A stretch of 64,000 bases of DNA from Lycium barbarum (lineage: Eukaryota > Streptophyta > Magnoliopsida > Solanales > Solanaceae). The stretch covers positions 32,703,637 through 32,767,636 of the forward strand of contig NC_083339.1 of assembly GCF_019175385.1 (NCBI RefSeq), given 5' to 3'. Shown piece by piece: positions 1 through 64,000 of the stretch; the stretch's first letter is position 1, and the number at the start of each line of letters is the position of its first letter. The position numbers and the translations under genes were made by a program. The notes under the pieces are model-generated. The model was not told the origin of the DNA and ran no database searches. It saw only the letters and a list, made by a program, of their open reading frames with translations.

Positions 1-292
1 ATTGACAATTAGTTTTGCTGCAGGTTACTATGTAAAAACGGTGAGTAAGAAGTTCGAACGGACTGATATCGGGGCATCCATAAAACAATACCAACGAAGG
101 TGTATCTGTTATCAGCAGGAGTCTGGGAACCCAGAATGAGAGATAGTTATGTAAGAAAGTGGAAGGTGAGCACCGAGGGTCGAAAGGGGTAAAATGGTAA
201 TTATGGAAGAAAAGACGTACCACGAGGGTGTCCCGGGATCTGTAAGACCTCGATTAGTCCCGAATCATGTAGTAAAGGTCATGCGAGAAAGT

Positions 293-412
293 GGATCCGA
301 AAATATCAGCATTAAGGCATCGGATTCCACTAAAGATTCGAGGTTAAGCGTGCTCAGGTGGGAGCAATTTCAGGATGGGTGACCCCCCTGGGAAGTAATT
401 GGGAAAATTTTG
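293..412 (+). ncRNA. 5S rRNA-derived segment in interior of element A
   Basis: This stretch matches plant 5S rRNA from its first base. The 57 bases from GGATCCGAAAATATC to GTTAAGC run without gaps against the 5S 5' half (GGATGCGATCATACC to GTTAAGC). The A-box-like GTTAAGCGTGCT begins at 343 and the C-box-like AGGATGGGTGACC at 372, a spacing of 29 as in 5S. The 3' arm of 5S is not conserved, and TTTT follows at 408-411, a possible Pol III terminator. 5S sequence is known inside LTRs of Cassandra TRIM elements; here it lies in the interior, not the LTR. Whether Pol III uses it is unknown. The homology was read by eye against remembered plant 5S. Confidence 0.85.
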
Positions 413-1220
413 CAAAATTAAAATTTAAGGGAACAAATGGAAAACTAGGGTAACCTGAGTGAGACTATGGTCTATGGGGTGGTTGGAGACCATAAAAAGG
501 CGCATAAAACGAGGTAGACTTGCTCGGTGAAGAGGCAAAAGAGTATGTCACAGCTCGGGAACTAGGATAGGCTTGAATAAAGTTTGGAAGTATTTTGTGG
601 GTTAGTTGATAATAATTATATATATAGATGTGGGTGCACACGTTATCCCATATGTGATGGTATCAGTAGACACGTGTGTCCTAACAACCTATGCTACGGT
701 AAAGGAGGCCTCAATCGGGTAAAGGGACACCGAAACCTGAATAGTAGTGAGAAAACAAATGGTGTTAGTATTACGCGATAGGATGCTATTTCCACTATAG
801 GTTAAGGACAGAAAAGTCTCGACGGTATGGTGTTAGAAAAAGAAGTAGGTAAGTAAATGAGGAGTAAGGAAATTCAGATATCGGTGAGTAAACGAGGAAA
901 ACCTTGGTGGATGAAACCCCTAAGAGGAAATTTTCGGCGAGATACGAGATTATCAGATAAAGGTGTAAATGCAGACATGGGGCAAGGATGGAGTACGGTA
1001 ATATGGAACGAAAGAGGAATATGTAAGATTCAAGGATTAATTACAATGAGCCGAGAGGGAAGGCAATGAAAAAGATGGACAAAACGATGATATGAGCAAG
1101 GAGAAAAAAGGAAACAATTTGAGCTGAGAAGTTTCGATACGTTATGCATAGAGTTGGAAAGTGTGACGAGGGATGAAGAATAATTAAAGATAAGAGTACT
1201 TTAAGGTCGTGACGTATAAG

Positions 1221-1243
1221 GAACCCCCTTAAAGGGGGGGAGG
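1221..1243 (+). promoter_or_regulatory. Central polypurine-tract-like palindrome, element A
   Basis: AACCCCCTTAAAGGGGGGG followed by AGG: a C-run, TTAAA, then a G-run. It lies about 390 bases before the terminal tract. Equivalent palindromes occur in the interiors of B, C, D, E and F. It resembles a second plus-strand priming site, or a hairpin; neither role is shown. Confidence 0.5.
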
Positions 1244-1601
1244 CCATATTAGGCCTAAAGGGAATAACGAGGAAAGAAATGAGCACCAACACATAAGGTC
1301 AAAGACAAGTACGCCTGCATCCAGAGATACGAGAGGAAAGATTAAAGAAGAGTTGTGGTAGGGATCTAAAGGTGAGGCTTTTGTTAAGATATGGTTATGG
1401 AATAATAACATAAAAGAGATGATCGGAGGAAGACAAGGATAAAAAAATATTGGCCCAGCACTTAGGAAACCCATGAGACAGAATAAGGACCCATATGAGG
1501 ACGAAAAGACTCGACTATACGGAATGGGCATGGAAAGAACGGGCAACTATAAAAAGAAACCCCCTCCCGGAGTGCTACAAGACCATGTAAGGTCAGTTGA
1601 A

Positions 1602-1635
1602 CATTCGAGGACGAATGTTCTAAAGGGGGGGAGGA
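1602..1635 (+). promoter_or_regulatory. Polypurine tract with upstream palindrome, element A
   Basis: The palindrome CATTCGAGGACGAATG is followed by TTCT and the purine run AAAGGGGGGGAGGA, which abuts the LTR at 1636. Its position immediately 5' of the LTR identifies it as the plus-strand DNA priming site. The same palindrome-plus-tract arrangement recurs in B, C, D, E, F and I. Confidence 0.85.
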
Positions 1636-3782
1636 TGTTATAGCCCGTATTTCGTACGTCCAGAAAATTCAAGGTAATGGGGAGAAGTTAAGAATAAGAC
1701 TATGTTTCAAAAATAATTTTAATATACGAGTTGTTGAAAATATTATTTATGAATATTGTTAGAGTGGAAATATTGAGGAAGACCAAGGGCGGAAAGGAAA
1801 TTGGCAAAATGGCATTATGGTAATTTTGTGGAAAGGCTAGGGGTAAAATGGTCATTTTACAAATGTTCAAGAAATCTCTTGAAAAAGGCCATGTGGCCGA
1901 AAAAAAAAGGGAAAAGAAAAGGGATTAAGTCATCTTTGGAAATTTGGAGAAAAATCTAGAAAAAAAAAAGAGAAAAAGAAAGGAAAAATCTAGAGAGGGG
2001 GAAGCATGTGCCCCTCACATAACCTATACAACTATATATATATATGTGTAGTCATATTATTAAGAGAAAAAGAGTGGAAGAAAGAAGAAGAAAAAGGAGA
2101 GGAGAAAGAGGAAGTGCACGGCCAAGGGGCAAAAATTTGGCCCCTTGAAATAGTGATCAAAAAATTATTCTCTCCTAGAATTCCAACCAATTTGAAGGCC
2201 CTCTTCGACATGGTATAGTTGTTTCGGAAGATAGGTCGTTCGTTTCATCATTTCCGCACGTTGGTCAAGGGAAGAGGTTGAAGAGAAGAGGTAATATTTA
2301 ATCCTTTTTATGATGTTATGAAGGCTTGTTTACATTGTAGTATGAAGGAACGGATAGAATTCATGAAAATATGGGAGGGTTGTATGGTATAGCCGTGTGC
2401 ATGCCTATGTTGTTGAGGCAAGATTAGTTAATTTTTATGTAGTATTTTAATTGTTGTTGTTATGGAATTTATATTGGAAATGAAAGTTTGGTAATTTTGG
2501 TTGAATTTGTGGGTGTTGGAAGGTGGCCGAATGTGTGTGTGTGTGTGGTATGAAATGTGAATCAAGTTTTATGTAATAATTTAATTGTTGTCGATATGTA
2601 TTTTAGGATGCAAGTGAGATTATGACGATTCTAGTGAAGTTGAAATTGTCGGAAAGTTGTTGTAGAAGTTAATGGGAATCGAAGGTAGACTTATTGCATT
2701 GATGGAAAATAATGTCGTTAGTATTTTGGTTGTCCTCGTTGTGAGTATTATGATAGAAAATCAAGTTTTAATAATCCAAGTTAATATTATAATCATGTGG
2801 GCCGCATTGGAAGGAAATGTAGTCTTGATGTGGTTTCTTGAATTTATGAAATGAAGTTGTAAATGTATGTATTGTGACATAATGTGTGAATTTGGAAGGA
2901 AAGAATGTGTTTGGTGTTGTTCTCGGGCTTGGGGACAATTTCGGGTGAGTTGGAACCTTGCTCGAGTCATTTTGGAAAATTTTGTGAATTGTTGGAAATG
3001 TTATGGAATCATGTTTGAATGGTTTTGGATTGATTATATATCTTGATTTGAACGTAATTGGAATATCGTCGCATTATGCGAAAGAAGGTTGCTAATGTTA
3101 AAGTGCGTTTACATTAACGGTCGATGTTGTTAGAATGTTTGTTGTCATTGTTGTTGATATTGTGGCCGGGTCAAATTCCTGGATTGTTGTTGTGTTGATT
3201 GGGAGCCGAGCCGTATTCTCGGGGTTGGTATTTTTACAGGGGAGGTGCTGCCGAAATTCCGGCAGGATACAAGTGAATGTGTTTTCAAGGTTAAGGCAGG
3301 TATATGATAATGAAACTAACGAATGGATGGATTCTCCTGCATGTAGACAAACAAATTGGATGCATAAGCGTAGCTGGAGGTCGCGGCACAGGTATGTAAG
3401 GCTTACCCTTCCTTTCCTTTGGCATGTCCTAGTTGTAATAGGCTATGATACGAGCCTCGAGGGAAACTCTATTCCTAGAAATCCGAGCTTGATTTGGACC
3501 CCTATTCATTCAGAGAAATTGAACGAAGAACCTTATGCTTTGATGGAAACATAGTTTGAACGTCCGTAACTTCTACAAATGAAACCGGATTGCCCTGAAA
3601 CCTTCATGGATGACTCTATAAGGCTAAATGTTCATAGTTTATATACGCGACCTCGACTTAATCCGAGGTGGGCCCATAATTCCCGAACCCCATTTGTATT
3701 GTTCTATTGGACTCATTTCCGCATAGCAATTAAGAGAAACTTGGGCTATTGTTCTGGATTTGTTATGAACTGTATGTACTCT

Positions 3783-4120
3783 CTGATATAAGTATCTGGA
3801 AATTCTGATATGAGTATTCCTATATAGGCATTTGGATACAAGTATTTTCGATATGGATATTTTGACAAAAGTATTTTGACGTAAGTACTCCGATACAAGA
3901 AATTTGACGTAAACATTTTGATAGAAGTATTCGGATATAAGTATTTTTGATATGAGAATCCTGACATACGTATTCTGTTATAACTACTCTGATATAAGTA
4001 TTTTGATATAAGTATTCTGACCTAAGCATTCTGACATAAGTATTCTGATATGAGTACCCCGACATAAGTATTTTAATATAAGCATTCTGATATGGGTAAC
4101 CTGCTATGATTATTCTGATG
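3783..4120 (+). repeat. 14-bp minisatellite in LTR of element A
   Basis: Degenerate tandem units of the form GATATAAGTATTCT recur with 14-base spacing for about 330 bases. Frames through it give tyrosine-, glutamine- and isoleucine-rich shadow peptides that I do not consider genes. A homologous array lies in the element B LTR (14466-14763). Confidence 0.8.
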
Positions 4121-4960
4121 CCACGCTCGATCATTCTACCGAGTCTCGATTTATGTGCATTTAGTTGCTCACTACTCTGCTCGTGCATGTGCTATGATCC
4201 CTTTCCCCGGATCCCGGGCCGGTATATATATCGTGCGGATGGTTCGCCGAGTCCTCTGTTAAGGGCCGGGTTCCATTTATGAATTCCGAAGTATGATGTG
4301 TCTGGTTCCGGGGTACTGTGTTATATGTCCGTCCCCGGTTACCGAGGATATATTATGAAGTATGATGTGTCCGGGCTCGGGGTGCTGTGTTATCTGTCCG
4401 CCCCCGGGTACCGTGGTTATGTTATGATGTGGGACGGAGATCGGAGCAAATTTTCTGAAATATGATGTGTTGTGGCGCCAAAGGTAGGAGTGGCGACCAC
4501 GTTCCTACGTTATTGTGCGCATCCCTTGGCGTTGTTCACCGGTTCCTCGGCGTGTTATCTGTCCCCAAGGTTATCATGTATATGATAGGATGTGACCGGT
4601 CCCTCGGCGTGATATTTGTCCCCGAGGTTACCGTATTTATGATATGGTATTTGTCCCGGCGTGGTATATGTCCCCGGGGTTACCGCGTATGTGATATGAT
4701 ATCCGATTCCGATATGCATGACTTGTGTTGGAGAGTAAGCATTCTGACCTTCCGTACATTCTGTATCCCATTTGCTATATGACATCATTTGAGTAATTTG
4801 TACGTTCTGTAATCCGTCTGGCATACGAGATGAGTAAGTATGATTCGTGTCTGGAAAAGAAAAAAAAATAATAAGTGTTTGGTATTCTGGATAGGCTATT
4901 TGTATGTTGTTCTATCTGTCTCAGTCATGGTTTCGTTTTCTGTACTCATGCCTTACATAC

Positions 4961-5019
4961 TCAGTACATATTCCGTACTGACCCCCTCTTCTTCGGGGGC
5001 TGCGTTTCATGCCCCGCAG
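4961..5019 (+). promoter_or_regulatory. Three-hairpin LTR module, copy 1
   Basis: Hairpin I is TCAGTAC (4961-4967) with GTACTGA (4975-4981). Hairpin II is CCCCC (4982-4986) with GGGGG (4995-4999). Hairpin III is CTGCG (5000-5004) with CGCAG (5015-5019). All three stems pair perfectly. Ten copies of this module occur in the window's LTRs, with compensating stem changes. Confidence 0.8.
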
Positions 5020-8000
5020 GTACCCACAAGTGGATAGACGAGATTAGCTGAAGATGATCCGGTGGATTGGCGGGCTCCATTTCCTCCAGGAGTGCTGCCG
5101 AATCAGAGTATGTATGCTGTGATGTCTGATCAGTATTAGAGACTTTGCAGACAGCGTCGTGGGTAATGATAGTCAGTCTGTAAGCGGCTCCATCAGCCGA
5201 TATGTCATTTTGTGTTATGTAGTAAATTTCATATAATTACAGATTTGTTAAATTTTGGAAATAGTAAGCAGAAAATTTTGAAAGTTCAACATGTATTTTA
5301 TTTGTAATTGACTTTCAGAATTCAAAAAAAAAAAACATTAGGTGTGTAATCATGGTCTGCGGGTTCGCTCGGCTCTGTATGTGGGGTCGAGTGCCGATCA
5401 CACCCTAATGAGGTTAGGGTGTGACACTCGAGACATTCTGCTTAAGTTGATTAGGCTTTTTGATCGTATCCACATATGCACTGTAATTAGCATAGAACTC
5501 CCGGACTAGAACCGGACAATACTTCCCATGAGGTCGATTGAAAGCGTCCAGTCCATAATGCTGGAGTGTCTCTCTAATCCGAAGCTGATGCTCCAAATAA
5601 CGAAGCCCAATGCGCCTCTCCTCAAATATAGTACGCTGTGGGTTTTCGCCTTTCTTCGACCCATCGATCCCCTTCTCGTTTCGCTCCTTCACACCCTCTA
5701 CCGAGAATCATAGGTCATTTTCCATTTTTGTAGAATAAAGTTCGGCCCAGATGCACTCCATAGCACTATCATCACTAGAGTCACTCGCCACCCGGACTTG
5801 TTCATTATCGGACCCGCTTGTAGTAGCGGACCCCTCGTTACCAAACTCTTCATTCCTGGACCCTTCATTATCGGATCTGTTATATCCTGCATGTTGTACG
5901 TTCGGATAATTCGAGATAATTGCGAGAAGTTAAGGGCAAGACCATTTTCCAAAGTTATTCTAAAATACAAGTTATTATGAGTATTATTGGGATGGAAATA
6001 TTGAGATAGGTTAAGGGTAAAAATGGAAATTCACAAAAGAGTTTATGGTAATATTGTGGAAAGGCTAGGGGTAAAATGGGAATTTCACAGAGTGTTCAAG
6101 AAAATTCTTGAAATGTCACTTTGGCCATGTGACATAAAAAGTGGGCTCCGCCCATAGCCATGTGTCCATGTTCTTACTTAAGGGACCAAAGTTTATACAA
6201 CAAGACAAGTGGATGTATTGGTTATTTTAAGAAAATTCTAGAAAGGGGAGAAGACCCATGTGTCCATAACTTTTATTTGAGGGACTTAAAAATAAATAAG
6301 GATAAATGATGGAAAAAAAGGATAAATAAGACATACTTCTCTTCTTCTTTCCTTAAGAGAAATCAAGAAACTTGGAGAAGCCCCAAGTTGATGGCCATTC
6401 GGCCATGTGCACCCCAACAAGAACCTTGAGAAAAATTTGTTCAAAACTTTTTTTCCTACTAATTGGAAGGTCCCTAGCAAAGTGGAGTACCTATTGGAGC
6501 AAGAAAAACATCTATTCTTGCAAGTTCATAACCATGGTCAAGTGAAGAAGTTGAAGGAAAAAGGTAAGAATTAATTTCCTTTTATATGTTATGGATGATT
6601 TATGTATGTTGAAGTGTGTAGAAAAGGATTAAATTCATGAAATATGTGTGTATATGTGTTGGCCGAATGGAAGTGGTGTGGTGTAGAAAGAATGGATTAA
6701 TTTTACTTAGTATTTAGATTGTTGTTGTAATGTATAGAAATAGATGAAAATTCATGAAAATATGTATGTTGTTGTTGTGGCCGAATAAGGGGTTGTTTTG
6801 GTAAGTTATGGTAAATTGATTTCATTTGATATTCTAGTTGTTGTTGATGTGGATTCTACGATGAGAATGAAAGTTTGATGGCTTGAAATGAAGTTGTAAT
6901 CGTTGTAGGATTGTTGAAGAGGTTAATGCGACACTAGCATGAATTCTTATAATTGTATGGACGGTATTGTAACATGTGAATTTTGATATAGTTTATGAAT
7001 CTATAATAAGGAAAATGTGTTGTTGTTGTCCTTGTTGAAGTTGGAAGATTTCGGACTATGTTGGAAGTTGGCTAGGCCATTTAAAATATTGTGTGAGTTG
7101 CTTGAAGTATTCGTGAGTATCGTTCGAATGGTTTTTGATTAATACTTGAATATATGAGCAACCATATTGGCTTGATCGTATGCGGTTGGATTGAATATAA
7201 TTGTTGGTATTATTGTTGATAATGTGGCCGAGTTCCATTCTCGGATTTGTTGTTGTGAAATTGACCGAGTTAGATTCTCGGGGATGGTGTATTTACAGGG
7301 GAAATGCTGCCGAAATTTTGGCAGAATATAAAAGAATTCATTTGAAAGAATAAGACTAGTATATGCCGATGAATCTAATGATTATGTCAACTTTCTTGAA
7401 TGTAGACTAACAAGTTTGGATAAATAAGCGTAGCTAATAAGGCGTGGCACAGGTATGTAAGGCTTACCCTTTCTTTCTTTTGGCATGTCCTAGAGCTAAG
7501 TAAGGCATGACATGACACGCACCTCGGGGTAATTCTACTCTTTGATTCCGAGTTTGGTTATGATGTCTATTCTCTTTTGTCATGAGTATGTTTCGTATGG
7601 TTGAGTCTATTGTATGATCACTAGATGAATAAGTTACTTCATATGGTATGATATGTATCCATGATTCCGAGACTCTGTTCGATATGTTCCCGAGGTTGCC
7701 TATGATTCTGATTCACTTCTGATATAAGTATGTCTGATATGATCAAGCTTATTATATGATCGAATAATGAGATGAGAATAAAAAGTTTGTTCTGAAAGAG
7801 TTCTGTAAGTTCTTAATGTCCCCAACGTTTGTAAAGGATATTGAATTTGCTTGAAACGTTCGTAAAAGCTCTATGGTAAAAATGTCCGTAACTTTTACAT
7901 ACTAACTCCGATTAACTTGAAATATGTTTATGATCCTTCAAAGGTCGGTATGTGTATGTATATATCGAGTCTAGATATGTGTGTGTGGTTTCGCACTACT

Positions 8001-8027
8001 CTGTTCGTGCAAGTCTCTGTATGTCTG

Positions 8028-8480
8028 TTCACTGAGTCCCGGGCCAGGATATGTTCTCGTGCGTATTCCATTGCATTGTTCACCGAGACCCACCAGTAGA
8101 GGGCCGGGACACGTTATATGATGATGGCGCCAGATCCGGACCGGATCCCCTCTACCGAGTCCCTTATTAAAGGACCGGGACACGTTATCCACCGAGTCCT
8201 TCACTGGCGGGCCGGGACACGTTACATGCATACATGATATTTGATGTGACATGCATGATTTTATCTACCGAGTCCCTCATTCGAGGGCCGGGACACGTTA
8301 TGCATATGTAATATACGATGTTGGTATACACGATTCTATTCACCGAGTCCCTCACTCGATGGCCGGGACACGTTATTTACACATGTGATATGTTATATGG
8401 ATCGGGCTGCACGTTCCGCAGCGGTATATATGTATATATATGTATGGATCGGGCCGTACGTTCCGCGGCATTATTACATT
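8028..8480 (+). repeat. Hairpin-forming repeats in LTR S1
   Basis: Several degenerate copies of ACCGAGTCCCTC...GAGGGCCGGGACACGTTAT occur. In the clearest copies CCCTC and GAGGG flank a short ATTC loop and can pair. Two copies of GGATCGGGC(C/T)G(C/T)ACGTTCCG follow at about 8399-8465, a motif also arrayed in the LTRs of F and D. Confidence 0.65.
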
Positions 8481-8688
8481 ACGTATGACATTGGCATCCA
8501 TGTTTTGTGTTCGAAAATAAAATCAAGCATCTTGATATTCTGGTGTTTTGGTATTTTGGATCTGTACTTCTTCTGATACATGATTCGCGTTTGGAAATTA
8601 AGTATTTGGTGTCCTGGGTAATGTACGGACCTTTTGTACTGTTTGTTTCGATTACGGTTCCGTTTTCTGTAACTTATGTCTTACATAC

Positions 8689-8746
8689 TCAGTACATATT
8701 CCGTACTGACCCCTTTTCTTCGGGGGTTGCGTTTCATGCCACGCAG
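8689..8746 (+). promoter_or_regulatory. Three-hairpin LTR module, copy 2
   Basis: TCAGTAC (8689-8695) pairs with GTACTGA (8703-8709), CCCC (8710-8713) pairs within GGGGG (8722-8726), and TTGCG (8727-8731) pairs with CGCAG (8742-8746) using one T-G wobble. The wobble keeps the third stem that is CTGCG/CGCAG in copy 1. Confidence 0.78.
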
Positions 8747-9476
8747 GTACCTACAGATGAATAGAAGGTTTGTCAGAAGATGTTTCAGCAGGATTGACGA
8801 GCTCCATTTATTTCTGGAGCGTTGCCGAGTCAGAGTATATGTATGTTCTGATTTCTGGATTGATGTTAGAGACTTTGCAGACAGCATCGTGGGTATTGGT
8901 TGTCAGTCTGTAAGCGGCTCCATCAGCCGATATGTCATTCTGTGTTATGTAATAAATTTTATATAATTACAGATTTTGTTTAATTTTGGGAACGATAAAG
9001 GAAAGATTTCGAAAGCTTAATATGTATTTTACTTTTATTTTATTTTCAGAGTCCGAAGAAATTATGTGCGTAATAAGAATCTATGGGATCGCTCGGCTCC
9101 GGATATGGGGTCGGGTGCCCATCACACCCTAGGGCATTAGGGTGTGACAGGATCCTTCATTGCCGAACCCTTCATTACCGAATCCTTTATTCCCGGAACC
9201 TTCATTACCAAATCCTTCATTTCCCGACCCTTCATTACCGGACTCCGATTCAGATGAGTACTCCTCCTCTTCAGATTAGGAGGAGTCTTGTGGTGATGTC
9301 GCTTTTTTGGCTTTTCTGGCGGTGGTAGTTCTCGATCTCTCGGGAGGTAGGGCAATCATGGCTTATTCATCAGAGTTTTTATCACGAAGCCTAGTGGTAA
9401 TGTTATCTCTGCCTCGACCCCTCATTCTAGCAGGTTTGGAACCACCACCCCTTTTTACTGGTTCCTTTGGCCTCAT

Positions 9477-9701
9477 ATCTCTCTAGAGAAGCAAACAACG
9501 CATGTGAGAATGTATGGAAAGTATGGCATAATTTAGTAAAGTGATTTGAATAGATGTATGATGTTGTAGTTATGCTCGTACTTAAGAAGTACGACCTAAA
9601 TTTTACCTCGTACTTGGAGGTACGACTTGAAGGTACGTCCGCACTTTGAAGTGCGGGCCATACTTTTAAGTCGTACTTTACTTGTCAAAAAATAGTGAGT
9701 T
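9477..9701. repeat. GTAC-palindrome array between the transposon-protein relic and element B
   Basis: About 225 bases without a gene. From about 9572 to 9682 it holds repeated short inverted repeats such as GTACTTAAGAAGTAC, GTACTTGGAGGTAC and GCACTTTGAAGTGC. Similar arrays lie at 21186-21410 and 25878-26108 next to Athila sequence, which suggests this is Athila-derived flank. The last five bases, GAGTT (9697-9701), would be the left target duplication of element B; the right copy is missing. Confidence 0.6.
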
Positions 9702-11415
9702 TGTTATATCCCGTAATTTGTACATTCGGATACTTCAAGACAATTGTGAGAAGTCAAGGACAACGCCATATTTTGATCTTGTTTAACACACAAGTTGTCT
9801 ATGAAAATTTTTGATGTGGAAATATCGGGGAAGGCCAAGGGCGAATTCGGAATTTGGAAAAAAAAAAGATTTTCATGAATTACAAAACACAAAAAAAAAA
9901 GAAAAAAAAAAAGAAAAAAAGAAGTGGGCTTGAATTAATTGACCAAGGTGGCCATCCACCTTAATGGGCCAAGGCCCATATGAGAGACCATTACATGTTA
10001 TTAAAAAGATGACAAAGTCATCTTTAACTCAAGAATTTTCAAGAAACCTTGAGGGAAAAAAGGACCCCTCCATTTCGGCCAAGAAGAGAGAAAAATGGAA
10101 CCTTCAATTTTGATCCAAAAAAATATCTTCTTCTAGTATTCCTACTAATTTGAAGGTCCTCTTCAACGTGGTACCATTGGTGAAGCAAGAATCCCTCTTA
10201 TTGTTGCAACTTTACAACCCTAGCTAAGTGGGGAGTTGAAGGAAAAAGGTAAGGAATCAATCTCCTTTTATATGTTATGGATGATTATGGATGTTGTGGT
10301 ATGTAGAAATGCATGAAATTCATGAAAATATGTAGTGTGTGTGTGTGGCCGAATGGAAGTGGTTGTGGCCGTGTGTATTGTGAAAAATTAAGGGGCCAAT
10401 TTTACTTAACATTTTGGTTGTGTTGTTATGGATTTTATGTTGTTAATAAAAGTCTAATGATCTTAGTGAAGTTGTAAGGGTTAGAGACTTATGTTAGAAG
10501 TTAATGTGAATTGAATATTGTGTTCTTGTAATTATGGAAGATAATGTTGTTAGTGCTAATTGTTAGTGTAGTTCATGAAGTTGAAAGAAAGAAATGTGTT
10601 GCCATTGTTCTTGTTGAGTTTGGAAGATTTTGGGTAGTATGTGGTTTGGCCGTTTGAAATTTTTTGTGGGTTGTTGGAGTATTCTTGAATATTGTTGAAT
10701 GGTTTCGGATTAGTATTTGAATGTGTGAACAATTATGAATTGAATATAAAGGAAGTGTTATTAAGTTATGTAAAGGAGCTACTAATGTTGGAATGTATTT
10801 TGAATAAATTGTTGAAGTTGGAAGATATGATTGTTGACATTGATGTTGATATTTTGGCCGAGTTAAATTCTCGGATTTGTTGTTGTATTCTTGGCCGAGT
10901 TGAAATCTCGGGGATGGTATTTACTGTCACGACCCAACCCCGTAGGCCATGACTAGTGCCCGATCTGGGCACTCAAACGCATTCTAATATATGGCAGAAG
11001 CCGACAAGGCTTTATTTCAAATTTAGCTAATTTTTAGAAAAATTTCGGCAGAGTTTCCTTTGTTTTATGGACTATCCCATATATCCTGCACGCAGAAAAT
11101 ACCAACAAAGGCCACACAGGGCCAACAACGCAACATTTAAATATATGCGGACCGGCCGCCGCGGCGAATGGGATCGCCCAAACACAACATAAGCACCCAA
11201 CTGTACAGAAAGATCCCAACCCACAACATGTCCACAGACCTCTAACAAACCGACAGAATCCTATGACGGGACAGGGCCCCGCCGTACCCATGAACGAGAA
11301 TATACATATATAGAAGTGACAGACTATACCAAAAGATGGCCCTGAATAAAAGAGCGCTCCAAGAATAGCAGAATGAGATCCTAAGCAGACGGATCAGCAA
11401 ACCTGTCGTCGGTAC

Positions 11416-11474
11416 CTGCGCGGCATGAAAACGCAGCCCCCGAAGAAAGGGGGTCAGTACGAAATATGTACTGA
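11416..11474 (-). promoter_or_regulatory. Three-hairpin LTR module, copy 4
   Basis: On the + strand the order is CTGCG (11416-11420), CGCAG (11432-11436), CCCCC (11437-11441), GGGGG (11449-11453), TCAGTAC (11454-11460), GTACTGA (11468-11474). All three stems are perfect. Confidence 0.8.
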
Positions 11475-13226
11475 ATATGTAAAGCCTGAGTTGCAGAAAC
11501 AAAATCATAACTGGTGCAGAACATACAGAAAGTAAACGGAAAATCCAAAGTATCAGATACATATTTCCAAAACATGCAGAGTGTGTACAGAACATATGTC
11601 ATATCAAATCCGGCCCCTGCCAAAGGACTCGGCAGACAGAACGTGGCCACCCTCCCGACGCTGGTGCCACAACACAGAAGAATCAGAATAGGGGCATAAC
11701 CCCGTAACATAATATGTCATATCAGATGGCCATAGTAAATCATATCAGAACAAACGTACATGGCACAGCATACTCCACAAACCCATGTACGCATATACCT
11801 GCCCCCTCACATCGAGGCGCGGCGAACAATCCAGAGGGATTACGCTTGACAACATATCCTGGCCCGGGCTCAGTGTGGGAAACATTGGGGCATCCACGAA
11901 TAGAGTCGTGAGAAACTAATGCAAGTAAAATATCATAAATGTTTCCATAGACTCAATGAGGCATATCAAAGACAAACCGATCCGATGAAGTCGGAAGGAA
12001 TCATAGTAAATGAGTTTCGAGTATCAAAACAATTTATCAGACTTAATGGAATATTTAAAACCATATTAGTTAGGTAATTAAAAGGGTAGTTGAAACATTT
12101 CTTTCAAAAATCGTTCAAAAAGGGGACTTTAGCACATTAAGGGCAAAACCGGGAATAGCGGGCCCACCTCGGAACAAGCAAGGCGGTGGGCTCAAATTAC
12201 GCCCTTTAAGCTTATGGGGTCACCTATAAAGGTTCTACGGACATTCTATAGCTTTCCAAGGAGTTTAGAGAAGGTTTGCATAATTTCAGGAAAAGCATAT
12301 CAAAATGGTTCAATTCTACTGAAGGAAAAACTGAGATTTTCTCTTGCGGATTCCGATGGCCAAGGAGGTCTTTTGAGGCCCGAATCCGATCATAAAACAC
12401 TTAGACATGCCAAAAGAAGGATCGGGGTAGCTTTACATACCTTTCACGCTCCTTAAGCCTTTCCAAACTCACTTCCCGTTTCGTCGAAAAACTGCAATTG
12501 GTCAAGTTTACCAATCGTGAGTTATGAATACCATTATTCCAACTTAAAGCATATTTGTCTACCGAAATTTCGGCAGCACTTCCCCTATACATATAGCACC
12601 CCGAGAATTCAACTCGGCTAGAAATCATCAACAACAACCCAAACGACAACATTAACATCAACAAAGAACATCAAAAACACAAATATCCTTCAACTAGTCA
12701 TTTTTCTCACAAGTTGGCATAACCTTCATTCTAATCCAAACCTTCACTAATATCAATGATTTCACATCCATTATCACTCAAGATCATCACAATATAGATT
12801 TTGAGACATTTCATATCATTTTCCTTAAGTTATACACTTGATATACATAATATACAACTTTCCGCCAAAGTCATAATTTATGGTAAACATCAAATCTTTG
12901 GCATACAATTTCATAACAAGTTTCCAACTTCCAATTTCATCAATGATCATCATAATTCACAACCAAACAACTTCATTTCCTTAATGTCGGAAAATCATAC
13001 TAAAACGACATAAGTTTCTACATTCCAATTCAATACAAACTTATATCATTCTAACTTCATTTACATCACAAGAGGTCATCACAACACAACTAACATATTA
13101 AACAAATTTAATTCATTGCCATTCTTATCTCCATACCACACGGCCAAATGCACCCATATATACCCACTTTGCAAACTTTCATATTTTTCATAATTTCTAC
13201 TTATTCCTACATGCTACAACACACAC

Positions 13227-13230
<4 letters not shown>

Positions 13231-13302
<72 letters not shown>
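13231..13302. repeat. (AT)n microsatellite
   Basis: About 70 bases of uninterrupted AT dinucleotide repeat inside solo LTR S2. Confidence 0.95.
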
Positions 13303-13304
<2 letters not shown>

Positions 13305-14465
13305 CAAAGTAAAAGGAGCAAGATCTTACCTTTGTTCTTCCAAGCTTTTTCACTAAACCCACTTGTCAATTTGAGGAAACAAGCTCCCTACCTTCCAAAT
13401 TAGCTACACCAAGTTGTAAAGGGTACTAGAATTAGTGAAAATATCACAAAACAATAAATTTTGGATCAAAGGTTGATGGCAAGAAAATTTTCTTTCTTTT
13501 CTTTCTTGTAGCCGAAAATGGGGTGGTCTTTAGCTTCTTGATTTTTTTTTTCTCTACAAGTTGAAGATGACATAGTCATCTCTTTTTTTAAGCCTTTCAA
13601 TTTAAAAACCCACTCATGGGCCTTGACCCATAAAGGGGGCCGGCCACCCCCTCCAATTGGGCCTTAATTTTCTTTTTGTTTTTTGCTCTTTCTAGCCCAA
13701 TTAATTATGGCCCTATTTGTAATTCCCGAAACTAATTTCCGAAATTCCAATTTTTCCCTTAGCCTTATTCCACACTTCCACAAAAATATTCTTTCATGCA
13801 CAACTCTTGTGTTAAATGTAACCAATGATGACTTTATTTCATACAAGTCAAGATTATTTCTAATTTTTCCAAATGCGCGAAAATACGGGACATAACATTT
13901 ACAGGGGAGATGTTGCCGAAATTTCGGCAGAATATAAGAGAATCTATTTGAGAAGTTAAGACAAGTGTTGATTTAAGATTTAATTCCTAAAGGCTTATAA
14001 TCAATGTTTGGTATTTGTGACCAATTGTAGATTTTGGAACTTGAATTTGGAGAAGCATAAGAAGCGGAAAAGGTATGTAAGGCTTTACTTTTCCTTCTTT
14101 TGGCATGTCTTAGACATATTAGGTTTGGATACGAGCCTCGGGGGCGATTCTATTGCTAGAAATCCGAGTTTGAATTTGACCCTCTTCCATTCAATAGAAT
14201 TGAATCAAATTCTTCATGCCTTGTTGAAATAAGTGCTGAAACATCTATAACTTGCCCAATTGGAACCGAATGACACTAAGACTTTCATAAGTGACTCCAT
14301 AAAGCTTAATGTACGTAATTTGTGTACGCCACCTCGACTTGACCCGAGGTGGGCCCACAATCCCCGAGACCTATTTGTGTTGTCCTATTTGATTCATTTC
14401 CGTACAATAATTAAGGAAAACTTTTGGCTATTGTTCTGAGTTTGTTGTGATTCGTATGCATCCTC

Positions 14466-14763
14466 TGAAATAAGCATCTATAAACTCCGATATAAGTATT
14501 CTGATTTGACTATTCTGATATCCGATACAAGTGATTTGATATGAGTGTTCCCAACTCTGATATAAGTATCTTGATATGAACATTTTGATACGAGTATTTC
14601 GATATGAATATTTTGATATAAGTATCTTGATATAAGTGCTCTAATATGAATATTCTGATATGGGTATGTAAACTGATATAAATAATCCGTTATGAGTATT
14701 CTGATATAAATGTTTTGGTATAAGTATTCCATTATAAGTAATCTGCTACGAACATTCTGATGA
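14466..14763 (+). repeat. 14-bp minisatellite in 5' LTR of element B
   Basis: Degenerate 14-base units such as GATATAAGTATCTT are homologous to the array at 3783-4120. The two arrays differ in unit number and detail, so they have turned over since the two LTR families split. Confidence 0.75.
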
Positions 14764-15665
14764 TACGTCGGTTATTCCATCGAATCTTGATTTAATTGCA
14801 TTTATTTTCTCACTACTCTGCTCGTGCATATGTCATGGTTTCCTTCGCCGAGTCCCGGGCCGGTATGTATCGTGCGGATGATTCGCCGAGTCCGTTGTTT
14901 GAGGGTCGGGTTCCATATATATAATTTCGGAGTATGGTGTGTTCGGTTCCGGGGTACTGTGGTATATGTCCGTCCCCGGTTACTGTGTATATGGGGTATG
15001 ATGTGTCCGGTTCCGGAGTACTGTGGTATACGTCCATCTCCGGTTACCGTGTATATGGATTATGATATGACCGGTCCCCGGGTTCTCGTGGTATCTGTCC
15101 GGTTCCCGAGGTACCGTGTATATGTTATGATGTGTGACGGAGATGTTCGGAGATATGAAATCTTCTGGAGTATGATGTGTTATGGCGCCAGAGACGGGAG
15201 TGGCGACCATGTTCCTGTACCCTATGCATGACTTTGATATGCATCATTTGTGATTGAAAAGTAAGTATTCTGATATTCTGGATAAGCTACTTACCTTCTG
15301 TATTTTTCCTGATATATGATTTTGACGTACATTGATAATTCTGTTCACCGCGTCCCTTACTAAAGGGCCGGGATCTGTTATATGCACATATATGATATAT
15401 GATTATGATATGCACGATTTGAGTTTGGAAAGTAAGCCCTTTGGCATTCTGCACTCCTTCTGACCTATGCGATCGGCATACAAGATCCGTATTTCTTCTG
15501 ACGTATGATTTCAGCATATATATGACCTCTGCATATATGATTTGCGTTTTAAAAAAAAAATATATATATATATAATAAGCGCTTTGGTAACCTAGATAAC
15601 ATACTCACTATCGTACTAAGTGTCTTGATTACGTTTCTATTTTCTGTATTCCATGCTTTACATAC

Positions 15666-15725
15666 CCAGTACATATTCCGTACTGACCCCCTCTTTCTTC
15701 GGGGGTTGCATTTCATGCCGCGCAG
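15666..15725 (+). promoter_or_regulatory. Three-hairpin LTR module, copy 3
   Basis: CCAGTAC (15666-15672) with GTACTGA (15680-15686), CCCCC (15687-15691) with GGGGG (15701-15705), and TTGC (15706-15709) with GCAG (15722-15725). One mismatch lies at the base of the first stem; the second is intact. Confidence 0.75.
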
Positions 15726-16130
15726 GTACTCCCAGATGAGTTGAAGACATTATAGAAGACGTTCCAGCGAAGATGGCAAGCTCCATTTGCTCCTAGAGAA
15801 TTTCCGAGTCAGAGGATATGTGTTAGAGGTTTTGTTAATGTTAGAGACTTTGCAGACAGAGTCGTGGGTATGGTATGTCGGTTTAGTAAGCGGCTCCATC
15901 AGCCGATGTGTCGTTTTGTATTACGCTATAAAGTCCGTATGATTACAGATTTGTTTGACTTGAAAGCTACAAAATATATATATGTTTCAGTAAGTTTTAC
16001 TATGTACTACATTCTATTTGATTATAAGTCCGGAAGGATTATGTACGAAATGAAAGTCTGTGGGTTCGCTCGGCTCTGGATATGGGGTCGGGTGCCCATC
16101 ACACCCTAGCGGGATTGGGGTGTGACAAAG

Positions 16131-16143
16131 TGGTATCAGAGCA
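16131..16143 (+). promoter_or_regulatory. Primer-binding site, element B (initiator Met tRNA type)
   Basis: TGGTATCAGAGCA begins three bases after the LTR end. TGGTATCAGAGC is the usual plant primer-binding site complementary to the 3' end of initiator methionine tRNA. It fixes the LTR boundary and the element's orientation. Confidence 0.93.
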
Positions 16144-16185
16144 GGTCTGTCCTAGGGGTTGTCTGCAAAGTCGTGTCCAGTAGAG

Positions 16186-16226
16186 TCCTGTTTATGGTGT
16201 GAAGCGCGCCACATTTATAAACAGGA
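16186..16226 (+). ncRNA. Leader hairpin with self-complementary loop, element B
   Basis: TCCTGTTTAT (16186-16195) pairs perfectly with ATAAACAGGA (16217-16226). The apical part holds GCGCGC (16204-16209), which is its own reverse complement. It starts about 55 bases after the primer site. Homologous hairpins sit in the same place in C, D, F and G, always with a palindromic hexamer. This resembles retroviral dimerisation initiation hairpins; the function here is inferred. Confidence 0.75.
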
Positions 16227-16633
16227 GGCTACGGGGCATCTAGGGATTGTTGACCTTCTTTCTGTCATAGATCGTGCGATAGAGCCAAGTCATAGGAAAA
16301 ATGAAACTCTTGCTGTATGCCTTACATACGATGGATAAAGGTAAGTGACAATATGGAAAGGTCACAAGGGCAAGTCTGGATATATTTGTTCTATTACCTG
16401 AGACAGAAAGTTTTGGGTGGCTAGAATGTGATACATAGCCGTATGCTCTATAAGGTGTTGTTGGTATTTGCTGCGTACAAATTTCGAATGATAAGAATTT
16501 GTAAAGGTGACTATTGAAGATCAAGAAGGGTAAAATGGTAATTGTAAAAGAAAGGACGTATTACGAACATGCCTCGGAATCTGTAAGACCTCGACTAGCC
16601 CCAAATCATGTAATAAGGTCCATATGAGAAAGC

Positions 16634-16745
16634 GGACGCGATTATATCGGCATTAAGGCACTGAACTCCACCGAAGTTTCGAGGTTAAGCGTGCTAAGGT
16701 GGGAGGATGGGTGACCCCCCATGGGAAGTATGCAAGAATTTTATA
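16634..16745 (+). ncRNA. 5S rRNA-derived segment in interior of element B
   Basis: GGACGCGATTATATCGGCAT begins a 57-base gapless match to the 5S 5' half, ending at GTTAAGC (16684-16690). A-box-like GTTAAGCGTGCT is intact and C-box-like AGGATGGGTGACC is present, but nine bases between them, covering the intermediate element, are missing. TTTT follows at 16739-16742. The internal deletion would probably disable Pol III initiation if that were the function, so this copy may be decayed. Confidence 0.83.
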
Positions 16746-16936
16746 TATTAAGACATAAGAGACAAATGAGCGGTTAGAGTAATCTGAGGGAAAACTAGAG
16801 TATATGGTTGGAAACTGTGAGAGGTTGCGTAGGGCGAGACAGACTCGACTGGTGAAGAGAAAGTGTAGTGCAGCTTCGGAATTTGCATAGGCTTGAATAG
16901 CGTTTGAAAGTATTTTGTAGGATAGTTGATAGTAAT

Positions 16937-16942
<6 letters not shown>

Positions 16943-16977
<35 letters not shown>
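16943..16977. repeat. (TA)n run in interior of element B
   Basis: About 35 bases of TA repeat inside the conserved block downstream of the 5S-like segment. Elements A and F have only short ATATAT tracts at this point. Confidence 0.9.
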
Positions 16978-16980
<3 letters not shown>

Positions 16981-17110
16981 TGTGCATGATATCTCATATG
17001 TGATTGTATCAGTGGGCGTGTGAGTCCCAGCAACCGACGCTACGGTAAAGAAAGCGTAAATCGAGAAAGGGTATAAACGAAAACCTCACAAAAGGGCGGT
17101 TGGTATAAGG

Positions 17111-17133
17111 AACCCCTTAAAAAGGGGGGGAGG
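17111..17133 (+). promoter_or_regulatory. Central polypurine-tract-like palindrome, element B
   Basis: AACCCCTTAAAAAGGGGGGG followed by AGG, about 610 bases before the terminal polypurine tract. It matches 1221-1243 in element A in sequence and context, including the preceding TATAAGG. Confidence 0.5.
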
Positions 17134-17706
17134 GCATATTATGTTAGACTTAAAAAGGGGAATCGCAATAATTGGTAGTCTGGGAATTTTTGAAAGAAAG
17201 AAAGCACGCAGCGTTAATGAGGGAGATAAGAGGATTCATTGGATACTAGAAGATAGCTCATGGACCATTAATTGTACAGAATATGAGAATATGCGCTATG
17301 AAAGTATATGAACCATTGACGTGAGGCAATGTTAAATCATGATTGTAAGGAATCCACACCGAAGAGCCAACAAGAAATAGCGATGAACGAAATGAGCGCC
17401 AATACAAGAAGTTAAAGACAAGTATACCTGTATCGAGAGATGTAAGAGAAGGAATTAAGGAAGAATTGTAGTAAGAATCTAAAGATGTGGCTTTTGTTAA
17501 GGTATTGTGACGAAACAGTAACAGAAAAGAGATGATCTGAGAAAGGCAAGGATAATGCGCTGGCGCGGCGAATTTGAAAACCCATGACACAAAATAAGGA
17601 CCCATGTAGAGACCGAGAGGTTCGATTATAAGGGATGGGCATGAGGAAAAGAACAACTATAAGAGGGACCCCCCGAAGTGTTATAAGATCCCATAAGATC
17701 AGTTGA

Positions 17707-17741
17707 ACATTCGAGGACGAATGTTCTAAAGGGGGGGAGGA
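17707..17741 (+). promoter_or_regulatory. Polypurine tract with upstream palindrome, element B
   Basis: CATTCGAGGACGAATG precedes TTCT and AAAGGGGGGGAGGA, which abuts the 3' LTR start (TGTTATATCC) at 17742. This marks the 3' end of the interior. Confidence 0.9.
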
Positions 17742-18283
17742 TGTTATATCCCGTAATTTGTACATTCGGATACTTCAAGACAATTGTGAAAAGTCAAGGA
17801 CAAGGCCATATTTTGATCTTGTTTAACACACAAGTTGTCTATGAAAAGTTTTGATGTGGAAATATCGGGCAAGGCCAAGGGCGAATTCGGAATTTGGAAA
17901 AAAAAAGATATTCATGAATTACAAAACACAAAAAAAAAAAGAAAAAAAAAAAAAAAAAAGAAGTGGGCTTGAATTAATTGACCAAGGTGGCCATCCGCCT
18001 TAATGGGCCAAGGCCCATATGAGAGACCATTACATGTTATTAAAAAGATGACAAAGTCATCTTTAACTCAAGAATTTTCAAGAAACCTTGAGAGAAAAAA
18101 AGACCCCTCCATTTCGGCCAAGAAGAGAGAAAAATTGAACCTTCAATTTTGATCCAAAAAAATATTTTCTTCTAGTATTCCTACTAATTTGAAGGTCCTC
18201 TTCAACGTGGTACCATTGGTGAAGCAAGAATCCCTCTTATTGTTGCAAGTTTACAACCCTAGCTAAGTGGGGAGTTGAAGGAA
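17742..18283 (+). repeat. Truncated 3' LTR of element B
   Basis: It is homologous to 9702-10250 of the 5' LTR and stops at 18283. The 5' LTR continues AAAGGTAAGG at this point, while here the sequence switches to Athila RT. The missing 3' part removes the module and the right target duplication. Confidence 0.88.
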
Positions 18284-19630
18284 GCCGAGTGTGGAACATC
18301 AATGGAGACTGAATGAAAACATGCAAGAAGTCGTAAAGAAAGAAATCATAAAGTGGTTAGACGCTGGAGTGGTTTACCTAATCGCTGACAGCAAATGGGT
18401 AAGCCAGTTCAACGTGTACCAAAAAAGGGCGGCATCACAGTGGTGCCTAATACGAAGAATGAGCTGATTGTGACAAGGACTGTGACAGGTTGGAGAGTTT
18501 GCATGGACTATTGCAAGCTCAACACCGCTGCTTGCAATGATCACTTCCCTATGCCTTTTATTGATCAGATGCTTGATCGGCTAGCAAGGCGGTCTTATTA
18601 TTGCTTCCTAGAGGGGTATTCTGGCTATAATCAGATTAACATCTCCCTTGAGGATCAGGAGAAGACGAAATTTACTTGTCCTTATGGGACATTCGCTTTA
18701 AGTAGGATGCTCTTCGGTCTTTGCAATGAACCGGCTACCTTTCAGCGGTGTATGATGTCGATATTTTCTAATATGGTGGAAAACTTTCTTAAGGTGTTTA
18801 TGGAAGATTTCTCTGTGGTTTGTGATTCTTTTGATGACTGTCATGACTATCTGGGTAGACTGCTTAAATGCTGTGAAGAGACTAATCTGGTGCTGAATTG
18901 GAAAACGTGCCACTTCATGGTGAAAGAAGGGATTGTTCTCGGGCATAAAATGTCTAAAAAGGGGATTGAGGTCGATCAGGCGAAGATTGATGTGATTTTA
19001 AATCTTCCTCCACCCTTCTTTGTTAAGGGTGTCCGGAGTTTCTTGGGACATGCTGGTTTCTTTAGGCGTTTCATCAAAGATTTCTCAAAAATTTCTAATC
19101 CGTTGTGTAAGCTTCATGAAAAAGAGGCTAAGCTTGAGTTTGAAAATAAATTCCGAAAGGCATTCGATGAATTGAAAGTGCGTTTGACCAGAGCTCCTAT
19201 TATTGTTTCTCTTGATTGGTCTATGTCGTTCGAGTTGATGTGTGACGCGAGCGGTTTTTCTATTGGTGTTGTGCTTGGCTAGAGGCATAATAAATCTTGC
19301 ACCCTATCTACTATGCCAGAAAAACATTGAATGCAGCTCAGATGAATTACACAGTGATTGAGCAAGAGCTGCTTGCTGTAGTCTTTGCTTTTGAGAAAAT
19401 TTTCGGGCCTATCTGTTGAGGTCTAAAATTATGGTTTACACAAATCATCCTGCATTAAGGTATCTGATGGCGAAAAAGAAAGATAAGCCGTGGTTGATTA
19501 GATGGGTACTGTTGTTGCAAGAGCTCGATTTTATGGTAAAAGACTAGAAGGGAACTGAAAATTAGGTCGCTGACCATCTCTCTCAGCTTGAAGAAGTTGG
19601 GAGACCTTCAGATGAGCTAGATATTGATGA
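18284..19630 (+). pseudogene. pol: Reverse transcriptase / RNase H pseudogene (Athila, + strand)
   Basis: The first frame (from 18285) reads RLNENMQEVVKKEII and DAGVVYLIADSKWVS. A one-base deletion near 18403 then shifts the frame, and the longest open piece is 18395-19282 (295 codons). Family motifs are plain: VCMDYCKLN, FPMPFIDQMLDRLA, LFGLCNEPATFQRCM, VKGVRSFLGHAGFFRRF, and RNase H MCDASG near the end. Two catalytic aspartates are changed: the FLDGYSGYNQ motif reads FLEGYSGYNQ (residue 73 of the open piece) and the FMDD box reads FMED (residues 135-138). The piece ends at a TAG (19280-19282) where relatives have CAG. RNase H continues out of frame to about 19630 ([23 protein letters not shown]). 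It cannot make an active enzyme. Confidence 0.93.
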
Positions 19631-19658
19631 TACTTTTCCTGATTAGCGGGCTCTAGCA

Positions 19659-20960
19659 TTGATAGCTGAGGTAGCGCCGTGGTATGCAGAAATCGCCAAT
19701 TTTTTGGTGACAGGCATTATTCCTAATGATATAAAGTCATACCAGAAGAAGAAGTTTCTACGGAATTCATGTATGTATTACTGGGACGATCCATACTTGT
19801 TTAGAACATGCCCTGATAACATTATTCGATGTTGTGTTCCCGAGTGTGAGGTGATGGAAATTCTAAAGGCGTGCCATGGCTCTCCTGTTGGGGGTCATCA
19901 TAGTGGTACTCGGGCTGCTGCTAAGGTTCTCGAATGTGGATATTACTGGCCCACTCTATTCCATGATGCAAATTTATTGGTCAGATCTTGTGATCAGTGC
20001 CAAAGATAGGGGAATATTGGTAGGAGGCAGGAGATGCCTATGAACTTTGTGATGGAAGTGGAAGTCTTTGATGTATAGGGGATTGATTTCATAGGGCCCT
20101 TTGTGAGCACTTATGGCATTAAATATATCTTGGTTGCTGTGTATTATGTGTCTAAGTGGCTAGAAGTTGTGGCTTTACCCAACAATGAAGCCAAAAGTGT
20201 CATGGGGTTTTTGAAGAAAAACATATTTACTCATTTCGGTAGTCCGAGGGCAATAATCAGCGAGGGTGGTTCTCACTTTTGCAATTGAGCCTTCGCTGGG
20301 CTAATGGAGAAGTATGGTGTGAAGCACAGGGTTACAACCCCTTATGATCCTTAGACGAGTGGGCAGTTGAAGTCTCCAATTAGGAGATCAAGAGTATTTT
20401 GGCCAAGAGTGTCAATGCAAATAGGATTGACTGGGCTCAGAAACTTGATGATGCTCTTTAGGACTATCGGACTGCCTACAAAACTCCTATAAGGACTTCT
20501 GTTTTTAGACTGGTTTTTGGCAAAGCGTGCCACTTACCAGGCAAACTTGAGCATAAGGCTATGTGGGCCTTGAAGAAGCTGAATATGGATTGGTAAGAAG
20601 CAACTAAACTTCGGTTGTTTCAACTCAACAAGATAGATGAATTCCGGTACCAGGCTTATGAAAGTGTCGCATTGTATAAAGAGAGGATGAAACACTATTA
20701 TGACAAAACGATCCTCAAGCGAGAATTTTACAAGAGCGATTCTGTCTTGCTATATATTCCAGACTAAAGCTGTTACAGGGCAAGTTGAATTCAAGGTGGT
20801 CCGGACCTTTCGAGGTGGTAAGTGTTTCACCCAATGAGGCAATTGAATTGATGTCCAAAGATGGAACTCAGACATTTAAGGTGAATGACATGAGGGTGAA
20901 GCATGATCATGGGATGGTTCGATGGGGACGGGATTGTCGATAGGTACCGATTGAAGAATA
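19659..20960 (+). pseudogene. pol: Integrase pseudogene (Athila, + strand)
   Basis: An open piece (19659-20009) carries the zinc-binding HHCC domain: the two histidines lie in HGSPVGGHH and the cysteines in CDQCQR. The catalytic core follows in the same frame after stops: GIDFIGPF (first aspartate intact) and ISEGGSHF, where relatives have ISDGGSHF, so the second aspartate is Glu. Stops at 20076-20078 (for Trp), 20286-20288 (TGA for CGA), 20352-20354 (TAG for CAG) and 20459-20461 (for Trp) break it. Beyond about 20360 the frame shifts, and the third acidic residue cannot be assigned confidently. The C-terminal part is recognisable to about 20930. Confidence 0.9.
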
Positions 20961-21185
20961 TGGGGACAAATTCTGACCCGGAGTAATTCAGTACCACCAT
21001 CATGCCGCGATGTTAAATCAAGCGCTTCTTGGGAGGCAACCCAAAATTTTAATTTTTTGTAGGATTTCTATGTTCTTTTCGGTTTTGTTGCTTTTTAATA
21101 TACCTGGGTCTGAGAACTTTGATGTGCAGGAAAATAGAGGTGAAATAAGATGCAAAAACTGGAAGGTAAAATTTTTGACAGGTAA

Positions 21186-21410
21186 GAGTACGACACGTCT
21201 TGGCCGTACTACATGGTACTGGCCGCACTTGAAACCCGCATCTCAAGGTTAAAATTAGGTGGTCACTGGAAATTTCCATTCAGGTATGGGACGGAAGTGC
21301 GGCCGTACTTAAAAGTACGAACCGTACTTGGAACCCGTACCTCAAGGTTAAAATTAGGTGGTCACTGGAAATTTCCATTCAGGTACGTCTTCCAAGTACG
21401 CCCGTATGTT
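21186..21410 (+). repeat. 99-bp tandem repeat with GTAC inverted repeats
   Basis: A unit beginning ACCCGCATCTCAAGG at 21234 recurs as ACCCGTACCTCAAGG at 21333, a period of 99 bases and about one and a half copies. Each holds AAAATTAGGTGGTCACTGG. The linking sequence has GTACTTAAAAGTAC and related GTAC inverted repeats, like those at 9572-9682 and 25878-26108. Frames across it are shadows, not genes. Confidence 0.8.
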
Positions 21411-21477
21411 TTACAAAATTAAAGTCGAGTTTAATACAGAACCCGACTTTACCTCTTTTTTTCCCACTTCTTCCACG

Positions 21478-23257
21478 GTGCTACCTCAGCTTTCAATGCT
21501 AGAACCCGCTCATCAGGTAACTCATAATCAATATCTAGCTCATCCGAAGGTCTCCCAGCTTTTTCAAGCCGAGAGAGATGGTCAGCGACCTAATTTTCAG
21601 TTCCCTTGTGGTCTTTTACCTCGAAATCGAACTCTTACAACAGCAGTACCTATCTAATCAACCGCAGCTTAGCTTCCTATTTTGCCATCAGATATCTCAA
21701 TGCAGCATGATCAGTGTAAACCACAATTTTAGACCCCAACTGATAGGCCCCAAATTTCTCAAAAGTAAAGACTATAGCAAGCAGCTCTTGCTCAATCACT
21801 GCTTAATTCATCTGAGCCGCATTCAATGTTTTACTGGCATAGTAGAGAGGGTGCATGATTTTATTATGCCTCTAGCCAAGCACAACACCAATAGAAAAAC
21901 CACTCGCTGCACACATCAACTCGAACGACAGAGATCGATCAGGAGAAACAATAATAGGAGATGTGGTCAAACGCTCCTTGAATTCATCGAAAGCCTTTCG
22001 GTACTTCTCGTCAAACTCGAACTTAGCTTATTTGATGAAACGCCTATAGAAACTATCATGTCCCAAGAAACTCCGGACACCATTAACTGAGATAAGTGAA
22101 GGATGTTTTGAAATCACATTAATCTTTTCCTAATAGACCTCAATCCCCTTTTCAGAGATTTTATGCCCAAGAACAATCCCTTCCTTCACCATGAAGTGGC
22201 ACTTTTCCCAATTCAGTACCAGATTAGTCTCTTCACAGTGTTTAAGTACTCGACCCAGATGGTCAAGACAGTCATCAAAAGAATCACCAACCACACAGGA
22301 ATCATTCATAAAGAGCTCAAGAAAGTCTTCCACTATATCAGAAAATATCGACATCATACACCGCTGAAAGGTAGCCGGTGCATTGCAAAGACCGAAGGGC
22401 ATCCTGCTGAAAGCGAATGTCTCATAAAGGCAAGTAAATGTTGTCTTCTCCCGATCCTCAAGGGCGATGTTAATCTAATTATAGCCATAATACCCGTCTA
22501 GGAAGCAATAATAACACTGCCCAGCTAGCCGATCAAGCATCTGATCAATAAAAGGCATAGGAAAGTGCTCTTTCCAAGTAGCAGTGTTGAGCTTGCGATA
22601 GTCCATGCAAATTCTCCAACCTATCACAGTCCTTGTCGCAATCAGGTCATTCTTAGCATTGGGCACCACTGTGATGCTGCCCTTTTTTGGTACATATTGA
22701 ACTGGGCTCACCCATTTGCTGTCAGCAATTGGGTAAACCACTCCGGCATCTAACAACTTTATGATTTCTTTATTTATGAATTCTTGCATGTTTTCATTCA
22801 GTCTCTGTGGATGTTCCACACTCGGCTTGCTATCCTCCTCTAACTGGATTATATGCTCATATATCCGAGAAGGAATCCTCCGAATATCTGTTATTATCCA
22901 ACCAATAGCATGCCTATACTCACGCAATATCTCCAAAAGCCTCTTGATCTGCTCCTCAGTCAATAATGCTGAAACAATCACTGGTAATGTATTATTCAGA
23001 CCAAGGAACTCGTACTTCAAATGTTATGGGAGCTGCTTAAGCTCAAGCTTCCGTGGATCAACGATAGAAGGCTTTGCTGGAGGAGTTGTTCTATTTTCCA
23101 GATCAAGATCAAGCTTCTTTAGGTGGTAAGAATATGAGCCCAACCCAACAAGCGAATTAATCGTCTCCACATAACCCTCCATGTCTTCAGCATCAAAACT
23201 GACAAGAATAGCAGCAAGAGCTTCTCCCAAACTTTCTTCTTTCATTTTGAATTCCAT
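21478..23257 (-). pseudogene. pol: Reverse transcriptase / RNase H pseudogene (Athila, minus strand)
   Basis: Open pieces 23257-23024, 23020-22475 and 22402-22130 together cover the linker and RT fingers and palm. Motifs: LNENMQEFINKEIIKLLDAG, DSKWVSPVQYVPKKGSITVV, FPMPFIDQMLDRLAGQ, FLDGYYGYN, MPFGLCNAPATFQRCM, IVLGHKISEKGIEV. A TAG follows GYN where relatives have CAG. The catalytic FMDD reads FMND, so the enzyme would be dead. RNase H continues to 21478 ([26 protein letters not shown]) with four or more stops. Integrase is absent. Confidence 0.92.
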
Positions 23258-23260
23258 CGC

Positions 23261-23773
23261 TTAATCAACAACATCAAAAGAATCAATCACCGAAATGCTC
23301 TCGTAAGCACTTGGTAACTTCATTCCCTTACTTGCCTGGAAAGTCACCTCTTCATCATTGACTCGAAATTTTATTTCGTTCTTTTCCGAATCCATAAGAG
23401 TCCTTCCCGTGGCAAGGAAAGGTCTCCCCGGAATAATGGGCAACATAAATTGACCAACCCGCACAAGAACATCATCAACCACGCAAACTGGCTGCATAAT
23501 AGATCTATTAGCCATCTGTAATCTCATAGTGGTCGGCCTTGGCATCCCCAAACTTGATTGCTTGTAGATAGCAAGCGGCATTAAATTTATACTCGCCCTA
23601 TTATCACACAGAGCACGAGCAAAATCATGGCACCTAACAGAACAAGGAATGGTGAACGCCCCAGCATCCCCTTTTTTATGGACTGTAGTTGTTGAAATAA
23701 TGGAACTCACAGTGTGAGTAAAACTCATGGTTTCATGTTGCACCATCATTTTCTTGGTCAACAGGTCTTTCAA
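23261..23773 (-). pseudogene. pol: Aspartic protease region (Athila, minus strand)
   Basis: A 170-codon open piece carries GAFTIPCSVRCHDFARALCD, ASINLMPLAIYKQ and GRPFLATGRTLMD, the protease signature of Athila elements. Relatives have DLGAS at the active site; this copy has DNRAS, so the glycine next to the catalytic aspartate region is arginine. About 16 residues between FMLPI and IPGRPF, which in relatives include the ILDCEVD stretch, are missing. Both changes argue for an inactive protease. A stop separates it from the upstream gag frame. Confidence 0.88.
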
Positions 23774-23808
23774 GTACTAGCAAAATCGGGCATCTCCTGG
23801 ACAACATC

Positions 23809-25585
23809 TTAGAATGGAAAGTTCAGAGATAACTGCTTTAGCTGATCATAAGATTTCTCGAACTTAGCATCTTCCTTCTTCTTCACGAACCTTTGAGGAA
23901 AGGGAGGTTTAGATTTGAAAAGCTGAGTCAAAGGGAAGAGAGCCCCTTTTACAGTCTGCTTGCTCTTATCATCAGCCACCTCCGAACTTTCTGGAATATC
24001 ACCAACTTTCTCTTTACTAGGCATCTCATCAACAGTAATTGGTGCATTAGACTGCACCTCTTCCTCTTCATTAATTGGCTCGAGATCAACAACCTTCTTT
24101 TTAACACCATGAAGTATTTTACCACTTGGAGTACTAATATCAAACACACAGTGTACACCGCTTCCCCCATTCTTCGAATTCGGAATAATGTCACTAGGAA
24201 GTCCTCCCTTTTTAGGAGGGTGCTACTCTCTAGAAATATCACGCATCTGTGACCCGAGCTTTTGAATAACTTTTGTATGAGATACCACTATTTCCGTTAG
24301 CCCAGATAACATCTTTTCAGACTTGGTTTGATTTTCCAGAACCTTCTCAAGCATTGCCTCCAACCTCGAACTACCTTGATCGTTTGACTGCCCTTGTAGT
24401 GAATGTATGGATTGGAACTTCTTTTTCCGAAGTTGTTGTTGTTGTTGTTGTTGTAGTTCCCTTGGTTCGAACCACCATAATTGTTGCTATAGTTCCCTTG
24501 GTTGTTGTTGTATACACCTTGCCCCTGCTGAGGTCTCCGTTGATTTCAATTCTGATTCTGATAACCCCCTTGGATGTCCCTCTTGAGAGCATAGTTATCA
24601 TAATTAATATCCTCGACTTGCATAGGAGGTCCCTCGTGAAATGTACCTTCTTGGACTTGGTACATCCCATTCGGCATACTTGAATTGTCTTCGCAAACGT
24701 TTACCTTCGTAGTCTCTCTCTCATCAAACTTCTTCGTCAGCAAAGAAATATTCGTTGCAAGCTGAGCCAATGTCTGCTGAGTATCCTGATTCTCTTTCAC
24801 CATATTCTGGATCGTGACATTCCTATAGAGTACACTATCAGAATTGTTCGAGTGCCAAGCCTGATTGTCCGTAGTCAATCTGTTAAGTATATTGGTAACT
24901 CACGTGCAAGATTTATCCATGAAACATCCATGAGCTGCGTTGTTTGCAATTGACTGCGTTATAGGATCCAGCCATCGGTAGACCTTCTCCATTAATATGT
25001 TCTTTGAAAAACCATGACTCGGAAACTTCTATAAATGTTATTTAAATCTCTCCCATGCTTCGTATAATTGTTCCCCTTGTCGCTGCTTGAATTCATAGTT
25101 TTTGTCACGGATCTTAGCCTTCTTGCTAGGAGGATACCATTTCTTGAGAAAGACAGCTACCATCTCTGCCCATGTAGTAATAGAATTCCGGGATAGCTTC
25201 TCGAACCATGTTCTTGCTTCTCCAGCTAAGGAATATTTGAAAAGCCTCAGCCGAATAGCATCTTGTGTAACATTTTTTTTTGGATGTGATCAGCATATAT
25301 ATCCACAAAGTTCTGCAAATGTCGTTGAGGATCATTATCGGTAGAGTTTCGAAAGTAACCCTAAAGCTTCAACAACTAGTAGAGAGAGGAGTAAATTTTG
25401 ACACTTGTAGCTCCAACTCGAGAATGAACAATAGCAGATGCATAGTCCTCCTCATCAATCAGATCAGCAAATACATTCTCCTCTTTTGCATCAATCGGGG
25501 GGTCATGAAGTTGACCACCCTGATTACCAGGTGCAGCACATTGATTTCGTATAACCATGATCACCTGGTTCACAAGGAATAACAA
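23809..25585 (-). pseudogene. gag: gag pseudogene (Athila, minus strand)
   Basis: The N-terminal frame (from about 25558) reads MVIRNQCAAPGNQGGQLHD then ENVFADLIDEEDYAS. The core gag domain follows in two frames: DNDPQRHLQNFVDIYADH, then after an A9 run (about 25276) a frameshift into AIRLRLFKYSLAGEARTWFE and ITTWAEMVAVFLKKWYPP, typical of the plant Retrotrans_gag domain. A further piece (24878-24546) has LAQLATNISLLTKKFDE, a likely coiled stretch, and an Asn/Tyr/Gly/Gln-rich tail. The last open piece (24147-23809) is acidic. A (TTG)n run at about 24432-24452 encodes a low-complexity stretch. Gag would form the particle shell; this copy is broken. Confidence 0.85.
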
Positions 25586-25655
25586 ACAAGGTGTGATGGA
25601 ATAAGAAAAAGACCTTAATCAAAGCAAGCACTATTTAGTAATTTTAAAACCATAT

Positions 25656-25673
25656 TCCCCAGCAACGACGCCA
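25656..25673 (-). promoter_or_regulatory. Primer-binding site, minus-strand Athila (Asp tRNA type)
   Basis: On the minus strand this reads TGGCGTCGTTGCTGGGGA, close to TGGCGCCGTTGCCGGGGA, the sequence complementary to plant Asp tRNA used by Athila elements. It sits between gag and the LTR and confirms lineage and orientation. Confidence 0.82.
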
Positions 25674-25677
25674 AAAA

Positions 25678-26119
25678 TCATAATGCTTACTTTTGATTGA
25701 TTGGAATTGAAAGAAAGTAATTGCAATTGTTTGTTGTCCCAAAAATCTTCAAGAACTATGAGTATTCAATGCTAAGGGAAGGTAATACTAAAAACTGATT
25801 CGTGTCTTGCACAAAACCCTATGAGAACTATTTATAAGGTCTAGAAATAAGAAAAAATAATTATTATAAAATAACTGTCGACGGTCAAAGTGCGGGACAT
25901 ACTTCAAAGTACGTCCCGTACATTCCAAGTACAGGCTAGCTCTGCTTAATGCAATCTCAAAGTACGAGCTCAAGGTGCGGGCCCTACTTCAAAGTACGAT
26001 CCGTCTTTTTTGCCCGTCCTTGGCCTCTAATTTTCAGTATTATCTAGAATTTGAAAGCGACGGACGGGATGGAAGTGCGGGCCGTACTTCAAAGTGTGGC
26101 TCGTCCTTTGCCCAATTTT
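25678..26119 (-). repeat. Partial 5' LTR of minus-strand Athila with GTAC-palindrome array
   Basis: The LTR end adjoins the primer site. From about 25878 to 26108 it has inverted repeats of the type GTACTTCAAAGTAC and GTGCGGGACATACTTC. It is cut at 26120-26124 (TCAAC) by solo LTR S3 and should resume at 35930, but I cannot place its outer end. Confidence 0.6.
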
Positions 26120-27200
26120 TCAACTGTTACACCTCGCAGTTCGGACGTTGAGTTCCGTAGGTGTTAACTGCTTAATTGTGAACACTGAAGTGATATGTGC
26201 CTATTTTATGGTTGTAAGGGTTTAAGATCATGTATGAGAAGTAACAAAAGGAATGGCGGGCAAGTGAATCAAGGAAATTAAGTTTGTCGGACTTTGGAGA
26301 AAATATGAGGAGCAATTTTTGCCCAACTTGGAGGAAGAATATCTTTTAGTATATGGTGAGTTTTGAGACAAAGCAAAGCCCAGAGTGAAGTTCATGAAGT
26401 CCAGTTCCCAACGCAACAAATCACTCCTCTATAGGACATTCGGGTAAGGAGATATGGACGTTACAAGTTGGGATGGCAGGCAAGGAAATTAGCCTGCGCG
26501 GACGCTCCAGGGAGTGGCGCGAACGCGTAGGAGACCAAGGGCCAACTCAGTGCGAACGCGCCACCACAGGGCACGAACGCGCTGAGCAAATTTTAGGCTC
26601 GGGTCAGGGATGAAGATTATATGATCTGAGTATAAGAATATGTATAGATATGACATTCGGAGACCATATGGTGTAAATCAGGTAGTACGTTACTCGATGG
26701 AAGCCCTCGTTACTGCAAGCTAAGCGGGGCCCACATGCCGAGGTTTTATAAAGGACATATGAAGATATATATGAGTAGTACATGGAAAGTTGAGCAAGTC
26801 CTAAGAAGGACTCCTAAGCCAAATATGGGCATAGGCCCTCCAAAAGGACGATTTAAGGAAATATTTTCGGATGATCTAACTTGGAGGGGCCAAAATGATA
26901 TTATAAGTTTGGAATTTAGAAAAACACCTAGAATGAACGTTGTAGATAATTGAAAGGGATTTCCAACCATATGTCATGGGACCTCCCACGACATTGGGAT
27001 CTAGAGTTATGACCTTTTTATTTAACAAATGCGCAGACAGAAAATTTAAGCCAGCGCGAACGCGCCAGAAGGCACCACGATCGCGCTGAACTATTTTAGA
27101 GGCGGTGCAGGCAGATTCTGGAGCTTTAGTTAAAGGGGCCAACCCCCCATTTTCTTCACCAAACACCCCAAAAACCTCTCCAAAAATCTGGAGACTTCTC

Positions 27201-27232
27201 CCCAACCCCCCCTCCCCCCCCCCCCCCTCCCC
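27201..27232. repeat. C-rich homopolymer run
   Basis: Runs of C interrupted by a few T, inside the transcribed part of LTR S3. A similar C run lies at 37554-37570. Such runs are unstable in copying and sequencing. Confidence 0.9.
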
Positions 27233-28983
27233 AAGCCAACTTTTAACCCAAACCAGGTATAATTTCCAAATTCCGGTCCAGATAGCATATGGTTATTGTT
27301 GCAGAATCATATAGAGGTGTGTTGTGACCTAAAATTAGGGTGGAAAATTGAAGATACAATAATATTAACGAGAGAAAGGTATGGATCTCTTTCTATTTAT
27401 GTTGATATTGACTTATTTACAAAGATAGAACGATTAAATGGTTGTATAGTGAATTGATTAGTTATGGAAGTTGGAAAATAGCGTGTGGGCTGTTTTATGG
27501 AATACCTTGATGTGGGAAATGACATTATTGATGTTGGTATTATTGTTGTTGTTGGTTGTTGAATTATAAATTCGGGTTAGGCAAATAAACAGGGGAGATG
27601 CTGCCCGAATTTTGGCAGATTTTAAGGAGGTTTAATTTGAAGGTTTAGGACAAGTGTATGAAGGTGAGCCTAACAATAGTGTGAATGGTTTTATATGTAG
27701 ATTTCAAGACACGAGGTAGATTGGAAAGTCGAGAAGCGAGCTTCCAGGTATGTTAAGGCTCGTCCCTTTCTTTCAAAGGCATGATTTCTATGTTTTGATT
27801 CCATACATGACATCCATAATATTTTTACTCCTAGCAATGCCAGAAGTCTATAGTTTCTGAAAAATCTTACGATGACTCCAATCTTAGAGATTTTCAAGCC
27901 TAAGTTTCTAGATGATTTCATGACGTGACTGAGTGTGCTATATAATATATGGCCTCAGCTTATGTCTGAGTGTGCTATGGCCTCAGCTTATGTCTGAGCG
28001 TGCTATATAACACATGGCCTCGGTTTATGTTATGGATCATTCAAAGTGATACATGAGAGTGGTGATGATTATGGTAGTGATGAAGGTCCTTATTATCTAA
28101 ACGAACCCAGCAAATAAACGAACTCCAAAGACTCTATTCCTAGACAGTGTAGGAGTATTCGTATTTTTTACCTCTCAAATCCCGAAGGGGCATCCATAGG
28201 TTGTGCAATTTCATAATGTTGCCTAATTCCTGACGGGGACATTCAAAGGGTTTTCTCTTTCCTATGCATTTTACATTTAAATTTTAGAGTCTCGAAGGAG
28301 ACAAATGAAAAGGGGAAGAAGTTCCCGTTTTGCATTAAAGTTTCTCCGAAGGGAGTCTTTTAATGGTTTTCAACGATTTTTAGACATTTCCATATTTACA
28401 TACATGCACGACATCATTTCATGGGGAAGGGAAAAGGGCTAAGGCGTTATATACGCAAACCACCTGATCAGTTGGTATACGATGATTATGATGCCCGAAG
28501 GGGCCATTATGCTATTATGCCCGAAGGGTCTGTGAGCAGGGTGAAGGCATGACCAAAAATTTGTTGCTTCCATAGCCATGGCCGTGAGTTGCCATGGCTA
28601 GGAGCTCTTATCTCCTTCAACTTAATTGTGACTTGTGGAAATGAATTGTGAGTCATTAAACAAGAATTTATATGTTGCCTTAAAAGTGGACACATGTCCA
28701 ACCAAAGTGACATGTGTCCAACCATGACATGTCATCTTTCATGACCCAATTATATTTGTCCATGTATTGTAGTGGGGTCAACTTTAATAATCTAATCACA
28801 ATTAATTAATCCCTAATCTCAATTAATAATATTTTTTTACACTAAATAAAATTTATAAACAATTAATTCTAATTTAGAAATTAAAAATTAAGGGTTCCTA
28901 TTCCGTGTCCGGGAAGGGCCCGTCTTTAACTCGCGTCGATTCCTTTGCGAATAACTTGACGTATAAAAATACGGGGTATAACA

Positions 28984-29018
28984 TCCTTCCCCCCTCTAGA
29001 ACATTCGTCCTCGAATGT
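28984..29018 (-). promoter_or_regulatory. Polypurine tract with palindrome, element C
   Basis: On the minus strand: CATTCGAGGACGAATG, then TTCTAGAGGGGGGAAGGA, abutting the LTR start TGTTATACCCCG at 28983. It fixes the element's orientation and the 3' LTR boundary. Confidence 0.88.
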
Positions 29019-30733
29019 TGAACTGATCCTGAATTCCCAATTATTTCTCAAGTGTCCTCTTAGTTAATTATGCCCTTCACGTACCTCATTCCGGTAATAT
29101 ATCTTCTCCCTGTTGCTTCCCGAGGTAGTAACTCCATGCCACTGCCTTACTCTCCTCTTTATTTCGCAGTTGGTTGTCAGTTGTATTGCGAGTTGTTCTG
29201 CTGAAGTGTTACTATCTTTCTTATCTGCATACTGTTCAGTTGTACAACCATTAATTCATTCAGACTTGTACTCATGGTGCATGTAGTCATGATTCGACTC
29301 TTTCTTTTTCTATTGTTATTCCCTTAAGATGACGTATCGTTCACTCCACTTTACCTCCCTATCTTTAAACAAGATCTTGTAATGCGCAGACGTCTTTCAT
29401 TGATTCATTAGACTTTACTATTCCTGGAGTATTGCATGGCTCTGGTAACTTGTGAACCTTCGCAGGTTCTACGAGTAAAACGAAATTTCCCAGAGGGTAA
29501 CATTTTTCCACTCCAATATCCTTGCTTTAATCTGTTGTTATAGTCTGTATTCTGGAATCCTCAGCATCATGTGTCACCTTCTGACTTTCTTTTAAGGGTC
29601 TTTGACTATCATTTGTTTTTACTCTTGATCTCGATCCTTAGGATTGGCTATCAAATAGCGCTAGGGTTCCCTCATGTTATAACTTTACTGCCCTCTAGTA
29701 ACCAGTAACCCGCTTGTTCTAATTGTCTCGGTTAAATCATTTCGTAATTTCCCTTAACGTAACTGACACTACTTTAGGCATATTATCTCGTGTCGTTTCT
29801 CTATTTTTGACTCAAATTCTTCTATTGCCCCTTTGCTCAAATTTGCTCTTAGCTCTCCTATCACGCATCCTATTGCAATCTTTACACAAGTATGTGTAGG
29901 TGCTCAAATCAGTCTAGTAAATACCTTAGCGTTGCCTCGCTAACCTTTATGCAGACTCTATATCCTTCTCTTATATTTTTCAACTGATATCAAGGCTCAA
30001 CTATGGCTTTTGCCCTCAGTACAAATTATATCTCTGTAGTTTTGGCCTCAACCCATCTTACACCTTTCTTGGGTGTACCCAAAATATTGCAACCGCATTG
30101 TTGTTACTGAATTCTTACTCTTCTTATCAAGTACTCACGTGGCCTCGTTCTTAGTATACAAGTATTTGTAAGTTGCATAACTATTCTTGTACAATTTGTA
30201 CAAAATGCATCCACTCTTAGTCATGGTCTTTCCTCCTCCTGGCTTATTCTGCTCTGCATATCTTATTGTACTATTACTCACTAGCTGTCTATTTCGCCAT
30301 ACTTTTTCCCCTTCCTCTATTCACCATTTGATTTTCTCATATCCTACTATATGAGAGATTTCCTATTCTTTTTCCTTTGCTACTTATGTATCGCAATATC
30401 CTTAGCCAATCACTCCGTTGTCAACATCTTAACCTCTAATCCAGTATAGCCCTGTTATTCTTTATAATATCCTTTTAAGTTACTCGTTGCCATTTTCTTG
30501 TCGTATTCTTCCTTTTTATAAGTCTCCACTTTCTGATGTCATATTGTCCAAGGTCTTTACCAATAATCCTCAGCACTGTCTCAAATACCGTCTTGGCTTT
30601 TATCTGTTTATTGCTGGCCTTCAAATCTCACTAATTTGGTTCAGCAAGGGATCTCACTTGAAGTTTAAGTACTCACATTAAACGTGTTGCAGTACCAGTT
30701 GATTTCATCTTACACTTGCATTTTTCTCATCCG

Positions 30734-30751
30734 CTTCCCCCCTTTAGGGTG
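30734..30751 (-). promoter_or_regulatory. Central polypurine-tract-like motif, element C
   Basis: The minus strand reads CACCCTAAAGGGGGGAAG, about 1750 bases before the terminal tract. It has the C-run, AT core and G-run arrangement seen in the other interiors, though the C arm is short. Confidence 0.4.
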
Positions 30752-33370
30752 TACCTACATCATTATCTATTTATATTCCGCTCTATGCCTCCATTTCCAA
30801 CTTCCTATGATTCTTTTTCCAATACATTTGGTATACTGCACCATATCCATGTCTTCTTTTATATCGTCTATAACTTAGATTACCCAGGTATGAAACCCTA
30901 ACACAATCACGAGGCGATGAGAACTCTCGATATATAGTACAAAATCTTATCTGATGGTTGGTACTCGAGTAATGTAATTAATGTAGCAATTTGTCCAAAG
31001 CCACATTCCATTTATTCCGATCAGTGATTAGCTAGTGCTTATAGCCGTTTCAAATTCTCCATTCGGTAGCACTTATATTCTAATGATAAGTGTCCCAAGC
31101 TTTTCTATACACCATTTTTACCCCAACGGATATCATCTGTTTCTTCTAATAAATTCACAATACATCAGTTGTTTCGCAAATCCGCAATCCTTGTCCTTTA
31201 AGGATTTCACCATTTCCAAGGTGAAGTCATACACATGCAGTACTCCTTTATGCCTTATGCTCTTTCACCCTTGTTGTATACCCAACGCTAACTTCTAACT
31301 TACTCAAGATCATATCAAATTTGTCTTAGTAGTGGTCTTGTCTTATCACCTTCTCGTCATACTACCCTTAGGTTCGTAGCTATATATTTCCCTTTTGTCC
31401 TATACTCATACTTAATTAATTACATATGTCTTGAGTGCTTCCTTTAGTATTCCTTTCATTCCTCCAATCTATGTCCATCTTTTATTTTATGCACGAGGAA
31501 TCTCATGCTACTCCTGTATCCTTTGGAAAACACTACCTCTACGTAACCCCTTGCTCATTTTCAAAACACATCCTGTTCATTCCTATTTGTTCTTATCATA
31601 CCCGTCATTTCTGGCATTCATTCTGTCTCGTTGCTCATCTTCCTTTAGGTTGGTCTTTCACAATTCTGTCGCTTATTTTACTCCTTTTCTTAGCTATACA
31701 CGTCATAATGCATCGCTATACCATATTCCCACTCGCTTTCTTCTTATGTTCTTCTTGCTATTAACTTCTTCTCTCCCTGTGCTCGCTTTCACTTTCGTTA
31801 CCACTTGACTTTTATTCTGAACCTTCCCTATAGAACTTGGTAAGTCTTCCTTATTCGTTCTATATTTGCTTTTCCGTTTCCCAGTAATCACATCTTATTC
31901 TTTAGTTACTTCCCTGCTAGGCTTTACTCATTTCTATAGCAATCCTTATGGTATTCACATTGTATCCTGTTCGTAATCTATCCTATAATGTAATACTTCT
32001 TAATCTTATCCACGATTCTTACTATGTTTTAATTACACTCTATGGACTAGGCGTACTTAACCCTTCACCCTTTTCTGATCAATTTTATCCTTAATATCTC
32101 ACAAGTTGTCTTATCAACACCTTCATGATTTGGTATGACTCTTCCTCCTCTGTACTTTTGTCTCAATAATACTTCTATTCCTTTTTAACTATAAACTCAT
32201 CGTAATTTACCCCTACTTATCGGTTCACTCGATACCCTTATAAAATGTTCTGTTATGAGTTGCCACCTTTTTCTAAATCATCCCTTAGTATCACAAGCCC
32301 TTCCGAATCATCCTAGCATTTCACCAACACCATATGAAATACATGATCCTAGACAGCCCACAAGTTTAAGTTTTCCTTCTACAAATTCCATCTCCAATTA
32401 GTTGGTTAAGAACTAATAAAGGTTACTATAAAGCATTCTCCAACCACCACCAGAAGAAAACTAGAATCTGGCAAGCACCACAGGACTTCTTAGTGCTTGA
32501 TTCACATAGTTTACCTCCAGGTTTATTCTTGAGTCGTGAACGAATTGTTTAGTTCATAAACTACTTGTTGTATGCTTTGTACTCTTCCAATAAGGTTAAA
32601 CTTAATTACCGGACGTTTTTTCCTTTCAACATAAGCCTTTTTCCAAGGCGAAAAATGTGGCTGGAAAGTATTCTGGTCCATTCAAATGAATTCCCAACTT
32701 TGCTGCCCATATATGCTTTTTCGAAATAAAATTTCCCAAGTAAAAATGGTGCCCTTTACGAACGACATGGAGGGTATCTCTTAAAACTTTAATCCAATAT
32801 AATAAATTTACCCTTTCGGTATTGACTTTCAAGACATATTATGAACCTATATCTCATTCTCTTCTTTTTCCTATTCCTGGGAAAATTTAGGCAGAGTTTC
32901 CTCTGTATTTCTTACTATCCCAGAACCTGCGCGCAGGAAATACCAACAATGCCTCACAGGGCCAACATATGTACACATATATCATATCGTATCATAGCCA
33001 CACAGGGCTCCCAATTTCCAGAAAAAGTATAAAGGTGTCGGGACTTACCTCACATATCGCACCTCGAGACGTACTTGATCCTTTGACGATCTGTTCTGCT
33101 ATACTTTTCTATCCACCTCCTCTTTCATCCTCCAACTTAACGTTTCAATCATGTTTCAATATTCTTACCTTATCCAACATGTCTCTTTTGCACCGTAACT
33201 TACCTGTGTACCTTGTAACTGTCAATATCATCGGTCGCTTTCTTCTGTCGATGTCGTTCTTCAGCTAAAATCAAAAGTTAGTATAAGGAATTCAATTTCC
33301 TATGGCTGGGCTCTATCGCACAATATTAGATATGAAAGAAAGGTAACATCCTAAATGTCCTGTAGCTTCC

Positions 33371-33406
33371 TGTTTATAGATGTGGTGCACAACACACCGA
33401 TAAACA
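33371..33406 (-). ncRNA. Leader hairpin with self-complementary loop, element C
   Basis: TGTTTAT (33371-33377) pairs with ATAAACA (33400-33406), and the apical part holds GTGCAC (33385-33390), its own reverse complement. It lies about 45-55 bases inside the primer site, as in B, D and F. Confidence 0.75.
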
Positions 33407-33450
33407 AGACTCTACTAGACACGGTCTGTAGACACTCCGAGGACGAACTT

Positions 33451-33461
33451 CTCTGATACCA
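33451..33461 (-). promoter_or_regulatory. Primer-binding site, element C
   Basis: The minus strand reads TGGTATCAGAG four bases after the LTR end (33466): the initiator Met tRNA type, as in B, D and F. Confidence 0.88.
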
Positions 33462-33874
33462 CTTTTGTCACGACCCAACCCCGTGGGCCATGACTAGTGT
33501 CTGAACTGGGCACCCGTATACGAACCTATTACATATAATCAAACTGAATCTATGAATAATATGGAATCTTGCAAAAGAACTCCAACGGTTCATAACGTCA
33601 TCATATATGTATAGTCAGATAGACTGTCTCCTGAGGAGTCACAACTGATCAAATCATAAAATGATACGCAAGCCGACAAGGCTGGCACTACACATCAATA
33701 TCATGTCATATGCAAGCCGACAAGGTGCCACTACAGACGGATATCATATCATAGCACATCGTATAGGCACAGCTGAACAGAACCCATACACAACCCACAC
33801 ATATGTCTACAGACCTTTAAGGGTACGAATAGTGAAATATGACGGGACAGGGCCCCATCATACCCCTGGATAAC

Positions 33875-33880
<6 letters not shown>

Positions 33881-33945
<65 letters not shown>
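33881..33945. repeat. (TA)n microsatellite
   Basis: About 65 bases of alternating TA in the LTR of element C. Overlapping Tyr-Ile frames are artefacts of it. Confidence 0.95.
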
Positions 33946-33950
<5 letters not shown>

Positions 33951-34049
33951 AGATTCAAACCAAAAGTATAGACTCCGGAACAACGGAGCTCTCCAAGACA
34001 GCAGAAAGGGAACCCTAAGCTGGCGGATCACCAAAGCGAGTAGCTGCAC

Positions 34050-34115
34050 CTGCGGGCATGAAATGCAACCCCCCTCCCCCCCGAAGAAAGGGGGTCAGTA
34101 TGAAATATTTACTGA
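34050..34115 (-). promoter_or_regulatory. Three-hairpin LTR module, copy 5
   Basis: CTGC (34050-34053) with GCAA (34065-34068, one wobble), a C run ending at 34082 with GGGGG (34090-34094), and TCAGTA (34095-34100) with TACTGA (34110-34115). The C arm has expanded to about a dozen bases, with one T interruption. Confidence 0.7.
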
Positions 34116-35929
34116 GCATGTAAAGCATGAAATACAGTAAACAGGATCATAAGTGAAATAAGGAGTATAGAAAACAAGTACAATGTTCAGAATACCAAAA
34201 CACTTGCCTTTGAACATAAATCATGCATGTCAATATCATATATCATATACATATATACCGTACCCGGCCCTCTAGTGAGGGACTCGGTGAATAAAGTCAT
34301 CATATGCCCTCCTGGCCGCCATAACACATCATTATATCATCATATCATCATATATATATACCGTACCCGGCCCTCTAGTGAGGGACTCGGTGAACAATGC
34401 AGTGAAACTGTGCACGATAACATACCCGGCCCGGGACTAGGTGAAAGACATATTGAGGCATGCACGAGCAGAGTAGTGAGAAACCATATGCAATTTAAAT
34501 CAATATCAAGACTCAACAGAATAAGAAGAAAGATTAACGCCTGAGTATCAATAGCGACAATCATATCCAGTATCCCTCTCATTATAGAATATATCAAGAG
34601 GCTTAGGAATCATAGACATGTATCAAGATCATATGAAACAGTTTATAGAAGTCTAGACATTAGTTATTACAGAGTTCTTGAGAATAGGAGCTTATGTATC
34701 GACAGTTATCCAATGTACAGAAAACTGAAGAGGAAGGCTCAATCACTTGAGAATTGTAATATCAAGAAGTAAATAAGGATCATAAATATCACTCAAAGCT
34801 TATGAATGGAATTACCCCAAGGTGCATATCAGTCATCACTTAAGTCTAAGACATGCCAAAAGAAGGAAGGGACAACTTTACATACCTGTTCGCGACTATT
34901 CGTAAACCCGTTCGCCTCGTCGCTCTTTTAGCCTATTTAATATAAGAGTAACGTTATCGTTAGTAACTATACTTTTTAGTTCATAAATCCGTAACCAATC
35001 GCTTATAGGACTCATTCTTTAACTTATACTTCCTCGATTAGGGTTTTCATTAGTTTAAGGACTTAACGAAAATCGGGCAGCATTCCCCCTATATTTTTGC
35101 CTAACCCGAATTTCCACTTATTCTCCTGTTATCACAGAAATACCAACAATACAACATATAGCAGCAATAACAACAACCTAATATGAATCCCTTTGAACTC
35201 AAATCACCAACTCCCAAAAGTATACATAAAAATAGCCCCATATACGCCTTGTATTCATACGCTTCCTTATTCAAACATCTCAAGTATATCGACATCAACA
35301 CAACCATAACATCAACTCCTATCCCTAAATAAATAAATCAGCTCAATAACACAACAACAACATGTCCGAAACAGTCCACATGTCTACAACAACAACAAAT
35401 ACGATTTCCGGCATATTTTCCATATTTTCTTATCTAACAACTTAGCTATATTTTAGATCAACTCAAGCAACTTAGAAAGAAAGAGTCATTACCTCATCCA
35501 TCAAGATAACACCTCCCTTAAGCCAACTTTAACTTGGATGAACTTCCATTCCAAGAACAACATGAAAGGGATGATGAACACAATCTTTACGAACACAAAA
35601 AAAAATTAAAAGAAATTTAACAAGCTGGCCGTGAGCTTGCTACCATGGTTGCTAGTGATTCCTTCTCCAAATCAAGCCATATATATTATTTTGATGGCTG
35701 AGAGGCATATGTTTATGAAAGTATTTATGTTTTCAAATGGAAGATGATTTTCTCATGATTTGATTATGAAATTGATAAAAGAGCATTAAATTAGTAAGGT
35801 TAGAAGAAGAACTAGCGGTGCTCGGTGGTTAGCTCCAGGTACCCGTCGCGGCCCCTAGTTGTATGGCACTCAGCCGAGTAGGGTTTTGGGTGCCAGTCGC
35901 GGCCCTCCGGTTTGGGTCGTGACATCAAC

Positions 35930-37973
35930 TTCAGTGAAAATTCTGCATTCTTGCCTTATAGTCCCCAATTACCTGAAAAACAATAAAAGCACATCAAAAC
36001 GACACATACTCGCTTAAAAACAAGTAAAAGTTCTTGTAAAAAGGCATCAGATATGCCGTAATTTCTCGGCACATCATAGGCACAACCCAATAAGAAATCT
36101 AGAGTAACTAAGATACAACTCTGAATCCACAAGGGTAAAATCGAAATTTCTTCTAAAACTAGATTTTCTAAGTCTCCATTGATTAGTTACCTAAGTTTCA
36201 TAGTCATCTAGACCCAAACAAGCCACAAATTTCTTCCATCCCTAACACCCCCAATTTTAAGATAACTTAAGAATTTACCCATTTGCAATTTTAATGAATA
36301 GAAGCTTTGAGTTGGGTAACCAGCTTAACTAGAAGCAAAGAAATTCTTTCAACTAATATATGATTTTTAATTAAGAAAGCCACGTTTCCCATCTAGGGTT
36401 TTACAAGGCCAGAAGCCTCTCAAATTATTAAACCCTAACATCAATTTCTTAAAAAGTAAAAAAGAGGATTGAAGGGAGATGGACTAGATAAGGTTTAGAA
36501 CTTACCCTTCCCAAGGTCACATTGAATTTCCCTAGAAGTTCTTTCCGAATTGGCTTGGAATAAATATTTGGTGGAAAATGGGGTCAAATCCCGAAATGGA
36601 GCATAAAATACTAAGTCTGCCCAGCTATTCTCGCTGGGTCGGTTCTGGATCCGCTGGGGCAATCACACTCCAGCGAAGATTAATCCGCGGGGGCGGACAC
36701 AATTAATTTTGATTCTCCTGCTACATCGAAAGAGATTACGCTGCGGCGAAGGAGCTGAACCTGGAGCTTTTAGATCGAATTTAATTTCCTTCCAAATCAA
36801 CTAAAGTTCAACTTTAACTGAAAATCCCACACGTACAACTAACGGTGCCTATCTGAACAAGGTTCGTTTTTACACGAATTAAGGAAAATCAGTAATGGAA
36901 AAACAGATCGTTACATCATATACCAATTAGACAACAGTTTGTCCTCGAAATGCGGAGAAACCGAAAGAAGGCAAGCAGGGTCGATACAACAAGTAGCATG
37001 AGATACCCAAGGTTAACGTCACTCATCGCACTCGAAGTTAGCGATACCAGCCTTCGTTTACGAATTAACTTTTGTTACGAGAAAACTGAACCATTCACTT
37101 ATGAACACAAATTTACAGCACACCCTTGGAACGAAAAGATTAGGGAAATTTTAATGAATAGGTCGAATTGCATGGTACAGGATTTCAATGGTCTAATAGG
37201 CTTACTAGGGTTGCATCTCAATTGGAAATAGACTTGGATTGCACTAGGGCATGATAATTACCCTCAATTGGAACGGGTACCAACAGTTCCGCTCCTGCAG
37301 AAGACCATCCGCGGAGACGCATTCGCTAGCGCGGAGGGTCTACAGCTGAAGTGGCTTGTTAAGAAATGGCAAGGACCTGCGGAAGCGGTGTACTATCTGC
37401 TAAGATGGATGCGTGGGGGCAAGGCATCTCCACCGAAGCGGAAGCCAGAAACTCTAAAGTAAAAGGGCTGGATCCCCTCACCTTCCATACCCCAAATAAA
37501 AATTCCCACTACTCAAAATTATCTCCCTCTCTCCTAACATTACACCTTCTCAATCCCCCCCCCCCCCCCCACTACAATAAAGATCTCTCCTAACCTATTC
37601 TAGTCAAACTCCACTTCTAAACACCATCGCCCACAAATCTGAAGGCAAAAATCTCTAGCAAGAAGGGTTTTCCATCAATCGCGCAATCTTCTCCGAATCA
37701 TCAAATCAAGGTATGTATTTGCCCTCATTAAATCTAGAACGATTTTGGATAACTACCTTCTGGTATTGAAGGCCTTTGTCCTCGTTGGGCTGGGTGCTTT
37801 TATAAATTTGTTGTGTTTGGAATTTCTGGTTTTTCCTTGAGTTTTGGATGAATTGCACAGGTTGAGAAATCTTGAAACAGGGGATCTGGTCACTGGAAAT
37901 TTTTGACCGCTGCAGCGGTGGGATTTCGGTTATAGCGGATCCGCTGTGGCGAGGAAAGCTTAGCGATGGCGAG
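35930..37973. other. Unassigned retroelement-derived sequence
   Basis: No gene seen. The part to 36915 reads on the minus strand as an LTR-like sequence starting TGTAACGATCTG at 36915, with GCTGGGG/CCAGCG motifs (36630-36680), CTGCGGCGAAGG (36741-36752) and a possible TATTTTATGC box. To its right, a degenerate GTTTGTCCTCGAAATG may be the remnant of the PPT-side palindrome. From 37260 to 37973, + strand sequence has GCGGAAGC-like repeats (37310-37450), a C run (37554-37570) and leader-like sequence, then is cut by S4. Part may be the continuation of the minus-strand Athila LTR. I cannot resolve the boundaries. Confidence 0.45.
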
Positions 37974-38336
37974 TGTTACACCTCGTAAATGTTCTTGTCA
38001 TTTGTGTAATCTGTAAACTAACGTAAGTCCAGAGAGGCTATGATACCCCTATAAGGTTAAGGCATACTTTTAACAAGTGTCAAATAAGTATTTAAAGGTT
38101 CTGAGATCAAGCGAATCGAAGAAATTAAGTTTGTCGAAACTTTGGAAAAAATTGGCATAATTCAGGACAGGATTTTTGGTCCAACTTGAGGGACGTATAT
38201 CTCCTAGAATATGAGGAGTTATGGAATGTATAACCTATTAAAATTGAAGTTCAGGAAGTTATCTTTCCAATGCAATTTACAGATCGCAAATCTAAGAAAT
38301 ACAGAGAAAGTTAGGGTTTGTATAAAATTTAACGAT

Positions 38337-38400
38337 TCAAATTACGGACCGTAATTTGAATTACGGCCAGTAATTGTGGCGGTAAAATTTGAGGCGGTGG
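38337..38400 (+). repeat. Palindromic U3 array in LTR S4
   Basis: AAATTACGGACCGTAATTTG is followed by ATTACGGCCAGTAAT. These short inverted repeats lie directly upstream of a TATA-like sequence, where other LTRs in this window carry different palindromic motifs. Confidence 0.65.
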
Positions 38401-39340
38401 ATTTCCAGAATTATATAATTATGATCCCCCTTAATTTTATTTCATTTTAACATAACCCCAAGTCCTAGAAAGCCCGAGAAAGCTCTCCAAACATATTCCA
38501 ACATATTTCCAAGCCTAAATCAAAGATTAAAGTGGTAAGGGTTTCCAAGTGAGGTCTACACTTGTCTACTCTTCTCGAAGATTCTTGGGTGAGTATTTTT
38601 AAGCTGGAGTAACCTTGGAATTGAAGTGTTCTTGCATTTGAGGTAAGATTTCATATTAGTTCCATGCTTATGAGTTTATTTGGTAATTATGTTACGTTTT
38701 GAGGAGAAGATATTGGAGGAAAAGTTCAAATATGAATTTGATGATATTTTGAGTTGTAAATTAACTTGAGCTATAATTATTAATATGTTATAAGCATAAT
38801 CTTATTATGACGGGTAATAATGATGATGAGGAAGTGTTGTATACAAGTGTATAAGGGTTTGTGTTGAAGTTGTTTTTATGAATTGACTATGAAAATGTTA
38901 CACCCCGTATCTTCGAAGAGCACTTATCAAATTTGAAACATAAGTACGTTGAGTTAGTGTTAAGTAAAACCACTTTGGAATAAAAGGATCAAGTATTATT
39001 AAGTATAATTAATGAGTGAATGATGTATATAAGGTATACCGGAAGGTTTTATAAGGAAATGAGTGGAAGAAATGGAGAAGTACGACTTTGGAGAAAGGAT
39101 GGGTAAAGTTTCATGTGAATATTTTGGTCCAACTTGAGAGAAGAATATCTCTTAGCATATGAAATGCTTTAAGGTGTTTCAAACACCCAAAATGAATTTC
39201 CTTGAGTCTGGTTTCCAACACAACAAACCACTCATCAATAGGACATTGGAGTAGAGAATTATGGACGTTACAAGTTCAGCTGACAAAGCAGAAACGCGTG
39301 CTACAGTACTACTACAGTGACCTGATCCGAATTTGACCCC

Positions 39341-39350
39341 TATATAAAGG
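39341..39350 (+). promoter_or_regulatory. TATA box in 5' LTR of element F
   Basis: TATATAAAGG follows a CTACAGTA-repeat array by about 20 bases. The 3' LTR keeps it at 45140-45149. It is a plausible Pol II promoter for the genomic transcript. Confidence 0.7.
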
Positions 39351-40349
39351 GTAATAACCCTCTTTTTCATCAGATTTTGCCCAGAAAATCAGAAGAGGGA
39401 GTGAGGGAATCAAAAAGTGAGCAATTTTCAAGTAGCGGAGTAGTAGTTTAGGTACGGATAACGCATGGATGTGATTCTAGAATTGTTCTGCGGTGGATTT
39501 TAGCGTGGATTTAAGGTGGAATCTTGAAGATATTATCGTTTGGACAGGAAAAAGGTATGAATCTTTCTCTTTTGGTATTATTTAAGGCTTATTTAGTAAG
39601 ATAATGTCGTTAAATAATCGTATAGTAAGTTGGTTAGTCAAAAGTTGGAAAACAGCTTGTGGGCTGTTTTATGGCACATATTGGTGTTGGAACTTATATT
39701 ATTGATGTTGATATTGTTGTTGTTGTTGTTGGTTGCTGAATTGAGATTTCGGGCTAGGCACATAAACAGGGGAGATGCTGCCCGACTTTCAGCAGGATAT
39801 AAAATAGTTTGATTTGAAAACTTAGCACAGGTATACAACAATGAATCTAATAATAGTTGAATCCTCTTAAATATAGATCGACGAGCTTGGAAAGACAAGC
39901 GTGCAGTAATTAGAGTAAGGCGACCAGAAAGGTATATTAAGGCTCGTCCCTTTCTTTCAAAGGCATGATTCTTACGTTATGATCTCGTACATGATTCCAT
40001 AACCACCTTGTTTCCAAGAGCTAGAAGTTTATGACTCTTGAAGCTTCTTATGATGTTAAAGATGAGAATGTTTTTATGAGGATTACGATGATGATGATTT
40101 TATTTTTAAGAGTTTCAAGTTATGATTTTAACGATGATATGAAGATGTTGAGCTACTTTATGATGTTCTTGATACTATTAATTGTTGTTGATCTCACCAT
40201 ATGAATTGTTCCTTCGCGGTGAGATATAGCGATAATGGTTGTTCCATAATATGAATCGGAGGTTACCGACCTTACTTCACTCCGATAAAGTTGTAGCTTT
40301 CATCTAAGCTTTCTTGAATACTATTTACATTATGTATATGAACGTGGTA

Positions 40350-40495
40350 TATATGGATCGGGCCGTACGTTCCTCGGCACTAACTTATATGGATCGGGCC
40401 GAACGTTCCTCGACACTAACTTATATGGATCGGGCCCGTACGTTTCTCGGCACTAACATTTATGGACCGGGTTGCACGTTCCGCAGCACTAATAT
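40350..40495 (+). repeat. GGATCGGGC-type repeats in LTR of element F
   Basis: Four tandem units of about 34-36 bases: TATGGATCGGGCCGTACGTT, CCTCGGCACTAACT and variants. The 3' LTR has the same array at about 46163-46300, and element D LTRs carry it on the minus strand (about 51310-51430 and 57535-57650). Confidence 0.8.
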
Positions 40496-40614
40496 TTATA
40501 TTGTATGTGTTTTCTTGATATAGCCATACTAATTTATTTATCTTGCACATTTATTGATATGTCTCAGATGTCTTCCATGAGTTTATGTACATGTTGATCT
40601 CATGCCTTACATAC

Positions 40615-40680
40615 TCAGTACATCGTTCCTACTAACGTCCCTTCTTGTGGACGCTGCGTTTATGCCCGCAAGTGTAGATA
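40615..40680 (+). promoter_or_regulatory. Three-hairpin LTR module, copy 6
   Basis: TCAGTAC (40615-40621) faces a decayed CTACTAA, CGTCC (40636-40640) pairs with GGACG (40649-40653), and CTGCG is followed by GCCCGCA. The second stem has a different sequence from copies 1-5 but still pairs. Confidence 0.72.
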
Positions 40681-41081
40681 GACAAGACGAGGATCTTTCA
40701 TCGTAGGCTGCCTTCAGGTACAAGTTCTGATTGGTGGGCTCTACTTCTTCCTGGAGCGCTGCCGAGTCTGGCTGTATATATGTTTTTATGATTTTTGTTC
40801 AGGGCATGTCGAGAGCCCTGTCCCGATTTGTATACTTCAGTCATGTTCATAAAGGCTTTGCAGACAGTTCCTGTGTATTACTTAGTTATGTTCTGTTGGT
40901 CGTTATATTGGTGTCGTGGGTCCATTGGACATATATTTATACATGATATTACGTTCATATCTAGCCTTAGCCTTATTTTGTCATTCGAGACATAGAGAAC
41001 ACAAGTTATAAGTTGGTTCGCTCGGTTTTCGTAAGGTGCCGGGTGCCAATCACGCCTTACTAAGGGTGGGGTGTGACAAAT

Positions 41082-41093
41082 TGGTATCAGAGG
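41082..41093 (+). promoter_or_regulatory. Primer-binding site, element F
   Basis: TTGGTATCAGAGG begins three bases after the LTR end at 41078. It matches the initiator Met tRNA type for the first ten or eleven bases. Confidence 0.88.
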
Positions 41094-41134
41094 AGTTCTA
41101 TCCTAGGGTTGTCTGCAAGCCGTGTCTAGCAGAG

Positions 41135-41176
41135 TCCTGTTTATTGGTGTGAAGCCGGCCACATTTATAAACAGGA
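41135..41176 (+). ncRNA. Leader hairpin with self-complementary loop, element F
   Basis: TCCTGTTTAT (41135-41144) pairs perfectly with ATAAACAGGA (41167-41176). The apical hexamer is GCCGGC (41154-41159), palindromic but different from the GCGCGC of element B. It begins about 53 bases after the primer site. Confidence 0.78.
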
Positions 41177-42743
41177 GGCTGCAAGCAATTTAGGAATGAT
41201 TGACCTTATTTTCTCATCTTAGATCGTGCAGGAGAGCCAATTCATAGGAAATGAAATTCCTTGTACTAACCCTTGATTTCAGCGAAAAAATAGTGTTGAT
41301 AAAGGAAGAGGATAATGATATTAGGATTACAGAGGTAAGTCACTTTGTTGAAATTACGTCATCAAGATGTGCATCTTCTATGAGAATAAATTAGTCATAG
41401 TCAAGATAAGCTGATTGTACAGTAAAGCAGGGGGAATTAGTTACGTGTATAATTTAATGATAAGTTCAGTTGTAAGATTGTAGACAACAGAAGTTGAAGG
41501 AAACAACACAGAGGTAAGTAATGGTAAAAAGGATTATAAGTCAGATATAGTAAGAATGTTGCAAGTATTATCGAAATGTATAGCCAATGAATGGAAGAGA
41601 AAGTGACCAGGGAAATATACAAGGGCGATTGATAAAAGTTCAAGTATATTCCGAGTTGTGCCGCATGAGGTACGTTTCGTCATCTTTGCATTTCTGTTCG
41701 ATATTGAGAGCCCTGTGAGGCTAATGTGTGTGTTATGCATGTATATATTTGACCCTGTGAGGCATTGCATGTATTTTCTGGGCTGCGTGAAGGATTTGGA
41801 TAGTAAGAAGTATAGGGGAAACTCTGTCAAAATTTTCCTAAAATTTAAGGATGAGGACCAAGGATTTAAGAGATAACAAAGATTATACGTCTATGATTGC
41901 TACAGATTGATTAAAGGGAAAGTATAGGACACGTTGTTATGGGATGATAAAATAAAGATGACGCCACAAGTGGACATCGGGCATCAGTTATTGGAATCAA
42001 AAGTGCTATTCTGACTGGACAGATAGTTGAGCACATCACTACTTCGTTTATCCCTACAAATTTCAATCGAGAATGGCAATGAAATATAACACTATAAGGT
42101 AAAACCTTTAAACGGGGAAACAAGTAAGACTGAGTACGAGCACAAGGACTGACTAAGGTATTGGAGGACTTATGACACCCGACAATGGGGCAATCGAAAA
42201 GTAATGGGGAGTTATGAAGAAAGATGAGCTAAGGAAATGCAAGGAGAAGCCATGAAAGTAGACGGAGATAAGATCGCAAGAAAAGGATTCAAGGATATTG
42301 TGTTGGTCAAAAAGAGCTGCTGACAATGAACCCTTGTGAAATTTCAAGCCGCTAGTTATATCAATTGCGAGAGTATATGACATAGAACCATACAAACAAT
42401 CATCATGATTAGATGGCTAACAGAATGGTGCAAGCACGATGAGGAGGATACTTCACTCTACAGCCCTCCAGACCGAGAGGAGGACAGGCCGACTACAGGT
42501 ATATGAGTCTTTTATTGGAACTTCTTATGTGCGTACAACTGTTGCAGGATACCGTTGATAGTTGATAAATGGAAGTTTTGAAGGGACCGATAACAAAAGT
42601 ACTTATAGATAACTGCGGTTAAGAAGTTTTACCCTTACAAGGAATCCTTTTAATCTGGAGGGAGATGCATTACGAGAATTTATCGGAATTCGTTAGAATT
42701 TCAGCTTGTTCTAGGTTACGTGATAAAGGTCACGCAGTAAGGT

Positions 42744-42863
42744 GGATGCAATCATACAAGAACTAACGCACTGGATCCTATTACCACTCGAAGGTTAAGC
42801 GTGCTGGGGTGAGATTATTACTAGGATGGGTGACCCCCCGGGAAGTGTACTAAAAATCTTACA
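42744..42863 (+). ncRNA. 5S rRNA-derived segment in interior of element F
   Basis: The best preserved of three. It starts GGATGCAATCATACAAG against 5S GGATGCGATCATACCAG, keeps GCACTGGATCC, then GTTAAGCGTGCT, GGGGTGAGATTATTACT and AGGATGGGTGACC with exact 5S spacing (29 bases from GTTAAG to AGGATGG), and GGGAAGT. The final 3' arm of 5S is lost. A box, intermediate-element region and C box are all present. There is no T run directly after it. Confidence 0.87.
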
Positions 42864-44093
42864 AATTCAGAGATAAGGGACAGATGAGAAGCTAGGGTAA
42901 CCTATGGGAAATTGGAGTATGCGAAGTGGTTGGAAACCTTAAGAGGTCGCGAAGGACAAGGCGGACTAGATCGGTGCCGAGAAAGAAGGTGCATCACAAC
43001 TCTAGAATTAGGATGAGTTCGAATAGTATTTGGAGATACTTTGTAAGTGAGGGGTTAGTAACCACATATATGTATAGGTGTGGTATCCCATATGTGATCG
43101 CGCCAAATTGGTATGTGTGTCCCAGCAACTAGCGTTGCTATAACTGAAGGCATTAATCGAACAGGGTAGAGAAGCTCAAGTAACAAATGCTATAAGGTAA
43201 GTTGATTCTATTTTCACTACAGGTTAGAATTGGAAAGTCCTAATGACATAACACCAGGAAAAGGAAGAAAGTGAGTACATAGAAAGTAAAAGGATTAGAA
43301 TATCTTAAGTGTAAGGAACGAGGGAGAGTGAATTTTCCAAGAGGGACGATGGGCAAGGCAAGGGACTATTTGAATGAGATTCGAAGGTAGGCATGTGAAA
43401 GGGATAAATGTGTAGTCATATTGACTTGGTTCCCTCGGACACGGAGGAGCCTTCGTAAAAGATGGTTTAAGAATAGAATGGATTTGCGCGTTTAAAGGAA
43501 TATTTCATGGACTTCAGGGTCGAAAGAAGAGAGTATAATGCAGGGATTTCACGATACGAACATGAAGTGGCTGAACACTGGAAGAACTACAAAGCATAGG
43601 TGGGACGCAAATAAGTAGTCAAGGAAATTTTTGGATAAGTGAGCTAATGAATAAAAGGATTGATAGTGGAAGTGGAAGAGTGTAGCATATTAACTCTCAA
43701 TGATATATTGTAGACGTAAAGTGAAACCGGAAACTCAGAGTAAGAAGAATTTCAGTGATAATAGTTATGGAGAAAGACGAGGGATAAAAAGAGCAAACTG
43801 TGACCAAACGCTCCGTAAAATGTTTTGATAGATTCCAATGTTTCAATTAACCAGTTGATTCGGGAAATGTTCAGTCATAAAAGGTGGAAGTAGAAAGGCC
43901 TTAAAGATGGCAGCGAGAGTGGATCTGTAATACATAAGCGCTTCGTTTAAATGCAAAACCCTCGACTAGTAGAAAGAAAAATAAGTCAAGCTATACGATG
44001 AGAGAACTCCGGTATTATGAGAGACTAACCGAGTTGGAAGATCGTTACGGTTGGCCAATGACTACCGGTACTCGAGAGTTATTAGTGTGTAAA

Positions 44094-44117
44094 AACACCC
44101 TTAAAAAGGGGGGAAGA
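44094..44117 (+). promoter_or_regulatory. Central polypurine-tract-like palindrome, element F
   Basis: ACACCCTTAAAAAGGGGGG followed by AAGA, about 550 bases before the terminal tract, at the position equivalent to 17111-17133 in element B. Confidence 0.5.
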
Positions 44118-44633
44118 TCAGATCTAATTCTAAAAGGAGGTGTAGCATTGTCACAAGCAGGTATGAAAAAGGAATTACGATGGATCAAGAAATACTTCAT
44201 GCAGACGTGAGATATGATTTCTAGGCCCGGTATATTCCAAAGAGTAATAAAGAGAGGGAGAACGGTCTTCAAAATAATTTCATAGAGAACGATGGAAAGG
44301 GTGAGGAACACAAAGGGCGCCGCAGCCGGGAGCAACCCATTAATAGGGAGACAAAGACGAAAAAAATTGCATGATTATTAGAATACTTGCAAGACGACGA
44401 GCGATTATGGCATGATAAATCAAGACTACGATAAAGGAAACAGAGCGAACGCGGGATACGAGTTGATATCTGATTATGTACATAAGAACAAAGAGGTTAT
44501 GGAGTGCATAGATGAGTCCAATGAAAGAGTTAAGAGCACAGGAAGAAACTGACCAACGTAGTATAAAGATACGGTGATCGGATTCTAAGAGGAAGGCAAT
44601 GACCCAACGGAGATGTTGTGGGTTGTAAACTAA

Positions 44634-44669
44634 AACATTTGAGGACGAATTGTTTTAAGGGGGGAAGGA
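44634..44669 (+). promoter_or_regulatory. Polypurine tract with degenerate palindrome, element F
   Basis: CATTTGAGGACGAATTG is followed by TTTTAAGGGGGGAAGGA, abutting the 3' LTR at 44670. The palindrome keeps its arms with single changes. Confidence 0.88.
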
Positions 44670-46887
44670 TGTTACACCCCGTATCTTCGAAGAGCACTTC
44701 TCAAATTTGAAACATAAGTACGTTGAGTTAGGTTAACTAAAACCACTTTGGAATATAAGGAGTAAGCATTATTAAGTATATTTAATGAGTGAAGGATGTA
44801 TATAAGGTATACCGGAATGTTTTATAAGGAAATGAGTGGAAGAAATGGAGAAGTACGACTTTGGAGAAAGGATGGGCAAAGTTTCATGTGAAGATTTTGG
44901 TCCTACTTGAGGGAAGAATATCTCTTAGCATATGAATGTTTTAAGGTGTTTCAATAGCCTAAAATGAAGTTTCTCGAGTCTAGTTTCCAACACAACAAAC
45001 CGCTTGTCGATAGGACATCGAAGTAGAGAATTATGGATGTTACAAGTTCGGCTAACAAACCAAAAACGCGTGCTACAGTATTGCTACAGTACCAACTTGC
45101 TACAGTTCTGCCGCAGTGACCCCGCCCGAATTTGACCCCTATATAAAGGGTAATAACCCCCTTTTTCATCAGATTTTGCCCAGAAAATTCCAGAAAATCA
45201 GAAGAGGGAGTGAGGGAATCAAAAAGTGAGCAATTTTCAAGTAGCGGAGTAGTAGTTTAGGTACGGATAATGCATGGGTGTGATTCTAGAATTGTTCTGC
45301 GGTGGATTTAAGTGTGGATTTTAGGCGGAATCTTGAAGAAATTATCATTTGGACAGGAAAAAGGTATGAATCTTTCTCTTAATGTATTATTTAAGGCTCA
45401 TTTATGAAGATAAAGTCGTTAAATAATTGTATAGTAAGTTAGTTAGTCATGCAAGTTGGAAAACAGTGTGTGGGCTATTTTATGGCACATATTGGTGTTG
45501 AAAATGATATTATTGATGTTGGTATTGTTGTTGTTATTGTTGGTTGCTGAATTGAGATTTCGGGCTAGGCATATAAACAGGGGAGATGCTGCCCGATTTT
45601 CGGCAGGATATAAAATTGTTTGATGTGAAAACTTAGCACAAGTATATAACAATGAGTCTAACGATAGTTGAATCCTCTTAAATATAGATCGATGAGCTTG
45701 GAAAGACAAGTGTGCAGTAATTAGAGTAAGGAGACCGGAAAGGTATGTTAAGGCTCGTTCCTTTCTTTCAAAGGCATGATTCTTATGTTATGATCTCGTA
45801 CTTGTTTCCATAACCACCTTGTTTCCAAGAGCTAGAAGTTTATGACTCCTAAAGCTTCTTATGATGTTAAAGATGAGAATATTTTTATGAGGATTACGAT
45901 GATGATGATTTTATGTTTAAAATTTTCAAGTTATGATTTCAACGATGATATGAAGATGTTGAGCTACTTCATGATTTTCTCGATTCTATTCATTGTTGTT
46001 GATCTCACCTTATGAATTGTTCCTTTGAGGTGAGATATAGCGATAATGGTTGTTCCATAATATGAATCGGAGGTTACCGACCTTACCTCACTTCGATAAA
46101 GTTGTAGCTTTCATATGAGCTTTCTTGCATACTATTTACATTTATGTATATGAACATGATATATATAGATCTGGCCATACGTTCCTCGGTACTAACTTAT
46201 ATGGATCAGGCGTACGTTCCTTGGCACTAACTTATATGGATCGGGCCTTATGTTTCTCGGCACTAACATTTATGGATCGGGTTGCACGTTCCGCAACACT
46301 AGTAATTATATTATATGTGTTTTATTGATATAGCCATACTGATTCATTTATCTTGCACATTTATTGACATGTCTCAAATGTCTTTCATGATTTTATGTAC
46401 ATGTTGATCTCATGCCTTACATACTCAGTACATCGTTCGTACTGACGTCCCTTCTTGTGGACGCTGCGTTCTTGCTTGTAGGTGTAGATAGACAAGACGA
46501 GGATCTTTCATCGTAGGCTGCCTTCAGGTACCCGTTCTGATTGGTGAGCTCCACTTCTTCCTGGAGCGCTGCCGAGTCTTGCTGTATATATGTTTTTATG
46601 TTATTTGTGTAGGGCTTGTTGGGGGCCCTATCCCGACTTGTATACTTCACTCATGTTCATAGAGGCTTTGCAGACAATTCTTGTGTATAGCTTAGTTATG
46701 TTCTGTCGGTCGTTATATTTGTGTCTTGGGTCCATTGGACATATATTTATACATGATATTACGTTCATATTAGCCTTAGACTTATTTTGTCATTCGAGAC
46801 ATAGAGAACACAAGTTATAAGTTGGTTCGCTCGGTTTCCGTAAGTTGCCGGGTGGCAATCACGCCTTACCAAGGGTGGGGTGTGACA
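44670..46887 (+). repeat. 3' LTR of element F (2218 bp)
   Basis: Homologous end to end with the 5' LTR. It has a longer GCTACAGTA array (45070-45120), TATATAAAGG (45140-45149), CTGCCCGATTTTCGGCAG (about 45588), the GGATCGGGC-type array and module copy 7 (46425-46483), in which TCAGTAC/GTACTGA and CGTCC/GGACG both pair perfectly. Confidence 0.94.
46425..46483 (+). promoter_or_regulatory. Three-hairpin LTR module, copy 7
   Basis: TCAGTAC (46425-46431) with GTACTGA (46439-46445) and CGTCC (46446-46450) with GGACG (46459-46463). The third stem, CTGCG with TTGTAG, has decayed. Confidence 0.75.
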
Positions 46888-47711
46888 GAAAAGACGTTTT
46901 GGATTGATTTGAGTCCAAATTGAATATAAATCTCTTAGCTATGGTATTGTTGATGTTGTTACTGTTGTTTTGGAATTTGGTGGAAGTAAGTGATATAGGG
47001 TAGATGCTGCCCAAATTTCCTTAACTCACCTAATACCCTAGTTTGATCTTATAAGTGTTTCAACGACTTAAACTTGGTGTGAATCATCTTGAATGTAGAT
47101 TTACAAGCACGGGAGGATAGGCGTTAATTAAGTTAAGGAGACGACAAGGTATGTTAAGGTTGTCCCTTCCTTTCTTACAGCATGATCCTTTGATACAAAC
47201 CCATTCACATGACATCCATAATGTCCTTATTTTTGTAGAAATGCTAGAAGCTTATGGATCTTGAGATTCTTATGATATTGTTGATAATTGTCCGAGGATT
47301 TTTATGATATTGTTGATAATAGTTCCATAATGACAATCGAAGGTTTACCGACCTTACGTCACTCCGATAAAGTCATAGCTTTTCTTTGGGCTCTCATGCA
47401 TGCTTTTATATATATGTATATATTTTGTCACACCGCGCGGCGTTATAGTGGGCCGGGCAAGCACGTAGATGTGCACACCACTGTAGTGGGCAGGTTATGA
47501 TGTCACCCCAGACGCGGGATGATGATATGATGATAACACCGAGCCTAAATTTCCGGGATGGATACTACATAGATGTATGTATACAAGTGTTTTTTTAAAA
47601 GCTAAGCATGCATGACATCTGCCTTAAGAGGCATTCAGAGGTACAGGCTGATCTCTTTTATCTTATGTTCTTTTCATACATTCATTATGTTGTTACTTAT
47701 GCCTTAAATAC

Positions 47712-47775
47712 TCGGTACATTATTCATAATGACGTCCTTTTACTTGTGAACGCTCCGTTTCATGCCCGTAGGTCT
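47712..47775 (+). promoter_or_regulatory. Three-hairpin LTR module, copy 8 (decayed)
   Basis: TCGGTAC faces ATAATGA, CGTCC (47733-47737) faces GAACG (47748-47752, one mismatch), and CTCCG faces CCGTAG. Recognisable, but the least paired copy, in the older LTR S4. Confidence 0.65.
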
Positions 47776-48432
47776 TGATATATAGGTTGACGACTCTATC
47801 AGTAGGATATCAACTCACCCGACTGTGATGTGGCACTCCACTTACTTTGGAGTTGCTCTGTGAGTTATCATGGTCATATATGTATTGCATGGGTAAGACG
47901 GGATCTGTTCCAGCCACGTTATATCATATATTCCAGTAGAGGCTCGTAGATAGATATGTACAGTTAGAGGTTCTATGCCTACTCGGTTCACACTTTGTTG
48001 TATCATCGTATTTTTGGTAGCCTAGTCGGCTTGTGTACTTGAGATCGATTTGATGACGTGTGTGTATATATATAGCTTTTGTGCTTGTGTCCCTTTACAG
48101 GTTACGATATTTATGAGGTAGCTTTATGGCCCACTCAGACATGACTATGAGATGTACGCGTTGTGGTGCTCGGTAGGTTAGCTTCGGGTGCCCGTCATGG
48201 CCCACCGGTTGGGTCATGACAACGATAATTTTGGAAACATGAAGGTCCGCTGTTGCGGAGTAAGTCCCACTACAGCGTAAACCTGCTATGGCGGTGAGTA
48301 CACCGCTGCGGCGAAGGATTTGGGTCAGTGAGCATTTTCTACTGCCCAACAGGATTGTGCAACACAGGGAACTCATTGTATACAAACGTTACACACACAC
48401 ATAATTCGCAGATCATTGATGGGACTGCACCG

Positions 48433-48495
48433 CCAGATACCAATTGGAATCAACCAGATACTAATTGGGATCATCCAGATACCAATTGAATTCAA
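48433..48495 (+). repeat. Three tandem 21-bp repeats
   Basis: CCAGATACCAATTGGAATCAA and two variants occupy 48433-48453, 48454-48474 and 48475-48495. Because 21 is a multiple of three, one frame reads PDTNWNQ PDTNWDH PDTN before a stop. No longer reading frame supports a gene. Confidence 0.85.
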
Positions 48496-48578
48496 CTTAG
48501 AGATGAAACTGACTGAGATAGCACAATGGGAATGAAAGAAAGGATGTTTTCTAGATGCCCCATAGCCTCTTGTGGATG

Positions 48579-48598
48579 GGTACGGCCGTCATTGTACC
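48579..48598 (-). ncRNA. Leader hairpin with self-complementary loop, element G
   Basis: GGTAC (48579-48583) pairs with GTACC (48594-48598) around CGGCCG (48583-48588), another palindromic hexamer. It is more diverged than the copies in B, C, D and F but lies at a similar distance from the primer site. Confidence 0.55.
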
Positions 48599-51120
48599 AC
48601 TCCATAAGACTCTACTAAACATTGCTTTTGCACTCGTGAGATCGGTAAACTAGGGCTCCGATATCAACTGTCATGACCCAAATTATGTATCGTGCGAGCA
48701 CCTAACTTATCGCTACCTGATAGGCGAACCCTTACCAACTAAATCCCTTTGTAAAGTTGTTTTGAAAGAAAATGTAACCAACAATAGTAAATAAAATGAA
48801 CATTACGAAGACATTTTTTATTTATTTAAAGCAATTCAACTTTACCAAGGATCTAGTCTAGAGAGGTACAAGAGCTTCTAAATTACAGAGAGATAACACA
48901 ATTAAAAGACAAAGCTTCCGCCTTCGGAATGAGATGTGCAGAAGCTGTAGGAAGATATCTGCCACTTCAACTAATGAAACATTCAAGCAACAACCTGAAA
49001 CACATCTACACCCCAAAGGATGTAGCAAGAGTAGTATCAGTACACCACACGTACTGGTAAGCATCATAGGTGGACTAAGAGTAGTTCATGCAACACGATA
49101 TAAAATCAAACAGAATAAATAGAAGAGTATAGTCGTAACACCTTTTTAAATACTACCCGTACTTAAATAGTTCTGAACGTATCCCATTACTATGCAACGC
49201 AACACTAGGAAGTAAGGACCAACAAATAACAACAGTTATATTACAGACAGACTCCTGGACTAATTAAACCCTGGTAATTTACAAAGGACAGACCTCAACC
49301 TCCCTATCAACCGACACTCAGTGGGACCACTAATTATTACCTTTTTCCTCCTTACTTGAACATACTTGTAATTTAACGATTTGACTCAATCAGCACACAA
49401 CCCGCAATGGACACCAAACTCAAACCACTTATCAAGCATCAAGTAAGAACTAGTAAAGCAATACAATCAATGATAGAAAATCAACATACTCCCAAACACT
49501 TAGCCTCGAATAATGGGGTCAACTCAACCTACCTTCCTTTATTTATCAACGGATTATGAGGTTACTTGTAACGCCTCATCTCCACAACTATGAGGAAATA
49601 AATTGTAACTTAGCAGAATGAACCATCACTATATGTCATCCAACCGGAATCAGCTCTGCCACCATCACAAATATGAACACATAAGTACAATGCAATCAAT
49701 GTTAGTATCATATCAGTACACATATGCTATATGGTAATGTTCGCCCAAATAGCCATGACATGCAGGGGACCCATGGTGTCTATGTACTACTCGCTCCGGA
49801 AGTGATCTCGAATCACGAGCCCATAACAAGGCCACATCCTTACCTCTTGTCAAATGTGCCTTTTCATAGTTATATTATCTTTCTCATCACAAAGTATTTT
49901 TGTTCCACAATTAATAAGGAATGTCAACAATCAATAAATCAATATCAAGAAACACAAGTCACCATGTCACGAGTCATACCAAGACTTAGGAAATCAACCT
50001 TCTAACATTGTGGATACTACCTAAAGATACATATAATAAAAATACAAGTCATCTCGCAATAGCCATACCAAGACTCGGACTCACTCATCAATAATGTGAA
50101 TAAGGAATCACTCTGAATCAACAAGGAAGTAAATACTGATTGTTCCCGCATTCTTGGTACATCGAATAACTACAACATGACTGCCTAATGAGGACACCTA
50201 CAATTTAGCAATAGGTCGCTCCTACCCATGGTACCACAAGACTCCATTATGGTCAACTCGGTAATTGCACATACCCTACCATGCTAACTAGAATCACTAA
50301 TAAACCATACTCACCACTTTGCTTCCCTTTTTGTCCTATTAACTACGCATCTTGGTTCACTTATTCACTTAATGGCACAATGCCCATAGAAATCAACATT
50401 TATCTTAACTTAAACAATATTCCACCAAACTCCGAAGACCTAATCCTGATTTCTCTCGTCAATTCTATAGCATATATATGATTTACTACTCAAAGTCTAA
50501 CTCAAGTAAACCATAACCTACCTCGTTGCCGAGCAGCTATCACGAACGTTCATGGAGTATCCACCATCCCGTCTTTGAGCGGGAAACCGTGATAGAGAAT
50601 TTTTAAGGCAGATAATGCGAAAGATGTTTGAATGGCTACTTTTCCCTAGTCATCAAGTGCTTTACTTTGGAAATACCCTAATGATGGCTTAGAAGAAGCG
50701 TTTTGTGGACAAAAGGGGTTAAATCCCGAAATAAAGTCATTAAACGCAAGTACTGGTGTCACGACCCGGCTAGGGGCCGCGACGGGTACCCGGGACTAAC
50801 CACCGAGCACCGCTCGTACTATCATTTACCTAACCCATTTAACAATCATTCATATATTTCCGGTTAACTTTATAAAGAGGATTTGTTTTTCATTACAAAA
50901 ATATAACGCGTTGATACAAAAACGTATTTCAATATACTTATACACATGCGTACTACCCACGTTGTGGAACCACACAACCCACATCCAGCATCTATGAGCC
51001 TCTATTGAGTGGCATACAATTATATACACAAAAGGGACAACCAATTAGCACCTCCGGAAGATGGAGTGCTCTTCAGCTCGGCTAGTGACTCCTATCAGTC
51101 TGGACCGCTTTCCCGTCTAC

Positions 51121-51177
51121 CTGTGGGCATGAACACAGCATCCAAAGAAAAGGATGTCAGTACGAGCATTGTACTGA
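51121..51177 (-). promoter_or_regulatory. Three-hairpin LTR module, copy 9
   Basis: CTGTG (51121-51125) with CACAG (51134-51138), CATCC (51139-51143) with GGATG (51152-51156), TCAGTAC (51157-51163) with GTACTGA (51171-51177). All stems are perfect, with the second and third differing in sequence from copies 1-8. Confidence 0.8.
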
Positions 51178-52928
51178 GTATGTAAGGCATACATCAAGAA
51201 ATAAAGTAAGAATAAGAAAGTAAAGTAAGTACAAGGAGATAATCGATAACTGCTTGCCTCTTAAGGCGGATCCATGCATGCATACTCATAAAGCATCATA
51301 TAGTAAATTGTTGCGGAACGCGCAGCCCGATCCATATGTCATCATAAGTTAGTGCCGAGGAACGTACGGCCCGATCCATAAATATAATAAGTTAGTGCTG
51401 AGGAACGTACGGCCCGATCCATAACCCATATATCCCGCGTCCAGGATGAAATCATGATATGCCAGCTGACCAGGTGGCTAGGCGTCTATAGCGCCTCACC
51501 TTTCCCCATTTCCCCTGAAAACATTTTCATATCATATATATACATACATAATATACATAGCATGCTTGAGAGCCCAAGGAAAAGCTGTAAGTACGTCGGA
51601 GTGACGTAAGGTCGAAAGCCTCCGATTATTATAAGGCGAGACTATAAATGAAGAATATCATTAAAAGAAAACATAGAATAAAATCATGAACTTCATAAGG
51701 CATCCATTCATATACTTTGGAAGGTTTAGAAATAAAGTCACCATCCATGAATAAATTGAGAAATCAGTAAATAGCTCGACGTTTTCATATAGTCCTTGAA
51801 ATCGTAAACTTGAAACTTTTAAACATAAGATTTGCTCTCATCATGGTCAGCGTAATAATATTCTCATTTTTGACATCATCATTGTTATTGAAAAACATAT
51901 CCTTCGTCGTTATCATAAGAATTCACATAATCACAACCTTTGGTTTAGGAAAATAGGAGTACTTGGAAAACATTTATGGAATATCAAGAAGGAAATCATG
52001 TTTAGGAATCTTAGACTTTTTAACCTTTGATAGCAAGGAAAAGATGGGAGCATTTATGAAATCGTAAGCTAGGGATCATGCCTTTGAAAGAAAGGGAATA
52101 GCCTCACATACCTTTGACGTTTACTATTCTTATCGCTTGCTCGTACTTCTTTTGTTGCGCGTGCATATACCTTCAAGAGAATTCATGTCGTCGTTAGCTA
52201 AGAAATTATAAGGACGGACTACTATTTCTAGGGAAAATTGGGCAGCACTACCTTTGTTTATACTGCGTTTCCCATATTCTATTTTTGCTCCCAAACATTC
52301 GCGACAATATCCACAATATAGAATCAGCAATCATCATTTATGTACGTTTAGCAAAATCCACCAATTTCCTCCAATTTCTCCACATTTAGTGGTTTTAGCT
52401 AATCGTCACTTTTACTCATGCATCGCACTTATTCCATGGTCAAAACGTCATTTATAACGTATTTATAATCATAGCATATCAACTTCCATGATTCCATTCA
52501 ACCATCACTCCACAGTGACACTATTCACTAAATAATGGTGCACTTCCTATGTCTTACTACAATTCAAGTGTCGTAGTCTTCTAATACTTTAAACCACATG
52601 CTAAAGTCATAAAACTCACCTTGGATGGTGGTGGAACAAGCTTAGAGTAGAATCCTTCCTTGTGCACCAAAACCCTCTTTTACCTATTTTGTGATTTCTT
52701 GGAGAAGATGACTTCCAACTAGGTTTCATTCACTTGTTTCATAAGTTTAGTGTTGATGATCCTAGTTTCTTCCCTTGATTCCCTTGAATTTCTATAGATG
52801 AAGTATTGAGAGAATTCTAGAGCTTTCTTGAGTTGTATAGATGAATAATGAAATAAAGTGAGGCTTTGGTCCCTTTTAATAACTCAAAGTTTGATCTTTA
52901 ATGAATTCCAGTCGGGGTGAACAGTGGT

Positions 52929-53200
52929 CGTAAACCACAGTTTACGGGCCGTAAACTAGTTTACGAGCCGTATTATGTGGTCGTCTTTAAGCATGTCCAA
53001 AACAGAGAAGCTGGCTGAAGAACATGGCAGTTTACGATCGAGGTTTACGGTCCGTAAACCAGTTTACGGGCCGTATTCCAAGTCGTATTTAAGCATTTCA
53101 CCACTTAACAGAAAGTTGAAGTTGGAAAGCTGGAGGACGATGGTGGTTTACGGTCCGTAAATCACTTTACGGGCCGTATACCACTTCACGACCACTGTGC
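52929..53200 (-). repeat. 103-bp tandem repeat of TTTACGG/CCGTAAA palindromes in LTR of element D
   Basis: CCGTATT or CCGTATA recurs at 52968, 53071 and 53174, a period of 103. Each unit has inverted repeats such as TTTACGGTCCGTAAA and GTTTACGGGCCGTAAAC. About two and a half units lie upstream of the likely start site in the LTR's own direction. Confidence 0.85.
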
Positions 53201-53335
53201 TGAATAAAATTCCACAACTTTTTCATTTCCAAAAATCCACGATTCATCACCCCTTGCTTAGTAAAACACCCCACACTCAAACTTTTCATCATTCCACTCA
53301 TCATACAAGTATGGAGAAATTTACGAGATGTAACA

Positions 53336-53370
53336 TTCTTCCCCCCTTTTGGAACATTCGTCCTTGAATG
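53336..53370 (-). promoter_or_regulatory. Polypurine tract with palindrome, element D
   Basis: The minus strand reads ACATTCAAGGACGAATGTTC, then CAAAAGGGGGGAAGA, abutting the LTR at 53335. Confidence 0.87.
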
Positions 53371-54883
53371 TTAAATCGGCGGGGATTCTAAGAAAATTTG
53401 CCGGAGTTTCCTTTGTAATTTGGACACTACCTTTCCATTACAACAACCCACAATATCTTCGCTTCACAGCTCCATATCACCATATTAACACATTTATGGG
53501 CACACACGACCAAAAACATAAAATTAAAACATACATACCATCATGAACTTCTCCTGGTGATTCGACTAGGTGCGGATACTTGGCTTCCGCATTCACTTTG
53601 GCTTCCCTAGTATTTCTTCCCGAGTATTGCTTCTGCCATCAAACTCTAATTTAAGCCACCTCCTTATTTCGAAGTACTCACACTTACCTATCTAATGTGG
53701 CAAAGGGTACTTTCTCATACATCAACTTTCTTGTCATTTGAGCATCATTTTATTGACATGCTCCTAGTGGGAGTTCTAACATATTTATAAGCCACCCTGT
53801 TTGTTGTATACGATCTTATAGGTTCTAATGCATCAGAACCTAACTCTCCACCTTTATTCCGTGATTCTATTGCTCTCGTAGGTTGTCATATCCTCGGGCT
53901 TCTATGGTGAGTATGTAACCTGTACTTATACTATGCCCCAAGCAATTATTCCATTTGTCTCTCATAGCAATTCCAACTCGACATTTCAGTTTCGTTTACC
54001 ATATACCCTTCTTCAACTCACCCCGGGCATCATGACTCTCTCACCCTTACTTTACCTCCTAGTCCTCTCCTAAGTGTTCACTTGGTCTCATTGGCGACGC
54101 GTAAACATCTACAAATTACATACTCTTTTTGCGCGATTCGCATTCGTATCCATCCATCCGTATACCTATATCCAAGTTTGTCTTCGCATCCATAGTCATA
54201 TTCATCGGTATGCCGTATCCATAGTCATATTCATCTAAGTGTCAATATCCTTCTCAATGACCTTTTCGCTAACGCCCTTACCTCGAGAACGGGGTAACTT
54301 TACAATAAGACCCATGTTAATATCATGAATTATTATGTGTCTCATGCCTACATGCCTTCTTCTTGGGGCTACTGTCACCTACTATATTCACAACATTCTC
54401 CGGGGTTATATTTTCATTTGGGCTAAAAGAGTATTCAATCCCGGAAGTCATTAAATCAATATAAGGATAGAGAAACGAGAGTTTCCATTCTGCTGGAAGA
54501 GTAATAGTAACTAATCAGTACTCCCTAAACTGATTCCAACTCTTCTCCAACCATGTCACGCGATCGGAGTTTCGCAAAAAATAATTTTCCTCGTTCTGCG
54601 CCACTTGGGACCTTATGGGACACAACGTCTCATAGATCGGCCTTACACTTCGCTACAAATTCATCTGAGATTTATAATTTAGAGGGACGATGAGGTGGTA
54701 TAATCTTAGAGAATTATGGGTCCACCTCTGCCCGTCACCAGTGTTTTACTATCTTTGCCGACTCACGACTCTTCTTCTTCCCCCTTCTTCTCTCTTTTGC
54801 GTATCCTTATTCTACCGTTTTTAGTCAGTACACTCCCGTAGGGTTCATCATTTCAACCTTCACACTGGTGTCCTCTCTATTTG

Positions 54884-54903
54884 CTTCCCCCCTTTTAAGG
54901 GTT
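54884..54903 (-). promoter_or_regulatory. Central polypurine-tract-like palindrome, element D
   Basis: The minus strand reads AACCCTTAAAAGGGGGGAAG, about 1550 bases before the terminal tract. The surrounding interior (53371-55980) has no recognisable gene. Confidence 0.5.
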
Positions 54904-55981
54904 TTACTCGTACCTTTAAATCTCGAATCCACGTACTCCTGGCTACACTACGCCTTACTTATTCCGTCCCCTACAGTCTATGGCTATAACAATTCATACG
55001 TGGAGTCGTGGAGTCTTAGCGTGCTGGCCTTACAGTCTTATAACCAAGAAATGCACCCGATATAACACTCCGAGCAAAACGTACGTTACTTAGCTCATCC
55101 AGTAGTTATGTGTCTATATCTTAATCTGCTCCGATTAACAACTTCCTGCCCCATAGGGATGCTTACATTAATAGTGACTCTAGCTATCCATGCCACCCAT
55201 CTAATGTCACTTGCCCTTTTCTTCGGCGCTCAAAATTTACTTGTAATGCCATCTTCGTTTCCCTAGGGCTTAGGTCTCTCTTACGCTGCTAATGCGCCCC
55301 ATGCCTCCTTATTCTCTTACTCTTGTTTGCGCTTTGAACCGATTTCATATCCGCATTGTACCACTATCATTGTTAGTTATAACTCTACTTCATCGCTTCA
55401 TCGTCGTACAGTAGACCCATAACTTATGATCATCTTTTCCTCTTCAACTCTTTACCTCATTCACTTCACTCGTTCTAACTTGGTATGGGATATTTGTAGG
55501 AGATATGTTCTCCTTTAACTACCACGCCACTATTCTTTAGGCACTCGTACTTCGTACATTTCCTCTTTGCTATCTTATCTCATCCCACTTAATAATCGAA
55601 CCATGACTCTTCGCATGAGGAACCATATTCTTAACTTAGTACTGCTTTGTTATTTAGGATACACCACCTGTGTCAATCCGTCCCTTGCTGCCTAAAACTA
55701 ATTCTATCCGTCCTGATCATCCCCCATGTCGCTCCTATCGCGTTGACCTTCCTCCTACTAATTATCCTACTTTCATTATTTATCTTTACCGTAGTCTCGG
55801 CCTTATACGCCCAACTAAAGATATCATCCATGCCCTTAGGCGTCTTCTCGCTATACTTTACATAACAATTCTTGTTACAGCTCATTGTACCCAGATCATA
55901 ATCCACCCTATAGAGTGACACTTCTTGATCTCGTTTGCTAACCTGCTCGTAACATAGGGTAGCCTCATGAAGCAGGCATAC

Positions 55982-56766
55982 TCAACCTGGAGTAATATCA
56001 GGGGAAGACTCAGGATCCCGTCGTTCAGCTGACGCCTGGGTATGATGCTGGGATCCGCTTGGACTAGGCGTTCTTCGGTCTCTACCACTACTTACTAGCC
56101 CATGTGGCCCTGACCTTGGAGGGTGTGTCGATGATGAAGAGCCTGTTACCATTCCCGTAGTCCGAACCTCACTTTTACCACGTAGCGATGGACAATTTCG
56201 CTTTAAATGGCCTGGCCTAGCACAGGCATAACAAACATCCGAGCCCCGACGACACGGTCCCCAATGTAACCTGCGACACTGAATACATCGTGGTACTGGT
56301 GACCTCTTCTGACCGGAATCACTCTGAACCCGAGAACGAGAAACTCTGAGACTCTGGGATGACCTTGAATAAGCAGGTCCATCAAATCTGGGTCTAGGAA
56401 ACTGTGGAGGTGCATCTCTAATCTCACGGTCAGACCCAAGGGAATTAACTCCCTTTCTCCAACCCCTGTCATCGTGACTCGCATTCTGCCGCTGAGTCTG
56501 AGCGGCTACCAATTGAGTCAGTAAAAGAATGGCCTGTCTCATCTCTTGGCCCGCGGTATCTTGCGAAGGAACGGGGGGGGGGGGGGGGGTACTGGAGCTA
56601 AGATCGAGGCTTCCCTCTGATCCTTAAAAGTGGGCGAGGTATGGGAAAATTGAAGTGAGGCGTTATTCTGGGGTTCGCCCTCCTCCATATCCGTAGACGG
56701 CTCTCGATCAAGCCCTTCTTCAACCACCATCTTGCTCTTCTGGGCCGTCGTAGCTTTTCCCTTCAT
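55982..56766 (-). pseudogene. gag: gag relic of element D with zinc knuckles
   Basis: The N-terminal piece (56766-56542) has an acidic stretch and ends in a proline run coded by about 18 C. Across that run the frame shifts, and the second piece (56542-55982, 186 codons) reads MRQAILLLTQLVAAQTQRQN, then an Arg/Ser-rich linker. A knuckle-like CIQC...H...C (residues 86-97) and a classical CCHC knuckle, CYACARPGHLKRNC (residues 104-117), follow. Zinc knuckles bind the element's RNA in the particle. The main capsid domain, normally some 250 residues between the QLVAAQ region and the knuckles, is missing. The frame and layout resemble gag of chromovirus-like (Tekay/Del) elements. It is probably non-functional. 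Confidence 0.82.
56572..56589. repeat. G homopolymer in gag relic
   Basis: About 18 consecutive G on the + strand (C in the gag sense). Slippage here would account for the frame change between the two gag pieces; a sequencing length error would too. Confidence 0.9.
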
Positions 56767-56883
56767 CGGTTTTGCTGAAATGACAACGCACCGTTAGGAG
56801 AGGAATAATCTTACGACACAGCTCTATCGCACGATCTATTAAGAAGAATGATGGTCATCTTTCCTAAATGTCCGGTAGCCTCA

Positions 56884-56919
56884 TGTTTATAGATGTGGTG
56901 CACAACACACCGATAAACA
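56884..56919 (-). ncRNA. Leader hairpin with self-complementary loop, element D
   Basis: TGTTTAT (56884-56890) pairs with ATAAACA (56913-56919). The apical hexamer is GTGCAC (56898-56903), shared with element C. It lies about 56 bases inside the primer site. Confidence 0.76.
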
Positions 56920-56962
56920 AGACTCTACTAGACATGGCTCGAAGACACTTCCTAGGACGAAC

Positions 56963-56975
56963 TGCTCTGATACCA
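56963..56975 (-). promoter_or_regulatory. Primer-binding site, element D
   Basis: The minus strand reads TGGTATCAGAGCA, four bases after the LTR end at 56980: initiator Met tRNA type, perfect over twelve bases. Confidence 0.92.
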
Positions 56976-56979
56976 CTTC

Positions 56980-59120
56980 TGTCACGACTCGACTAGGGGC
57001 CGCGACGGGTACCCGGGACTAACCACCGAGCACCGCTCGTACTATCATTTACCTAACCCATTTAACAATCATTCATCTATTTCCGGTTAACTTTAAAAAG
57101 AGGATTTGCTTTTCATTACAAAAATATAACGCGTTGATACAAAAACTTATTTCAATATACTTATACACATGCGTACTACCCACGTTGTGGAACCACACAA
57201 CCCACATCGAGCATCTATGAGCCTCTATTGAGTGGCATACAATTATATACACAAAAGGGACAACCAATTAGCACCTCCGGAAGATGGAGTACTCTTCAGC
57301 TCGGCTAGTGACTCCTATCAGTCTGGACCGCTTTCCCATCTACCTGTGGGCATGAACACAGCATCCAAAGAAAAGGATGTCAGTACGAGCATTGTACTGA
57401 GTATGTAAGGCATACATCAAGAAATAAAGTAAGAATAAGAAAGTAAAGTAAGTACAAGGAGATAATCGATAACTGCTTGCCTCTTAAGGCGGATCCATGA
57501 ATGCATACTCATAAAGCATCATATAGTAAATTGCTGCGGAACGCGCAGCCCGATCCATATGTCATCATAAATTAGTGTCGAGGAACGTACGACCCGATCC
57601 ATAAATATAATAAGTTAGTGCCGAGGAACGTACGGCCCGATCCATAACACATATATCCCGCGTCCAGGATGAAATCATGATATGCCAGCTGACTAGGTGG
57701 CTATGCGTCTATAGTGCCTCACCTTTCCCCATTTCCTCTGAAAACATTTTCATATCATATATATACATACATAATATACATAGCATGCTTGAGAGCCCAG
57801 GCAAAAGCTGTAAGTACGTCGGAGTGACGTAAGGTCGAAAGCCTCTGATTATGTTATGGAGTAATCACCGTCGCTTTGTCTCACCTTGAAGGAACAATTA
57901 TTATAAGGCGAGACTATAAATGAAGAATATCATTAAAAGAAAACATAGAATAAAATCATGAACTTCATAAGGCATCCATTCATATACTTTGGAAGGTTTA
58001 GAAATAAAGTCACCATCCATGAATAAATTGAGAAATCAGTAAATAGCTCGACGTTTTCATATAGTCCTTGAAATCGTAAACTTGAAACTTTTAAACATAA
58101 GATTTGCTCTCATCATGGTCAGCGTAATAATATTCTCATTTTTGACATCATCATTGTTATTGAAAAACATATCCTTCGTCGTTATCATAAGAATTCACAT
58201 AATCACAACCTTTGGTTTAGGAAAATAGGAGTACTTGGAAAACATTTATGGAATATCAAGAAGGAAATCATGTTTCGGAATCTTAGACTTTTTAACCTTT
58301 GATAGCAAGGAAAGGATGGGAGCATTTATGAAATCGTAAGCTATGGATCATGCCTTTGAAAGAAAGGGAATAGCCTCACATACCTTTAACGTTTACTATT
58401 CTTATCGCTTGCTCGTACTTCCTTTGTTGCGCGTGCATATACCTTCAAGAGAATTCATGTCGTCGTTAGCTAAGAAATTATAAGGACGGACTACTATTTC
58501 TAGGGAAAATTGGGCAGCACTACCTTTGTTTATACTGCGTTTCCCATATTCTATATTTGCTCCAAAACATTCGCGACAATATCCACAATATAGAAATTAG
58601 CAATCATCATTTATGTACGTTTAGCAAAATCCACCAATTTCCTCCAATTTCTCCACATTTAGTGGTTTTAGCTAATCTTCACTTTTACTCATGCGTCGCA
58701 CTTATTCCATGGTCAAAACGTCATTTATAACGTATTTATAATCATAGCATATCAACTTCCATGATTCCATTCAACCATCACTCCACAGTGACACTATTCA
58801 CTAAATAATGGTGCACTTCCTATGTCTTACTACAATTCAAGTGTCTTAGTCTTCTAATACTTTAAACCACATGCTAAAGTCATAAAACTCACCTTGGATG
58901 GTGGTGGAACAAGCTTAGAGTAGAATCCTTCCTTGTGCACCAAAACCCTCTTTTACCTATTTTGTGATTTCTTGGAGAAGATGACTTCCAACTAGGTTTC
59001 ATTCACTTGTTTCATAAGTTTAGTGTTGATGATCCTAGTTTCTTCCCTTGATTCCCTTGAATTTCTATGGATGAAGTATTGAGAGAATTCTAGAGCTTTC
59101 TTGAGTTGTATAGATAAATA
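56980..59120 (-). repeat. 5' LTR of element D, truncated
   Basis: Nearly identical to 50757-52850 and breaks at TTGTATAGATAAATA near 59120, so the U3 with the 103-bp repeat is lost. It has module copy 10. Confidence 0.9.
57344..57400 (-). promoter_or_regulatory. Three-hairpin LTR module, copy 10
   Basis: CTGTG (57344-57348) with CACAG (57357-57361), CATCC (57362-57366) with GGATG (57375-57379), TCAGTAC (57380-57386) with GTACTGA (57394-57400). Identical to copy 9. Confidence 0.8.
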
Positions 59121-62100
59121 TAAAGGAACAAGGGCACCTGAAGAGAAGTAGAGATAAAGTGCACCATAACAGAAATGAACAATAGTTATCAAGGAAGGCT
59201 ACGCAAACACAGCGGTCCCACTTGCTTTACAAAAGAATGGACTCGCGACCAATAATGAAGCGAGCTGTTAAGTGTGAAAGGCCACAAGGGAATATTCATC
59301 TACAAAAGAAGAAAGAAGCTAAGTTAGAGCTCACAACAGAATACGGATGTACATGAACTATTATATGTAAGGGATTAGCTCTAGGGAAAAGAGACGGACG
59401 GTTAGACACAAAAAGGGATGGGGATAGATGATGAAGAGAATACTCTTATAAATCATGTGCAATAAAACAGTGTCATGAGTACATATCATAGTACAAATGA
59501 TATCAAGCATGGTTAAGTACAATGTGAGGGCGGGCATATACTTCGCGACATACTGGAGGATGTTGGAGCTCCACGATAGGAACAATAGTTTTCATCGAGC
59601 AGTAAAAGTTTTAACAAATCGAAATTCGCCCGACAAGCTCTAAGTAAGATAGGACGATGCGGAAAATCTTAGAGAATTGTAAAGTAGAAAAGAGAATGAT
59701 ACATAGACATGCATGACAAGATCATAAGTACGAGAAGGATTATAGGGAAACAAAATTCGGGTAATTGTGCGCTCAAGGAGCAGAGGTCGTGAAAGTATGG
59801 ATAACTGGAAGAAGTTGATTTTAAGGGAATTAGCACTAATAAGAAAACTAAAGGAACCGCAAGGTAAATGATACACTAAGAAATGCTTAGTTAGGAACAG
59901 GGAGTCGTACAAAGGATATCATGAAAAGTAAGAAGTACATACTAACGTAAGGACTTGTCGCATTCTTGAGGAATACGCTCGGCCACAAATTAGTAGTAAG
60001 GGAGGGGAAAGTGACTCCATAACGAAAAACTTCAAGGCCATTGAAATAACAGGCACATGCGGTAAGACCGACAAGAGGGGAGGTAGATAAGCTATGTTGA
60101 AGGCAACAAATGAATTCTATACTATTAAAGATGATATCCCAACTTTGTGAACAACAAGAGTATGAGCAGAATGTACAAGGCCTAAACAACATAGTGATTC
60201 CGTGACATGAGACATGAGTACCGTATATCAAGCTCAGCTAGTAAGAATGGTGATAAAAATGAAGAAATTTTCCCTCCCGTGGAAAGAATGACTTGAAGAA
60301 GGAGCCTAACCACTCATAGGCGCCAGAAGACCGCCAGAAGATGGAGTAACAACATTAATAGGCAGAAAGGAGTTTTTGGAAGCGACAGGTAGCCACATCC
60401 CTATAAGGGGGGAAGTTATGAGGTAGAAAAGGAAGTTAAGAACATAAGAAAGGATAATAAATGCTTGTCAAAAGGAGCTAACATGGGAAGGAGATAGTTT
60501 AGTAAGCAAAAGGGAGCATGTGTCTAAGTAACAGAAGGGGAAACCGCTAAACAAAAAGGGTCAATAGGTGAGTCTATGAAGGCACATACGGCATACCAGT
60601 AAGACGATCCGACACGATCATTAAAGGGACATGAATTACAACCCCATTGCACCCTAATAGGGGAATTTTGCAAGGCCATAAGCAAGGAAGGATTGGTAAA
60701 GGTAAGGCATGGAGGAGTACAACCCTAAGATACGCAAGATGTTAGGGGTAGGTACAAAAAGCGAGTACAAGTACTAGAAAAAGGTATAATGGTGCGAGAA
60801 GACTCGCAGTTAGGCAAAGGAGCAAGGCAAGAAGGGGAAGACTTAATATTCTAAGTCAAGGTTACAAAATATAAGGGTTGTAGAGATTATACCCTTAAAA
60901 TGGAAAGCAAACTAATCATTATCAATAAGAGATTGTCAGCAGAACGATTTAACATTCCAGTTTAGGAGGTACCAATAGGATAATTAAATTAAGGACGCAG
61001 ATGATATAAAACGTATATGCCATCTGGAGGGTATCACTACAACCCGAAAGAAAATAAATTATAGTGTTTTGACCAATGTCGAATAGATAAGTAAGAGGAC
61101 ATAGACGAAGGAAAAACGGATAGGACTAGAGTCGCTGAAGCAACAATATACCAAGCTTAAAAGGAAATGTGATGATGGTTATTATCTATGGTCCTGTGTC
61201 CAAGGAAAGGTATCAAGCGAATAGCACAGGGCATTTGGAGCAAAAATTAAGGATTTACGATAACGACAACGCGTTTAGAAATCCAGTAATGCGAGAAAGT
61301 TCTGAGACTGATATAACATGGTTAAGAAATGCGGTAACAGGAGACCATAGGTCTAGGTTCAAAGGGAAAACTGGAAGGTTGATGTAAAGGGCAAACATTT
61401 GAAGGAAACCAACCCCGTAGAATTTATGTCACTACCAGCATACTACAACTAGGAATGGCATACAGGGAAAGAGGACAAAGGAAGGAATGTCATAAGGATT
61501 TTACCCAAAGATCAAATATCGCCCATAGAAAGCGCAAGGAATGGTAACTTTATAAGATTAAGGGGGGGAAAGTAGTCATCTCTAAAAGCTTACAATGAAT
61601 TATATCCACAGCAGCTAAGAACCAAGGAGGATGCGAACAACAAGGAGAAAATAAGGTACCTGGAACTTCGCGGCGTCTAAGGAGAATAGTCATTTGTGAC
61701 CATAGGCGCAACTAAGGATAAAAGTAGCGTTTGGATACTTGTTCAGTAGTGGGAAGCAAAAGCTGAGCTATAAGCAAAAGTAAGTATGAACCTCAAGGAT
61801 AAGGCAGGGTAACCACGAATATAGGAGCAGGTTCCACAAATAGCTGTATATGAATAAATCACGTGCAGATAAAGATATAACTTGTTATCTATTAATGAAA
61901 CCCCCATACATTCAAGGACGAATGCTTCTAAAGGGGGAAGGAATGTAATACCTTGCACCGAACATTTCAACTTTTGGTACTCTTCATGCGAATAACCTGT
62001 TTCGAGCTTACTGAAATAAGTCTGGGGAGAATATCTTTCTTCGAGGTTATAATTCCTAAGTAACAGTGAGCCGGCATTGATCAAGGATAGTTTAAAATCG

Positions 62101-62530
62101 TTAGGAGTCCTATTCAGACGGGCGATGTGGTGAAATACAAAATTTCGTGTTGACAATAAAGTACTCCTAGAACGGTTGTATAAGAGAAATGATTTGGGGT
62201 TCAGTACGAAGAAAAAAACAACTCAGTTTGGGATCCATCAATACTTATGAGACATTCCAGGAGGTCAATTAAAAAGCTTACGAATTGGGGCTTCTGTCAG
62301 GATTAAAAGAATTGCACATGACCGACTACTACCTTCAACGGGCGAGAAAGAATGTACGTGGTAAGTTAAGGAAGAAGTGAAATTCAGGTCATATTTAGGT
62401 TCCTCATGGAGTGGCTATATTGCAATTGTGAGGCGATATGTTTTTGGGAACACTACCTCATATACCAGTTCGGTTGAGTAATGCAAATGCTTTTGGGGCC
62501 CGAATGGCTAGAGGGAATTCTAAGGAATTA
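59121..62530 (+). mobile_element. Element E: + strand non-coding interior and LTR start
   Basis: A purine-rich interior without genes (59121-61943) includes a central-type CCCTATAAGGGGGGAAG (about 60399-60415). It ends with ACATTCAAGGACGAATG and TTCTAAAGGGGGAAGGAA, abutting an LTR start TGTAATACCTTGC at 61944. The LTR runs only about 590 bases before sequence from another element end begins. Primer site and 5' LTR are missing. I saw no 5S-like segment. Confidence 0.65.
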
Positions 62531-62539
62531 GCATAATGA

Positions 62540-63579
62540 GTTTTCCCTCACTGTCTTTGAACAATCGAGGATGAATATTCTTAAGGGGGGAAGAATGTTA
62601 CATCTCACCCACTAGGAGCTAAGGACGTTCCGTGCTTATGGCATATCTTCAGAGAAGGTGGTTATGGAGGTTTAACGTCAAGAGCATACGCGGGATATAT
62701 GTCATGACAAACGGGTGTTACACCTTGGAAGAATTTCATATCATTAGTTCCATTACTAAATGAACATGATCCCGGAGAGGCCATGGAACTCTTATAAGGT
62801 TAAGAAAGACTTTTAACAAGTAATAAGAGAATAGCTAAAGGTTCCAGAGTCAAGCGTGTTGGAGAAAGTAAGTTGTCAACGCTTTGGGAAAAATAGGGAA
62901 AATTTCAGAAAGGATTTTTGGTCCAACTTGAGCGAGGTATATCTCCTAGCCTATGAAGAGTTATGGATTGAATAAGCTATCCAAAATAAAGTTCATCGAG
63001 TCTAGTTTCCAACGCACCAAATCGTTCATCGATACAACATTGGAGTAGGGAGTTATGGGCCTTTTAAAACGGACTTCTGGAAGCCCACGAACTTGCGCGA
63101 AAACCCTAGAAGCACACTTAAAAGCCCATTAAGTGACCCGACCCACAGCCCTATAAATAGCCCTAAACTCGTTTTTTTTTTTTTTTGCTCATTTTTCACC
63201 CATTATCACAACCTATAAGTCTCTAGAAACCTCTCTAACACTCCTTCTAGCCTCCACCCCAACCTTAACCCAATTTGGTGGGTTCCAACTTCAACTTAGG
63301 CTCGGAAAGTACGTAATGCTTTGTAGTTTTCGATTTCCATTCTCGTATCATCTTGGATAAGAGCGGGAACCTCGAACCTGGGTGGTATCTCACGCATGCA
63401 ACCCATTTAAGGTATCTTACTCCATTATCAAAAGTTTACATAAATTCGTAAATGGGTATTGCTAGATTTAGCTCGTGCTTAGTCGAGTTGGTGGAAATAC
63501 GAAATAAATCTATGATGTTCATGTTGCAGCCTTGTCTCCCAGCTTATGTATAAAATCGTTCACAAAGAGGTTATGTTAT
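62540..63579 (+). mobile_element. Element I: polypurine tract and LTR fragment
   Basis: AACAATCGAGGATGAATATTC and TTAAGGGGGGAAGAA precede an LTR start TGTTACATCTCACCC at 62596. A second TGTTACACCTTGG start lies at 62716. A clear TATA box, CTATAAATAG (63151-63160), precedes a T run (63171-63187). The fragment ends at 63579 where a minus-strand LTR begins. Confidence 0.6.
63151..63160 (+). promoter_or_regulatory. TATA box in LTR fragment I
   Basis: CTATAAATAG matches the plant consensus TATAAATA exactly. It follows a GCGCGAAAACCC region and precedes a T-rich leader. Confidence 0.7.
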
Positions 63580-64000
63580 TGTCATGACCCAATTTCACTA
63601 GTCGTGCGGGTACATGCCTTTCCCACCTCAGTAAGCGGACCCTTAACTCAACATTCACAAATAATAGAAAATAGCACAAGAAGTAGAATAGAAAAAATCT
63701 CACAATTATAATATAAATAAGAAAATGCGGAAGTAAATGATCCGCCCCCGTATCTGGTTTGGTCATACAAGAGCATCTAACTAAAATTTTCAAGTCTAGA
63801 ATATCAATAATACATCAAGTCCAAATATGTCTCGAAATAGGAAATAAGACATAAATAAGAATAATCTTCAAGGCGGCAGACGTCTCGCGGTCACCCTGTA
63901 GACTCTAAGAAAATCACGGAGCGACTATCAGCCACGAGAAGCAGAAGTAGATCCAACCTGGAATTCTACATTCATGAAAGAATGCAGCAAGTGCAGGTCA
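63580..64000 (-). repeat. LTR fragment J (minus strand), runs off the window
   Basis: The minus strand ends GAAATTGGGTCATGACA at 63580, like the LTR end of element G at 48669. The rest is outside the window. No gene is seen in it. Confidence 0.6.

Follow-up and report, generated by a model that had tools for sequence, protein, structure and literature searches.

Elements carrying the 5S segment

The window, i.e. the whole 64-kb stretch of DNA that was analysed, contains three LTR retrotransposons on the plus strand, here called A, B and F, each with a single segment related to plant 5S rRNA. F is complete (38896-46887, 7,992 bp) and consists of a 5' LTR (38896..41078), a PBS, TGGTATCAGAG (41082..41092), an interior of 3.6 kb, a PPT (44657..44669) and a 3' LTR (44670..46887; K2P 0.081 to the 5' LTR), with the 5-bp target duplication GAAAA on both sides. 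Its 5S segment lies about 1.66 kb into the interior.

In B, the 5' LTR (9702..16127) is 6.4 kb long, a size apparently due to an inserted stretch of about 3 kb (~10925-13897). It is followed by the PBS TGGTATCAGAGC (16131..16142), which we take to be of the initiator tRNA-Met type, and by a 1.6 kb interior with the 5S segment about 0.5 kb from its start. A PPT directly precedes the 3' LTR (17742..18283), which is truncated at 18283; 527 of the 541 compared bases of the two LTRs are equal (K2P 0.026). The 5' part of A precedes the window, and the interior visible here (1..1635) ends with a PPT, followed by a 3' LTR (1636..5426) that starts with TGTTATAGCCC, ends with GTGTGACA and matches both B and a solo LTR.

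The initial annotation placed the segments in the interior of non-coding elements with LTRs of 2.2-3.8 kb. The interior location is firm in F, which has both LTRs, PBS, PPT and target duplication; in B it follows from the 5' LTR end, the PBS, the PPT and the truncated 3' LTR, and in A from the PPT and 3' LTR. The LTR sizes hold for F (2.2 kb) and A (3.8 kb) and not for the 5' LTR of B. The non-coding character was borne out, since none of the 19 overlapping ORFs of at least 75 aa in the three interiors reached a Pfam cutoff, and the single weak match below cutoff was to PH_CAYP2 (17.9 bits vs 27). A pol domain was not found in A, B or F. The LARD layout, a long interior devoid of recognised domains and enclosed by LTRs, PBS and PPT, is complete in F, nearly so in B and partly within the window in A, and the PBS, PPT and LTR ends presumably resemble those of plant Ty3/gypsy elements of the Tekay/Del type. 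The three are apparently non-autonomous, LARD-like derivatives of large retrotransposons.

Two further interiors were delimited on the minus strand, H (PBS 33461, PPT ~28990) and G (PBS 56975, PPT ~53340). A search with plant 5S and with a profile of the 5S block detected no 5S segment in either, so that the segment is present in three of the five delimited element interiors of the window. G carries a gag-like ORF with relatives in Lycium ferocissimum at 54-55% identity, a hint of a host in the Solanaceae; its two best matches reach 71-73%.

Homology to 5S rRNA and common origin of the segments

The segments in A (293..396), B (16634..16729) and F (42744..42847), all on the plus strand, are homologous to plant 5S rRNA from nt 1 to about nt 104. 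With a plant 5S reference sequence, nhmmer gave 46.1 bits for A (294-399, E 1.6e-13), 32.2 bits for B (16635-16729, E 4.2e-9) and 61.0 bits for F (E 3.4e-18), making F the nearest of the three to plant 5S. The next nhmmer match in the window scored 2.8 bits, and 20 random windows with the same first-order composition scored 6.7 bits at most. Moreover, GTTAAGCGTGCT followed by AGGATGGGTGACC within 8-24 nt occurs three times in the window, vs a mean of 0.00 in 100 shuffles. Chance similarity to 5S was rejected on the nhmmer scores, the random windows and these shuffles. The plant 5S query and the block profile located only these three sites in the 64-kb window.

The Rfam 5S model (RF00001) gave no match in the window at its gathering cutoff (38 bits). 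In searches of all 4227 Rfam families at relaxed thresholds, it scored 35.3 bits (E = 0.0015) in F, 21.7 bits (E = 6.1) in A and 11.6 bits (E = 7.9) in B, and every non-5S match remained below its own cutoff. Scores below gathering mean that the segments are 5S-derived and not 5S genes by Rfam's standard. The covariance-model comparison, which had been set beforehand as the check, was borderline, falling below the Rfam cutoff while the sequence profile was clear.

Collinearity from the first base without gaps, as previously claimed, was confirmed and extends over nt 1-70 in all three segments. The starts of the segments were likewise correct; the right ends (412, 16745 and 42863) had been set slightly too far, because homology to 5S fades near nt 104. 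The segments consequently lack the 3' strand of helix I.

A and B are about 70% identical over the 5S block and its surroundings. F aligns with both of them at 62%, over about 800 bp in the case of A and about 560 bp in that of B. In a three-way alignment of 726 columns the identities were 73% (A-B), 61% (A-F) and 64% (B-F). Departures from 5S that are common to the copies, namely GG before TTAAG and CCCC after GGGTGACC, lie beside both boxes of the internal promoter and indicate one capture; judged by these positions, the 5S segments of A, B and F look inherited from a single event. The LTRs give a partly different picture of relatedness. The 5' LTR of F aligned with that of G over about 1.1 kb and with the LTR of A over only about 0.45 kb (summed BLAST lengths, overlaps included), so that the 5S block and the LTRs may differ in their nearest relatives, G having no 5S segment. 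Such a mismatch may have arisen as if modules had been exchanged, or through loss of the block in G.

Translated frames were compared with a protein database as a stand-in for a search of plant DNA, and the best 120 of 141 matches were classified by a rough rule into 81 canonical-5S-like frames, 33 diverged frames and 6 unclassified ones; four of the 33 were near-canonical by eye. Groups of sequences from JGI contigs and a single one from Eragrostis curvula are found among the diverged frames of the matches listed. A separate translated-frame protein search gave one match. From the larger search, P0040 (135 aa, from an ENA contig of 567 bp) is collinear with A at 151-396 (55%) as well as with B, where two pieces (58%) cover 16353-16725, and it extends across the 5S segment. 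On this collinearity, P0040 is another copy of the 5S-bearing family of A, B and F. It carries the inter-box residues of A and hence the full box spacing, indicating that the deletion in B described below is not general. The box residues kept in the protein matches are no evidence of constraint, since the matches were chosen by shared 5-residue words. Pattern scans of viral and of bacterial and archaeal contigs gave no matches, nor did BLAST find any for the F interior among plasmids or for the B interior among phages; these collections are described as holding no plant genomes, and the scans are uninformative on plants.

Conservation of the promoter boxes

The A box is located at 342..354 in A (GGTTAAGCGTGCT), 16683..16695 in B and 42793..42805 in F, and the C box at 372..384 in A (AGGATGGGTGACC), 16704..16716 in B and 42823..42835 in F, all on the plus strand. 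Measured from the 12-nt Cassandra-type A box, the C box is 18 nt away in A and F and 9 nt away in B, which lacks 9 nt between the boxes; this gap presumably takes in the end of the 5S intermediate element. The claim that both boxes are kept in all three copies, with proper spacing in two, is therefore correct. B is a copy of low LTR divergence with broken box spacing.

When the boxes were defined as 5S positions 51-62 and 80-92 (25 positions), every box base equalled plant 5S in each of A, B and F. Outside the boxes (nt 1-104, indels allowed) the matches to plant 5S were 52/79 in A, 46/70 in B and 59/79 in F (Fisher P 2e-4, 3e-4 and 0.003 for box vs rest); without indels they were 47, 39 and 59, which overstates the contrast for A and B. 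Across the three copies, 25/25 box columns were invariant vs 38/70 in the rest of 5S (Fisher P 5e-6, indels allowed; the 33/70 obtained without indels makes the contrast look stronger) and 238/476 gap-free flank columns (50%). At the flank rate, 25 invariant columns out of 25 would occur with a probability of about 3e-8, assuming independent columns. The two longest invariant runs of the 726 columns (17 and 14) hold the C box and the A box, respectively; of 20,000 shuffles of the columns, 0.2% had a longest run of at least 17 and 0.04% a second run of at least 13. The constraint on the boxes proposed in the initial annotation is upheld by these figures. The comparison of box and flank rates, which had been proposed across many copies, showed the slower change in the boxes expected of constraint, in three copies only.

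The same data bear on the possibility that the segment is a passive relic, i.e. neutral filler left by a one-time capture of 5S, the identical boxes being due to luck and common ancestry. All constraint statistics come from three copies, two of which (A and B, 73%) are close relatives, and their probabilities assume independent columns. In addition, promoter spacing is broken by the deletion in B, and the 3' end of 5S has been lost. Conservation also extends beyond the boxes: 10 of the 12 columns directly after the C box (5S nt 93-104) are invariant with indels allowed, and the best of 433 placements of a box-shaped pair of windows in the flanks had 21/25 invariant columns. The stretch at nt 93-104 may mean that the kept part is an extended C-box region. 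Against neutrality, none of the 25 box columns varies despite identities of 61% (A-F) and 64% (B-F), which is unlikely by the shuffles and the flank rates, and the rest of the same 5S segment is less well kept than the boxes. A relic appears somewhat unlikely.

Under neutral decay, about one box base in F and fewer in B should have changed since insertion. With an LTR divergence of 8%, the intact boxes of F are unremarkable for the time since insertion, and constraint can be claimed for the source lineage and not for the present copies.

Conservation at the level of the RNA was considered as an alternative, in which the transcript would fold like 5S and, by binding RPL5 or TFIIIA, be exported, stabilised or packaged. 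All three copies have the segment in sense orientation, and a mimic of this kind is known from an intron of the plant TFIIIA pre-mRNA, where it acts with RPL5, which binds it at helix II and loop C (PMC6164485). The folding tests did not agree with such a role. The 5S pairs kept within nt 1-103 numbered 19/20, 14/16 and 15/20 in the three segments, no better than when the same substitutions were dealt randomly over the paired sites (P 0.33, 0.54 and 0.53); plant 5S itself pairs at 31/34 in the same mapping. None of the three segments was more stably folded than its shuffles (z +0.22, +0.26 and +1.59), and the 3' strand of helix I is absent. The RPL5 site was poorly kept, with 2/11 columns in the loop C region and 4/11 in helix II outside the box. 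The preferential retention of base pairing that marks the TFIIIA intron type was not seen in the segments. A 5S RNA mimic was rejected on these grounds and is very unlikely, and the earlier suggestion that RPL5 or TFIIIA binds the RNA, or that the segment serves nuclear export, is weakened.

The conserved stretch could also belong to a reading frame, VKRA...GWVTP, for which P0040, an open frame of 135 residues across the region, would be an example. The frame is broken by stops in A, B and F, and substitutions are spread evenly over codon positions 1, 2 and 3 (A-B 13, 21, 18; A-F 36, 34, 30; B-F 33, 34, 28). Coding constraint on the segment was rejected for want of any codon-position bias, and a protein-level explanation is hardly credible. 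As neither the RNA fold, the codons nor the RPL5 site show constraint, the linear sequence of the boxes, i.e. a DNA-binding site, is the best reading, and the pattern points to a putative promoter or TFIIIA site conserved in the DNA rather than to an RNA mimic. That the boxes are unchanged while most of the segment has drifted suggests that the elements may borrow part of the host 5S gene machinery.

A putative internal control region and its known counterparts

The explanation that we tentatively prefer, and to which we give nearly even chances, is that of a DNA-level type 1 internal control region acquired once by a common ancestor and kept in the source copies. The ancestor of A, B and F would have taken up one segment derived from a 5S rRNA gene between PBS and PPT, and the segment would have been maintained in replicating source copies as a putative control region at which TFIIIA binds and through which TFIIIC and Pol III are recruited. 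It may give rise to a short internal transcript (about 100-500 nt) or serve as a platform for factor binding, while the LTR would supply the full-length genomic RNA through Pol II. The module would then act like the promoter module of Cassandra, at another site in the element.

Runs of four Ts first occur at +116 (A), +106 (B) and +468 (F), so that the predicted Pol III transcript would be short and internal and could not supply the genomic RNA of a several-kb element. The interior position in large elements likewise implies that the 5S module cannot plausibly drive full-length genomic RNA, and its role would therefore differ from that proposed for Cassandra. PMC10886601 makes the same argument from Pol III and element length for TRIMs derived from small-RNA genes. 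No TATA-like motif was recognised near -28 in A, B or F. Near the start, A and F have a GC at -10 and B has none; its position in Arabidopsis is -12. Counting against the preferred reading are these features of the start region, the late run of Ts in F, the loss of the 5S 3' end, the 9-nt deletion in B, the small number of copies (n=3) with A and B close, and the conservation beyond the boxes (nt 93-104; 21/25 in the flank pair). Overall, the observation made in the initial annotation was confirmed, and its interpretation is partly supported.

If the boxes are functional, capture of a 5S promoter extends beyond the miniature elements whose LTRs contain 5S, and Pol II and Pol III transcription signals may occur together in large non-autonomous elements. 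They would also offer a testable case of elements that keep a host promoter unable to make their genome. For annotation, searches based on 5S may tally such elements as dispersed 5S copies.

Small-RNA promoters in LTR elements are represented in the open literature, among the matches listed, by Cassandra, Ajax and Helenus, all with the promoter in the LTR. According to PMC4717578, TRIM families other than Cassandra yielded no 5S sequence. None of the open-literature titles and abstract openings among the matches listed described large LTR elements with 5S in their interior, and the novelty of such an arrangement is provisional.

A, B and F resemble Cassandra in being non-coding and non-autonomous, in keeping the 5S promoter boxes with varying sequence between them, and in the PBS TGGTATCAGAGC, which is exact in B and matched at 11/12 in F (that of A lies outside the window). 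Conserved boxes with variable stretches between them are described for Cassandra in PMC10853983, and the motifs RGTTAAGYRHGY and RRRATRGGTRACY, spaced 18 nt, in PMC7215508. Both motifs are found 18 nt apart in A and F and 9 nt apart in B. Unlike Cassandra, in which 5S lies in the middle of short LTRs and the elements measure about 0.6-0.9 kb, A, B and F have the segment between multi-kb LTRs, with one 5S copy per element, and F is 7,992 bp long with LTRs of 2.2 kb. Membership of A, B and F in Cassandra was rejected on 5S position and element size.

A Cassandra LTR or another 5S-derived repeat could nevertheless be the origin of the segment, inserted or recombined into the interior, which would be compatible with the preferred internal control region. 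The boxes fit the published motifs, with the 18-nt spacing in A and F, and the PBS of B is that of Cassandra (PMC7215508). About 29 of the 120 listed database ORFs are diverged 5S frames, many with xGA(I/L/M)SGWVT like that between the boxes of A. On the other side, the homologous part begins with 5S nt 1 and is about 104 nt long, more than the 70-bp core common to Cassandras, with some Cassandras exceeding 100 nt, and a scan allowing up to 2 mismatches revealed no second PBS next to it. No LTR-like ends were recognised there on inspection by eye. We regard this origin as unlikely. A capture separate from Cassandra and Ajax, in which a large LTR lineage took up a 5S-type Pol III control region and kept it in its interior as a selected DNA module while its genomic RNA was made by Pol II, is rather less likely than not. 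The module might then direct the synthesis of a short RNA by Pol III within the element, or act as a local TFIIIA/TFIIIC chromatin opener or anti-silencing platform.

The TRIMs Ajax (5S) and Helenus (tRNA), termed 'TRIMp3', are likewise non-autonomous LTR elements with a captured small-RNA gene promoter; unlike A, B and F, they have it in the LTRs and measure 0.3-1.3 kb, and Ajax is from nemerteans (PMC10886601). The intron mimic of plant TFIIIA is similar in placing 5S-derived sequence within a presumed Pol II transcript, and differs in working through binding of RPL5 to RNA, whereas A, B and F show no preferential retention of the fold or the RPL5 site. LARDs and other non-autonomous derivatives of plant Ty3/gypsy elements are similar in their long LTRs, non-coding interior and retained PBS and PPT; unlike A, B and F, none of them is reported with a 5S module in the open literature covered.

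Neighboring LTR elements and fragments

A solo LTR of the A/B family lies at 5878-9149 and is flanked by a 5-bp target duplication (GGATC). The truncated 3' LTR of B, one of the three 5S-containing retrotransposons (A, B and F), is adjoined by two mutually inverted fragments (18279-22831) that are 85% identical; one of them carries a reverse transcriptase domain (RVT_1, within 18389-19282), and we take their appearance to be Athila-like. A plant snoR71 match was also recorded on the plus strand at 25009-25115, scoring 36.2 bits, below the gathering cutoff of 40.

Element G (50757-59120, minus strand) has an LTR pair with 96% identity across 2.1 kb and a PBS of tRNA-Met type. Its gag-like ORF (55982-56623), which has relatives in Lycium ferocissimum, encodes a CCHC zinc knuckle. 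No other ORF of at least 130 aa was present in G, which looks like a gag-only element.

Invariant runs and diverged 5S-derived frames

Two runs 3' of the 5S-derived segment, of 8 bases (TGGTTGGA, A 480-487) and 10 bases (CATATGTGAT, A 649-658), are invariant in A, B and F, and are possibly extra functional motifs of the 5S-containing block.

Among the database ORFs listed, P0007, P0008, P0019, P0055, P0071, P0078 and part of P0076-P0125 are diverged 5S-derived frames, originating from ENA contigs, JGI contigs and Eragrostis curvula. Many of these diverged frames share the residues xGA(I/L/M)S between the A and C boxes, and their flanks look dissimilar; they probably represent other 5S-derived repeats.
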